DNA of 64,000 nucleotides from Cymodocea nodosa (taxonomy: Eukaryota > Streptophyta > Magnoliopsida > Alismatales > Cymodoceaceae), in contig CM072335.1 of NCBI GenBank assembly GCA_036874045.1, positions 10,560,001 through 10,624,000 on the forward strand. The letters run 5' to 3'. Under the pieces are notes generated by a model. It worked only from the letters and a program-made list of their open reading frames with translations, did no database searches and was not told the origin of the DNA. Made by a program: the position numbers and the translations under genes. Positions 1 through 64,000 of this stretch are shown here, in pieces; within the stretch, counting starts at the first letter, position 1; each line of letters starts with the position of its first letter.

Positions 1-160
1 CTGTTGTGTCGTGATGTTTTTTTAAAAGGGTTGTATTCTTTGAAAATGAGTTAAAATAATTGGATCTTCATTGACAAACCTTAAATAATCTAATTCAACA
101 ACTTTCTAGTGTCAATTATCAGAGTTTTCGATCTTTCTATAATGATGAATTTCATATTGT
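1..160 (+). repeat. Partial spacer of the first unit
   Basis: The window opens in mid-spacer, about 350 bp downstream of an unseen 5S copy. It continues through the AACAACTTTCTAGTGTC block to the first 5S start. Nothing else is present. Confidence 0.9.
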
Positions 161-280
161 GTGTGCGACCATACCAACATAAAAGCACTGGATCTCATCA
201 GAACTCCAAAGTTAAATGTGTTTGGGCAAGAGTAGTACTAAGATGGGTGACCTCTTGGGAAGTCCTTGTGTTGCACTCTT
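161..280 (+). pseudogene. 5S-like copy 1, type A
   Basis: Full length. Carries CAACATAAAAG and GGGCAAGAG, the latter altering the intermediate element; CTATAATG lies upstream. Confidence 0.9.
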
Positions 281-613
281 TTTTGCATCATGATACGATG
301 GTCCTTTTGTAAATCAAACACACACTAAGAGACGACCCTATTATTAATAATGGTTTCCAAAATTAATGTCAAATATTGAATGACATCATGATCAAAATGT
401 GCCATTATAACGTTGGTTGATATCGAAAGAGTCGTATTCTCTTACTAAAATTTTTTAACTTCTTAACTTCCAACAATTAGGGTACCAGGAGATGAGAAAC
501 GTTTAATATATGTTGTATCGTGATGTTTTTTTAAAAGGGTTGTATTCTTTGTAAATGAGTTGAAATAATTGGATCTTCATTGACAAACCTGAAATAATCT
601 AATTCAATATTGT

Positions 614-733
614 GTTTGTGACCATACCGACACAAAAACACTGGATCTCATTAGAACTCCAAAGTTAAATGTGTTCAGGCGAGAGTAGTACTAAGATGGG
701 TGACCTCTGGGGAAGTTCTTGTGTCGCACTCTT
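614..733 (+). pseudogene. 5S-like copy 2, type D, short unit
   Basis: GTTCAGGCGAG and TGTCGCACTC. The 55 bp normally before the gene are missing, so AATCTAATTCAA joins directly to TATTGTG and the whole usual promoter region is lost. Confidence 0.9.
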
Positions 734-1066
734 TTTTGCATCATGGTAGGATGGTCTTTTGGTAAATCAAACACACACTAAGAGACGACCCTATTATTAA
801 TAATGGTTTCCAAAATTAATGTCAAATATTGAATGACATCATGATCAAAATGTGCCATTATAACGTTGGTTGATATCGAAAGAGTCGTATTCTCTTACTA
901 AAATTTTGTAACTTCTTAACTTCCAATAATTAGGGTACTAGGAAATGAGAAACGTTTAATATCCGTTGTGTCGTGATGTTTTTTTAAAAGAGTTGTATTC
1001 TTTGAAAATGAGTTGAAATAATTGGATCTTCATTGACAAACCTGAAATAATCTAATTCAATATTGT

Positions 1067-1186
1067 GTTTGTGACCATACCGACACAAAAACACTGGATC
1101 TCATTAGAACTCCAAAGTTAAATGTGTTCAGGCGAGAGTAGTACTAAGATGGGTGACCTCTGGGGAAGTTCTTGTGTCGCACTCTT
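1067..1186 (+). pseudogene. 5S-like copy 3, type D, short unit
   Basis: Same 5S sequence and same upstream 55-bp loss as copy 2, spaced 453 bp from it, so the short unit was itself duplicated. Confidence 0.9.
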
Positions 1187-1575
1187 TTTTGCATCATGGT
1201 AGGATGGTCTTTTGGTAAATCAAACACACACTAAGAGACGACCCTAGTGTTGATAATGGTTTCCAAAATTAATGTCAAATATTAAATGACATCATGATCA
1301 AAATGTGCCATTATAACGTTGGTTGATATCGAAAGTGTTGTATTCTCTTACTAAAATTTTGTAACTTCTTAAATTCCAATAATTAGGGTACTAGGAAATG
1401 AGAAACGTTTAATATCCGTTGTGTCGTGATGTTTTTTTAAAAGAGTTGTATTCTTTGAAAATGAGTTGAAATAATTGGATCTTCATTGACAAACCTGAAA
1501 TAATCTAATTCAACAAGTTTCTAGTGTCATTTATCATAGTTTTCGATCTTTCTGTAATGATGAATTTCATATTGT

Positions 1576-1695
1576 GTGTGCGACAATACCAACACAAAAG
1601 CACTAGATCTCATCCAAACTCCAAAGTTAAATGTGTTTGGGAGAGAGTAGTATTAAGATGGGTGACCTCTTGGGAAGTCCTTGTGTTGCACTCTT
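1576..1695 (+). pseudogene. 5S-like copy 4, type B
   Basis: CACTAGATC, GGGAGAGAG and GTATTAAG. The GGGAGAGAG change hits the intermediate element. Confidence 0.9.
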
Positions 1696-2082
1696 TTTTA
1701 CATCATGGTAGGATGGTCTTTTTGTAAATCAAACACACTAAGAGACGACCCTACTATAGATAATGGTTTCCAAAATTAATGTCAAATATTGAATGACATC
1801 ATGATCAAAATGTGCCATTATAACGTTGGTTGATATCGAACGAGTCGTATTCTCTTACTAAAATTTTGTAACTTCTTAACCTACAACAATTAGGATACTA
1901 GGAAATGAGAAACGTTTAATATCTGTTGTGTCGTGATGTTTTTTTAAAAGGGTTGTATTCTTTGAAAATTAGTTGAAATAATTGGATCTTCATTGACAAA
2001 ACTTAAATAATGTAATTCAACAACTTTCTAGTGTCAATTATCATAGTTTTCGATCTTTCTGTAATGATGAATTTCATGTAGT

Positions 2083-2202
2083 GTGTGTGACCATACCAAC
2101 ACAAAAGCACTGGATCTCATCAGAACTCCAAAGTTAAATGTGTTTGGGCGAGAGTAGTACTAAGATGGGTGACCTCTTGGGAAGTCCTTGTGTTGCACTC
2201 TT
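2083..2202 (+). pseudogene. 5S-like copy 5, type A
   Basis: GTGTGTGACC at the start (a CpG lost to TpG) with otherwise typical type A sequence; CATGTA upstream. Confidence 0.9.
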
Positions 2203-2591
2203 TTTTGCATCATGATAGGATGGTCTTTTTGTAAATCAAACACACACTAAGAGACGACCCTATTATTGATAATGGTTTCCAAAATTAATGTCAAATATTG
2301 AATGACATCATGATCAAAATATGCCATTATAACGTTGGTTGATATCGAAAGAGTCGTATTCTCTTACTAAAATTTTGTAACTTCTTAACTTACAACAATT
2401 AGGGTACCAGGAAATGAGAAACGTTTAATATCTGTTGTGTCGTGATGTTTTTTTAAAACGGTTGTATTCTTTGAAAATGAGTAGAAATAATTGGATCTTC
2501 ATTGACAAAGCTTAAATAATCTAATTCAACCACTTTCTAGTGTCAATTATCATAGTTTTCGATCTTTCTGTAATGATGAATTTCATGTTGT

Positions 2592-2711
2592 GTGTGCGAC
2601 CATACCAACACAAAAGCACTGGATCTCATCAAAACTCCAAAGTTAAATGTGTTTGGGCGAGAGTAGTACTAAGATGGGTGACCTCTTGGGAAGTCCTTGT
2701 GTTGCACTCTT
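2592..2711 (+). pseudogene. 5S-like copy 6, type A
   Basis: CATCAAAACTCC in the middle; followed by GGATCATGAT. Confidence 0.9.
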
Positions 2712-3100
2712 TTTTGGATCATGATAGGATGGTCTTTTTGTAAATCAAACACACACTAAGAGACGACCCTATTATTGATAATGGTTTCCAAAATTAATGT
2801 CAAATATTGAATGACATCATGATCAAAATATGCCATTATAACGTTGGTTGATATCGAAAGAGTCGTATTCTCTTACTAAAATTTTGTAACTTCTTAACTT
2901 CCAACAATTAGGGTACCAGGAAATGAGAAACGTTTAATATATGTTGTGTCATGATGTTTTTTTAAAAGGGTTGTATTCTTTGAAAATGAGTTGAAATAAT
3001 TGGATCTTCATTGACAAACCTTAAATAATCTAATTCAACAAGTTTCTAGTGTCAATTATAATACTTTTCGATCTTTCTGTAATGATGAATTCAATATTGT

Positions 3101-3220
3101 GTTTGTGACCATACTGACACAAAAACACTGGATCTCATTAGAACTCCAAAGGTAAATGTGTTCAGGCGAGAGTAGTACTAAGATGGGTGACCTTTGGGGA
3201 AGTTCTTGTGTCGCACTCTT
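3101..3220 (+). pseudogene. 5S-like copy 7, type D
   Basis: Keeps the full upstream spacer that copies 2 and 3 lack. Private changes ATACTGACAC, AAAGGTAAATG and ACCTTTGGGG. Confidence 0.9.
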
Positions 3221-3609
3221 TTTTGCATCATGGTAGGATGGTCTTTTTGTAAATCAAACACACACTAAGAGACGACCCTAGTGTTGATAATGGTTTCCAA
3301 AATTAATGTCAAATATTAAATGACATCATGATCAAAATGTGCCATTATAACGTTGGTTGATATCGAAAGTGTTGTATTCTCTTACTAAAATTTTGTAACT
3401 TCTTAAATTCCAATAATTAGGGTACTAGGAAATGAGAAACGTTTAATATCCGTTGTGTCGTGATGTTTTTTTAAAAGAGTTGTATTCTTTGAAAATGAGT
3501 TGAAATAATTGGATCTTCATTGACAAACCTGAAATAATCTAATTCAACAAGTTTCTAGTGTCATTTATCATAGTTTTCGATCTTTCTGTAATGATGAATT
3601 TCATATTGT

Positions 3610-3729
3610 GTGTGCGACAATACCAACACAAAAGCACTAGATCTCATCCAAACTCCAAAGTTAAATGTGTTTGGGAGAGAGTAGTATTAAGATGGGTGAC
3701 CTCTTGGGAAGTCCTTGTGTTGCACTCTT
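3610..3729 (+). pseudogene. 5S-like copy 8, type B
   Basis: Same variants as copy 4, 2034 bp downstream of it. Confidence 0.9.
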
Positions 3730-4116
3730 TTTTACATCATGGTAGGATGGTCTTTTTGTAAATCAAATACACTAAGAGACGACCCTATTATAGATAATGG
3801 TTTCCAAAATTAATGTCAAATATTGAATGACATCATGATCAAAATGTGCCATTATAACGTTGGTTGATATCGAACGAGTCGTATTCTCTTACTAAAATTT
3901 TGTAACTTCTTAACCTACAACAATTAGGGTACCAGGAAATGAGAAACGTTTAATATCTGTTGTGTCGTGATGTTTTTTTAAAAGGGTTGTATTCCTTGAA
4001 AATTAGTTGAAATAATTGGATCTTCATTGACAAAACTTAAATAATGTAATTCAACAAGTTTCTAGTGTCAATTATCATAGTTTTCGATCTTTCTGTAATG
4101 ATGAATTTCATGTAGT

Positions 4117-4236
4117 GTGTGCGACCATACCAACACAAAAGCACTGGATCTCATCAGAACTCCAAAGTTAAATGTGTTTGGGCGAGAGTAGTACTAAGGT
4201 GGGTGACCTCTTGGGAAGTCCTTGTGTTGCACTCTT
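4117..4236 (+). pseudogene. 5S-like copy 9, type A
   Basis: CTAAGGTGGGTGACC; its spacer carries AATATTTGTTGTG, shared with 41.6 kb. Confidence 0.9.
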
Positions 4237-4625
4237 TTTTGGATCATGATAGGATGGTCTTTTTGTAAATCAAACACACACTAAGAGACGACCCTATTAT
4301 TGATAATGGTTTCCAAAATTAATGTCAAATATTGAATGACATCATGATCAAAATATGCCATTATAACGTTGGTTGATATCGAAAGAGTCGTATTCTCTTA
4401 CTAAAATTTTGTAACTTCTTAACTTACAACAATTAGGGTACCAGGAAATGAGAAACGTTTAATATTTGTTGTGTCGTGATGTTTTTTTAAAACGGTTGTA
4501 TTCTTTGAAAATGAGTAGAAATAATTGGATCTTCATTGACAAACCTTAAATAATCTAATTCAACCGCTTTCTAGTGTCAATTATCATAGTTTTCGATCTT
4601 TCTGTAATGATGAATTTCATGTTGT

Positions 4626-4745
4626 GTGTGCGACCATACCAACACAAAAGCACTGGATCTCATCAGAACTCCAAAGTTAAATGTGTTTGGGCGAGAGTAG
4701 TACTAAGATGGGTGACCTCTTGGGAAGTCCTTATGTTGCACTCTT
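4626..4745 (+). pseudogene. 5S-like copy 10, type A
   Basis: Typical apart from CCTTATGTTGC; spacer has lost two bases in CACTAAGACGACC. Confidence 0.9.
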
Positions 4746-5132
4746 TTTTGCATCATGATAGGATGGTCTTTTTGTAAATCAAAAACACACTAAGACGACC
4801 CTATTATTGATAATGGTTTCCAAAATTAATGTCAAATATTGAATGACATCATGATCAAAATGTGCCATTATAACGTTGGTTGATATCGAAAGAGTCGTAT
4901 TCTCTTACTAAATTTTTTTAACTTCTTAACTTCCAACAATTAGGGTACCAGGAGATGAGAAACGTTTAATATATGTTGTATCGTGATGTTTTTTTAAAAG
5001 GGTTGTATTCTTTGAAAATGAGTTGAAATAATTGGATCTTCATTGACAAACCTTAAATAATCTAATTCAACAACTTTCTAGTGTCAATTATCATAGTTTT
5101 CGATCTTTCTGTAATGATGAATTTCATGTTGT

Positions 5133-5252
5133 GTGTGCGACCATACCAACACAAAAGCACTGGATTTCATCAGAACTCCAAAGTTAAAGGTGTTTGGGTG
5201 AGAGTAGTACTAAGATGGGTGAACTCTTGGGAAGTCCTTGTGTTGCAATATT
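5133..5252 (+). pseudogene. 5S-like copy 11, type A variant
   Basis: GGATTTCATC, AAAGGTGTTTGGGTGAG, GTGAACTC and GCAATATT; the 3' end no longer pairs well with the 5' end. Confidence 0.9.
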
Positions 5253-5640
5253 TTTTGCATCATGATAGGATGGTCTTTTTGTAAATCAAACACACTCTAA
5301 GAGACGACCCTATTATTGATAATGGTTTCCAAAATTAATGTCAAATATTGAATGACATCATGATCAAAATGTGCCATTATAACGTTGGTTCATATCGAAA
5401 GAGTCGTATTCTCTTACTAAAATTTTTTAACTTCTTAACTTCCAACAATTAGGGTACCAGGAAATGAGAAACGTTTAATGTATGTTGTGTCGTGATGTTT
5501 TTTAAAAGGGTTGTATTCTTTGAAAATGAGTTGAAATAATTGGATCTTCATTGACAAACCTTAAATAATCTAATTCAACAACTTTCTAGTGTCAATTATC
5601 ATACTTTTCGATCTTTCTGTAATGATGAATTCAATATTAT

Positions 5641-5760
5641 GTGTGCGACCATACCGACAGAAAAGCACTCGATCTCATTAGAACTCCAAAGTTAAATGTG
5701 TTTGGGCGAGAGTAGTACTAAGATGGCTGACCTCTTGGGAAGTCCTTGTGTTGCACTCTT
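5641..5760 (+). pseudogene. 5S-like copy 12, type E
   Basis: CCGACAGAAAAGCACTCG and GATGGCTGACC. Confidence 0.9.
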
Positions 5761-6150
5761 TTTTGCATCATGGTAGGATGGTCTTTTTTGTAAATCAAAA
5801 ACACACTTAGATACGACCCTATTGTTGATAATGGTTTTCAAAATTAATGTCAAATATTAAATGACATCATGATCAAAATGTGCCATTAAAACGTTGGTTG
5901 ATATTGAAAGTGTCGTATTCTCTTACTAAAATTTTGTAACTTCTTAAATTCCAATAATTAGGGTACTAGGAAATGAGAAACGTTTAATATCCGTTGTGTC
6001 GTGATGTTTTTTTAAAAGAGTTGTATTCTTTGAAAATGAGTTGAAATAATTGGATCTTCATTGACAAACTTGAAATAATCTAATTCAACAAGTTTCTAGT
6101 GTCATTTATCATAGTTTTCGATCGTTCTGTAATGATGAATTTCATATTGT

Positions 6151-6270
6151 GTGTGCGACAATACCAACACAAAAGCACTAGATCTCATCCAAACTCCAAA
6201 GTTAAATGTGTTTGGGCGAGAGTAGTATTAAGATGGGTGACCTGTTGGGAAGTCCTTGTGTTGCACTCTT
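6151..6270 (+). pseudogene. 5S-like copy 13, type B
   Basis: Intermediate element GCGAGA intact, unlike copies 4 and 8; GACCTGTTGGG; GATCGTTCTG upstream. Confidence 0.9.
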
Positions 6271-6657
6271 TTTTACATCATGGTAGGATGGTCTTTTTGT
6301 AAATCAAACACACTAAGAGACGACCCAATTATAGATAATGGTTTCCAAAATTAATGTCAAATATTGAATGACATCATGATCAAAATGTGCCATTATAACG
6401 TTGGTTGATATCGAACGAGTCGTATTCTCTTACTAAAATTTTGTAACTTCTTAACTTACAACAATTAGGGTACCAGGAAATGAGAAACGTTTAATATCTG
6501 TTGTGTCGTGATGTTTTTTTAAAAGGGTTGTATTCTTTGAAAATTAGTTGAAATAATTGGATCTTCATTGACAAACCTTAAATAATATAATTCAACAACT
6601 TTCTAGTGTCAATTATCATACTTTTCGATCTTTCTGTAATGATGAATTTCATGTAGT

Positions 6658-6777
6658 GTGTGCGACCATACCAACACAAAAGCACTGGATCTCATCAGAC
6701 CTCCAAAGTTAAATGTGTTTGGGCGAGAGTATTACTAAGATGGGTGACCTCTTGGGAAGACCTTGTGTTGCACTCTT
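6658..6777 (+). pseudogene. 5S-like copy 14, type A
   Basis: CAGACCTCC, GAGTATTACTAAG and GGGAAGACC. Confidence 0.9.
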
Positions 6778-7166
6778 TTTTGCATCATGATAGGATGGTC
6801 TTTTTGTAAGTCAAACACACACTAAGAGATGACCCTATTATTGATAATGGTTTCCAAAATTAATGTCAAATATTGAATGACATCATGATCAAAATATGCC
6901 ATTATAACGTTGGTTGATATCGAAAGAGTCGTATTCTCTTACTAAAATTTTGTAACTTCTTAACTTACAACAATTAGGGTACCAGGAAATGAGAAACGTT
7001 TAATATCTGTTGTGTCGTGATGTTTTTTTAAAACGGTTGTATTCTTTGAAAATGAGTAGAAATAATTGGATCTTCATTGACAAACCTTAAATAATCTAAT
7101 TCAACAACTTTCTAGTGTCAATTATCATACTTTTCGATCTTTTTGTAATGATGAATTTAATATTGT

Positions 7167-7286
7167 GTGTGCGACCATACCGATACAAAAACGCTGGATC
7201 TCATTAGAACTCCAAAGTTAAATGTGTTTGGGCGAGAGTAGTACTAAGATGGCTGACCTCATGGGAAGTCCTTGTGTTGCACTCTT
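7167..7286 (+). pseudogene. 5S-like copy 15, type C
   Basis: CCGATACAAAAACGCTGG and GACCTCATGGG. Confidence 0.9.
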
Positions 7287-7673
7287 TTTTGCATCATGGT
7301 AGGATGGTCTTTTTGTAAATCAAAAACACACTAAGACGACCCTATTATTGATAATGGTTTCCAAAATTAATGTCAAATATTGAATGACATCATGATCAAA
7401 ATGTGCCATTATAACGTTGGTTGATATTGAAAGAGTCGTATTCTCTTACTAAATTTTTTTAACTTCTTAACTTCCAACAATTAGGGTACCAGGAGATGAG
7501 AAACGTTTAATATATGTTGTATCGTGATGTTTTTTTAAAAGGGTTGTATTCTTTGAAAATGAGTTGAAATAATTGGATCTTCATTGACAAACCTTAAATA
7601 ATCTAATTCAACAACTTTCTAGTGTCAATTATCATAGTTTTCGATCTTTCTGTAATGATGAATTTCATGTTGT

Positions 7674-7793
7674 GTGTGCGACCATACCAACACAAAAGCA
7701 CTGGATCTCATCAGAACTCCAAAGTTAAAGGTGTTTGGGTGAGAGTAGTACTAAGATGGGTGAACTCTTGGGAAGTCCTTGTGTTGCAATATT
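7674..7793 (+). pseudogene. 5S-like copy 16, type A variant
   Basis: Like copy 11 (GTGAACTC, GCAATATT) but keeps GGATCTCATC. Confidence 0.9.
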
Positions 7794-8181
7794 TTTTGCA
7801 TCATGATAGGATGGTCTTTTTGTAAATCAAACACACTCTAAGAGACGACCCTATTATTGATAATGGTTTCCAAAATTAATGTCAAATATTGAATGACATC
7901 ATGGTCAAAATGTGCCATTATAACGTTGGTTCATATTGAAAGAGTCGTATTCTCTTACTAAAATTTTTTAACTTCTTAACTTCCAACAATTAGGGTACCA
8001 GGAAATGAGAAACGTTTAATGTATGTTGTGTCGTGATGTTTTTTAAAAGGGTTGTATTCTTTGAAAATGAGTTGAAATAATTGGATCTTCATTGACAAAC
8101 CTTAAATAATCTAATTCAACAACTTTCTAGTGTCAATTATCATACTTTTCGATCTTTCTGTAATGATGAATTCAATATTAT

Positions 8182-8301
8182 GTGTGCGACCATACCGACA
8201 GAAAAGCACTCGATCTCATTAGAACTCCAAAGTTAAATGTGTTTGGGCGAGAGTAGTACTAAGATGGCTGACCTCTTGGGAAGTCCTTGTGTTGCACTCT
8301 T
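8182..8301 (+). pseudogene. 5S-like copy 17, type E
   Basis: Same as copy 12, 2541 bp downstream. Confidence 0.9.
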
Positions 8302-8691
8302 TTTTGCATCATGGTAGGATGGTCTTTTTTGTAAATCAAACACACACTAAGATACAACCCTATTGTTGATAATGGTTTTCAAAATTAATGTCAAATATTA
8401 AATGACATCATGATCAAAATGTGCCATTAAAACGTTGGTTGATATTGAAAGTGTCGTATTCTCTTACTAAAATTTTGTAACTTCTTAAATTCCAATAATT
8501 AGGGTACTAGGAAATGAGAAACGTTTAATATCCGTTGTGTCGTGATGTTTTTTTAAAAGAGTTGTATTCTTTGAAAATGAGTTGAAATAATTGGATCTTC
8601 ATTGACAAACCTGAAATAATCTAATTCAACAAGTTTCTAGTGTCATTTATCATAGTTTTCGATCGTTCTGTAATGATGAATTTCATATTGT

Positions 8692-8811
8692 GTGTGCGAC
8701 AATACCAACACAAAAGCACTAGATCTCATCCAAACTCCAAAGTTAAATGTGTTTGGGCGAGAGTAGTATTAAGATGGGTGACCTCTTGGGAAGTCCTTGT
8801 GTTGCACTCTT
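8692..8811 (+). pseudogene. 5S-like copy 18, type B
   Basis: Like copy 13 but with the usual GACCTCTTGGG. Confidence 0.9.
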
Positions 8812-9198
8812 TTTTACATCATGGTAGGATGGTCTTTTTGTAAATCAAACACACTAAGAGACGACCCAATTATAGATAATGGTTTCCAAAATTAATGTCA
8901 AATATTGAACGACATCATGATCAAAATGTGCCATTATAACGTTGGTTGATATCGAACGAGTCGTATTCTCTTACTAAAATTTTGTAACTTCTTAACTTAC
9001 AACAATTAGGGTACCAGGAAATGAGAAACGTTTAATATCTGTTGTGTCGTGATGTTTTTTTAAAAGGGTTGTATTCTTTGAAAATTAGTTGAAATAATTG
9101 GATCTTCATTGACAAACCTTAAATAATCTAATTCAACAACTTTCTAGTGTCAATTATCATAGTTTTCGGTCTTTCTGTAATGATGAATTTCATGTTGT

Positions 9199-9318
9199 GT
9201 GTGCGACCATACCAACACAAAAGCACTGGATCTCATCAGAACTCCAAAGTTAAATGTGTTTGGGCGAGAGTAGTACTAAGATGGGTGACCTCTTGGGAAG
9301 TCCTTGTGTTGCACTCTT
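9199..9318 (+). pseudogene. 5S-like copy 19, type A
   Basis: Typical type A; TTTTCGGTC upstream is private. Confidence 0.9.
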
Positions 9319-9707
9319 TTTTGCATCATGATAGGATGGTCTTTTTGTAAATCAAACACACACTAAGAGACGACCCTATTATTGATAATGGTTTCCAAAA
9401 TTAATGTCAAATATTGAATGACATCATGATCAAAATATGCCAATATAACGTTGGTTGATATCGAAAGAGTCGTATTCTCTTACTAAAATTTTGTAACTTC
9501 TTAACTTACAACAATTAGGGTACCAGGAATTGAGAAACGTTTAATATCTGTTGTGTCGTGATGTTTTTTTAAAACGGTTGTATTCTTTGAAAATGAGTAG
9601 AAATAATTGGATCTTCATTGACAAACCTTAAATAATCTAATTCAACAACTTTCTAGTGTCAATTATCATACTTTTCGATCTTTTTGTAATGATGAATTTA
9701 ATATTGT

Positions 9708-9827
9708 GTGTGCGACCATACCGATACAAAAACGCTGGATCTCATTAGAACTCCAAAGTTAAATGTGTTTGGGCGAGAGTAGTACTAAGATAGCTGACCT
9801 CTTGGGAAGTCGTTGTGTTGCACTCTT
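9708..9827 (+). pseudogene. 5S-like copy 20, type C
   Basis: GATAGCTGACC and GAAGTCGTTG. Confidence 0.9.
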
Positions 9828-10216
9828 TTTTGCATCATGGTAGGATGGTCTTTTTGTAAATCAAACACACACTAAGAGACGACCCTATTGTTGATAATTG
9901 TTTCCAAAATTAATGTCAAATATTAAATGACATCATGATCAAAATGTGTCATTATAACGTTGGTTGATATCGAAAGGGTCGTATTCTCTTACTAAAATTT
10001 TGTAACTTCTTAAATTCCAACAATTAGGGTACCAGGAAATGAGAAACGTTTAATATCCGTTGTGTCGTGATGTTTTTTTAAAAGAGTTGTATTCTTTGAA
10101 AATGAGTTGAAATAATTGGATCTTCATTGACAAACCTGAAATAATCTAATTCAACAAGTTTCTAGTGTCATTTATCATAGTTTTCGATCTTTCTGTAATG
10201 ATGAATTTCATATTGT

Positions 10217-10336
10217 GTGTGCGACAATACCAACACAAAAGCACTGGATCTCATCCAAACTCCAAAGTTAAATGTGTTTGGGAGAGAGTAGTATTAAGAT
10301 GGGTGACCTCTTAGGAAGTCCTTGTGTTGCACTCTT
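10217..10336 (+). pseudogene. 5S-like copy 21, type B
   Basis: CACTGGATCTCATCC, GGGAGAGAG and CTTAGGAAG. Confidence 0.9.
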
Positions 10337-10725
10337 TTTTACATCATGGTAGGATGGTCTTTTTGTAAATCAAACACACACTAAGAGACGACGCTATTAT
10401 TGATAATGGTTTCCAAAATTAATGTCAAATATTGAATGACATCATGATCAAAATATGCCATTATAACGTTGGTTGATATCGAAAGAGTCGTATTCTCTTA
10501 ATAAAATTTTGTAACTTCTTAACTTACAACAAATAGGGTACCTGGAAATGAGAAACGTTTAATATCTGTTGTGTCGTGATGTTTTTTTAAAAAGGTTGTA
10601 TTCTTTGAAAATGAGTAGAAATAATTGGATCTTCATTGACAAACCTTAAATAATCTAATTCAATCACTTTCTAGTGTCAATTATCATAGTTTTCGATCTT
10701 TCTGTAATGATGAATTTCATGTTTT

Positions 10726-10845
10726 GTGTGCGACCATACCAACACAAAAGCACTGGATCTCATCAGAACTCCAAAGTTAAATGTGTTTGAGCGAGAGTAG
10801 TACTAAGATGGGTGACCTTTTGGGAAGTCCTTGTGTTGCACTCTT
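10726..10845 (+). pseudogene. 5S-like copy 22, type A
   Basis: TTTGAGCGAGAG and ACCTTTTGGG. Confidence 0.9.
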
Positions 10846-11232
10846 TTTTGCATCATGATAGGATGGTCTTTTTGTAAATCAAAAACACACTAAGACGACA
10901 CTATTATTGATAATGGTTTCCAAAATTAATGTCAAATATTGAATGACATCATGATCAAAATGTGCCATTATAACGTTGGTTGATATCGAAAGAGTCGTAT
11001 TCTCTTACTAAAATTTTTTAACTTCTTAACTTCCAACAATTAGGGTACGAGGAGATGAGAAACGTTTAATATATGTTGTATCGTGATGTTTTTTTAAAAG
11101 GGTTGTATTCTTTGAAAATGAGTTGAAATAATTGGATCTTCATTGACAAACCTTAAATAATCTAATTCAACAACTTTCTAGTGTCAATTATCATAGTTTT
11201 CGATCTTTCTGTAATGATGAATTTCTTGTTGT

Positions 11233-11352
11233 GTGTGCGACCATACCAACAAAAAAGCACTGGATTTCATTAGAACTCCAAAGTTAAAGGTGTTTGGGTG
11301 AGAGTAGTACTAAGATGGGTGACCTCTTGGGAAGTCCTTGTGTTGCAATATT
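11233..11352 (+). pseudogene. 5S-like copy 23, type A variant
   Basis: Relative of copy 11: GGATTTCATT, AAAGGTG and GCAATATT, but GTGACCTC intact. Confidence 0.9.
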
Positions 11353-11740
11353 TTTTGCATCATGATAGGGTGGTCTTTTTGTAAATCAAACACACTCTAA
11401 GAGACGACCCTATTATTGATAATGGTTTCCAAAATTAATGTCAAATATTGAATGACATCATGATCAAAATGTGCCATTATGACGTTGGTTGATATCGAAA
11501 GAGTCGTATTCTCTTACTAAAATTTTTTAACTTCTTAACTTCCAACAATTAGGGTACCAGGAAATGAGAAACGTTTAATGTATGTTGTGTCGTGATGTTT
11601 TTTAAAAGGGTTGTATTCTTTGAAAATGAGTTGAAATAATTGGATCTTCATTGACAAACCTTAAATAATCTAATTCAACAACTTTCTAGTGTCAATTATC
11701 ATACTTTTCGATCTTTCTGTAATGATGAATTCAACATTAT

Positions 11741-11860
11741 GTGTGCGACCATACCGACACAAAAGCACTTGATCTTATTAGAACTCCAATGTTAAATGTG
11801 TTTGGGCGAGAGTAGTACTAAGATGGGTGATCTCTTGGGAAGTCTTTGTGTTGCACTCTT
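11741..11860 (+). pseudogene. 5S-like copy 24, type E
   Basis: CACTTGATCTTATT, CCAATGTTAAATG and GTGATCTCTT. Confidence 0.9.
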
Positions 11861-12250
11861 TTTTGCATCATGGTAGGTTGGTCTTTTTTTTAAATCAAAC
11901 ACACACTAAGATACGACCCTATTGTTGATAATGGTTTTCAAAATTAATGTCAAATATTAAATGACATCATGATCAAAATGTGCCATTAAAACGTTGGTTG
12001 ATATTGAAAGTGTCGTATTCTCTTACTAAAATTTTGTAACTTCTTAAATTCCAATAATTAGGGTACTAGGAAATGAGAAACGTTTAATATCCGTTGTGTC
12101 GTGATGTTTTTTTAAAAGAGTTGTATTCTTTGAAAATGAGTTGAAATAATTGGATCTTCATTGACAAACCTTAAATAATCTAATTCAACAACTTTCTAGT
12201 GTCAATTATCATAGTTTTCGATCTTTCTGTAATGATGAATTTCATGTAGT

Positions 12251-12370
12251 GTGTGTGACCATACCAACACAAAAGCACTGGATCTCATTAGAACTCCAAA
12301 GTTAAATGTGTTTGGGCGAGAGTAGTACTAAGATGGGTGACGTCTTGGGAAGTCCTTGTGTTACACTCTT
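12251..12370 (+). pseudogene. 5S-like copy 25, type A
   Basis: GTGTGTGACC, GACGTCTTGGG and GTGTTACAC; the last change disturbs the terminal stem. Confidence 0.9.
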
Positions 12371-12759
12371 TTTTGGATCATGATAGGATGGTCTTTTTGT
12401 AAATCGAACACACACTAAGAGACGACCCTATTATTGATAATGGTTTCCAAAATTAATGTCAAATATTGAATGACATCATGATCAAAATATGCCATTATAA
12501 CGTTGGTTGATATCGAAAGAGTCGTATTCTCTTACTAAAATTTTGTAACTTCTTAACTTACAACAATTAGGGTACCAGGAAATGAGAAACATTTAATATC
12601 TGTTTTGTCGTGATGTTTTTTTAAAACGGTTGTATTCTTTGAAAATGAGTAGAAATAATTGGATCTTCATTGACAAACCTTAAATAATCTAATTCAACCA
12701 CTTTCTAGTGTCAATTATCATAGTTTTCGATCTTTCTGTAATGATGAATTTCTTGTTGT

Positions 12760-12879
12760 GTGTGCGACCATACCAACACAAAAGCACTGGATCTCATCAG
12801 AACTCCAAAGTTAAATGTATTTGGGCGAGATTAGTACTAAGATCGGTGACCTCTTGGGAAGTCCTTGTGTTGCACTCTT
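12760..12879 (+). pseudogene. 5S-like copy 26, type A
   Basis: ATGTATTTGGG, GAGATTAGTAC and GATCGGTGACC. Confidence 0.9.
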
Positions 12880-13269
12880 TTTTGCATCATGGTAGGATGG
12901 TCTTTTTTTTAAATCAAACACACACTAAGATACGACCCTATTGTTGATAATGGTTTTCAAAATTAATGTCAAATATTAAATGACATCATGATCAAAATGT
13001 GCCATTAAAACGTTGGTTAATATCGAAAGTGTCCTATTCTCTTACGAAAATTTTGTAACTTCTTAACTTCCAATAATTAGGGTACTAGGAAATGAGAAAC
13101 GTTTAATATCCGTTGTGTCGTGATGTTTTTTTAAAAGAGTTGTATTCTTTGAAAATGAGTTGAAATAATTGGATCTTCATTGACAAACCTTAAATAATCT
13201 AATTCAACAACTTTCTAGTGTCAATTATCATAGTTTTCGATCTTTCTGTAATGATGAATTTCATGTAGT

Positions 13270-13389
13270 GTGTGCGACCATACCAACACAAAAGCACTGG
13301 ATCTCATCAGAACTCCAAAGTTAAATGTGTTTGGGCGAGAGTAGTACTAAGATGGATGACCTCTTGGGAAGTCCTTGTGTTACACTCTT
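13270..13389 (+). pseudogene. 5S-like copy 27, type A
   Basis: GATGGATGACC and GTGTTACAC. Confidence 0.9.
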
Positions 13390-13778
13390 TTTTGGATCAT
13401 GATAGGATGGTCTTTTTGTAAATCAAACACACACTAAGAGACGACCCTATTATTGATAATGGTTTCCAAAATTAATGTCAAATATTGAATGACATCATGA
13501 TCAAAATATGCCATTATAACGTTGGTTGATATCGAAAGAGTCGTATTCTCTTACTAAAATTTTGTAACTTCTTAACTTACAACAATTAGGGTACCAGGAA
13601 ATGAGAAACGTTTAATATCTGTTGTGTCGTGATGTTTTTTTAAAACGGTTGTATTCTTTGAAAATGAGTAGAAATAATTGGATCTTCATTGACAAACCTT
13701 AAATAATCTAATTCAACCACTTTCTAGTGTCAATTATCATAGTTTTCGATCTTTCTGTAATGATGAATTTCATGTTGT

Positions 13779-13898
13779 GTGTGCGACCATACCAACACAA
13801 AAGCACTGGATCTCATTAGAACTCCAAAGTTAAATGTGTTTGGGCGAGAGTAGTAATAAGATGGGTGACCTCTTGGGAAGTCCTTATGTTGCACTCTT
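13779..13898 (+). pseudogene. 5S-like copy 28, type A
   Basis: CATTAGAACTCC, AGTAATAAG and CCTTATGTTGC. Confidence 0.9.
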
Positions 13899-14288
13899 TT
13901 TTGCATCATGGTAGGATGGTCTTTTTTTTAAATCAAACACACACTAAGATACGACCCTATTGTTGATAATGGTTTTCAAAATTAATGTCAAATATTAAAT
14001 GACATCATGATCAAAATGTGCCATTAAAACGTTGGTTGATATCGAAAGTGTCGTATTCTCTTACGAAAATTTTGTAACTTCTTAACTTCCAATAATTAGG
14101 GTACTAGGAAATGAGAAACGTTTAATATCCGTTGTGTCGTGATGTTTTTTTAAAAGAGTTGTATTCTTTCAAAATGAGTTGAAATAATTGGATCGTCATT
14201 GACAAACCTTAAATAATCTAATTCAACAACTTTCTAGTGTCAATTATCATAGTTTTCGATCTTTCTGTAATGATGAATTTCATGTAGT

Positions 14289-14408
14289 GTGTGCGACCAT
14301 ACCAACACAAAAGCATTGGATCTCATCAGAACTCCAAAGTTAAATGTGTTTGGGCGAGAGTAGTACTAAGATGGGTGACCTCTTGGGAAGTCCTTGTGTT
14401 ACACTCTT
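14289..14408 (+). pseudogene. 5S-like copy 29, type A
   Basis: AGCATTGGATC and GTGTTACAC. Confidence 0.9.
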
Positions 14409-14797
14409 TTTTGGATCATGATAGGATGGTCTTTTTGTAAATCAAACACACACTAAGAGACGACCCTATTATTGATAATGGTTTCCAAAATTAATGTAAA
14501 ATATTGAATGACATCATGATCAAAATATGCCATTATAACGTTGGTTGATATCGAAAGAGTCGTATTCTCTTACTAAAATTTTGTAACTTCTTAACTTACA
14601 ACAATTAGGGTACCAGGAAATGAGAAACGTTTAATATCTGTTGTGTCGTGATGTTTTTTTAAAACGGTTGTATTCTTTGAAAATGAGTAGAAATAATTGG
14701 ATCTTCATTGACAAACCTTAAATAATCTAATTCAACCACTTTCTAGTGTCAATTATCATAGTTTTCGATCTTTCTGTAATGATGAATTTCATGTTGT

Positions 14798-14917
14798 GTG
14801 TGCGACCATACCAACACAAAAGCACTGGATCTCATCAGAACTCCAAAGTTAAATGTGTTTGGGCGAGAGTAGTACTAAGATGGGTGACCTCTTGGGAAGT
14901 CCTTGTGTTGCACTCTT
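14798..14917 (+). pseudogene. 5S-like copy 30, type A consensus
   Basis: Matches the commonest 120-bp version; followed by GGATCATGAT. Confidence 0.92.
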
Positions 14918-15305
14918 TTTTGGATCATGATAGGATGGTCTTTTTGTAAATCAAACACACACTAAGAGACGACCCTATTATTGATAATGGTTTCCAAAAT
15001 TAATGTCAAATATTGAATGACATCATGATCAAAATATGCCATTATAACGTTGGTTGATATCGAAAGAGTCGTATTCTCTTACTAAAATTTTGTAACTTCT
15101 TAACTTACAACAATTAGGGTCCAGGAAATGAGAAACGTTTAATATCTGTTGTGTCGTGATGTTTTTTTAAAACGGTTGTATTCTTTGAAAATGAGTAGAA
15201 ATAATTGGATCTTCATTGACAAACCTTAAATAATCTAATTCAACCACTTTCTAGTGTCAATTATCATAGTTTTCGATCTTTCTGTAATGATGAATTTCAT
15301 GTTGT

Positions 15306-15425
15306 GTGTGCGACCATACCAACACAAAGGCACTGGATCTCATCAGAACTCCAAAGTTAAATGTGTTTGGGCAAGAGTAGTATTAAGATGGGTGACCTTT
15401 TGGGAAGTCCTTGTGTTGCACTCTT
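15306..15425 (+). pseudogene. 5S-like copy 31, type A
   Basis: AAAGGCACTGG, GGGCAAGAG and GTATTAAG. Confidence 0.9.
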
Positions 15426-15813
15426 TTTTGCATCATGATAGGATGGTCTTTTTGTAAATTAAACACACTCTAAGAGACGACCCTATTATTGATAATGGTT
15501 TCCAAAATTAATGTCAAATATTGAATGACATCATGATCAAAATGTGCCATTATAACGTTGGTTGATATCGAAAGAGTCGTATTCTCTTACTAAAATTTTT
15601 TAACTTCTTAACTTTCAACAATTAGGGTACCAGGAAATGAGAAACGTTTAATGTATGTTGTGTCGTGATGTTTTTTAAAAGGGTTGTATTCTTTGAAAAT
15701 GAGTTGAAATAATTGGATCTTCATTGACAAACCTTAAATAATCTAATTCAACAACTTTCTAGTGTCAATTATCATACTTTTCGATCTTTCTGTAATGATG
15801 AATTCAATATTAT

Positions 15814-15933
15814 GTGTGTGACCATACCGACACAAAAGCACTGGATCTCATTAGAACGCCAAAGTTAAATGTTTTTGGGCGAGAGTAGTACTAAGATGGG
15901 TGACCTCTGGGGAAGTCCTTGTGTTGCACTCTT
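15814..15933 (+). pseudogene. 5S-like copy 32, type E
   Basis: GAACGCCAAAG, ATGTTTTTGGG and CCTCTGGGG. Confidence 0.9.
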
Positions 15934-16322
15934 TTTTGCATAATGGTAGGAAGGTCTTTTTGTAAATCAAACACACACTAAGAGACGACCCTATTGTTGA
16001 TAATGGTTTCCAAAATTAATGTCAAATATTAAATGTCGTCATGATCAAAATGTGCCATTATAACGTTGGTTGATATCGAAAGGGTCGTATTCTCTTACTA
16101 AAATTTTGTAACTTCTTAAATTCCAATAATTAGGGTACTAGGAAATGAGAAACGTTTAATATCCGTTGTGTCGTGATGTTTTTTTAAAAGAGTTGTATTC
16201 TTTGAAAATGAGTTGAAATAATTGGATCTTCATTGACAAACCTGAAATAATCTAATTGAACAAGTTTCTAGTGTCATTTATCATAGTTTTCGATCTTTCT
16301 GTAATGATGAATTTCAAATTGT

Positions 16323-16442
16323 GTGTGCGACAATACCAACACAAAAGCACTAGATCTCATCCAAACTCGAAAGTTAAATGTGTTTGGGAGAGAGTAGTAT
16401 TAAGATGGGTGACCTCTTAGGAAGTCCTTGTGTTGCACTCTT
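16323..16442 (+). pseudogene. 5S-like copy 33, type B
   Basis: AACTCGAAAG, GGGAGAGAG and CTTAGGAAG. Confidence 0.9.
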
Positions 16443-16831
16443 TTTTACATCATGGTAGGATGGTCTTTTTGTTAATCAAACACACACTAAGAGACGACCC
16501 TATCATAGATAATGGTTTCCAAAATTAATGTCAAATATTGAATGACATCATGATCAAAATATGCCATTATAACGTTGGTTGATATCGAAAGAGTCGTATT
16601 CTCTTACTAAAATTTTGTAACTTCTTAACTTACAACAATTAGGGTACTAGGAAATGAGAAACGTTTAGTATCTGTTGTGTCGTGATGTTTTTTTAAAAGG
16701 GTTGTATTCTTTGAAAATTAGTTGAAATAATTGGATCTTCATTGACAAACCTTAAATAATCTAATTCAACAACTTTCTAGTGTCAATTATCATAGTTTTC
16801 GATCTTTCTGTAATGATGAATTTCATGTAGT

Positions 16832-16951
16832 GTGTGCGACCATACCAACACAAAAGCACTAGATCTCATCAGAACTCCAAAGTTAAATGTGTTTGGGCGA
16901 GAGTAGTACTAAGATGGGTGACCTCTTGGGAAGTCCTTGTGTTGCACTCTT
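16832..16951 (+). pseudogene. 5S-like copy 34, type A
   Basis: CACTAGATCTCATCAG, a mix of B-type and A-type bases. Confidence 0.9.
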
Positions 16952-17340
16952 TTTTGGATCATGATAGGATGGTCTTTTTGTAAATCAAACACACACTAAG
17001 AGACGACCCTATTATTGATAATGGTTTCCAAAATTAATGTCAAATATTGAATGACATTATGATCAAAATATGCCATTAGAAAGTTGGTTGATATCGAAAG
17101 AGTCGTATTCTCTTACTAAAATTTTGTAACTTCTTAACTTACAACAATTAGGGTACCAGGAAATGAGAAACGTTTAATATCTGTTGTGTCGTGATGTTTT
17201 TTTAAAACGGTTGTATTCTTTGAAAATGAGTAGAAATAATTGGATCTTCATTGACAAACCTTAAATAATCTAATTCAACCACTTTCTAGTGTCAATTATC
17301 ATAGTTTTCGATCTTTCTGTAATGATGAATTTCATGTTGT

Positions 17341-17460
17341 GTGTGCGACCATACCAACACAAAAGCACTGGATCTCATCAGAACTCCAAAGTTAAATGTG
17401 TTTGGGCGAGAGTGGTACTAAGATGGGTGACCTCTTGGGAAGTCCTTGAGTTGCACTCTT
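17341..17460 (+). pseudogene. 5S-like copy 35, type A
   Basis: GTGGTACTAAG and CCTTGAGTTGC. Confidence 0.9.
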
Positions 17461-17848
17461 TTTTGCATCATGATAGGATGGTCTTTTTGTAAATCAAACA
17501 CACTCTAAGAGACGACCCTATTATTGATAATGGTTTCCAAAATTAATGTCAAATATTGAATGACATCATGATCAAAATGTGCCATTATAACGTTGGTTGA
17601 TATCGAAAGAGTCGTATTCTCTTACTAAAATTTTTTAACTTCTTAACTTCCAACAATTAGGGTGCCAGGAAATGAGAAACGTTTAATATCCGTTGTGTCG
17701 TGATGTTTTTTAAAAGGGTTGTATTCTTCGAAAATGAGTTCAAGTAATTGGATCTTCATTGACAAACCTTAAATAATCTAATTCAACAACTTTCTAGTGT
17801 CAATTATCATACTTTTCGATCTTTCTGTAATGATGAATTTAATATTAT

Positions 17849-17968
17849 GTGTGTGACCAAACCGACACATAAGTATTGGATCTCATTATAACTTCAAAGT
17901 TAAATGTTTTTGGGCGAGAGTAGTACTAAGATGGGTGACCTCTGGGGAAGTCCTTGTGTTGCACTCTT
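17849..17968 (+). pseudogene. 5S-like copy 36, type E, diverged
   Basis: GACCAAACCGACACATAAG, TATTGG and ATAACTTCAAAG; one of the most altered copies left of 53 kb. Confidence 0.88.
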
Positions 17969-18357
17969 TTCTGCATCATGGTAGGATGGTCTTTTTGTAA
18001 ATCAAACACACACTAAGAGACGACCCTATTGTTGATAATGGTTTCCAAAATTAATGTCAAATATTAAATGACATCATGATCAAAATGTGCCATTATAACG
18101 TTGGTTGATATCGAAAGGGTCGTATTCTCTTACTAAAATTTTGTAACTTCTTAAATTCCAATAATTAGGGTACTAGGAAATGAGAAACGTTTAATATCCG
18201 TTGTGTCGTGATGTTTTTTTAAAAGAGTTGTATTCTTTGAAAATGAGTTGAAATAATTGGATCTTCATTGACAAACCTGAAATAATCTAATTGAACAAGT
18301 TTCTAGTGTCAATTATCAGAGTTTTCGATCTTTCTGTAATGATGAATTTCATATTGT

Positions 18358-18477
18358 GTGTGCGACAATACCAACACAAAAGCACTAGATCTCATCCAAA
18401 CTCCAAAGTTAAATGTGTTTGGGCGAGAGTAGTATTAAGATGGGTGACCTCTTGGGAAGTCCTTGTGTTGCACTCTT
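18358..18477 (+). pseudogene. 5S-like copy 37, type B
   Basis: Intact GGGCGAGAG with GTATTAAG; upstream join ATTGAACAAG. Confidence 0.9.
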
Positions 18478-18864
18478 TTTTACATCATGGTAGGATGGTC
18501 TTTTTGTAAATCAAACACACTAAGAGACGACCCTGTTATAGATAATGGTTTCCAAAATTAATGTCAAATATTGAATGACATCATGATCAAAATGTGCCAT
18601 TATAACGTTGGTTGATATCGAACGAGTCGTATTCTCTTACTAAAATTTTGTAACTTCTTAACTTACAACAATTAGCGTACTAGGAAATGAGAAACGTTTA
18701 ATATCTATTGTGTCGTGATGTTTTTTTAAAAGGGTTGTATTCTTTGAAAATTAGTTGAAATAATTGGATCTTCATTGACAAACCTTAAATAATCTAATTC
18801 AACAACTTTCTAGTGTCAATTATCATAGTTTTCGATCTTTCTGTAATGATGAATTTCATGTAGT

Positions 18865-18984
18865 GTGTGCGACCATACCAACACAAAAGCACTGGATCTC
18901 ATCAGAACTCCAAAGTTAAATGTGTTTGGGCGAGAGTAGTACTAAGATGGGTGACCTCTTGGGAAGTCCTTGTGTTGCACTCTT
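18865..18984 (+). pseudogene. 5S-like copy 38, type A consensus
   Basis: Commonest version; CATGTA upstream and GGATCATGAT after. Confidence 0.92.
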
Positions 18985-19373
18985 TTTTGGATCATGATAG
19001 GATGGTCTTTTTGTAAATCAAACACACACTAAGAGACGACCCTATTATTGATAATGGTTTCCAAAATTAATGTCAAATATTGAATGACATTATGATCAAA
19101 ATATGCCATTAGAAAGTTGGTTGATATCGAAAGAGTCGTATTCTCTTACTAAAATTTTGTAACTTCTTAACTTACAACAATTAGGGTACCAGGAAATGAG
19201 AAACGTTTAATATCTGTTGTGTCGTGATGTTTTTTTAAAACGGTTGTATTCTTTGAAAATGAGTAGAAATAATTGGATCTTCATTGACAAACCTTAAATA
19301 ATCTAATTCAACCACTTTCTAGTGTCAATTATCATAGTTTTCGATCTTTCTGTAATGATGAATTTCATGTTGT

Positions 19374-19493
19374 GTGTGCGACCATACCAACACAAAAGCA
19401 CTGGATCTCATCAGAACTCCAAAGTTAAATGTGTTTGGGCGAGAGTGGTACTAAGATGGGTGACCTCTTGGGAAGTCCTTGTGTTGCACTCTT
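19374..19493 (+). pseudogene. 5S-like copy 39, type A
   Basis: GTGGTACTAAG; followed by CATGAGAGGATGG. Confidence 0.9.
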
Positions 19494-19881
19494 TTTTGCA
19501 TCATGAGAGGATGGTCTTCTTGTAAATCAAACACACTCTAAGAGACGACCCTATTATTGATAATGGTTTCCAAAATTAATGTCAAATATTGAATGACATC
19601 ATGATCAAAATGTGCCATTATAACGTTGGTTGATATCGAAAGAGTCGTATTCTCTTACTAAAATTTTTTAACTTCTTAACTTGCAACAATTAGGGTACCA
19701 GGAAATGAGAAACGTTTAATGTATGTTGTGTCATGATGTTTTTTAAAAGGGTTGTATTCTTTGAAAATGAGTTGAAATAATTGGATCTTCATTGACAAAC
19801 CTTAAATAATCTAATTCAACAACTTTCTAGTGTCAATTATCATAGTTTTCGATCTTTCTGTAATGATGAATTTCATGTAGT

Positions 19882-20000
19882 GTGTGCGACCATACCAACA
19901 CAAAAGCACTGGATCTCATCAAACTCCAAAGTTAAATGTGTTTGGGCGAGAGTAGTACTAAGATGGGTGACCTCTTGGGAAGTCCTTGTGTTGCACTCTT
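19882..20000 (+). pseudogene. 5S-like copy 40, type A, one base short
   Basis: CATCAAACTCC has lost one base relative to CATCAGAACTCC. Confidence 0.9.
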
Positions 20001-20337
20001 TTTTGGATCATGATAGGATGGTCTTTTTGTAAATCAAACACACACTAAGAGACGACCCTATTATTGATAATGGTTTTCAAAATTAATGTCAAATATTGAA
20101 TGACATCATGATCAAAATATGCCATTATAACGTTGGTTGATATCGAAAGAGTCGTATTCTCTTACTAAAATTTTGTAACTTCTTAACTTACAACAATTAG
20201 GGTACCAGGAAATGAGAAACGTTTAATATCTGTTGTGTCGTGATGTTTTTTTAAAACGGTTGTATTCTTTGAAAATGAGTAGAAATAATTGGATCTTCAT
20301 TGACAAACCTTAAATAATCTAATTCAACCACTTTCTA

Positions 20338-20389
20338 GTGTCAATTATCATAGTTTTCGATCTTTCTGTAATGATGAATTTCATGTTGT
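20338..20389 (+). promoter_or_regulatory. Upstream region of a representative unit, degraded 5S promoter
   Basis: This is the 52 bp before the typical 5S copy at 20390. Plant 5S genes are known to use a TATA-like box near -28, GC near -12 and C at -1. Here -28 lies in GATCTTTCTG, the -12 region reads GATGAATTTC and -1 is T, so none of the three is recognisable. Some copies elsewhere read CTATAATG about 20 bp before the gene (for example before 161, 51404 and 54457). Promoter loss is inferred. Confidence 0.5.
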
Positions 20390-20509
20390 GTGTGCGACCA
20401 TACCAACACAAAAGCACTGGATCTCATCAGAACTCCAAAGTTAAATGTGTTTGGGCGAGAGTAGTACTAAGATGGGTGACCTCTTGGGAAGTCCTTGTGT
20501 TGCACTCTT
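20390..20509 (+). pseudogene. 5S-like copy 41, type A, reference copy
   Basis: Used here as the typical copy. Against the plant 5S consensus (from memory) it differs at about 17 of 120 positions. Transitions of the C-to-T or G-to-A kind lie at 17, 29, 35, 48, 56, 57, 61, 81, 95, 107, 117 and 119; other changes lie at 2, 9, 21, 24 and 49. Positions 24 and 49 also vary among real plant 5S genes. Terminal stem pairing between 1-8 and 111-118 survives except for a T/T mismatch at pair 2-117. The intermediate element is intact and a six-T run follows. It could be weakly transcribed, but the altered A-box and missing upstream elements argue for a pseudogene. Confidence 0.93.
20439..20486 (+). promoter_or_regulatory. 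Internal control region of a representative 5S copy
   Basis: Positions 50-97 of the 5S segment, covering the A-box, intermediate element and C-box known to bind TFIIIA and TFIIIC. The intermediate element GCGAGA is intact. The A-box part reads AAATGTGTTT where plants usually have AAGCGTGCTT (three changes). The C-box part carries two changes (positions 81 and 95). Residual binding is possible but untested. Confidence 0.6.
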
Positions 20510-20513
20510 TTTT
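20508..20513 (+). terminator. T-run at the end of a representative 5S copy
   Basis: Six T residues directly follow GCACTC at the 3' end of the 5S segment, which is a sufficient RNA polymerase III terminator by known rules. The equivalent run is kept in nearly all copies, usually five or six T. A second run (CTTTTTG) lies about 22 bp further on. Confidence 0.6.
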
Positions 20514-20897
20514 GCATCATGAGAGGATGGTCTTTTTGTAAATCAAACACACTCTAAGAGACGACCCTATTATTGATAATGGTTTCCAAAATTAATGTCA
20601 AATATTGAATGACATCATGATCAAAATGTGCCATTATAACGTTGGTTGATATCGAAAGAGTCGTATTCTCTTACTAAAATTTTTTAACTTCTTAACTTCC
20701 AACAATTAGGGTACCAGGAAATGAGAAACGTTTAATGTATGTTGTGTCATGATGTTTTTTAAAAGGGTTGTATTCTTTGAAAATGAGTAGAAATAATTGG
20801 ATCTTCATTGACAAACCTTAAATAATCTAATTCAACCACTTTCTAGTGTCAATTATCATAGTTTTCGATCTTTCTGTAATGATGAATTTCATGTTGT
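20510..20897 (+). repeat. Representative intergenic spacer, 388 bp
   Basis: AT-rich spacer between the typical copies at 20390 and 20898. It contains no gene. Conserved blocks in order are GCATCATGAGAGG, CACTCTAAGAGACGACC, TAATGGTTTCC, a palindrome cluster, GTTGATATCGAAAG, TACTAAAATTTTTTAAC, AGGGTACCAGG, GAGAAACGTTTAAT, the T-run GATGTTTTTTAAAAG and TTGGATCTTCATTGAC. The GGTACC site alternates with GGTACT in other units. Confidence 0.85.
20595..20623 (+). other. Conserved palindrome cluster in the spacer
   Basis: ATGTCA and TGACAT form a perfect 6-bp inverted repeat around a 9-base loop. They are followed at once by the overlapping palindromes ATCATGAT and TGATCA. The same cluster is recognisable in nearly every unit, about 205 bp after the 5S start, including most diverged units beyond 53 kb. 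Function is unknown. Confidence 0.6.
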
Positions 20898-21017
20898 GTG
20901 TGCGACCATACCAACACAAAAGCACTGGATCTCATCAGAACTCCAAAGTTAAATGTGTTTGGGCGAGAGTAGTACTAAGATGGGTGACCTCTTGGGAAGT
21001 CCTTGTGTTGCACTCTT
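20898..21017 (+). pseudogene. 5S-like copy 42, type A consensus
   Basis: Same 120 bp as copy 41; differs from it only downstream (CATGATAGG against CATGAGAGG). Confidence 0.92.
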
Positions 21018-21405
21018 TTTTGCATCATGATAGGATGGTCTTTTTGTAAATCAAACACACTCTAAGAGAGGACCCTATTATTGATAATGGTTTCCAAAAT
21101 TAATGTCAAATATTGAATGACATCATGATCAAAATGTGCCATTATAACGTTGGTTGATATCGAAAGAGTCGTATTCTCTTACTAAAATTTTTTAACTTCT
21201 TAACTTCCAACAATTAGGGTACCAGGAAATGAGAAACGTTTAATATCCGTTGTGTCGTGATGTTTTTTAAAAGGGTTGTATTCTTTGAAAATGAGTTGAA
21301 ATAATTGGATCTTCATTGACAAACCTTAAATAATCTAATTCAACAACTTTCTAGTGTCAATTATCATACTTTTCGATCTTTCTGTAATGATGAATTCAAT
21401 GTTAT

Positions 21406-21525
21406 GTGTGTGACCATACCGACACAAAAGCACTAGATCTCGTTAGAACTCTAAAGTTAAATGTTTTTGGGCGAGAGTAGTAATGAGATGGGTGACCTCT
21501 AGGGAAGTCCTTGTGTTGCAATCTT
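21406..21525 (+). pseudogene. 5S-like copy 43, type E, diverged
   Basis: CTAGATCTCGTTAG, AATGAGATGGG, CCTCTAGGG and GCAATCTTTTC. Confidence 0.88.
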
Positions 21526-21914
21526 TTCTGCATCATGGTAGGATGGTCTTTTTGTAAATCAAACACACACTAAGAGACGACCCTATTGTTGATAATGGTT
21601 TCCAAAATTAATGTCAAATATTAAATGACATCATGATCAAAATATGTCATTATAACGTTGGTTGATATCGAAAGGGTCGTATTCTCTTACTAAAATTTTG
21701 TAACTTCTTAAATTCCAATAATTAGGGTACTAGGAAATGAGAAACGTTTAATATCCGTTGTGTCGTGATGTTTTTTTAAAAGAGTTGTATTCTTTGAAAA
21801 TGAGTTGAAATAATTGGATCTTCATTGACAAACCTGAAATAATCTAATTGAACAAGTTTCTAGGGTCATTTATCATAGTTTTCGATCTTTCTGTAATGAT
21901 GAATTTCATATTGT

Positions 21915-22034
21915 GTGTGCGACAATACCAACACAAAAGCACTAGATCTCATCCAAACTCCAAAGTTAAATGTGTTTGGGCGAGAGTAGTATTAAGATGG
22001 GTGACCTCTTGGGAAGTCCTTTTGTTGCACTCTT
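21915..22034 (+). pseudogene. 5S-like copy 44, type B
   Basis: CCTTTTGTTGC; TCTAGGGTC upstream. Confidence 0.9.
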
Positions 22035-22423
22035 TTTTGCATCATGATAGGATGGTCTTTTTGTAAGTCAAACACACACTAAGAGACGACCCTATTATTG
22101 ATAATGGTTTCCAAAATTAATGTCAAATATTGAATGACATCATGATCAAAATATGCCATTATAACGTTGGTTGATATCGAAAGAGTCGTATTCTCTTACT
22201 AAAATTTTGTAACTTCTTAACTTACAACAATTAGGGTACCAGGAAATGAGAAACGTTTAATATCTGTTGTGTCGTGATGTTTTTTTAAAACGGTTGTATT
22301 CTTTGAAAATGAGTAGAAATAATTGGATCTTCATTGACAAACCTTAAATAATCTAATTGAACAAGTTTCTAGGGTCATTTATCATAGTTTTCGATCTTTC
22401 TGTAATGATGAATTTCATATTGT

Positions 22424-22543
22424 GTGTGCGACAATACCAACACAAAAGCACTAGATCTCATCAAAACTCCAAAGTTAAATGTGTTTGGGCGAGAGTAGTA
22501 TTAAGATGGGTGACCTCTTGGGAAGTCCTTTTGTTGCACTCTT
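22424..22543 (+). pseudogene. 5S-like copy 45, type B
   Basis: Duplicate of copy 44 with CATCAAAACTCC. Confidence 0.9.
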
Positions 22544-22932
22544 TTTTGCATCATGATAGGATGGTCTTTTTGTAAGTCAAACACACACTAAGAGACGACC
22601 CTATTATTGATAATGGTTTCCAAAATTAATGTCAAATATTGAATGACATCATGATCAAAATATGCCATTATAACGTTGGTTGATATCGAAAGAGTCGTAT
22701 TCTCTTACTAAAATTTTGTAACTTCTTAACCTACAACAATTAGGGTACTAGGAAATGAGAAACGTTTAATATCTGTTGTGTCGTGATGTTTTTTTAAAAC
22801 GGTTGTATTCTTTGAAAATGAGTAGAAATAATTGGATCTTCATTGACAAACCTTAAATAATCTAATTCAACAACTTTCTAGTGTCAATTACCATACTTTT
22901 CGATCTTTTTGTAATGATGAATTTAATACTGT

Positions 22933-23052
22933 GTGTTCGACCATACCGATACAAAAACGCTGGATCTCATTAGAACTCCAAAGTTAAATGTGTTTGGGCA
23001 AGAGTAGTACTAAGATGGCTGACCTCTTGGGAAGTCCTTGTGTTGCACTCTT
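22933..23052 (+). pseudogene. 5S-like copy 46, type C
   Basis: GTGTTCGACC start, preceded by ATACT (shared only with copy 58). Confidence 0.9.
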
Positions 23053-23441
23053 TTTTGCATCATGGTAGGATGGTCTTTTTGTAAATCAAACACACACTAA
23101 GAGACGACCCTATTGTTGATAATTGTTTCCAAAATTAATGTCAAATATTAAATGACATCATGATCAAAATGTGTCATTATAACGTTGGTTGATATCGAAA
23201 GGGTCGTATTCTCTTACTAAAATTTTGTAACTTCTTAAATTCCAACAATTAGGGTACCAGGAAATGAGAAACGTTTAATATCCGTTGTGTCGTGATGTTT
23301 TTTTAAAAGAGTTGTATTCTTTGAAAATGAGTTGAAATAATTGGATCTTCATTGACAAACCTGAAATAATCTAATTCAACAAGTTTCTAGTGTCATTTAT
23401 CATAGTTTTCGATCTTTCTGTAATGATGAATTTCATATTGT

Positions 23442-23561
23442 GTGTGCGACAATACCAACACAAAAGCACTGGATCTCATCCAAACTCCAAAGTTAAATGT
23501 GTTTGGGAGAGAGTAGTATTAAGAAGGGTGACCTCTTAGGAAGTCCTTGTGTTGCACTCTT
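23442..23561 (+). pseudogene. 5S-like copy 47, type B
   Basis: AAGAAGGGTGACC and CTTAGGAAG. Confidence 0.9.
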
Positions 23562-23948
23562 TTTTACATCATGGTAGGATGGTCTTTTTGTAAATCAAAC
23601 ACACTAAGAGACGACCCTATCATAGATAATGGTTTCCAAAATTAATGTCAAATATTAAATGACATCATGATCAAAATATGCCCTTATAACGTTGGTTGAT
23701 ATCGAAAGAGTCGTATTCTCTTACTAAAATTTTGTAACTTCTTAACTTACAACAATTAGGGTACTAGGAAATGAGAAACGTTTAATATCTGTTGTGTCGT
23801 GATGTTTTTTTAAAAGGGTTGTATTCTTTGAAAATTAGTTGAAATAATTGGATCTTCATTGACAAACCTTAAATAATCTAATTCAACAACTTTCTAGTGT
23901 CAATTATCATAGTTTTCGATCTTTCTGTAATGATGAATTTCATGTAGT

Positions 23949-24068
23949 GTGTGCGACCATAACAACACAAAAGCGCTGGATCTCATCAGAACTCCAAAGT
24001 TAAATGTGTTTGGGCGAGTGTAGTACTAAGATGGGTGACCTCTTGGGAAGTCCTTGTGTTGCACTCTT
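23949..24068 (+). pseudogene. 5S-like copy 48, type A
   Basis: CATAACAACAC (shared with copy 60), GCGCTGG and GAGTGTAG. Confidence 0.9.
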
Positions 24069-24457
24069 TTTTGGATCATGATAGGATGGTCTTTTTGTAA
24101 ATCAAACACACACTAAGAGACGACCCTATTATTGATAATGGTTTCCAAAATTAATGTCAAATATTGAATGACATCATGATCAAAATATGCCATTATAACG
24201 TTGGTTGATATCGAAAGAGTCGTATTCTCTTACTAGAATTTTGTAACTTCTTAACTTACAACAATTAGGGTACCAGGAAATGAGAAACGTTTAATATCTG
24301 TTGTGTCGTGATGTTTTTTTAAAACGGTTGTATTCTTTGAAAATGAGTAGAAATAATTGGATCTTCATTGACAAACCTTATATAATCTAATTCAACCACT
24401 TTCTAGGGTCAATTATCATAGTTTTCGATCTTTCTGTAATGATGAATTTCATGTTGT

Positions 24458-24577
24458 GTGTGCGACCATACCAATACAAAAGCACTGGATCTCATCAGAA
24501 CTCCAAAGTTAAATGTGTTTGGGTGAGAGTAGTACTAAGATGGGTGACCTCTTGGGAAGTCCTTGTGTTGCACTCTT
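24458..24577 (+). pseudogene. 5S-like copy 49, type A
   Basis: CCAATACAAAAG and GGGTGAGAG, both shared with copy 61. Confidence 0.9.
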
Positions 24578-24966
24578 TTTTGGATCATGATAGGATGGTC
24601 TTTTTGTAAATCAAACACACACTAAGAGACGACCCTATTATTGATAATGGTTTCCAAAATTAATGTCAAATATTGAATGACATCATGATCAAAATATGCC
24701 ATTATAACGTTGGTTGATATCGAAAGAGTCGTATTCTCTTACTAAAATTTTGTAACTTCTTAACCTACAACAATTAGGGTACTAGGAAATGAGAAACGTT
24801 TAATATCTGTTGTGTCGTGATGTTTTTTTAAAACGGTTGTATTCTTTGAAAATGAGTAGAAATAATTGGATCTTCATTGACAAACCTTAAATAATCTAAT
24901 TCAACAACTTTCTAGTGTCAATTACCATACTTTTCGATCTTTTTGTAATGATGAATTTAATATTGT

Positions 24967-25086
24967 GTGTTCGACCATACCGATACAAAAACGCTGGATC
25001 TCATTAGAACTCCAAAGTTAAATGTGTTTGGGCAAGAGTAGTACTAAGATGGCTGACCTCTTGGGAAGTCCTTGTGTTGCACTCTT
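24967..25086 (+). pseudogene. 5S-like copy 50, type C
   Basis: First member of the second 2034-bp block; GTGTTCGACC. Confidence 0.9.
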
Positions 25087-25475
25087 TTTTGCATCATGGT
25101 AGGATGGTCTTTTTGTAAATCAAACACACACTAAGAGACGACCCTATTGTTGATAATTGTTTCCAAAATTAATGTCAAATATTAAATGACATCATGATCA
25201 AAATGTGTCATTATAACGTTGGTTGATATCGAAAGGGTCGTATTCTCTTACTAAAATTTTGTAACTTCTTAAATTCCAACAATTAGGGTACTAGGAAATG
25301 AGAAACGTTTAATATCCGTTGTGTCGTGATGTTTTTTTAAAAGAGTTGTATTCTTTGAAAATGAGTTGAAATAATTGGATCTTCATTGACAAACCTGAAA
25401 TAATCTAATTCAACAAGTTTCTAGTGTCATTTATCATAGTTTTCGATCTTTCTGTAATGATGAATTTCATATTGT

Positions 25476-25595
25476 GTGTGCGACAATACCAACACAAAAG
25501 CACTGGATCTCATCCAAACTCCAAAGTTAAATGTGTTTGGGAGAGAGTAGTATTAAGAAGGGTGACCTCTTAGGAAGTCCTTGTGTTGCACTCTT
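25476..25595 (+). pseudogene. 5S-like copy 51, type B
   Basis: Same as copy 47. Confidence 0.9.
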
Positions 25596-25982
25596 TTTTA
25601 CATCATGGTAGGATGGTCTTTTTGTAAATCAAACACACTAAGAGACGACCCTATCATAGATAATGGTTTCCAAAATTAATGTCAAATATTAAATGACATC
25701 ATGATCAAAATATGCCCTTATAACGTTGGTTGATATCGAAAGAGTCGTATTCTCTTACTAAAATTTTGTAACTTCTTAACTTACAACAATTAGGGTACTA
25801 GGAAATGAGAAACGTTTAATATCTGTTGTGTCGTGATGTTTTTTTAAAAGGGTTGTATTCTTTGAAAATTAGTTGAAATAATTGGATCTTCATTGACAAA
25901 CCTTAAATAATCTAATTCAACAACTTTCTAGTGTCAATTATCATAGTTTTCGATCTTTCTGTAATGATGAATTTCATGTAGT

Positions 25983-26102
25983 GTGTGCGACCATACCAAC
26001 ACAAAAGCGCTGGATCTCATCAGAACTCCAAAGTTAAATGTGTTTGGGCGAGTGTAGTACTAAGATGGGTGACCTCTTGGGAAGTCCTTGTGTTGCACTC
26101 TT
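25983..26102 (+). pseudogene. 5S-like copy 52, type A
   Basis: GCGCTGG and GAGTGTAG; CATACCAACAC intact. Confidence 0.9.
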
Positions 26103-26491
26103 TTTTGGATCATGATAGGATGGTCTTTTTGTAAATCAAACACACACTAAGAGACGACCCTATTATTGATAATGGTTTCCAAAATTAATGTCAAATATTG
26201 AATGACATCATGATCAAAATATGCCATTATAACGTTGGTTGATATCGAAAGAGTCGTATTCTCTTACTAAAATTTTGTAACTTCTTAACTTACAACAATT
26301 AGGGTACCAGGAAATGAGAAACGTTTAATATCTGTTGTGTCGTGATGTTTTTTTAAAACGGTTGTATTCTTTGAAAATGAGTAGAAATAATTGGATCTTC
26401 ATTGACAAACCTTAAATAATCTAATTCAACCACTTTCTAGGGTCAATTATCATAGTTTTCGATCTTTCTGTAATGATGAATTTCATGTAGT

Positions 26492-26611
26492 GTGTGCGAC
26501 CATACCAACACAAAAGCACTGGATCTCATCAGAACTCCAAAGTTAAATGTGTTTGGGCGAGAGTAGTACTAAGATGGGTGACCTCTTGGGAAGTCCTTGT
26601 GTTGCACTCTT
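26492..26611 (+). pseudogene. 5S-like copy 53, type A consensus
   Basis: CATGTA upstream, where the matching members of other blocks have CATGTT: a local exchange. Confidence 0.9.
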
Positions 26612-27000
26612 TTTTGGATCATGATAGGATGGTCTTTTTGTAAATCAAACACACACTAAGAGACGACCCTATTATTGATAATGGTTTCCAAAATTAATGT
26701 CAAATATTGAATGACATCATGATCAAAATATGCCATTATAACGTTGGTTGATATCGAAAGAGTCGTATTCTCTTACTAAAATTTTGTAACTTCTTAACCT
26801 ACAACAATTAGGGTACTAGGAAATGAGAAACGTTTAATATCTGTTGTGTCGTGATGTTTTTTTAAAACGGTTGTATTCTTTGAAAATGAGTAGAAATAAT
26901 TGGATCTTCATTGACAAACCTTAAATAATCTAATTCAACAACTTTCTAGTGTCAATTACCATACTTTTCGATCTTTTTGTAATGATGAATTTAATATTGT

Positions 27001-27120
27001 GTGTTCGACCATACCGATACAAAAACGCTGGATCTCATTAGAACTCCAAAGTTAAATGTGTTTGGGCAAGAGTAGTACTAAGATGGCTGACCTCTTGGGA
27101 AGTCCTTGTGTTGCACTCTT
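27001..27120 (+). pseudogene. 5S-like copy 54, type C
   Basis: First member of the third block. Confidence 0.9.
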
Positions 27121-27509
27121 TTTTGCATCATGGTAGGATGGTCTTTTTGTAAATCAAACACACACTAAGAGACGACCCTATTGTTGATAATTGTTTCCAA
27201 AATTAATGTCAAATATTAAATGACATCATGATCAAAATGTGTCATTATAACGTTGGTTGATATCGAAAGGGTCGTATTCTCTTACTAAAATTTTGTAACT
27301 TCTTAAATTCCAACAATTAGGGTACCAGGAAATGAGAAACGTTTAATATCCGTTGTGTCGTGATGTTTTTTTAAAAGAGTTGTATTCTTTGAAAATGAGT
27401 TGAAATAATTGGATCTTCATTGACAAACCTGAAATAATCTAATTCAACAAGTTTCTAGTGTCATTTATCATAGTTTTCGATCTTTCTGTAATGATGAATT
27501 TCATATTGT

Positions 27510-27629
27510 GTGTGCGACAATACCAACACAAAAGCACTGGATCTCATCCAAACTCCAAAGTTAAATGTGTTTGGGAGAGAGTAGTATTAAGAAGGGTGAC
27601 CTCTTAGGAAGTCCTTGTGTTGCACTCTT
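27510..27629 (+). pseudogene. 5S-like copy 55, type B
   Basis: AAGAAGGGTGACC; spacer with private TATAATGTTGG. Confidence 0.9.
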
Positions 27630-28016
27630 TTTTACATCATGGTAGGATGGTCTTTTTGTAAATCAAACACACTAAGAGACGACCCTATCATAGATAATGG
27701 TTTCCAAAATTAATGTCAAATATTAAATGACATCATGATCAAAATATGCCCTTATAATGTTGGTTGATATCGAAAGAGTCGTATTCTCTTACTAAAATTT
27801 TGTAACTTCTTAACTTACAACAATTAGGGTACTAGGAAATGAGAAACGTTTAATATCTGTTGTGTCGTGATGTCTTTTTAAAAGGGTTGTATTCTTTGAA
27901 AATTAGTTGAAATAATTGGATCTTCATTGACAAACCTTAAATAATCTAATTCAACAACTTTCTAGTGTCAATTATCATAGTTTTCGATCTTTCTGTAATG
28001 ATGAATTTCATGTAGT

Positions 28017-28136
28017 GTGTGCGACCATACCAACACAAAAGCGCTGGATCTCATCAGAACTCCAAAGTTAAATGTGTTTGGGCGAGTGTAGTACTAAGAT
28101 GGGTGACCTCTTGGGAAGTCCTTGTGTTGCACTCTT
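28017..28136 (+). pseudogene. 5S-like copy 56, type A
   Basis: GCGCTGG and GAGTGTAG; GATGTCTTTTTAAAAG in the spacer before it. Confidence 0.9.
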
Positions 28137-28525
28137 TTTTGGATCATGATAGGATGGTCTTTTTGTAAATCAAACACACACTAAGAGACGACCCTATTAT
28201 TGATAATGGTTTCCAAAATTAATGTCAAATATTGAATGACATCATGATCAAAATATGCCATTATAACGTTGGTTGATATCGAAAGAGTCGTATTCTCTTA
28301 CTAAAATTTTGTAACTTCTTAACTTACAACAATTAGGGTACCAGGAAATGAGAAACGTTTAATATCTGTTGTGTCGTGATGTTTTTTTAAAACGGTTGTA
28401 TTCTTTGAAAATGAGTAGAAATAATTGGATCTTCATTGACAAACCTTAAATAATCTAATTCAACCACTTTCTAGGGTCAATTATCATAGTTTTCGATCTT
28501 TCTGTAATGATGAATTTCATGTTGT

Positions 28526-28645
28526 GTGTGCGACCATACCAATACAAAAGCACTGGATCTCATCAGAACTCCAAAGTTAAATGTGTTTGGGCGAGAGTAG
28601 TACTAAGATGGGTGACCTCTTGGGAAGTCCTTGTGTTGCACTCTT
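28526..28645 (+). pseudogene. 5S-like copy 57, type A
   Basis: CCAATACAAAAG with intact GGGCGAGAG. Confidence 0.9.
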
Positions 28646-29034
28646 TTTTGGATCATGATAGGATGGTCTTTTTGTAAATCAAACACACACTAAGAGACGA
28701 CCCTATTATTGATAATGGTTTCCAAAATTAATGTCAAATATTGAATGACATCATGATCAAAATATGCCATTATAACGTTGGTTGATATCGAAAGAGTCGT
28801 ATTCTCTTACTAAAATTTTGTAACTTCTTAACCTACAACAATTAGGGTACTAGGAAATGAGAAACGTTTAATATCTGTTGTGTCGTGATGTTTTTTTAAA
28901 ACGGTTGTATTCTTTGAAAATGAGTAGAAATAATTGGATCTTCATTGACAAACCTTAAATAATCTAATTCAACAACTTTCTAGTGTCAATTACCATACTT
29001 TTCGATCTTTTTGTAATGATGAATTTAATACTGT

Positions 29035-29154
29035 GTGTTCGACCATACCGATACAAAAACGCTGGATCTCATTAGAACTCCAAAGTTAAATGTGTTTGGG
29101 CAAGAGTAGTACTAAGATGGCTGACCTCTTGGGAAGTCCTTGTGTTGCACTCTT
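29035..29154 (+). pseudogene. 5S-like copy 58, type C
   Basis: Twin of copy 46, 6102 bp downstream. Confidence 0.9.
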
Positions 29155-29543
29155 TTTTGCATCATGGTAGGATGGTCTTTTTGTAAATCAAACACACACT
29201 AAGAGACGACCCTATTGTTGATAATTGTTTCCAAAATTAATGTCAAATATTAAATGACATCATGATCAAAATGTGTCATTATAACGTTGGTTGATATCGA
29301 AAGGGTCGTATTCTCTTACTAAAATTTTGTAACTTCTTAAATTCCAACAATTAGGGTACCAGGAAATGAGAAACGTTTAATATCCGTTGTGTCGTGATGT
29401 TTTTTTAAAAGAGTTGTATTCTTTGAAAATGAGTTGAAATAATTGGATCTTCATTGACAAACCTGAAATAATCTAATTCAACAAGTTTCTAGTGTCATTT
29501 ATCATAGTTTTCGATCTTTCTGTAATGATGAATTTCATATTGT

Positions 29544-29663
29544 GTGTGCGACAATACCAACACAAAAGCACTGGATCTCATCCAAACTCCAAAGTTAAAT
29601 GTGTTTGGGAGAGAGTAGTATTAAGAAGGGTGACCTCTTAGGAAGTCCTTGTGTTGCACTCTT
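29544..29663 (+). pseudogene. 5S-like copy 59, type B
   Basis: Second member of the fourth block. Confidence 0.9.
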
Positions 29664-30050
29664 TTTTACATCATGGTAGGATGGTCTTTTTGTAAATCAA
29701 ACACACTAAGAGACGACCCTATCATAGATAATGGTTTCCAAAATTAATGTCAAATATTAAATGACATCATGATCAAAATATGCCCTTATAACGTTGGTTG
29801 ATATCGAAAGAGTCGTATTCTCTTACTAAAATTTTGTAACTTCTTAACTTACAACAATTAGGGTACTAGGAAATGAGAAACGTTTAATATCTGTTGTGTC
29901 GTGATGTTTTTTTAAAAGGGTTGTATTCTTTGAAAATTAGTTGAAATAATTGGATCTTCATTGACAAACCTTAAATAATCTAATTCAACAACTTTCTAGT
30001 GTCAATTATCATAGTTTTCGATCTTTCTGTAATGATGAATTTCATGTAGT

Positions 30051-30170
30051 GTGTGCGACCATAACAACACAAAAGCGCTGGATCTCATCAGAACTCCAAA
30101 GTTAAATGTGTTTGGGCGAGTGTAGTACTAAGATGGGTGACCTCTTGGGAAGTCCTTGTGTTGCACTCTT
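30051..30170 (+). pseudogene. 5S-like copy 60, type A
   Basis: Twin of copy 48 (CATAACAACAC), 6102 bp downstream. Confidence 0.9.
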
Positions 30171-30559
30171 TTTTGGATCATGATAGGATGGTCTTTTTGT
30201 AAATCAAACACACACTAAGAGACGACCCTATTATTGATAATGGTTTCCAAAATTAATGTCAAATATTGAATGACATCATGATCAAAATATGCCATTATAA
30301 CGTTGGTTGATATCGAAAGAGTCGTATTCTCTTACTAGAATTTTGTAACTTCTTAACTTACAACAATTAGGGTACCAGGAAATGAGAAACGTTTAATATC
30401 TGTTGTGTCGTGATGTTTTTTTAAAACGGTTGTATTCTTTGAAAATGAGTAGAAATAATTGGATCTTCATTGACAAACCTTAAATAATCTAATTCAACCA
30501 CTTTCTAGGGTCAATTATCATAGTTTTCGATCTTTCTGTAATGATGAATTTCATGTTGT

Positions 30560-30679
30560 GTGTGCGACCATACCAATACAAAAGCACTGGATCTCATCAG
30601 AACTCCAAAGTTAAATGTGTTTGGGTGAGAGTAGTACTAAGATGGGTGACCTCTTGGGAAGTCCTTGTGTTGCACTCTT
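30560..30679 (+). pseudogene. 5S-like copy 61, type A
   Basis: Twin of copy 49 (CCAATAC, GGGTGAGAG), 6102 bp downstream. Confidence 0.9.
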
Positions 30680-31068
30680 TTTTGGATCATGATAGGATGG
30701 TCTTTTTGTAAATCAAACACACACTAAGAGACGACCCTATTATTGATAATGGTTTCCAAAATTAATGTCAAATATTGAATGACATCATGATCAAAATATG
30801 CCATTATAACGTTGGTTGATATCGAAAGAGTCGTATTCTCTTACTAAAATTTTGTAACTTCTTAACCTACAACAATTAGGGTACTAGGAAATGAGAAACG
30901 TTTAATATCTGTTGTGTCGTGATGTTTTTTTAAAACGGTTGTATTCTTTGAAAATGAGTAGAAATAATTGGATCTTCATTGACAAACCTTAAATAATCTA
31001 ATTCAACAACTTTCTAGTGTCAATTACCATACTTTTCGATCTTTTTGTAATGATGAATTTAATATTGT

Positions 31069-31188
31069 GTGTTCGACCATACCGATACAAAAACGCTGGA
31101 TCTCATTAGAACTCCAAAGTTAAATGTGTTTGGGCAAGAGTAGTACTAAGATGGCTGACCTCTTGGGAAGTCCTTGTGTTGCACTCTT
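31069..31188 (+). pseudogene. 5S-like copy 62, type C
   Basis: First member of the fifth block; its spacer has GGGTACTAGG, as after copy 50. Confidence 0.9.
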
Positions 31189-31577
31189 TTTTGCATCATG
31201 GTAGGATGGTCTTTTTGTAAATCAAACACACACTAAGAGACGACCCTATTGTTGATAATTGTTTCCAAAATTAATGTCAAATATTAAATGACATCATGAT
31301 CAAAATGTGTCATTATAACGTTGGTTGATATCGAAAGGGTCGTATTCTCTTACTAAAATTTTGTAACTTCTTAAATTCCAACAATTAGGGTACTAGGAAA
31401 TGAGAAACGTTTAATATCCGTTGTGTCGTGATGTTTTTTTAAAAGAGTTGTATTCTTTGAAAATGAGTTGAAATAATTGGATCTTCATTGACAAACCTGA
31501 AATAATCTAATTCAACAAGTTTCTAGTGTCATTTATCATAGTTTTCGATCTTTCTGTAATGATGAATTTCATATTGT

Positions 31578-31697
31578 GTGTGCGACAATACCAACACAAA
31601 AGCACTGGATCTCATCCAAACTCCAAAGTTAAATGTGTTTGGGAGAGAGTAGTATTAAGAAGGGTGACCTCTTAGGAAGTCCTTGTGTTGCACTCTT
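31578..31697 (+). pseudogene. 5S-like copy 63, type B
   Basis: AAGAAGGGTGACC and CTTAGGAAG. Confidence 0.9.
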
Positions 31698-32084
31698 TTT
31701 TACATCATGGTAGGATGGTCTTTTTGTAAATCAAACACACTAAGAGACGACCCTATCATAGATAATGGTTTCCAAAATTAATGTCAAATATTAAATGACA
31801 TCATGATCAAAATATGCCCTTATAACGTTGGTTGATATCGAAAGAGTCGTATTCTCTTACTAAAATTTTGTAACTTCTTAACTTACAACAATTAGGGTAC
31901 TAGGAAATGAGAAACGTTTAATATCTGTTGTGTCGTGATGTTTTTTTAAAAGGGTTGTATTCTTTGAAAATTAGTTGAAATAATTGGATCTTCATTGACA
32001 AACCTTAAATAATCTAATTCAACAACTTTCTAGTGTCAATTATCATAGTTTTCGATCTTTCTGTAATGATGAATTTCATGTAGT

Positions 32085-32204
32085 GTGTGCGACCATACCA
32101 ACACAAAAGCGCTGGATCTCATCAGAACTCCAAAGTTAAATGTGTTTGGGCGAGTGTAGTACTAAGATGGGTGACCTCTTGGGAAGTCCTTGTGTTGCAC
32201 TCTT
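32085..32204 (+). pseudogene. 5S-like copy 64, type A
   Basis: GCGCTGG and GAGTGTAG. Confidence 0.9.
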
Positions 32205-32593
32205 TTTTGGATCATGATAGGATGGTCTTTTTGTAAATCAAACACACACTAAGAGACGACCCTATTATTGATAATGGTTTCCAAAATTAATGTCAAATAT
32301 TGAATGACATCATGATCAAAATATGCCATTATAACGTTGGTTGATATCGAAAGAGTCGTATTCTCTTACTAAAATTTTGTAACTTCTTAACTTACAACAA
32401 TTAGGGTACCAGGAAATGAGAAACGTTTAATATCTGTTGTGTCGTGATGTCTTTTTAAAACGGTTGTATTCTTTGAAAATGAGTAGAAATAATTGGATCT
32501 TCATTGACAAACCTTAAATAATCTAATTCAACCACTTTCTAGTGTCAATTATCATAGTTTTCGATCTTTCTGTAATGATGAATTTCATGTTGT

Positions 32594-32713
32594 GTGTGCG
32601 ACCATACCAACACAAAAGCACTGGATCTCATCAGAACTCCAAAGTTAAATGTGTTTGGGCGAGAGTAGTACTAAGATGGGTGACCTCTTGGGAAGTCCTT
32701 GTGTTGCACTCTT
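32594..32713 (+). pseudogene. 5S-like copy 65, type A consensus
   Basis: Last member of the fifth block; CCAACAC instead of the CCAATAC of its counterparts. Confidence 0.9.
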
Positions 32714-33102
32714 TTTTGGATCATGATAGGATGGTCTTTTTGTAAATCAAACACACACTAAGAGACGACCCTATTATTGATAATGGTTTCCAAAATTAAT
32801 GTCAAATATTGAATGACATCATGATCAAAATATGCCATTATAACGTTGGTTGATATCGAAAGAGTCGTATTCTCTTACTAAAATTTTGTAACTTCTTAAC
32901 CTACAACAATTAGGGTACTAGGAAATGAGAAACGTTTAATATCTGTTGTGTCGTGATGTTTTTTTAAAACGGTTGTATTCTTTGAAAATGAGTAGAAATA
33001 ATTGGATCTTCATTGACAAACCTTAAATAATCTAATTCAACAACTTTCTAGTGTCAATTACCATACTTTTCGATCTTTTTGTAATGATGAATTTAATATT
33101 GT

Positions 33103-33222
33103 GTGTTCGACCATACCGATACAAAAACGCTGGATCTCATTAGAACTCCAAAGTTAAATGTGTTTGGGCAAGAGTAGTACTAAGATGGCTGACCTCTTGG
33201 GAAGTCCTTGTGTTGCACTCTT
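33103..33222 (+). pseudogene. 5S-like copy 66, type C
   Basis: Opens a sixth block that breaks off in the next unit; spacer with private GATAATTATTTCC. Confidence 0.9.
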
Positions 33223-33611
33223 TTTTGCATCATGGTAGGATGGTCTTTTTGTAAATCAAACACACACTAAGAGACGACCCTATTGTTGATAATTATTTCC
33301 AAAATTAATGTCAAATATTAAATGACATCATGATCAAAATGTGTCATTATAACGTTCGTTGATATCGAAAGGGTCGTATTCTCTTACTAAAATTTTGTAA
33401 CTTCTTAAATTCCAACAATTAGGGTACCAGGAAATGAGAAACGTTTAATATCCGTTGTGTCGTGATGTTTTTTTAAAAGAGTTGTATTCTTTGAAAATGA
33501 GTTGAAATAATTGGATCTTCATTGACAAACCTGAAATAATCTAATTCAACAAGTTTCTAGTGTCAATTATCATAGTTTTCAATCTTTCTGTAATGATGAA
33601 TTTCATGTTGT

Positions 33612-33731
33612 GTGTGCGACCATACCAACACAAAAGCACTGGATCTCATCAGAACTCCAAAGTTAAATGTGTTTGGGCGAGAGTAGTACTAAGATGGGTG
33701 ACCTCTTAGGAAGTCCTTATGTTGCACTCTT
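33612..33731 (+). pseudogene. 5S-like copy 67, type A
   Basis: CTTAGGAAGTCCTTATG where a B copy would be expected, marking the end of the tetramer array. Confidence 0.9.
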
Positions 33732-34120
33732 TTTTGCATCATGATAGGATGGTCTTTTTGTAAATGAAAAACACACTAAGAGACGACCCTATTATTGATA
33801 ATGGTTTCCAAAATTAATGTCAAATATTAAATGACATCATGATCAAAATGTGCCATTATAACGTTGGTTGATATCGAAAGGGTCGTATTCTCTTACTAAA
33901 ATTTTGTAACTTCTTAAATTCCAATAATTAGGGTACTAGGAAATGAGAAACGTTTAATATCCGTTGTGTCGTGATGTTTTTTTAAAAGAGTTGTGTTCTT
34001 TGAAAATGAGTTGAAATAATTGGATCTTCATTGACAAACCTGAAATAATCTAATTGAACAAGTTTCTAGTGTCATTTATCATAGTTTTCGATCTTTCTGT
34101 AATGATGAATTTCATATTAT

Positions 34121-34240
34121 GTGTGCGACAATACCAACACAAAAGCACTAGATCTCATCCAAACTCCAAAGTTAAATGTGTTTGGGAGAGAGTAGTATTA
34201 AGATGGGTGACCTCTTAGGAAGTCCTTGTGTTGCACTGTT
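34121..34240 (+). pseudogene. 5S-like copy 68, type B
   Basis: GGGAGAGAG and GCACTGTTTTTTAC. Confidence 0.9.
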
Positions 34241-34629
34241 TTTTACATCATGGTAGGATGGTCTTTTTGTAAATCAAACACACACTAAGAGACGACCCTA
34301 TCATAGATAATGTTTTCCAAAATTAATGTCAAATATTGAATGACATCATGATCAAACTATGCCATTATAACGTTGGTTGATATCGAAAGAGTCGTATTCT
34401 CCTACTAAAATTTTGTAACTTCTTAACTTACAACAATTAGGGTACTAGGAAATGAGAAACGTTTAATATCTGTTGTGTCGTGATGTTTTTTTAAAAGGGT
34501 TGTATTCTTTGAAAATTAGTTGAAATAATTGGATCTTCATTGACAAACCTTAAATAATCTAATTCAACAACTTTCTAGTGTCAATTATCATAGTTTTCGA
34601 TCTTTCTGTAATGATGAATTTCATGTTGT

Positions 34630-34749
34630 GTGTGCGACCATACCAACACAAAAGCACTGGATTTCATCAGAACTCCAAAGTTAAATGTGTTTGGGCGAGA
34701 GAAGTACTAAGATGGGTGACCTCTTGGGAACTCCTTGTGTTGCACTCTT
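34630..34749 (+). pseudogene. 5S-like copy 69, type A
   Basis: GGATTTCATC, GAGAGAAGTAC and GGGAACTCC. Confidence 0.9.
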
Positions 34750-35138
34750 TTTTGCATCATGATAGGATGGTCCTTTTGTAAATCAAACACACACTAAGAG
34801 ACGACCCTATTATTGATAATGGTTTCCAAAATTAATGTCAAATATTGAATGACATCATGATCAAAATATGCTATTATAACGTTGGTTGATATCGAAAGAG
34901 TCGTATTCTCTTACTAAAATTTTGTAACTTCTTAACTTACAACAATTAGGGTACCAGGAAATGAGAAACGTTTAATACCTGTTGTGTCGTGATGTTTTTT
35001 TAAAACGGTTGTATTCTTTGAAAATGAGTTGAAATAATTAGATCTACATTGACAATCCTTAAATAATCTAATTCAACCACTTTCTCGTGTCAATTATCAT
35101 AGTTTTCGATCTTTCTGTAATGATGAATTTCATGTAGT

Positions 35139-35258
35139 TTGTGCGACCATACCAACACAAAAGCACTGGATCTCATCAGAACTCCAAAGTTAAATGTTTT
35201 TGGGCGAGAGTAGTACTAAGATGGGTGACCTCTGGGGAAGTCCTTGTGTTGCACTCTT
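35139..35258 (+). pseudogene. 5S-like copy 70, type A/E chimera
   Basis: A-type 5' half with an ATGTTTTTGGG and CCTCTGGGG 3' half like copy 32. Confidence 0.9.
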
Positions 35259-35647
35259 TTTTGCATCATGGTAGGATGGTCTTTTTGTAAATCAAACACA
35301 CACTAAGAGACGACCCTATTGTTGATAATGGTTTCCAAAATTAATGTCAAATATTAAATGACATCATGATCAAAATGTGCCATTATAACGTTGGTTGATA
35401 TCGAAAGGGTCGTATTCTCTTACTAAAATTTTGTAACTTCTTAAATTCCAATAATTAGGGTACTAGGAAATGAGAAACGTTTAATATCCGTTGTGTCGTG
35501 ATGTTTTTTTAAAAGAGTTGTATTCTTTGAAAATGAGTTGAAATAATTGGATCTTCATTCACAAACCTGAAATAATCTAATTCAACAAGTTTCTAGTGTC
35601 ATTTATCATAGTTTTCGATCTTTCTGTAATGATGAATTTCATATTGT

Positions 35648-35767
35648 GTGTGCGACGATACCAACACAAAAGCACTAGAACTCATCCAAACTCCAAAGTT
35701 AAATGTGTTTGGGTGAGAGTAGTATTAAGATGGGTGACCTCTTGGGAAGTCCTTGTGTTGCACTCTT
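35648..35767 (+). pseudogene. 5S-like copy 71, type B
   Basis: GCGACGATACC, CTAGAACTCATCC and GGGTGAGAG. Confidence 0.9.
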
Positions 35768-36154
35768 TTTTACATCATGGTAGGATGGTCTTTTTGTAAA
35801 TCAAACACACTAAGAGACGACCCTATTATAGATAATGGTTTCCAAAATTAATGTCAAATATTGAATGACATCATGATCAAAATGTGCCATTATAACGTTG
35901 GTTGATATCGAACGAGTCGTATTCTCTTACTAAAATTTTGTAACTTCTTAACTTACAACAATTAGGGTACCAGGAAATGAGAAACGTTTAATATCTGTTG
36001 TGTCGTGATGTTTTTTTAAAAGGGTTTTATTCTTTGAAAATGAGTTGAAATAATTGGATCTTCATTGACAAACCTTAAATAATCTAATTCAACAACTTTC
36101 TAGTGTCAATTATCATAGTTTTCGATCTTTCTGTAATGATGAATTTCATGTAGT

Positions 36155-36274
36155 GTGTGCGACCATACCAACACAAAAGCACTGGATCTCATCAAAATTC
36201 CAAAGTTAAATGTGTTTGGGCGAGAGTAGTACTAAGATGGGTGACCTCTTGGGAAGTCCTTGTGTTGCACTCTT
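36155..36274 (+). pseudogene. 5S-like copy 72, type A
   Basis: CATCAAAATTCC; spacer with GATAATGGTGTCC. Confidence 0.9.
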
Positions 36275-36663
36275 TTTTGCATCATGATAGGATGGTCTTT
36301 TTGTAAATCAAAAACACACTAAGAGACGACCCTATTATTGATAATGGTGTCCAAAATTAATGTCAAATATTGAATGACATCATGATCAAAATGTGCCATT
36401 ATAACGTTGGTTGATATCGAACGAGTCGTATTGTCTTACTGAAATTTTGTAACTTCTTAACTTACAACAATTAGGGTACTAGGAAATGAGAAACGTTTAA
36501 TATCTGTTGTGTCGTGATGTTTTATTAAAAGGGTTGTATTCTTTGAAAATGAGTTGAAATAATTGGATCTTCATTGACAAACCTTAAATAATCTAATTCA
36601 ACAACTTTCTAGTGTCAATTATCATAGTTTTCGATCTTTCTGTAATGATGAATTTCATGTTGT

Positions 36664-36783
36664 GTGTGCGACCATACCAACACAAAAGCACTGGATCTCA
36701 TCAGAAGTCCAAAGTTAAAGGTGTTTGGGCGAGAGTAGTACTAAGATGGGTGACCTCTTAGGAAGTCCTTATGTTGCACTCTT
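36664..36783 (+). pseudogene. 5S-like copy 73, type A
   Basis: CAGAAGTCC, AAAGGTG and CTTAGGAAGTCCTTATG. Confidence 0.9.
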
Positions 36784-37172
36784 TTTTGCATCATGATGGG
36801 ATGGTCTTTTTGTAAATGAAAAACACACTAAGAGACGACCCTATTATTGATAATGGTTTCCAAAATTAATGTCAAATATTGAATGACATCATGATCAAAA
36901 TGTGCCATTATAACGTTGGTTGATATCAAACGAGTCGTATTCTCTTACAAAAAATTTTTAACTTCTTAACTTCCAACAATTAGGGTACTAGGAGATGAGA
37001 AACGTTTAATATATGTTGTGTCGTGATGTTTTTTTAAAAGGGTTGTATTCTTTGAAAATGAGTTAAAATAATTGGATCTTCATTGACAAACCTTAAATAA
37101 TCTAATTCAACAACTTTCTAGTGTCAATTATCATAGTTTTCGATCTTTCTGTAATGATGAATTTCATGTTGT

Positions 37173-37292
37173 GTGTGCGACCATACCAACACAAAAGCAC
37201 TGGATCTCATCAGAACTTCAAAGTTAAATGTGTTTGGGCGAGAGTAGTACTAAGATGGGTGACCTCTTAGGAAGTCCTTATGTTGCACTCTT
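37173..37292 (+). pseudogene. 5S-like copy 74, type A
   Basis: GAACTTCAAAG; otherwise like copy 73. Confidence 0.9.
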
Positions 37293-37681
37293 TTTTGCAT
37301 CATGATAGGATGGTCTTTTTGTAAATGAAAAACACACTAAGAGACGACCCTATTATTGATAATGGTTTCCAAAATTAATGTCAAATATTAAATGACATCA
37401 TGATCAAAATGTGCCATTATAACGTTGGTTGATATCGAAAGGGTCGTATTCTCTTACTAAAATTTTGTAACTTCTTAAATTCCAATAATTAGGGTACTAG
37501 GAAATGAGAAACGTTTAATATCCGTTGTGTCGTGATGTTTTTTTAAAAGAGTTGTGTTCTTTGAAAATGAGTTGAAATAATTGGATCTTCATTGACAAAC
37601 CTGAAATAATCTAATTCAACAAGTTTCTAGTGTCATTTATCATAGTTTTCGATATTTCTGTAATGATGAATTTCATATTGT

Positions 37682-37801
37682 GTGTGCGACAATACCAACA
37701 CAAAAGCACTGGATCTCATCCAAACTCCAAAGTTAAATGTGTTTGGGAGAGAGTAGTATTAAGATGGGTGACCTCTTAGGAAGTCCTTGTGTTGCACTCC
37801 T
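37682..37801 (+). pseudogene. 5S-like copy 75, type B
   Basis: GGGAGAGAG; 3' end GCACTCCTTTTTAC. Confidence 0.9.
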
Positions 37802-38188
37802 TTTTACATCATGGTAGGATGGTCTTTTTGTAAATCAAACACACTAAGAGACGACCCTATCATAGATAATGGTTTCCAAAATTAATGTCAAATATTGAAT
37901 GACATCATGATCAAAATATGCCATTATAACGTTTTTTGATATCGAAAGAGTCGTATTCTCCTACGAAAATTTTGTAACTTCTTAACTTACAACAATTAGG
38001 GTACCAGGAAATGAGAAACGTTTAATATCTGTTGTGTCGTGATGTTTTTTTAAAACAGTTGTATTCTTTGAAAATGAGTAGAAATAATAGGATCTTCATT
38101 GACAAACCTTAAATAATCTAATTCAACCACTTTCTAGTGTCAATTATCATAGTTTTCGATCTTTCTGTAATGATGAATTTCATCTTGT

Positions 38189-38308
38189 GTGTGCGACCAT
38201 ACCAACACAAAAGCACTGGATCTCATCAGAACTCCAAAGTTAAATGTGTTTGGGCGAGAGTAGTACTAAGATGGGTGACCTCTTGGGAAGTCCTTGTGTG
38301 GCACTCTT
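38189..38308 (+). pseudogene. 5S-like copy 76, type A
   Basis: GTGTGGCACTC, which disturbs the terminal stem; followed by TGTATCATGACAGG. Confidence 0.9.
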
Positions 38309-38695
38309 TTTTGTATCATGACAGGATGGTCTTTTTGTAAATCAAAAACACACTAAGACGACCCTATTATTGATAATGGTTTCCAAAATTAATGTCAAAT
38401 ATTGAATGACATCATGATCAAAATGTGCCACTATAACGTTGGTTGATATCGAAAGAGTTGTATTCTCTTACTAAAATTTTTTAACTTCTTAACTTCCAAC
38501 AATTAGGGTACCAGGAGATGAGAAACGTTTAATATATGTTGTATCGTGATGTTTTTTTAAAAGGGTTGTATTCTTTGAAAATGAGTTGAAATAATTGGAT
38601 CTTCATTGACAAACCTTAAATAATCTAATTCAACAACTTTCTAGTGTCAATTATCATAGTTTTCGATCTTTCTGTAATGATGAATTTCATGTTGT

Positions 38696-38815
38696 GTGTG
38701 CGACCATACCAACACAAAAGCATTGGATCTCATCAAAACTCCAAAGTTAATTGTGTTTGGGCGAGAGTAGTACTAAGATGGGTGACCTCTTGGGAAGTCC
38801 TTGTGTTGCACTCTT
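38696..38815 (+). pseudogene. 5S-like copy 77, type A
   Basis: AGCATTGG, CATCAAAACTCC and GTTAATTGTG. Confidence 0.9.
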
Positions 38816-39202
38816 TTTTGCATCATGACAGGATGGTCTTTTTGTAAATCAAAAACACACTAAGACGACCCTATTATTGATAATGGTTTCCAAAATTAAT
38901 GTCAAATATTGAATGACATCATGATCAAAATGTGCCACTATAACGTTGGTTGATATCGAAAGAGTTGTATTCTCTTACTAAAATTTTTTAACTTCTTAAC
39001 TTCCAACAATTAGGGTACCAGGAGATGAGAAACGTTTAATATATGTTGTATCGTGATGTTTTTTTAAAAGGGTTGTATTCTTTGAAAATGAGTTGAAATA
39101 ATTGGATCTTCATTGACAAACCTTAAATAATCTAATTCAACAAGTTTCTAGTGTCAATTATAATACTTTTTGATCTTTCTGTAATGATGAATTCAATATT
39201 GT

Positions 39203-39322
39203 GTTTGTGACCATACCGACACAAAAACACTGGATCTCATTAGAACTCCAAAGTTAAATGTGTTCAGGCGAGAGTAGTACTAAGATGGGTGACCTCTGGG
39301 GAAGTTCTTGTGTCGCACTCTT
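39203..39322 (+). pseudogene. 5S-like copy 78, type D
   Basis: GTTCAGGCGAG and TGTCGCACTC, with the full upstream spacer; the only D copy right of 3.3 kb. Confidence 0.9.
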
Positions 39323-39711
39323 TTTTGCATCATGGTAGGATGGTCTTTTTGTAAATCAAACACACACTAAGAGACGACCCTAGTGTTGATAATGGTTTCC
39401 AAAATTAATGTCAAATATTAAATGACATCATGATCAAAATGTGCCATTATAACGTTGGTTGATATCGAAAGTGTTGTATTCTCTTACTAAAATTTTGTAA
39501 CTTCTTAAATTCCAATAATTAGGGTACTAGGAAATGAGAAACGTTTAATATCCGTTGTGTCGTGATGTTTTTTTAAAAGAGTTGTATTCTTTGAAAATGA
39601 GTTGAAATAATTGGATCTTCATTGACAAACCTGAAATAATCTAATTCAACAAGTTTCTAGTGTCATTTATCATAGTTTTCGATCTTTCTGTAATGATGAA
39701 TTTCATGTAGT

Positions 39712-39831
39712 GTGTGCGACCATACCAACACAAAAGCACTGGATCTCATCAAAACTCCAAAGTTAAATGTGTTTGGGCGAGAGTAGTACTAAGATGGGTG
39801 ACCTCTTGGGAAGTCCTTGTGTTGCACTCTT
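39712..39831 (+). pseudogene. 5S-like copy 79, type A
   Basis: CATCAAAACTCC; counterpart of copy 72. Confidence 0.9.
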
Positions 39832-40220
39832 TTTTGCATCATGATAGGATGGTCTTTTTGTAAATCAAAAACACACTAAGAGACGACCCTATTATTGATA
39901 ATGGTGTCCAAAATTAATGTCAAATATTGAATGACATCATGATCAAAATGTGCCATTATAACGTTGGTTGATATCGAACGAGTCGTATTGTCTTACTAAA
40001 ATTTTGTAACTTCTTAACTTACAACAACTAGGGTACTAGGAAATGAGAAACGTTTAATATCTGTTGTGTCGTGATGTTTTATTAAAAGGGTTGTATTCTT
40101 TGAAAATGAGTTGAAATAATTGGATCTTCATTGACAAACCTTAAATAATCTAATTCAACAACTTTCTAGTGTCAATTATCATAGTTTTCGATCTTTCTGT
40201 AATGATGAATTTCATGTTGT

Positions 40221-40340
40221 GTGTGCGACCATACCAACACAAAAGCACTGGATCTCATCAGAAGTCCAAAGTTAAAGGTGTTTGGGCGAGAGTAGTACTA
40301 AGATGGGTGACCTCTTAGGAAGTCCTTATGTTGCACTCTT
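40221..40340 (+). pseudogene. 5S-like copy 80, type A
   Basis: CAGAAGTCC and AAAGGTG, counterpart of copy 73. Confidence 0.9.
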
Positions 40341-40729
40341 TTTTGCATCATGATAGGATGGTCTTTTTGTAAATGAAAAACACACTAAGAGACGACCCTA
40401 TTATTGATAATGGTTTCCAAAATTAATGTCAAATATTAAATGACATCATGATCAAAATGTGCCATTATAACGTTGGTTGATATCGAAAGGGTCGTATTCT
40501 CTTACTAAAATTTTGTAACTTCTTAAATTCCAATAATTAGGGTACTAGGAAATGAGAAACGTTTAATATCCGTTGTGTCGTGATGTTTTTTTAAAAGAGT
40601 TGTGTTCTTTGAAAATGAGTTGAAATAATTGGATCTTCATTGACAAACCTGAAATAATCTAATTCAACAAGTTTCTAGTGTCATTTATCATAGTTTTCGA
40701 TCTTTCTGTAATGATGAATTTCATATTGT

Positions 40730-40849
40730 GTGTGCGACAATACCAACACAAAAGCACTGGATCTCATCCAAACTCCAAAGTTAAATGTGTTTGGGAGAGA
40801 GTAGTATTAAGATGGGTGACCTCTTAGGAAGTCCTTGTGTTGCACTCCT
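40730..40849 (+). pseudogene. 5S-like copy 81, type B
   Basis: Counterpart of copy 75 (GCACTCCTTTTTAC). Confidence 0.9.
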
Positions 40850-41236
40850 TTTTACATCATGGTAGGATGGTCTTTTTGTAAATCAAACACACTAAGAGAC
40901 GACCCTATCATAGATAATGGTTTCCAAAATTAATGTCAAATATTGAATGACATCATGATCAAAATATGCCATTATAACGTTGGTTGATATCGAAAGAGTC
41001 GTATTCTCTTACTAAAATTTTGTAACTTCTTAACTTACAACAATTAGGGTACCAGGAAATGAGAAACGTTTAATATCTGTTGTGTCGTGATGTTTTTTTA
41101 AAACGGTTGTATTCTTTGAAAATGAGTAGAAATAATTGGATCTTCATTGACAAACCTTAAATAATCTAATTCAACCACTTTCTAGTGTCAATTATCATAG
41201 TTTTCGATCTTTCTGTAATGATGAATTTCATGTTGT

Positions 41237-41356
41237 GTGTGCGACCATACCAACACAAAAGCACTGGATCTCATCAGAACTCCAATGTTAAATGTGTTTG
41301 GGCGAGAGTAGTACTAAGATGGGTGACCTCTTGGGATGTCCTTGTGTTGCACTCTT
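41237..41356 (+). pseudogene. 5S-like copy 82, type A
   Basis: CCAATGTTAAATG and GGGATGTCC. Confidence 0.9.
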
Positions 41357-41745
41357 TTTTGGATCATGATAGGATGGTCTTTTTGTAAATCAAACACACA
41401 CTAAGAGACGACCCTATTATTGATAATTGTTTCCAAAATTAATGTCAAATATTGAATGACATCATGATCAAAATATGCCATTATAACGTTGGTTGATATC
41501 GAAAGAGTCGTATTCTCTTACTAAAATTTTGTAACTTCTTAACTTACAACAATTAGGGTACCAGGAAATGAGAAACGTTTAATATTTGTTGTGTCGTGAT
41601 GTTTTTTTAAAACGGTTGTATTCTTTGAAAATGAGTAGAAATAATTGAATCTTCATTGACAAACCTTAAATAATCTAATTCAACCACTTTCTAGTGTCAA
41701 TTATCATAGTTTTCGATCTTTCTGTAATGATGAATTTCATGTTGT

Positions 41746-41865
41746 GTGTGCGACCATACCAACACAAAAGCACTGGATCTCATCAGAACACCAAAGTTAA
41801 ATGTGTTTGGGCGAGAGTAGTACTAAGATGGGTGACCTCTTGGGAAGTCCTTGTGTTGCACTCTT
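41746..41865 (+). pseudogene. 5S-like copy 83, type A
   Basis: GAACACCAAAG; counterpart of copy 10. Confidence 0.9.
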
Positions 41866-42252
41866 TTTTGCATCATGATAGGATGGTCTTTTTGTAAATC
41901 AAAAACACACTAAGACGACCCTATTATTGATAATGGTTTCCAAAATTAATGTCAAATATTGAATGACATCATGATCAAAATGTGCCATTATAACGTTGGT
42001 TGATATCGAAAGAGTCGTATTCTCTTACTAAATTTTTTTAACTTCTTAACTTCCAACAATTAGGGTACCAGGAGATGAGAAACGTTTAATATATGTTGTA
42101 TCGTGATGTTTTTTTAAAAGGGTTGTATTCTTTGAAAATGAGTTGAAATAATTGGATCTTCATTGACAAACCTTAAATAATCTAATTCAACAACTTTCTA
42201 GTGTCAATTATCATAGTTTTCGATCTTTCTGTAATGATGAATTTCATGTTGT

Positions 42253-42372
42253 GTGTGCGACCATACCAACACAAAAGCACTGGATTTCATCAGAACTCCA
42301 AAGTTAAAGGTGTTTGGGTGAGAGTAGTACTAAGATGGGTGAACTCTTGGGAAGTCCTTGTGTTGCAATATT
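42253..42372 (+). pseudogene. 5S-like copy 84, type A variant
   Basis: Looks identical to copy 11 (GGATTTCATC, GTGAACTC, GCAATATT). Confidence 0.9.
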
Positions 42373-42760
42373 TTTTGCATCATGATAGGATGGTCTTTTT
42401 GTAAATCAAACACACTCTAAGAGACGACCCTATTATTGATAATGGTTTCCAAAATTAATGTCAAATATTGAATGACATCATGATCAAAATGTGCCATTAT
42501 AACGTTGGTTCATATCGAAAGAGTCGTATTCTCTTACTAAAATTTTTTAACTTCTTAACTTCCAACAATTAGGGTACCAGGAAATGAGAAACGTTTAATG
42601 TATGTTGTGTCGTGATGTTTTTTAAAAGGGTTGTATTCTTTGAAAATGGGTTGAAATAATTGGATCTTCATTGACAAACCTTAAATAATCTAATTCAACA
42701 ACTTTCTAGTGTCAATTATCATACTTTTCGATCTTTCTGTAATGATGAATTCAATATTAT

Positions 42761-42880
42761 GTGTGCGACCATACCGACAGAAAAGCACTCGATCTCATTA
42801 GAACTCCAAAGTTAAATGTGTTTGGGCGAGAGTAGTACTAAGATGGCTGACCTCTTGGGAAGTCCTTGTGTTGCACTCTT
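42761..42880 (+). pseudogene. 5S-like copy 85, type E
   Basis: Looks identical to copy 12. Confidence 0.9.
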
Positions 42881-43270
42881 TTTTGCATCATGGTAGGATG
42901 GTCTTTTTTGTAAATCAAAAACACACTTAGATACGACCCTATTGTTGATAATGGTTTTCAAAATTAATGTCAAATATTAAATGACATCATGATCAAAATG
43001 TGCCATTAAAACGTTGGTTGATATTGAAAGTGTCGTATTCTCTTACTAAAATTTTGTAACTTCTTAAATTCCAATAATTAGGGTACTAGGAAATGAGAAA
43101 CGTTTAATATCCGTTGTGTCGTGATGTTTTTTTAAAAGAGTTGTATTCTTTGAAAATGAGTTGAAATAATTGGATCTTCATTGACAAACCTGAAATAATC
43201 TAATTCAACAAGTTTCTAGTGTCATTTATCATAGTTTTCGATCGTTCTGTAATGATGAATTTCATATTGT

Positions 43271-43390
43271 GTGTGCGACAATACCAACACAAAAGCACTA
43301 GATCTCATCCAAACTCCAAAGTTAAATGTGTTTGGGCGAGAGTAGTATTAAGATGGGTGACCTCTTGGGAAGTCCTTGTGTTGCACTCTT
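43271..43390 (+). pseudogene. 5S-like copy 86, type B
   Basis: Counterpart of copy 13, with the GACCTCTTGGG of copy 18. Confidence 0.9.
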
Positions 43391-43774
43391 TTTTACATCA
43401 TGGTAGGATGGTCTTTTTGTAAATCAAACACACTAAGAGACGACCCAATTATAGATAATGGTTTCCAAAATTAATGTCAAATATTGAATGACATCATGAT
43501 CAAAATGTGCCATTATAACGTTGGTTGATATCGAACGAGTCGTATTCTCTTACTAAAATTTTGTAACTTCTTAACTTACAACAATTAGGGTACCAGGAAA
43601 TGAGAAACGTTTAATATCTGTTGTGTCGTGATGTTTTTTTAAAAGGGTTGTATTCTTTGAAAATTAGTTGAAATAATTGGATCTTCATTGACAAACCTTA
43701 AATAATATAATTCAACTTTCTAGTGTCAATTATCATACTTTTCGATCTTTCTGTAATGATGAATTTCATGTAGT

Positions 43775-43894
43775 GTGTGCGACCATACCAACACAAAAGC
43801 ACTGGATCTCATCAGAACTCCAAAGTTAAATGTGTTTGGGCGGGAGTGTTACTAAGATGGGTGACCTCTTGGGAAGTCCTTGTGTTGCACTCTT
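43775..43894 (+). pseudogene. 5S-like copy 87, type A
   Basis: GGGCGGGAGTGTTAC; the upstream spacer has lost 3 bp (ATTCAACTTTC). Confidence 0.9.
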
Positions 43895-44283
43895 TTTTGC
43901 ATCATGATAGGATGGTCTTTTTGTAAGTCAAACACACACTAAGAGATGACCCTATTATTGATAATGGTTTCCAAAATTAATGTCAAATATTGAATGACAT
44001 CATGATCAAAATATGCCATTATAACGTTGGTTGATATCGAAAGAGTCGTATTCTCTTACTAAAATTTTGTAACTTCTTAACTTACAACAATTAGGGTACC
44101 AGGAAATGAGAAACGTTTAATATCTGTTGTGTCGTGATGTTTTTTTAAAACGGTTGTATTCTTTGAAAATGAGTAGAAATAATTGGATTTTCATTGACAA
44201 ACCTTAAATAATCTAATTCAACAACTTTCTAGTGTCAATTATCATACTTTTCGATCTTTTTGTAATGATGAATTTAATATTGT

Positions 44284-44403
44284 GTGTGCGACCATACCGA
44301 TACAAAAACGCTGGATCTCATTAGAACTCCAAAGTTAAATGTGTTTGGGCGAGAGTAGTACTAAGATGGCTGACCTCATGGGAAGTCCTTGTGTTGCACT
44401 CTT
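44284..44403 (+). pseudogene. 5S-like copy 88, type C
   Basis: Counterpart of copy 15 (GACCTCATGGG). Confidence 0.9.
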
Positions 44404-44790
44404 TTTTGCATCATGGTAGGATGGTCTTTTTGTAAATCAAAAACACACTAAGACGACCCTATTATTGATAATGGTTTCCAAAATTAATGTCAAATATTGA
44501 ATGACATCATGATCAAAATGTGCCATTATAACGTTGGTTGATATTGAAAGAGTCGTATTCTCTTACTAAATTTTTTTAACTTCTTAACTTCCAACAATTA
44601 GGGTACCAGGAGATGAGAAACGTTTAATATATGTTGTATCGTGATGTTTTTTTAAAAGGGTTGTATTCTTTGAAAATGAGTTGAAATAATTGGATCTTCA
44701 TTGACAAACCTTAAATAATCTAATTCAACAACTTTCTAGTGTCAATTATCATAGTTTTCGATCTTTCTGTAATGATGAATTTCATGTAGT

Positions 44791-44910
44791 GTGTGCGACC
44801 ATACCAACACAAAAGCACTGGATCTCATCAAAACTCCAAAGTTAAATGTGTTTGGGCGAGAGTAGTACTAAGATGGGTGACCTCTTGGGAAGTTGTTGTG
44901 TTACACTCTT
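44791..44910 (+). pseudogene. 5S-like copy 89, type A
   Basis: CATCAAAACTCC and AAGTTGTTGTGTTACAC. Confidence 0.9.
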
Positions 44911-45299
44911 TTTTGGATCATGATAGGATGGTCTTTTTGTAAATCGAACACACACTAAGAGACGACCTTATTATTGATAATGGTTTCCAAAATTAATGTC
45001 AAATATTGAATGACATCATGATCAAAATATGCCATTATAACATTGGTTGATATCGAAAGAGTCGTATTCTCTTACTAGAATTTTGTAACTTCTTAACTTA
45101 CAACAATTAGGGTACCAAGAAATGAGAAACGTTTAATATCTGTTGTGTCGTGATGTTTTTTTAAAACGGTTGTATTCTTTGAAAATGAGTAGAAATAATT
45201 GGATCTTCATTGACAAACCTTAAATAATCTAATTCAACCACTTTCTAGTGTCAATTATCATAGTTTTCGATCTTTCTGTAATGATGAATTTCATGTTGT

Positions 45300-45419
45300 G
45301 TGTGCGACCATACCAACACAAAAGCACTGGATCTCATCAGAACTCCAAAGTTAAATGTGTTTGGGCGAGAGTAGTACTAAGATGGGTGACCTCTTGGGAA
45401 GTCTTTTTGTTGCACTCTT
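45300..45419 (+). pseudogene. 5S-like copy 90, type A
   Basis: AAGTCTTTTTGTTGC; followed by GTAGGATTGTC. Confidence 0.9.
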
Positions 45420-45809
45420 TTTTGCATCATGGTAGGATTGTCTTTTTTTTAAATCAAACACACACTAAGATACGACCCTATTGTTGATAATGGTTTTCAA
45501 AATTAATGTCAAATATTAAATGACATCATGATCAAAATGTGCCATTAAAACGTTGGTTGATATCGAAAGTGTCGTATTCTCTTACGAAAATTTTGTAACT
45601 TCTTAACTTCCAATAATTAGGGTACTAGGAAATGAGAAACGTTTAATATCCGTTGTGTCGTGATGTTTTTTTAAAAGAGTTGTATTCTTTGAAAATGAGT
45701 CGAAATAATTGGATCTTCATTGACAAACCTTAAATAATCTAATTCAACAACTTTCTAGTGTCAATTATCATAGTTTTCGATCTTTCTGTAATGATGAATT
45801 TCATGTAGT

Positions 45810-45929
45810 GTGTGCGACCATACCAACACAAAAGCACTGGATCTCATCAGAACTCCAAAGTTAAATGTGTTTGTGCGAGAGTAGTACTAAGATGGGTGAC
45901 CTCTTGGGAAGTACTTGTGTTACACTCTT
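45810..45929 (+). pseudogene. 5S-like copy 91, type A
   Basis: TTTGTGCGAGAG and AAGTACTTGTGTTACAC. Confidence 0.9.
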
Positions 45930-46318
45930 TTTTGGATCATGATAGGATGGTCTTTTTGTAAATCAAACACACACTAAGAGACGACCCTATTATTGATAAT
46001 GGTTTCCAAAATTAATGTCAAATATTGAATGACATCATGATCAAAATATGCCATTATAACGTTGGTTGATATCGAAAGAGTCGTATTCTCTTACTAAAAT
46101 TTTGTAACTTCTTAACTTACAACAATTAGGGTACCAGGAAATGAGAAACGTTTAATATCTGTTGTGTCGTGATGTTTTTTTAAAACGGTTGTATTCTTTG
46201 AAAATGAGTAGAAATAATTGGATCTTCATTGACAAACCTTAAATAATCTAATTCAACAACTTTCTAGTGTCAATTATCATAGTTTTCGATCTTTCTGTAA
46301 TGATGAATTTCATGTTGT

Positions 46319-46438
46319 GTGTGCGACCATACCAACACAAAAGCACTGGATCTCATCAGAACTCCAAAGTTAAAGGTGTTTGGGCGAGAGTAGTACTGAG
46401 ATGGGTGACCTCTGGGGAAGTCCTTGTGTTGCACTCTT
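46319..46438 (+). pseudogene. 5S-like copy 92, type A/E chimera
   Basis: A-type 5' half, then AAAGGTG, CTGAGATGGG, CCTCTGGGG and TTTTCTGC like copy 43. Confidence 0.9.
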
Positions 46439-46827
46439 TTCTGCATCATGGTAGGATGGTCTTTTTGTAAATCAAACACACACTAAGAGACGACCCTATT
46501 GTTGATAATGGTTTCCATAATTAATGTCAAATATTAAATGACATCATGATCAAAATATGTCATTATAACGTTGGTTGATATCGAAAGGGTCGTATTCTCT
46601 TACTAAAATTTTGTAACTTCTTAAATTCCAATAATTAGGGTACTAGGAAATGAGAAACGTTTAATATCCGTTGTGTCGTGATGTTTTTTTAAAAGAGTTG
46701 TATTCTTTGAAAAAGAGTTGAAATAATTGGATCTTCATTGACAAACCTGAAATAATCTAATTGAACAAGTTTCTAGTGTCATTTATCATAGTTTTCGATC
46801 TTTCTGTAATGATGAATTTCATATTGT

Positions 46828-46947
46828 GTGTGCGACAATACCAACACAAAAGCACTAGATCTCATCCAAACTCCAAAGTTAAATGTGTTTGGGCGAGAGT
46901 AGTATTAAGATGGGTGACCTCTTGGGAAGTCCTTTTGTTGCACTCTT
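46828..46947 (+). pseudogene. 5S-like copy 93, type B
   Basis: CCTTTTGTTGC; counterpart of copy 44. Confidence 0.9.
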
Positions 46948-47336
46948 TTTTGCATCATGATAGGATGGTCTTTTTGTAAGTCAAACACACACTAAGAGAC
47001 GACCCTATTATTGATAATGTTTTCCAAAATTAATGTCAAATATTGAATGACATCATGATCAAAATATGCCATTATAACGTTGGTTGATATCGAAAGAGTC
47101 GTATTCTCTTGCTAAAATTTTGTAACTTCTTAACTTACAACAATTAGGGTACCAGGAAATGAGAAACGTTTAATATCTGTTGTGTCGTGATGTTTTTTTA
47201 AAACGGTTGTATTCTTTGAAAATGAGTAGAAATAATTGGATCTTCATTGACAAACCTTAAATAATCTAATTCAACAACTTTCTAGTGTCAATTACCATAC
47301 TTTTCGATCTTTTTGTAATGATGAATTTAATATTGT

Positions 47337-47456
47337 GTGTTCGACCATACCGATACAAAAACGCTGGATCTCATTAGAACTCCAAAGTTAAATGTGTTTG
47401 GGCGAGAGTAGTACTAAGATGGCTGACCTCTTGGGAAGTCCTTGTGTTGCACTCTT
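47337..47456 (+). pseudogene. 5S-like copy 94, type C
   Basis: GTGTTCGACC with intact GGGCGAGAG, unlike copy 46. Confidence 0.9.
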
Positions 47457-47845
47457 TTTTGCATCATGGTAGGATGGTCTTTTTGTAAATCAAACACACA
47501 CTAAGAGACGACCCTATTGTTGATAATTGTTTCCAAAATTAATGTCAAATATTAAATGACATCATGATCAAAATGTGTCATTATAACGTTGGTTGATATC
47601 GAAAGGGTCGTGTTCTCTTACTAAAATTTTGTAACTTCTTAAATTCCAACAATTAGGGTACCAGGAAATGAGAAACGTTTAATATCCGTTGTGTCGTGAT
47701 GTTTTTTAAAAAGAGTTGTATTCTTTGAAAATGAGTTGAAATAATTGGATCTTCATTGACAAACCTGAAATAATCTAATTCAACAAGTTTCTAGTGTCAT
47801 TTATCATAGTTTTCGATCTTTCTGTAATGATGAATTTCATATTGT

Positions 47846-47965
47846 GTGTGCGACAATACCAACACAAAAGCACTGGATCTCATCCAAACTCCAAAGTTAA
47901 ATGTGTTTGGGAGAGAGTAGTATTAAGATGGGTGACCTCTTAGGAAGTCCTTGTGTTGCACTCTT
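47846..47965 (+). pseudogene. 5S-like copy 95, type B
   Basis: GGGAGAGAG and CTTAGGAAG, but AAGATGGGTGACC rather than the AAGAAGGG of copy 47. Confidence 0.9.
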
Positions 47966-48352
47966 TTTTACATCATGGTAGGATGGTCTTTTTGTAAATC
48001 AAACACACTAAGAGACGACCCTATCATAGATAATGGTTTCCAAAATTAATGTCAAATATTGAATGACATCATGATCAAAATATGCCATTATAACGTTGGT
48101 TGATATCGAAAGAGTCGTATTCTCTTACTAAAATTTTGTAACTTCTTAACTTACAACAATTAGGGTACTAGGAAATGAGAAACGTTTAATATCTGTTGTG
48201 TCGTGATGTTTTTTTAAAAGGGTTGTATTCTTTGAAAATTAGTTGAAATAATTGGATCTTCATTGACAAACCTTAAATAATCTAATTCAACAACTTTCTA
48301 GTGTCAATTGTCATAGTTTTCGATCTTTCTGTAATGATGAATTTCATGTAGT

Positions 48353-48472
48353 GTGTGCGACCATACCAACACAAAAGCACTGGATCTCATCAGAACTCCA
48401 AAGTTAAATGTGTTTGGGCGAGAGTAGTACTAAGATGGGTGACCTCTTGGGAAGTCCTTGTGTTGCACTCTT
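48353..48472 (+). pseudogene. 5S-like copy 96, type A consensus
   Basis: Lacks the GCGCTGG and GAGTGTAG changes of copy 48, so it may show the state before the tetramer amplification. Confidence 0.9.
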
Positions 48473-48861
48473 TTTTGGATCATGATAGGATGGTCTTTTT
48501 GTAAATCAAACACACACTAAGAGACGACCCTATTATTGATAATGGTTTCCAAAATTAATGTCAAATATTGAATGACATAATGATCAAAATATGCCATTAT
48601 AACGTTGGTTGATATCGAAAGAGTCGTATTCTCTTACTAAAATTTTGTAACTTCTTAACTTACAACAATTAGGGTACTAGGAAATGAGAAACGTTTAATA
48701 TCTGTTGTGTCGTGATGTTTTTTTAAAAGGGTTGTATTCTTTGAAAATGAGTTGAAATAATTGGATCTTCATTGACAAACCTTAAATAATCTAATTCAAC
48801 AACTTCCTAGTGTCAATTATCATAGTTTTCGATCTTTCTGTAATGATGAATTTAATATTGT

Positions 48862-48981
48862 GTGTGCGACCATACCGATACAAAAACGTTGGATCTCTTT
48901 AGAACTCCATAGTTAAATGTGTTTGGGCGAGAGTAGTACTAAGATGGGTGACCTCTTGGGAAGTCCTTGTGTTGCACTCTT
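48862..48981 (+). pseudogene. 5S-like copy 97, type C/A chimera
   Basis: CCGATACAAAAACGTTGG, CTCTTTAGAAC and CCATAGTT, then A-type GATGGGTGACC. Confidence 0.88.
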
Positions 48982-49370
48982 TTTTGCATCATGGTAGGAT
49001 GGTCTTTTTGTAAATCAAACACACACTAAGAGACGACCCTATTGTTGATAATTGTTTCCAAAATTAATGTCAAATATTAAATGACATCATGATCAAAATG
49101 TGACATTATAACGTCGGTTGATATCGAAAGGGTCGTATTCTCTTACTAAAATTTTGTAACTTCTTAAATTCTAACAATTAGGGTACAAGGAAATGAGAAA
49201 CGTTTAATATCCGTTGTGTCGTGATGTTTTTTTAAAGGAGTTGTATTCTTTGAAAATGAGTTGAAATAATTGGATCTTCATTGACAAATCTGAAATAATC
49301 TAATTCAACAAGTTTCTAGTGTCAATTATCATAGTTTTCGATCTTTCTGTAATGATGAATTTCATATTGT

Positions 49371-49489
49371 GTGTGCGACCATACCAACACAAAAGCACTG
49401 GATCCCATCCAAACTCCAAAGTTAAATGTGTTTGGGCGAGAGTAGTATTAAGATGGGTGACCTCTTGAAAGTCCTTGTGTTGCACTCTT
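49371..49489 (+). pseudogene. 5S-like copy 98, type A/B chimera, one base short
   Basis: GGATCCCATCC keeps the ancestral C at position 35. CTTGAAAGTCC has lost a base. Confidence 0.88.
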
Positions 49490-49878
49490 TTTTACATCAT
49501 GGTAGGATGGTGTTTTTGTAAATCAAACACACACTAAGAGACGACCCAATTATAGATAATGGTTTCCAAAATTAATGTCAAATATTGAATGACATCATGA
49601 GCAAAATGTGCCATTATAACGTTGGTTGATATCGAAAGAGTCGTATTCTCTTACTAAAATTTTGTAACTTCTTAACTTACAACAATTAGGGTACTAGGAA
49701 ATGAGAAACGTTTAATATCTGTTGTGTCGTGATGTTTTTTTAAAAGGGTTGTATTCTTTGAAAATGAGTTGAAATAATTGGATCTTCATTGACAAACCTT
49801 AAATAATCTAATTCAACAACTTCCTAGTGTCAATTATCATAGTTTTCGATCTTTCTGTAATGATGAATTTCATGTTGT

Positions 49879-49996
49879 GTGTGCGACCATACCAACACAA
49901 AAGCCCTGGATCTCATCAGAACTTTAAAGTTAAATGTTTTGGCGAGAGTAGTACTAAGATGGGTGACCTCTTAGGAAGTCCTTGTGTTGCACTCTT
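49879..49996 (+). pseudogene. 5S-like copy 99, type A, two bases short
   Basis: AGCCCTGG, GAACTTTAAAG and a shortened ATGTTTTGGCGAG that removes two bases from the A-box region. Confidence 0.88.
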
Positions 49997-50385
49997 TTTT
50001 GCATTATGATAGGATGGTCCTTTTGTAAATCAAACACACACTAAGAGACAACCCTATTATTGATAATGGTTTCCAAAATTAATGTCAAATATTGAATGAC
50101 ATCATGATCAAAATGTGCCATTATAACGTTGGTTGATATCGAAAGAGTCGTATTCTCTTACTAAAATTTTTTAACTTCTTAACTTCCAACAATTAGGGTA
50201 CCAGGAGATGAGAAACGTTTAATATATGTTGTGTCGTGATGTTTTTTTAAAAGGGTTGTATTCTTTGAAAATGAGTTGAAATAATTGGATCTTCATTGAC
50301 AAACCTTAAATAATCTAATTCAACAACTTTCTAGTGTCAATTATCATAGTTTTCGATCTTTCTGTAATGATGAATTTCATGTTGT

Positions 50386-50505
50386 GTGTGCGACCATACC
50401 AACACAAAAGCACTGGATCTCATCAGAACTCCAAAGTTAAATGTGTTTGGGCGAAAGTAGTGCAAAGATGGGTGACCTCTTAGGAAGTCCTTATGTTGCA
50501 CTCTT
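50386..50505 (+). pseudogene. 5S-like copy 100, type A
   Basis: GGGCGAAAGTAGTGCAAAG. Confidence 0.9.
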
Positions 50506-50894
50506 TTTTGCATTATGATAGGATGGTCATTTTGTAAATCAAAAACACACTAAGAGACGACCCTATTATTGATAATGGTTTCCAAAATTAATGTCAAATA
50601 TTGAATGACATCATGATCAAAATGTGCCATTATAACGTTGGTTGATATCGAAAGAGTCGTATTCTCTTACTAAAATTTTTTAACTTCTTAACTTCCAACA
50701 ATTAGGGTACCAGGAGATGAGAAACGTTTAATATATGTTGTGTCGTGATGTTTTTTTAAAAGGGTTGTATTCTTTGAAAATGAGTTGAAATAATTGGATC
50801 TTCATTGACAAACCTTAAATAATCTAATTCAACAACTTTCTAGTGTCAATTATCATAGTTTTCGATCTTTTTCTAATGATGAATTTCATGTAGT

Positions 50895-51014
50895 GTGTGC
50901 GACCATACCAACACAAAAGCACTAGATCTCATCAGAACTCCAAAGTTAAATTTGTTTGGGCGAGAGTAGTACTAAGACGGGTGACCTCTTGGGAAGTCCT
51001 TGTGTTGCACTCTT
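50895..51014 (+). pseudogene. 5S-like copy 101, type A
   Basis: CTAGATCTCATCAG, AATTTGTTTGGG and AAGACGGGTGACC. Confidence 0.9.
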
Positions 51015-51403
51015 TTTTGCATCATGATAGGATGGTCTTTTTGTAAATCAAACACACACTAAGAGACGACCCTATTATTGATAATGGTTTCCAAAATTAA
51101 TGTCAAATATTGAATGACATCATGATCAAAATGTGCCATTATAACGTTGGTTGATATCAAACGAGTCGTATTCTCTTACTAAAATTTTGTAACTTCTTAA
51201 CTTACAACAATTAGGGTACTAGGAAATGAGAAACGTTTAATATCTGTTGTGTCGTGATGTTTTTTTAAAAGGGTTGTATTCTTTGAAAATGAGTTGAAAT
51301 AATTGGATCTTCATTGACAAACCTTAAATAATCTAATTCAACAACTTTCTAGTGTCAATTATCATAGTTTTCGATCTTTCTATAATGATGAATTTCATAT
51401 TGT

Positions 51404-51523
51404 GTGTGCGACCATACCAACACAAAAGCACTGGATCTCATCAGAACTCTAAAGTTAAATGTGTTTGGGCGAGAGTAGTACTAAGATGGGTGACCTCTTG
51501 GGAAGTCCTTGTGTTGCACTCTT
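51404..51523 (+). pseudogene. 5S-like copy 102, type A
   Basis: GAACTCTAAAG; CTATAATG upstream. Confidence 0.9.
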
Positions 51524-51912
51524 TTTTGCATTATGATAGGATGGTCCTTTTGTAAATCAAACCCACACTAAGAGACAACCCTATTATTGATAATGGTTTC
51601 CAAAATTAATGTCAAATATTGAATGACATCATGATCAAAATGTGCCATTATAACGTTGGTTGATATCGAAACAGTCGTATTCTCTTACTAAAATTTTGTA
51701 ACTTCTTAACTTACAACAATTAGGGTACCAGGAAATGAGAAACGTTTAATATCCGTTGTGTCGTGATGTTTTTTTAAAAGAGTTCTATTCTTTGAAAATG
51801 AGTTGAAATAATTAGATCTTCATTGACAAACCATAAATAATCTAATTCGACAAGTTTCTAGTGTCAATTATCATAGTTTTCGATCTTTCTGTAATGATGA
51901 ATTTCATATTGT

Positions 51913-52032
51913 GTGTGCGACCATACCAACACAAAAGCACTGGATCTCATCAGAACTCCAAAGTTAAATGTGTTTGGGCGAGAGTAGTACTAAAATGGGT
52001 GACCTCTTGGGAAGTCCTTGTGTTGCACTCTT
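51913..52032 (+). pseudogene. 5S-like copy 103, type A
   Basis: ACTAAAATGGGTGACC. Confidence 0.9.
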
Positions 52033-52421
52033 TTTTGCATCATGGTAGGATGATCTTTTTGTAAATCAAACACACACTAAGAGACGACCCTATTGTTGAT
52101 AATGGTTTCCAAAATTAATGTCAAATATTAAATGACATCATGATCAAAATGTGCCATTATAACGTTGGTTGATATCGAAAGGGTTGTATTCTCTCACTAA
52201 AATTTTGTAACTTCTTAACTTCCAACAATTAGGGTACGAGGAAATGAGAAACGTTTAATATCCATTGTGTCGTGATGTTTTTTTAAAAGAGTTGTATTCT
52301 TTGAAAATGAGTTGAAATAGTTGGATCTTCATTGACAAACCTTAAATAATCTAATTCAACAAGTTTCTAGTGTCAATTATCATAGTTTTCGATCTTTCTG
52401 TAATGATGAATTCAATATTGT

Positions 52422-52541
52422 GTGTGCGACCATACCAACACAAAAGCACTGGATCTCATCAAAACTTCAAAGTTAAATGTGTTTGGGCGAGTGTAGTACT
52501 AAGATGGGTGACCTCTTGGGAAGTCCATGTGTTGCACTCCT
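52422..52541 (+). pseudogene. 5S-like copy 104, type A
   Basis: CATCAAAACTTC, GAGTGTAG, AGTCCATGTG and GCACTCCTTTTTG. Confidence 0.9.
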
Positions 52542-52930
52542 TTTTGCATCATGGTAGGATGGTCTTTTTGTAAATCAAACACATACTAAGAGACGACCCT
52601 ATTATTGATAATGGTTTCCAAAATTAATGTCAAATATTGAATGACATCATGATCAAAATGTGCCATTATAACGTTGGTTGATATCGAAAGAGTCGTATTC
52701 TCTTACTAAGATTTTGTAACTTCTTAACTTCCAACAATTTGGGTACCAGGAAATGAGAAACGTTTAATATCTGTTGTGTCGTGATGTTTTTTTAAAAGGG
52801 TTGTATTCTTTGAAAATGAGTTGAAATAATTGGATCTTCATTGACAAACCTTAAATAATCTAATTCAACAAGTTTCTAGTGTCAATTATCATAGTTTTCG
52901 ATCTTTCTATAATGATGAATTGAATATTGT

Positions 52931-53050
52931 TTATGCAACCATATCAACACAAAAGCATTGGATCTCATCAGAACTCCAAAGTTAAATGTGTTTGGGCGAG
53001 AGTAGTACTAAGATGGGTGGCCTCTTGGGAAGTCCTTGTGTTGCACTCTT
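52931..53050 (+). pseudogene. 5S-like copy 105, diverged
   Basis: TTATGCAACCATATC start, AGCATTGG and GATGGGTGGCC. Confidence 0.88.
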
Positions 53051-53439
53051 TTTTGCATCATGGTAGGATGGTCTTTTTGTAAATCAAACACACTCTAAGA
53101 GACGACCCTATTATTGATAATGGTTTCCAAAATTAATGTCAAATATTGAATGACATCATGATCAAAATGTGCCATTATAACGTTGGTTGATATCGAAAGA
53201 GTCGTATTGTCTTACTAAAATTTTGTAACTTCTTAACTTCCAACAATTAGGGTACCAGGAAATGAGAAACGTTTAATATCTGTTGTATCGTGATGTTTTT
53301 TTAAAAGGGTTGTATTCTTTGAAAATGAGTTGAAATAATTAGATCTTCATTGACAAACCGTAAATAATCTAATTCGACAAGTTTCTAGTGTCAATTATCA
53401 TAGTTTTCGTTCTTTCTGTAACGATGAATTTCATATTGT

Positions 53440-53559
53440 GTGTGCGACCATACCAACACAAAAGCACTGGATCTCATCAGGACTCCAAAGTTAAATGTGT
53501 TTGGGTGAGAGTAGTACTAAGATGGGTGACCTCTTGGGAGGTCCTTGTGTTGCACTCCT
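53440..53559 (+). pseudogene. 5S-like copy 106, diverged
   Basis: CATCAGGACTCC, GGGTGAGAG and GGGAGGTCC. Confidence 0.88.
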
Positions 53560-53947
53560 TTTTGCATCATGGTAGGATGGTCTTTTGTAAATCAAACACA
53601 CACTAAGAGACGACCCTATTACTGATAATGGTTTCCAAAATTAATGTCAAATATTGAATGACATAATGATCAAAATGTTCTATTATAACGGTGGTTGATA
53701 TCGAAAAGTTTGTATTCTATTACTAAAATTTTGTAACATCTTAACTTACAACAATTAGAGTACGAGGAAATGAGAAACGTTTAATATCCGTTGTGTCGTG
53801 ATGTTATTTTAAGAGAGTTGTAATCATTGCAAATGAGTTGAAATAATTGAATCTTCATTTACAAACTTTAAATAATCTAATTCAACAACATTCTAGTGTG
53901 AATTATCAATGTTTTCGATCTTTATGTAATGATAAATTTAGAAATGT

Positions 53948-54067
53948 GTGTGCGACCACACCAACACAAAAGCATTGGATCTCTCCAGAACTCTAAAGTT
54001 AAATGTGTTTGGGCGAGTGTAGTACTAGGATGGGTGACCTCTTGGAAAGTCCTTGTGTTGCACTCCT
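53948..54067 (+). pseudogene. 5S-like copy 107, diverged, ancestral G81
   Basis: ACTAGGATGGGTGACC keeps the canonical plant base where almost all other copies have ACTAAGATG; also ACCACACC and CTCTCCAG. Confidence 0.88.
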
Positions 54068-54456
54068 TTTTGCATCAGGCTAGGATGGTCTTTTTGTAAA
54101 TCAAACACACATTAAGAGACGACCCTATTATTGATAATGGTTTCCAAAATTAATGTCAAATATTGAATGACATCATGATCAATATGTGCCATTATGACGT
54201 TGGTTGATATCGAAAGGGTCGTATTCTCTTACTAAAATTTTGTAACTTCTTAACTTCCAACAATTAGGGTACCAGGAAATGAGAAACGTTTAATATCCAT
54301 TGTGTCGTGATGTTTTTCTAAAATAGTTGTATTCTTTGAAAATGAGTTGAAATAATTGGATCTTCATTGACAAACCTTAAATAATCTAATTCAAGAAGTT
54401 TCTAGTGTCAATTATCAAAGTTTTCGATCTTTCTATAATGTTGAATTCAATATTTT

Positions 54457-54576
54457 TTGTGCGACCATACCAACACAAAAGTACTGGATCTCATCAGAAC
54501 TCCAAAGTTAAATGTGTTTGGGCGAGAGTAGTATTAAGAAGGGTGAGCTCTTGGGAAGTCCTTGTGTTGCACTCTT
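54457..54576 (+). pseudogene. 5S-like copy 108, diverged
   Basis: AAGTACTGG and GTATTAAGAAGGGTGAGC; CTATAATG upstream. Confidence 0.88.
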
Positions 54577-54965
54577 TTTTGCATCATGGTAGGATGGTCT
54601 TTTTGTAAATCAAACACACACTAAGAGATGACCCTATTATTGATAATGGTTTCCAAAATTAATGTCATATATTGAATGACATCATGATCAAAATGTGCCA
54701 TTATTACGTTGGTTGATATCGAAAGGGTCGTATTCTCTTACTAAAATTTTGTAACTTCTTAACTTCCATCAATTAGGGTACCAGGAAATGAGAAACGTTT
54801 AATATCCGTTTTGTCGTGATGTTATTTTAAGAGAGTTGTAATCGTTGCAAATGAGTTGAAATAATTGTATCTTCATTGACAAACCTTAAATAATCTAATT
54901 CAACAAGTTTCTAGTGTCAATTATCATAGTTTTCGATCTTTCTGTAATGATGAATTTAATATTGC

Positions 54966-55085
54966 GAGTGTGACCATACCAACACAAAAGCATTGGATCT
55001 CATTAGAACTCCAAAGATAAATGTGTTTGGGCGAGAGTAGTACTAAGATGGGTGACCTCTTGGGAAGTCATTGTGTTGCACTCGT
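54966..55085 (+). pseudogene. 5S-like copy 109, diverged
   Basis: GAGTGTGACC start, CCAAAGATAAATG and AAGTCATTG. Confidence 0.88.
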
Positions 55086-55474
55086 TTTTGCATCATGGTA
55101 GGATGGTCTTTTTGTAAATGAAACACACACTAATAGACAACCCTATTATTGATAATGGTTTCCAAAATTAATGTCAAATATTGAATGACATCATGATCAA
55201 AATGAGCCATTATAACGTTGGTTGATATCGAAAGGGTCTTATTCTCTTACTAAAATTTTGTAAATTCTTAATTTCCAATAATTAAGGTACCATGAAATGC
55301 GAAACGTTTAATATCCGTTGTGTCGTGATGTTTTTTTAAAAGAGTTGTAATCTTTGAAAATGAGTTGAAATAATGGGATCTTCATTGACATACCTTAAAT
55401 AATCTAATTCAACAAGTTTCAAGTGTCAATTCTCATAGTTTTCGATCTTTCTATAATGATGAATTCAATATTAT

Positions 55475-55594
55475 GTGTGCGACCATACCAACAAAAAAAC
55501 ACTATATCTCATTAGAACTCCAAGGTTAAATGTTTTTGGTCGAGAGTAGTATTAAGATGGGTGACCTCTTGGGAAGTCTTTGAGGTGCACTCGT
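55475..55594 (+). pseudogene. 5S-like copy 110, diverged, 3' part duplicated
   Basis: CACTATATC, AAGGTTAAATG, GGTCGAGAG and TTGAGGTGC. Its last 30 or so bases recur 82 bp downstream as part of a tandem duplication. Confidence 0.88.
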
Positions 55595-55726
55595 TTTTCC
55601 ATCATGGTAGGGAGGCCTTTTAGTAAATCAAACACTCACTAAGAGACCTCTTGGGAAGTCTTTGAGGTGCACTCGTTTTTGCATCATGGTAGGGAGGCCT
55701 TTTAGTAAATCAAACACTCACTAAGA
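55563..55726 (+). repeat. 82-bp tandem duplication across a 5S 3' end
   Basis: GACCTCTTGGGAAG through AACACTCACTAAGA occurs twice, at 55563 and 55645. The two copies differ at one base (TTTTTCCATC against TTTTTGCATC). The join sits at a shared GAC, in GTGACCTC and AGAGACGACC. Confidence 0.85.
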
Positions 55727-56065
55727 GACGACCCTGTTATTGATAATGGTTTCCAAAATTAATGTCATATATTGAATGACATAATGATCAAAATGTTCCA
55801 TTATAACGGTGGTTGATATCGAAAGGGTTGTATTCTATTACTAAAATTTTGTAACAACTTAACCTACAACAATTAGAGTACTAGGAAATGAGAAACGTTT
55901 AATATCCGTTGTGTCGTGATGTTATTTTCAGAGAGTTGTAATCGTTGCAAATGAGTTGAAATAATTGGATCTTCATTTACAAACTTTAAATAATCTAATT
56001 CAACAACTTTCTAGTGTGAATTATCAATGTTTTTGATCTTTCTATAATGATAAATTTAAAAATGT

Positions 56066-56185
56066 TTTTGCGACCATACCAACACAAAAGCATTGGATCT
56101 CATCAGAACTCCAAAGTTAAATGTGCTTGGCCGAGAGTAGTACTAAGATGGGTGACCTCTTGGGAAGTCCTTGTGTTGCACTCTT
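56066..56185 (+). pseudogene. 5S-like copy 111, diverged, ancestral C61
   Basis: ATGTGCTTGGCCGAG keeps the canonical C at position 61, lost elsewhere, but has GGCCGAG. Confidence 0.88.
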
Positions 56186-56574
56186 TTTTGCATCATGGTA
56201 GGATGATCTTTTTGTAAATCAAGCACACAGTAAGAGACGACCCTATTATTGACAATGGTTTCCAAAATTAATGTCATATATTGAACGACACAATGATCAA
56301 AATGTTCCATTATAAAGGTGGTTGATATCGAAAGGGCTGTATTCTATTACTAAAATTTTGTAACATCTTAACTTACAACAATTAGAGTACTAGGAAATGA
56401 GAAACGTTTGATATCCGTTGCGTCGTGATGTTATTTTAAGAGGGTTGTAATCATTGCAAATGAGTTGAAATAATTGGATCTTCATTTACAAACTTCAAAT
56501 AATCTAATTCAACAACTTTCTAGTGTGAATAATCAATGTTTTCGATCTTTCTATAATGATAAATTTCAAAATGT

Positions 56575-56694
56575 GTGTGCGACCATACCAACACAAAAGC
56601 ACTGGATCTCATCAGAACTTCAAAGTTAAAGGTGTTTGGGTGAGAGTAGCACTAAGATGGGTGACCTCTTGGGAAGTCCTTGTGTTGCACTCTT
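56575..56694 (+). pseudogene. 5S-like copy 112, diverged
   Basis: GAACTTCAAAG, AAAGGTG, GGGTGAGAG and GTAGCACTAAG. Confidence 0.88.
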
Positions 56695-57083
56695 TTTTGC
56701 ATCATGGTAGGATGGTCTTTTTTTAAATCAAACACACACTAAGAGACGACCGTATTATTGATAACGGTTTCCAAAATTAATGTCAAATATTAAATGACAT
56801 CATGATCAAAATGTGCCATTATAACGTTGGTTGATATCGAAAGGGTCGTATTCTCTTACTAAAATTTTGTAACTTCTTAACTTCCAACAATTAGGGTACT
56901 AGGAAATGAGAAACGTTTAATATCCGTTGTGTCGTGATGTTTTTTTAAAAGAGTTGTATTCTTTGAAAATGAGTTGAAATAATTGGATCTTCATTGACAA
57001 ACCTTAAATAATCTAATTCAACAAGTTTCTAGTGTCAATTATCATAGTTTTCGATCTTTCTATAATGATGAATTCAATATTAT

Positions 57084-57202
57084 ATGTGCGACCATATCAA
57101 CACAAAAGCACTGGATCTTAGCAGAACTCTAAAGTTAAACGTGTTTGGCGAGAGTAGTACTAAGATGGGTGACTTCTTGGGAAGTCTTTGCGTTGCGCAT
57201 CT
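57084..57202 (+). pseudogene. 5S-like copy 113, diverged, one base short
   Basis: GGATCTTAGCAG, AAACGTGTTTGGCGAG (keeps the CpG at position 57, loses one G) and GCGTTGCGCATC. Confidence 0.88.
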
Positions 57203-57591
57203 TTATGCATCATGGTAGGATGGTCTTTTTGTAAATCAAACACACACTAAGAGACGACCCTATTATTCACAATGGTTTCCAAAATTAATGTCATATATTG
57301 AATGACATAATGATCAAAATGTTCCATTATAATGGTGGTTGATATCGAAACAGTTGTATTCTATTACTAAAATTTTGTAACATCTTAACTTACAACAATT
57401 AGAGTAATAGGAAATGAGAAACGTTTAATATCCGTTGTGTCGTGATGTTATTTTAAGAGAGTTGTAATCATTGCAATTGAGTTGAAATAATTGGATCTTC
57501 ATTTACAAACTTTAAATAATCTAATTCAACAACTTTCTAGTGTGAATAATCAATGTTTTCGATCTTTCTGTTATGATAAATTTCGAAATGT

Positions 57592-57711
57592 GTGTGGGAC
57601 CATACCAACACAAAGGCACTGGATCTCGTCAGAACTCCAAAGTTAAAGGTGTTTGGGCGAGAGTAGTACTAAGATGGGTCACCTCTTGGGAAGTCCTTGT
57701 GTTGCACTCTT
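57592..57711 (+). pseudogene. 5S-like copy 114, diverged
   Basis: GTGTGGGACC start, CTCGTCAG and GATGGGTCACC. Confidence 0.88.
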
Positions 57712-58100
57712 TTTTGCATCATGTTAGGATGGTCTTTTTGTGAATCAAACATACACTAAGAGACGACCCTATTATTGATAACGGTTTCCAAAATTAATGT
57801 CATATATTGAATGACATAATCTTCAAAATGTTCCATTATAACGGTGGTTGATATCGAAAGGTTTGTATTCTATTACTAAAATTTTGTAACATCTTAACTT
57901 ACAAAAATTAGAGTACCAGGAAATGAGAAACGTTTAATATCCAATGTGTCGTGATGTTATTTTAAGAGAGTTGTAATCATTGCAAATGAGTTGAAATAAT
58001 TGAATCTTCATTTACAAACTTTAAATAATCTAATTCAACAACTTTCTAGTGTGAATTATCAATGTTTTCGATCTTTCTGTAATGATAAATTTAAAAATGT

Positions 58101-58220
58101 GTGTGGGACCAAACCAACCCAAAAGCATTGGATCTCACTAGAACTCCAAAGTTAAATGTGTTTGGGCGAGAGTAGTACTAAGATGGGTGACCTCTTGAGA
58201 AGTCCTTGCGTTGCACATCT
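58101..58220 (+). pseudogene. 5S-like copy 115, diverged
   Basis: GTGTGGGACCAAACC, CTCACTAG and TTGCGTTGCACATC. Confidence 0.88.
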
Positions 58221-58609
58221 TTATGCATCATGGTAGGATGGTCTTTTTGTAAATCAAACACACACTAAGAGACGACCCTATTATTCACAATGGTTTCCAA
58301 AATTAATGTCAAATATTGAATGACATCATGATCAAAATGTGCCATTATAACGTTGGTTGATATCGAAAGGGTCGTATTCTCTTACTAAAATTTTGTAACT
58401 TCTTAACTTCCATCAATTAGGGTACTAGGAAATGAGAAACGCTTAATATCCGTTGTGTCGTGATGTTTTTTTAAAAGAGTTGTATTCTTTGAAAATGAGT
58501 TGAAATAATTGGATCTTCAATGACAAACCTTAAATAATCAAATTCAACATGTTTCTAGTGTCAATTATCATAGTTTTCGTTCTTTCTGTAATGATGAATT
58601 TAATATTGA

Positions 58610-58729
58610 GTGTGGGACCATACCAACACAAAAGCACTAGATCTCATCTGAACTCCAAAGTTAATTGTGTTTTGGGGAGAGTAGTACTAAGACGGGTGAC
58701 CTCTTGGGAAGTCCTTGTGTTGCATTTCT
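58610..58729 (+). pseudogene. 5S-like copy 116, diverged
   Basis: CATCTGAACTCC, GTTAATTGTGTTTTGGGG and TTGCATTTC. Confidence 0.88.
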
Positions 58730-59118
58730 TTTTGCATCATGGTAGGATGGTCTTTTTGTAAATCAAACACACACTAAGAGACGACCCTATTATTGACAAT
58801 GGTTTCCAAAATTAATGTCAAATATTGAATGACATCATGATCAAAATGTGCCCTTATAACGTTGGTTGATATCGAAAGGGTCGTATTCTCTTACTAAAAT
58901 TTTGTAACTTCTTAACTTCCATAAATTAGGGTACTAGGAAATGAGAAACGTTTAATATCCGTTGTGTCGTGATGTTTTTTTAAAAGAGTTGTAATCTTTG
59001 AAAATGAGTTGAAATAATTGGATCTTCAATGACAAACCTTAAATAATCTAATTTAACATGTTTCTTGTGTCAATTATCATAGTTTTCGATCTTTCTGTAA
59101 TGATGAATTTAATATCGA

Positions 59119-59238
59119 GTGTGGGACCATACCAACACAAAAGCACTAGATCTCATCTAAACTCCAAAGTTAAATGTGTTTGGGGGAGAGTAGTACTAAG
59201 ATGGGTGATCTCTTGGGAAGTCCTTGTGTTGCACTCAT
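59119..59238 (+). pseudogene. 5S-like copy 117, diverged
   Basis: CATCTAAACTCC, TTTGGGGGAGAG and GGGTGATCTC; sister of copy 116. Confidence 0.88.
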
Positions 59239-59626
59239 TTTTGCATCATGGTAGGGAGGCCTTTTTGTAAATCAAACGCTCACTAAGAGACGACTCTATT
59301 ATTGATAATGGTTTCCAAAATTAATGTCAAATATTGAATGACATCATGATCAAAATGTTCAATTATAATGGTGGTTGATATCGAAATGGTTGTATTCTAT
59401 TACTACAATTTTGAACAACTTAACTTACAACAATTAGAGTACCAGGAAATGAGAAACGTTTAATATCCGTTGTGTCGTGATGTTATTTTAAGAGAGTTGT
59501 AATCGTTGCAAATGAGTTGAAATAATTGTATCTTCATTGACAAACCTTAAATAATATAATTCAACAACTTTCTAGTGTGAATTATCAATGTTTTCGATCT
59601 TTCTGTAATGATAAATTTAAAAATGT

Positions 59627-59746
59627 GTGTGGGACCATACCAACACGAAGGCGTTGGATCTCACCAGAACTCCAAAGTTCAATGTGTTTGGGCGAGAGTA
59701 GTACTAAGATGGGTGACCTCTTGGAAAGTCCTTGTGTTGCACTCCT
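59627..59746 (+). pseudogene. 5S-like copy 118, diverged
   Basis: CACGAAGGCGTTGG, CTCACCAG, AAAGTTCAATG and CTTGGAAAG. Confidence 0.88.
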
Positions 59747-60135
59747 TTTTGCATCATGCTAGGATGGTCTTTTTGTAAATCAAACACACATTAAGAGACG
59801 ACCCTATTATTGATAATGGTTTCCAAATTTAATGTCAAATATTGAATGACATGATGATCAAAATGTGCCATTATAACGTTGGTTGATATCGAAAGGGTCG
59901 TATTCTCTTACTAAAATTTTGTTACTTCTTAACTTCCAACAATTAGGGTACGATGAAATGCGAAACGTTTAATATCCGTTGTGTCGTGATGTTTTTTTAA
60001 AAGAGTTGTAATCTTTGAAAATGAGTTGAAATAATTGGATCTTCATTGACAAACCTTAAATAATCTAATTCAACAAGTTTCTAGCGTTAATTATCATAGT
60101 TTTCGATCTTTCTGTAATGATGAATTTCATATTGT

Positions 60136-60255
60136 GTGTGCGACCATACTAACACAAAAGCACTGGATCTCATCAAAACTCCAAAGTTAAATGTGTTTGG
60201 GCGAGAGTAGTACTAAGATGGGTGACCTCTTGCGAAGTCCTTGTGTTGCACTCAT
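60136..60255 (+). pseudogene. 5S-like copy 119, type A
   Basis: Closest to type A in this zone; CATACTAACAC and CTTGCGAAG. Confidence 0.9.
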
Positions 60256-60644
60256 TTTTGCATCATGGTAGGATGGTCTTTTTGTAAATCAAACACACAC
60301 TAAGAGACAACCCTATTATTGATAATGGTTTCCAAAATTAATGTCAAATATTGAATGACATCATGATCAAAATGTGCCATTATAACGGTGGTTGATATCG
60401 AAAAGTTTGTATTCTATTACTAAAATTTTGTAACATCTTAACCTACAACAATTAGAGTACCAGGAAATGAGAAATGTTTAATATCCGTTGTGTCGTGATG
60501 TTATTTTAAGAGAGTTGTAATCATTGCAAATGAGTTGAAATAATTGAATCTTCATTTACAAACTTTAAATAATCTAATTCAACAAGTTTATAGTGTGAAT
60601 TATCAAAAATTTTGATCTTTCTGTAATGACAAATTTAGAAATGT

Positions 60645-60764
60645 GTGTGCGACCATACCAACACAAAAACATTGGATCTCATTAGGACTCCAAAGTAAAA
60701 TGTGTTTGGGCGAGAGTAGTACTAAGATGGGTGACCTCTTTGGAAGTTCTTGTGTTGCACTCCT
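60645..60764 (+). pseudogene. 5S-like copy 120, diverged
   Basis: CATTAGGACTCC, AAAGTAAAATG and CTCTTTGGAAG. Confidence 0.88.
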
Positions 60765-61153
60765 TTTTGCATCATGGTAGGATGGTGTTTTTGTAAATCA
60801 AGCACACACTAAGAGACGACCCTATTATTGATAATGGTTTCGAAAATTAATGTCAAATATTGAATGACATCATGATCAAAATGTGCCATTCTAACGTTGG
60901 TTGATATCGAAAGAGTCGTATTCTCTTACTAAAATTTTGTAACTTCTTAACTTCCAACAATTAAGGTACCATGAAATGCGAAACGTTTAATATCCGTTGG
61001 GTCGTGATGTTTTTTTAAAAGAGATGTAATCTTTGAAAATGAGTTGAAATAATGGGATCTTCATTGACATACCTTAAATAATCTAATTCAACAAGTTTCT
61101 AGTGTCAACTCTCATAGTTTTTGATCTTTCTGTAATGATGAATTTAATATTAT

Positions 61154-61249
61154 GTGTGCGACCATACCAACACAAAAACACTAGATCTCATTAGAACTCC
61201 AAAGTTAAATGTGTTCGGTCGAGAGTAGTATTAAGATGGGTGACCTTTT
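61154..61249 (+). pseudogene. 5S-like copy 121, 3' end deleted
   Basis: Intact to about position 94 (GATGGGTGACC), then joined to TTTTACAAACTTTAAATAATC from the spacer before the next copy. The 3' end, terminator and most of the spacer are gone; about 325 bp are missing. Confidence 0.9.
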
Positions 61250-61336
61250 ACAAACTTTAAATAATCTAATTCAACAACTTTTTAGTGTGAATTATCATAG
61301 TTTTCTATCTTTCTGTAATGATGAATTTAATAATTT

Positions 61337-61456
61337 GTGTTCAACCATACCAACACAAAAGTACTGGATCTCATCAGAACTTTAAAGTTAAATGTGTTTA
61401 GGCAAGAGTAGTACTAGGATGGGTGACCTGTTGGGAAGTCTTTGTGTTGCACTCCT
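61337..61456 (+). pseudogene. 5S-like copy 122, diverged, ancestral G81
   Basis: GTGTTCAACC start, GTTTAGGCAAGAG, ACTAGGATGGGTGACC and CTGTTGGG. Confidence 0.88.
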
Positions 61457-61845
61457 TTCTGCATCATGATAGGACGGTATTTTTCTAAATCAAATACACA
61501 CTAAGAGACAACCCTATTATTGATAATGGTTTCCAAAATTAATGTTATATATTGAATGACATCATGATCAAAATGTTCCATTATAACATTGGTTGATATC
61601 GAAAGGGTCATATTCTCTAGCTAAAATTTTGTAACTTCTTAACTTCCAACAATTAGGGTACCATGAAATGCGAAACATTTAATATCCGTTGTGTCGTGAC
61701 ATTTTTTTAAAAGAGTTGTAATCTTTGAAAATGAGTTGAAATAATTGGATCTTCATTGACAAACCTTAAATAATCTAATTTAACAAGTTTCTATTGTCAA
61801 TTATCATAGTTTTCGATCCTTATGTAATGACAAATTTAGAAATAT

Positions 61846-61965
61846 GTGTGCGACCATACCAACACAAAAGCTCTCGATTTCATCAGAACTTCGAAGTTAA
61901 ATGTGTTTAGGCGAGAATAGTACTAAGATGGGTGACCTCTTGGGAAGTCCTTGTGTCGCACTCCT
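61846..61965 (+). pseudogene. 5S-like copy 123, diverged, ancestral G48
   Basis: GAACTTCGAAGTTAAATG keeps the CpG at position 48 lost elsewhere; also CTCTCGATTTC and GAGAATAG. Confidence 0.88.
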
Positions 61966-62354
61966 TTTTGCATCATGGTAGGATGGTCTTTTTGTAAATC
62001 AAACACTCACTAAGAGACGACCCTATTATTGATAATGGTTTCCAAAATTAATGTCAAATATTGAATGACATCATGATCAAAATGTTCTATTATAACGTTG
62101 GTTGATATCGAAAGGGTCGTATTCTCTTACTAAAATTTTATAACTTCTTAACTTCCAACAATTAGGGTACCATGAAATGCGAAACGTTTTATATCCGTTG
62201 TGTCGTGATGTTTTTTTAAAAGGGTTGTAATCTTTGAAAATGAGTTGAAATAATTGGATCTTCATTGACAAACCTTAAATAATCTAATTTAACAAGTTTC
62301 TATTGTCAATTATCATAGTTTTAGATCTTTTTGTTACGACAAATTTAGAAATAT

Positions 62355-62474
62355 GTGTGCGACCATACCAACGCAAAAGCATTGGATTTCATCAGAACAT
62401 CAAAGTTAAATGTGTTTGGGCGAGAGTAGTACTAAGGTGGGTGACCTCTTGGGAAGTCCTTGTGTTGCACTCCT
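62355..62474 (+). pseudogene. 5S-like copy 124, diverged
   Basis: CAACGCAAAAGCATTGG, GAACATCAAAG and AAGGTGGGTGACC. Confidence 0.88.
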
Positions 62475-62863
62475 TTTTGCATCATGGTAGGACGTTATTT
62501 TTGTAAATCAAATACACACTAATAGACGACCTTATTATTGATAATGGTTTCCAAAATTAATGTCATATATTGAATGACATCATGATCAAAATGTTCCATT
62601 ATAACGTTGGTTGATATCGAAAGGGTCGTATTCTCTTACTAAAATTTTGTAACTTCTTCACTTCCAACAATTAGGGTACCATGAAATGCGAAACGTTTAA
62701 TATCCGTTGTGTCGTGATGTTTTTTTAAAAGAGTTGTAATCTTTTAAAATGAGTTGAAATAATTGGATCTTCATTGACAAACCTTAAATAATCTAATTCA
62801 ACAAGTTTCTAGTGTCAATTATCATAGTTTTCAATCTTTCCATAATGACAAATTTAGAAATGT

Positions 62864-62983
62864 GTGTGCGACCATTCCAACATTAAAGTATTGGATCTCA
62901 TCAGAATTCCAAAGTTAAATGTGTTTGGGCGAGAGTAGCACGAAGATGGGTGACCTCTTGGGAAGTCTTTGTGTCGCACTACT
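62864..62983 (+). pseudogene. 5S-like copy 125, diverged
   Basis: CATTCCAACATTAAAG, GAATTCCAAAG and GTAGCACGAAG. Confidence 0.88.
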
Positions 62984-63277
62984 TTTTGCATCATCGTAGG
63001 GAGGTCTTTCGGTAAATCAAACACTCACTAAGAGACGACCCTATTACTAACAATGGTTTCCAAAATTAATTTCAAATATTGAATGACATCATGATTAAAA
63101 TGAGAAACGTTTAATATCCGTTGTATCGTGATGTTATTTTAAGAGAGTTGTAATCATTGCAAATGAGTTGAAATAATTGAATCTTCATTTACAAACTTTA
63201 AATAATCTAATTCAACAACTTTCTAGTGTGAATTATCAATGTTTTCCATCTTTCTGTAATGATAAATTTCGAAATGT

Positions 63278-63338
63278 GTGTGTGACCATACGAACACAAA
63301 AGCACTGGATGTCATCAAAACTCCAAAGTTAAATGTGT
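63278..63338 (+). pseudogene. 5S-like copy 126, 3' half deleted
   Basis: Only about the first 61 bases remain (to GTTAAATGTGTT). They join to ATTAATTTTTTTGATC from the upstream spacer of the next copy; about 400 bp are missing. Confidence 0.9.
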
Positions 63339-63382
63339 TATTAATTTTTTTGATCTTTATGTAATGATAAATTTAGAAATGT

Positions 63383-63502
63383 GTGTGCGACCGTACCAAC
63401 ACCAAAGCACTAGATTTCATCAAAACTTCAAAGTTAAATGTGTTTGTGCGAGAGTAGTACTAAGATGGGTGACCTCTTGGGAAGTCCTTGTGTTGCACTC
63501 CT
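63383..63502 (+). pseudogene. 5S-like copy 127, diverged
   Basis: CGACCGTACCAACACCAAAG, GATTTCATC and TTTGTGCGAGAG; only 105 bp from copy 126. Confidence 0.88.
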
Positions 63503-63891
63503 TTTTGCATCATGGTAGGACGGTATTTTTGTAAATCAAATACACACTACGAGACGACCCTATTATTGATAATGGTTTCCAAAATTAATGTCAAATATTG
63601 AATGACATCATGTTCAAAAGGTTCCATTATAACGGTGGTTGATATCGAAAGGGTTGTATTCTATTACTAAAATTTTGTAACATCTTAACTTACAACAATT
63701 AGAGTACCAGGAAATGAGAAACGTTTAATATCCGTTGTGTCGTGATGTTATTTTGAGAGAGTTGTAATCATTGGAAATGAGTTGAATTAATTGGATCTTC
63801 ATTGACAAACCTTAAATAATCTAATTCAACAAGTTTCTAGTGTCAATTACCGTAGTTTTCGATCTTTCTGTAATGATGAATTTAAGTTTGT

Positions 63892-64000
63892 GTGTGTGAC
63901 CATACCAACACAAAAGCACTGGATCTAATCAAAACTCCAAAGTTAAATGTGTTTGGGCGAGAGTAGTACTAAGATGGGTGACCTCTTCGGAAGCCCTTGT
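63892..64000 (+). pseudogene. 5S-like copy 128, cut by the window end
   Basis: First 109 bases visible; GGATCTAATC, CTTCGGAAGCCC. It continues beyond the window. Confidence 0.9.

Follow-up and report, generated by a model that had tools for sequence, protein, structure and literature searches.

The window, i.e. the whole analysed stretch of 64,000 nucleotides, is occupied throughout by a 5S-derived tandem array (1..64000, + strand) with neither its left nor its right end inside the window. The array was delineated using cmscan and blastn. At the gathering score, cmscan yielded 127 matches to the Rfam 5S rRNA model RF00001, representing full-length gene homology, all on the + strand and spread over the whole window; the bit scores of the copies vary from 67.4 to 108.9, and the final match is clipped by the window end. 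With fragments included, blastn gave 129 gene starts, every one of them on the + strand; three of these fall within partial tandem duplications at about 55.5, 61.2 and 63.3 kb. The start-to-start spacing equals exactly 509 bp in 77 of 128 cases and falls within 507–510 bp in 121. Two spacings equal 453 bp and correspond to two short units at 161..1066 (+; period 453 in TRF), where approximately 56 bp immediately upstream of the gene are missing at the unit joins before positions 614 and 1067. The consensus unit is 509 bp long and consists of a 119-bp gene part and a 390-bp spacer. The copy at 9199..9317 (+; 108.7 bits) is one of eight that coincide with the array consensus exactly, and the spacer following it (9318..9707, +) opens with a T-run terminator. 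The window contains no Ns.

For the unit statistics, five short or cut units (55475, 61154, 62864, 63278 and 63892) were dropped, reducing 129 starts to 124. Unit 55557, misaligned through its own duplication, was further removed for the diversity figures (123 units) and for the fold control based on segregating variants; it was retained in the consensus, the comparison that located the duplicated segments, the 124-unit haplotype counts, the conserved-site tests and the listings of departures and of double changes. The mean pairwise identity of the 123 clean units is 93.9%, and only 12 pairs among them are identical.

Several levels of higher-order structure are superimposed on the unit. Over the first 104 units, the identity of units four apart is 0.9595, whereas none of 2000 permutations of the unit order gave more than 0.9551. 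The clearest block (22364..33719, +) is a 4-unit (2034-bp) higher-order repeat with 99.4% identity between successive copies and 17 unit pairs at lag 4; no inverted repeats of at least 14 bp within 300 bp were found between 22900 and 33700. A 7-unit segment at 4117..7673 (+) recurs 37 kb away at 41237..44790 (+) with 99.5% identity by unit, and a 4-unit segment starting at 5133 is repeated five units on, from 7674 (5133..9707, +; 99.0%). Chance is not an issue as the source of the array and its higher-order pattern. The right part (53440..64000, +) is diverged: its 18 clean units are 90.6% alike, compared to 94.9% in the 105 main units, and the number of substitutions per unit reaches 34.7 beyond 56 kb, compared to about 16 before 48 kb. 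It also harbours partial tandem duplications with periods of 82 bp (55563..55729, +), 183 bp (61074..61429, +) and 105 bp (63248..63444, +), all detected by TRF. Hence the description in the first-pass annotation, a 64-kb 5S array of 128 copies with several higher-order levels and the unit length and layout of a 5S gene cluster, holds, the copy number being correct to within two.

Of 128 copies examined, 124 have a run of at least four T after the gene. The internal promoter also survives in large part, and 92 of 124 units match the consensus A box exactly. The regular unit, the gene of about 120 bp and the terminator are those of a working cluster. The upstream elements are not. Plant 5S genes have a TATA-like box at −28 and C at −1. 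Here position −1 is occupied by T in 125 of 129 starts and by C in one, and TATA[AT] occurs between −35 and −15 in eight of 129; the TATA-like box of plant 5S genes is placed at about −20 in the description given in PMC3409069.

In a working cluster the gene is expected to be more conserved than the spacer among units. We observed the opposite order, nucleotide diversity being 0.0736 in the gene and 0.0576 in the spacer for 123 units, and 0.0653 and 0.0464, respectively, for the 105 main units. When sites were separated by base, diversity at C/G sites was 0.107 in the gene and 0.104 in the spacer (P = 0.27), and at A/T sites it was 0.045 and 0.038, the gene again being higher (P = 0.01). C>T/G>A is the commonest class of change within the gene. 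The positions conserved in Rfam are as variable among units as the remaining ones, and variability in the internal promoter boxes (0.069) does not fall below that of the spacer (0.058). In 124 units there are 90 gene haplotypes, the commonest found in eight. At present the array shows no sign of selection for 5S function. Moreover, since the upstream elements are poor and the genes heterogeneous, it most probably contributes no 5S RNA to ribosomes today. Together with the long head-to-tail amplification, homogenisation and higher-order repeats, these observations support the view that the array now behaves as a satellite. It is a satellite-like sequence derived from plant 5S rDNA, of a kind already known.

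The consensus gene was compared with angiosperm 5S references assembled from published FISH oligonucleotides and not from the host's own 5S; it differs from the reference at 16 of 119 sites, and the best identity to this reference is 86.6%. As first proposed, the departures are common to the copies: at 14 of 16 sites the array base is near-fixed (shared by 117 or more of the 123 clean units), the exceptions being sites 57 (112/123) and 119 (106/123). Twelve of the 16 are C>T/G>A changes, and the CpG count of the gene decreases from six in the reference to two in the array consensus. At four sites (3, 56, 81 and 95) the array shares its base with a published set of 5S probes, applied in Citrus and described in its paper as universal, and therefore these departures need not be decay or specific to this locus. 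Universally conserved sites are changed in 2 of 38 cases and other sites in 14 of 81, which is not significant (P = 0.09); across variants of this test P ranged from 0.06 to 0.09, and from 0.26 to 0.32 for C/G sites only. One of the altered positions, site 35, is conserved across life. Of the 39 sites in the three internal promoter boxes, 5 are changed, compared to 11 of the 80 remaining sites (P = 1.0); when the other reference is used, the counts are 2 and 11 (P = 0.22). We make no claim of selection on the internal promoter from the near-fixed changes.

The near-fixed changes respect the RNA fold. In the consensus, 32 of 34 Rfam 5S base pairs can still form, whereas random placement of the changes predicts 26.8–27.7 standard pairs (P from 0.0013 to 0.0061 over three deamination weightings and two references, with 13–16 changes in all entering the test). 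With a second structure and without pairs 21–57 and 2–117, P ranged from 0.0002 to 0.0062. There are two clean double changes, CG>TA at 29–48 and GC>AT at 17–61; pair 21–57 is also changed on both sides (TC>AT), and the end pair 2–117 is broken. The number of double changes taken alone gives a weaker result (P = 0.002–0.09, or 0.04–0.24 without pairs 21–57 and 2–117). In a covariation count on 18 chosen units and two references, two pairs were changed on both sides, a number matched in 131 of 500 shuffles. The folding energy of the consensus is −35.0 kcal/mol vs −37.6 and −41.6 for the references, single units averaging −31.5; relative to shuffles, the consensus was not separated from the references (z of −1.7, −1.0 and −2.2). 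Variants still segregating among 89 distinct genes keep 2655 standard pairs vs 2636 expected (naive z = 2.0), that is, they spare the fold hardly at all, with a faint residue of constraint possible. Judged by pairing in the consensus, the near-fixed changes do not look like random decay; they look like constrained divergence that preceded the loss of function.

We therefore favour, with a probability of roughly 55%, a two-step history, in which a founder 5S gene diverged under fold constraint and then lost this constraint and was amplified into a satellite. In the first step, a 5S gene accompanied by its own spacer would have accumulated changes at 13–16 of 119 sites, its RNA still being required to fold as 5S rRNA. 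The 32 retained pairs suggest that the founder was still working when diverging, i.e. that it represented a functional or nearly functional 5S variant of the lineage rather than a pseudogene. If the host's normal 5S carries the array bases, this step would be ordinary 5S evolution in the lineage. In the second step, the founder would have lost constraint before being amplified and homogenised. The gene part now changes as fast as the spacer, with decay being largely C>T/G>A, a bias that cytosine methylation may have caused. Unequal exchange or conversion would keep blocks alike and build the observed 4-unit and larger repeats. The right part of the window escapes this homogenisation and is decaying. 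A more speculative form, which we consider unlikely though worth stating, is that the founder belonged to a second class of 5S RNA genes, its fold kept by compensatory changes and its RNA used in ribosomes or elsewhere before the satellite stage. If so, the window would preserve a retired alternative 5S rRNA in fossil form, and working copies might still be present in other parts of the array or in relatives.

The first-pass annotation had proposed that decay came first, with a pseudogenised 5S unit caught with its mutations and spread after it had decayed. The excess of C>T/G>A changes and the loss of CpG are as in methylated unselected DNA, and both the broken end pair and the change at site 35 agree with decay; random placement, however, predicts about 27 standard pairs and not 32. 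Given also the trend, albeit not significant, towards avoidance of conserved sites and the four bases matching the probe set, this order was not upheld, and we regard it as rather unlikely. It is doubtful, too, that the array is the host's working 5S cluster or a part of it, the 5S rRNA of the lineage having these bases. The match over all 120 positions of the 5S model, the T-runs, the preserved consensus fold and the four shared bases are in favour of this. Working plant 5S genes are nearly uniform, however, whereas here the gene shows no greater conservation than the spacer, exists in many versions, is distant from the angiosperm reference and mostly lacks the upstream elements. Continued production of a structured, 5S-like non-ribosomal RNA with a selected fold, as considered for the frog satellite PcP190, is improbable. 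It would agree with the fold retained in fixed changes, the faint excess of pairs among units, the frequent intact A box, and the 5S-like part kept and transcribed in PcP190 as described in PMC11675491; against it, neither the gene part nor its promoter boxes are less diverse than the spacer, and the 5S-like part is slow in PcP190 and not here.

Two further explanations concern the identity and order of the units. Long near-identical arrays are generally hard to assemble, and the unit order could be an artefact; this is very improbable, given that most units differ, so that long reads could place them, and that the sequence is free of Ns. Tandemly arranged Cassandra TRIM retrotransposons (LTR-internal-LTR-...) would explain regularly spaced 5S domains, as Cassandra LTRs contain 5S including its Pol III promoter and terminator and are known from tandem arrays, according to the account in PMC7215508. 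The Cassandras in a survey of 81 are described as sharing the methionine-tRNA primer-binding site TGGTATCAGAGC (PMC10853983). In the window it had no matches with 0–2 mismatches and one with three, on the other strand, vs 31 expected by chance; with this site missing, the probability of a Cassandra array is next to negligible and we rejected it. Protein-coding content was also rejected, no open reading frame of at least 90 amino acids (table 11) being found in the window. Patterns from plant 5S and the array had no matches in viral and genome contig collections, none of them plant, and one array unit had none among plasmids or phages, likewise non-plant collections; these negatives therefore carry little weight. 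Two spacer strings had no match in a literature text search, and the titles and abstract openings listed in literature searches on 5S-derived satellites do not name this satellite.

While 5S-derived satellites are known, the order of function loss and spread can rarely be read from them. Here fixed and segregating changes differ in respecting the RNA fold, and therefore a single window is enough to distinguish the two phases. The same comparison provides a simple test for other rDNA-derived satellites. It also cautions against including the long 5S-like arrays of plant assemblies in counts of working rRNA genes.

A comparable plant satellite, PLsatB, was reportedly described by Kumke et al. 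2016. Located on the B chromosome of Plantago lagopus, it likewise shows 5S rDNA similarity and tandem amplification, but its 325-bp monomer is described as derived from 5S fragments (PMC6410184), whereas here the whole 509-bp unit of gene and spacer is retained. PcP190 of frogs, as presented in PMC11675491, also contains a complete 120-bp 5S-like region; its unit is about 190 bp compared to 509 bp, and its 5S-like part evolves much slower than the remainder, whereas here this part varies as much as the spacer or more. In the centromeric satellite of Hoplias malabaricus, a 5S gene likewise became an independent satellite, but for its 5S-like part a folding energy of about 28 kcal/mol is reported, far short of the 50 kcal/mol or so of working genes (PMC5437419), in contrast to our consensus, which is near the references. 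Tandem Cassandra arrays share the regular spacing of 5S domains (PMC7215508), the present array lacking their primer-binding site. Finally, S-type plant 5S rDNA arrays, such as the array of about 63 kb in Brassica rapa described in PMC7215508, resemble this one in unit length, layout, orientation, terminator and concerted evolution. The present array differs from an ordinary S-type array in a gene not conserved over its spacer, in poor upstream elements and in marked higher-order repeats.

A single-orientation tandem array of 5S-derived repeats occupies the entire 64-kb window. Rfam cmscan of the window produced 127 5S rRNA matches, full or end-cut, with scores of 67.4–108.9 bits and on the + strand throughout, and blastn with a single gene as the query yielded 129 gene starts. 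The 128 spacings equal 509 bp in 77 cases, which is the length of the array consensus unit (119-bp gene part and 390-bp spacer), and 507–510 bp in 121; the odd spacings of 82, 183, 414 and 105 bp, all within 55–64 kb, are partial duplications or a deletion. Two spacings are 453 bp. The corresponding units lie at 161–1066, with approximately 56 bp directly upstream of the gene absent at 614 and 1067, where external promoter elements would sit. The G+C content of the window is even (32–33%), and no ORF of at least 90 aa was found in it.

Two 5S references were assembled from published oligonucleotides and are not the host's own 5S: an angiosperm consensus (oligonucleotides given in PMC5974128, gaps filled in) and a probe set used on Citrus and termed universal in PMC13342924. 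The array consensus departs from them at 16 of 119 and 13 of 119 sites, respectively. Four of the 16 departures (sites 3, 56, 81 and 95) have the base of the PMC13342924 probes and hence are not array-specific. The presence of these bases in the array majority hints weakly at the host lineage or at 5S variants that are common. C>T or G>A changes make up 12 of the 16 departures, and the CpG count in the gene falls from 6 to 2. At 14 of the 16 sites the array base is found in at least 117 of the 123 clean units (short, cut and misaligned units excluded). Being near-universal, the departures predate the spread of units in the window, as the first-pass annotation had proposed.

These fixed changes respect the RNA fold. 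On the pairing given by Rfam, the array consensus has 32 standard pairs out of 34, compared to 31 and 32 for the references, whereas random placement of the fixed changes leaves 26.8–27.7. The probability of at least 32 pairs is 0.0013–0.0061 (two references, three CG/CHG site weightings), or 0.0002–0.0062 when the energy-based structure is taken for the probe-set gene and the two most arguable pairs are left out; since the test covers 13–16 changes against references other than the host's and was conceived after the double changes had been seen, these values are best read as moderate evidence. Double changes swap one Watson-Crick pair for another at 29-48 (CG>TA) and 17-61 (GC>AT), and join a mismatch at 21-57 (TC>AT). 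Pair 9-110 (TG>CG) turns from wobble to Watson-Crick, pair 68-107 from Watson-Crick to wobble, and the end pair 2-117 is lost. The count of double changes alone tells less (P = 0.002–0.09; 0.04–0.24 without two pairs). Fixed changes tend to avoid sites that all life conserves (2 of 38 such sites changed, vs 14 of 81 elsewhere, P = 0.09; 1 of 38 vs 12 of 81 for the 13-change reference, P = 0.06), but not significantly, and P is 0.26–0.32 for C/G sites only. As decay would disregard the fold, these changes probably do not represent plain decay.

In contrast, changes segregating among present units almost disregard the fold: among 89 distinct genes they keep 2655 standard pairs vs 2636 under random placement, an excess with a naive z of 2.0 for units that are non-independent. 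Diversity across the 123 clean units amounts to 0.0736 for the gene and 0.0576 for the spacer; the respective values are 0.107 and 0.104 at C/G sites (P = 0.27) and 0.045 and 0.038 at A/T sites, where the gene is the more diverse (P = 0.01). In 124 units, including misaligned unit 55557, C>T occurrences per site are 3.53 in the gene and 3.58 in the spacer for CHH, 7.75 and 3.57 for CG, and 22.75 and 12.67 for CHG, with few sites in the latter two contexts. No sparing of conserved sites (0.090 vs 0.076 elsewhere, P = 0.51) or of paired sites (0.081 vs 0.079) was found, and the internal boxes are at least as variable as the spacer (0.069 vs 0.058). The 124 units carry 90 gene versions, the commonest in 8. 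Mean folding energy is −31.5 for single units, compared to −35.0 for the consensus and −37.6 and −41.6 for the references. Diversity is about 0.10 near the gene 5'-end and in the preceding 30 bp (unit positions about 440–509 and 1–30, e.g. 9130–9228) vs 0.04–0.08 in the rest of the unit, unit 55557 being included in these figures. Of the flanking signals, T at position −1 is present in 125 of 129 gene starts and a run of at least four T after the gene in 124 of 128 copies examined; TATA[AT] occurs within −35 to −15 in 8 of 129.

The array has higher-order structure. Units four apart are 0.9595 identical (maximum of 0.9551 among 2000 shufflings of unit order), and adjacent units are slightly less alike than the mean (0.9469 vs 0.9495). 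A 2034-bp period is maintained at 99.4% in 22364–33719, and further, longer duplications occur at distances of 5 and 73 units. Substitutions per unit from the consensus average 15.5–16.5 in every 8-kb bin below 48 kb, 18.5 in 48–56 kb and 34.7 beyond 56 kb. At site 119 of the gene, 11 of 18 right-part units retain the canonical C, vs 3 of 105 remaining ones. The far more diverged region 53440–64000 also contains one 95-bp deletion and partial tandem duplications at three places, with periods of 82, 183 and 105 bp. Such divergence is expected where an array escapes homogenisation close to its edge; the window itself shows no edge, and this region is probably approaching one.

The simplest account is a two-step history, in which a 5S gene would have diverged under constraint and then been released from it and amplified as repeat DNA. 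The first-pass annotation had a 5S gene decaying and then spreading as a satellite; the satellite-like conversion of a 5S array is retained, and the order of events is changed because the fixed changes keep the fold (32 of 34 pairs). Its own alternative, that the array is the host's working 5S cluster, fits poorly, the variability of the gene sitting badly with it. Cassandra tandem arrays can mimic 5S clusters (PMC7215508); one was excluded here, as the primer-binding site is absent.

Satellites derived from 5S are already known as a kind, those described including one in Hoplias (PMC5437419), PcP190 in frogs (PMC11675491) and PLsatB in Plantago (PMC6410184). What is unusual in the present array is that the complete gene and spacer unit is retained, and that its fixed and segregating changes contrast.
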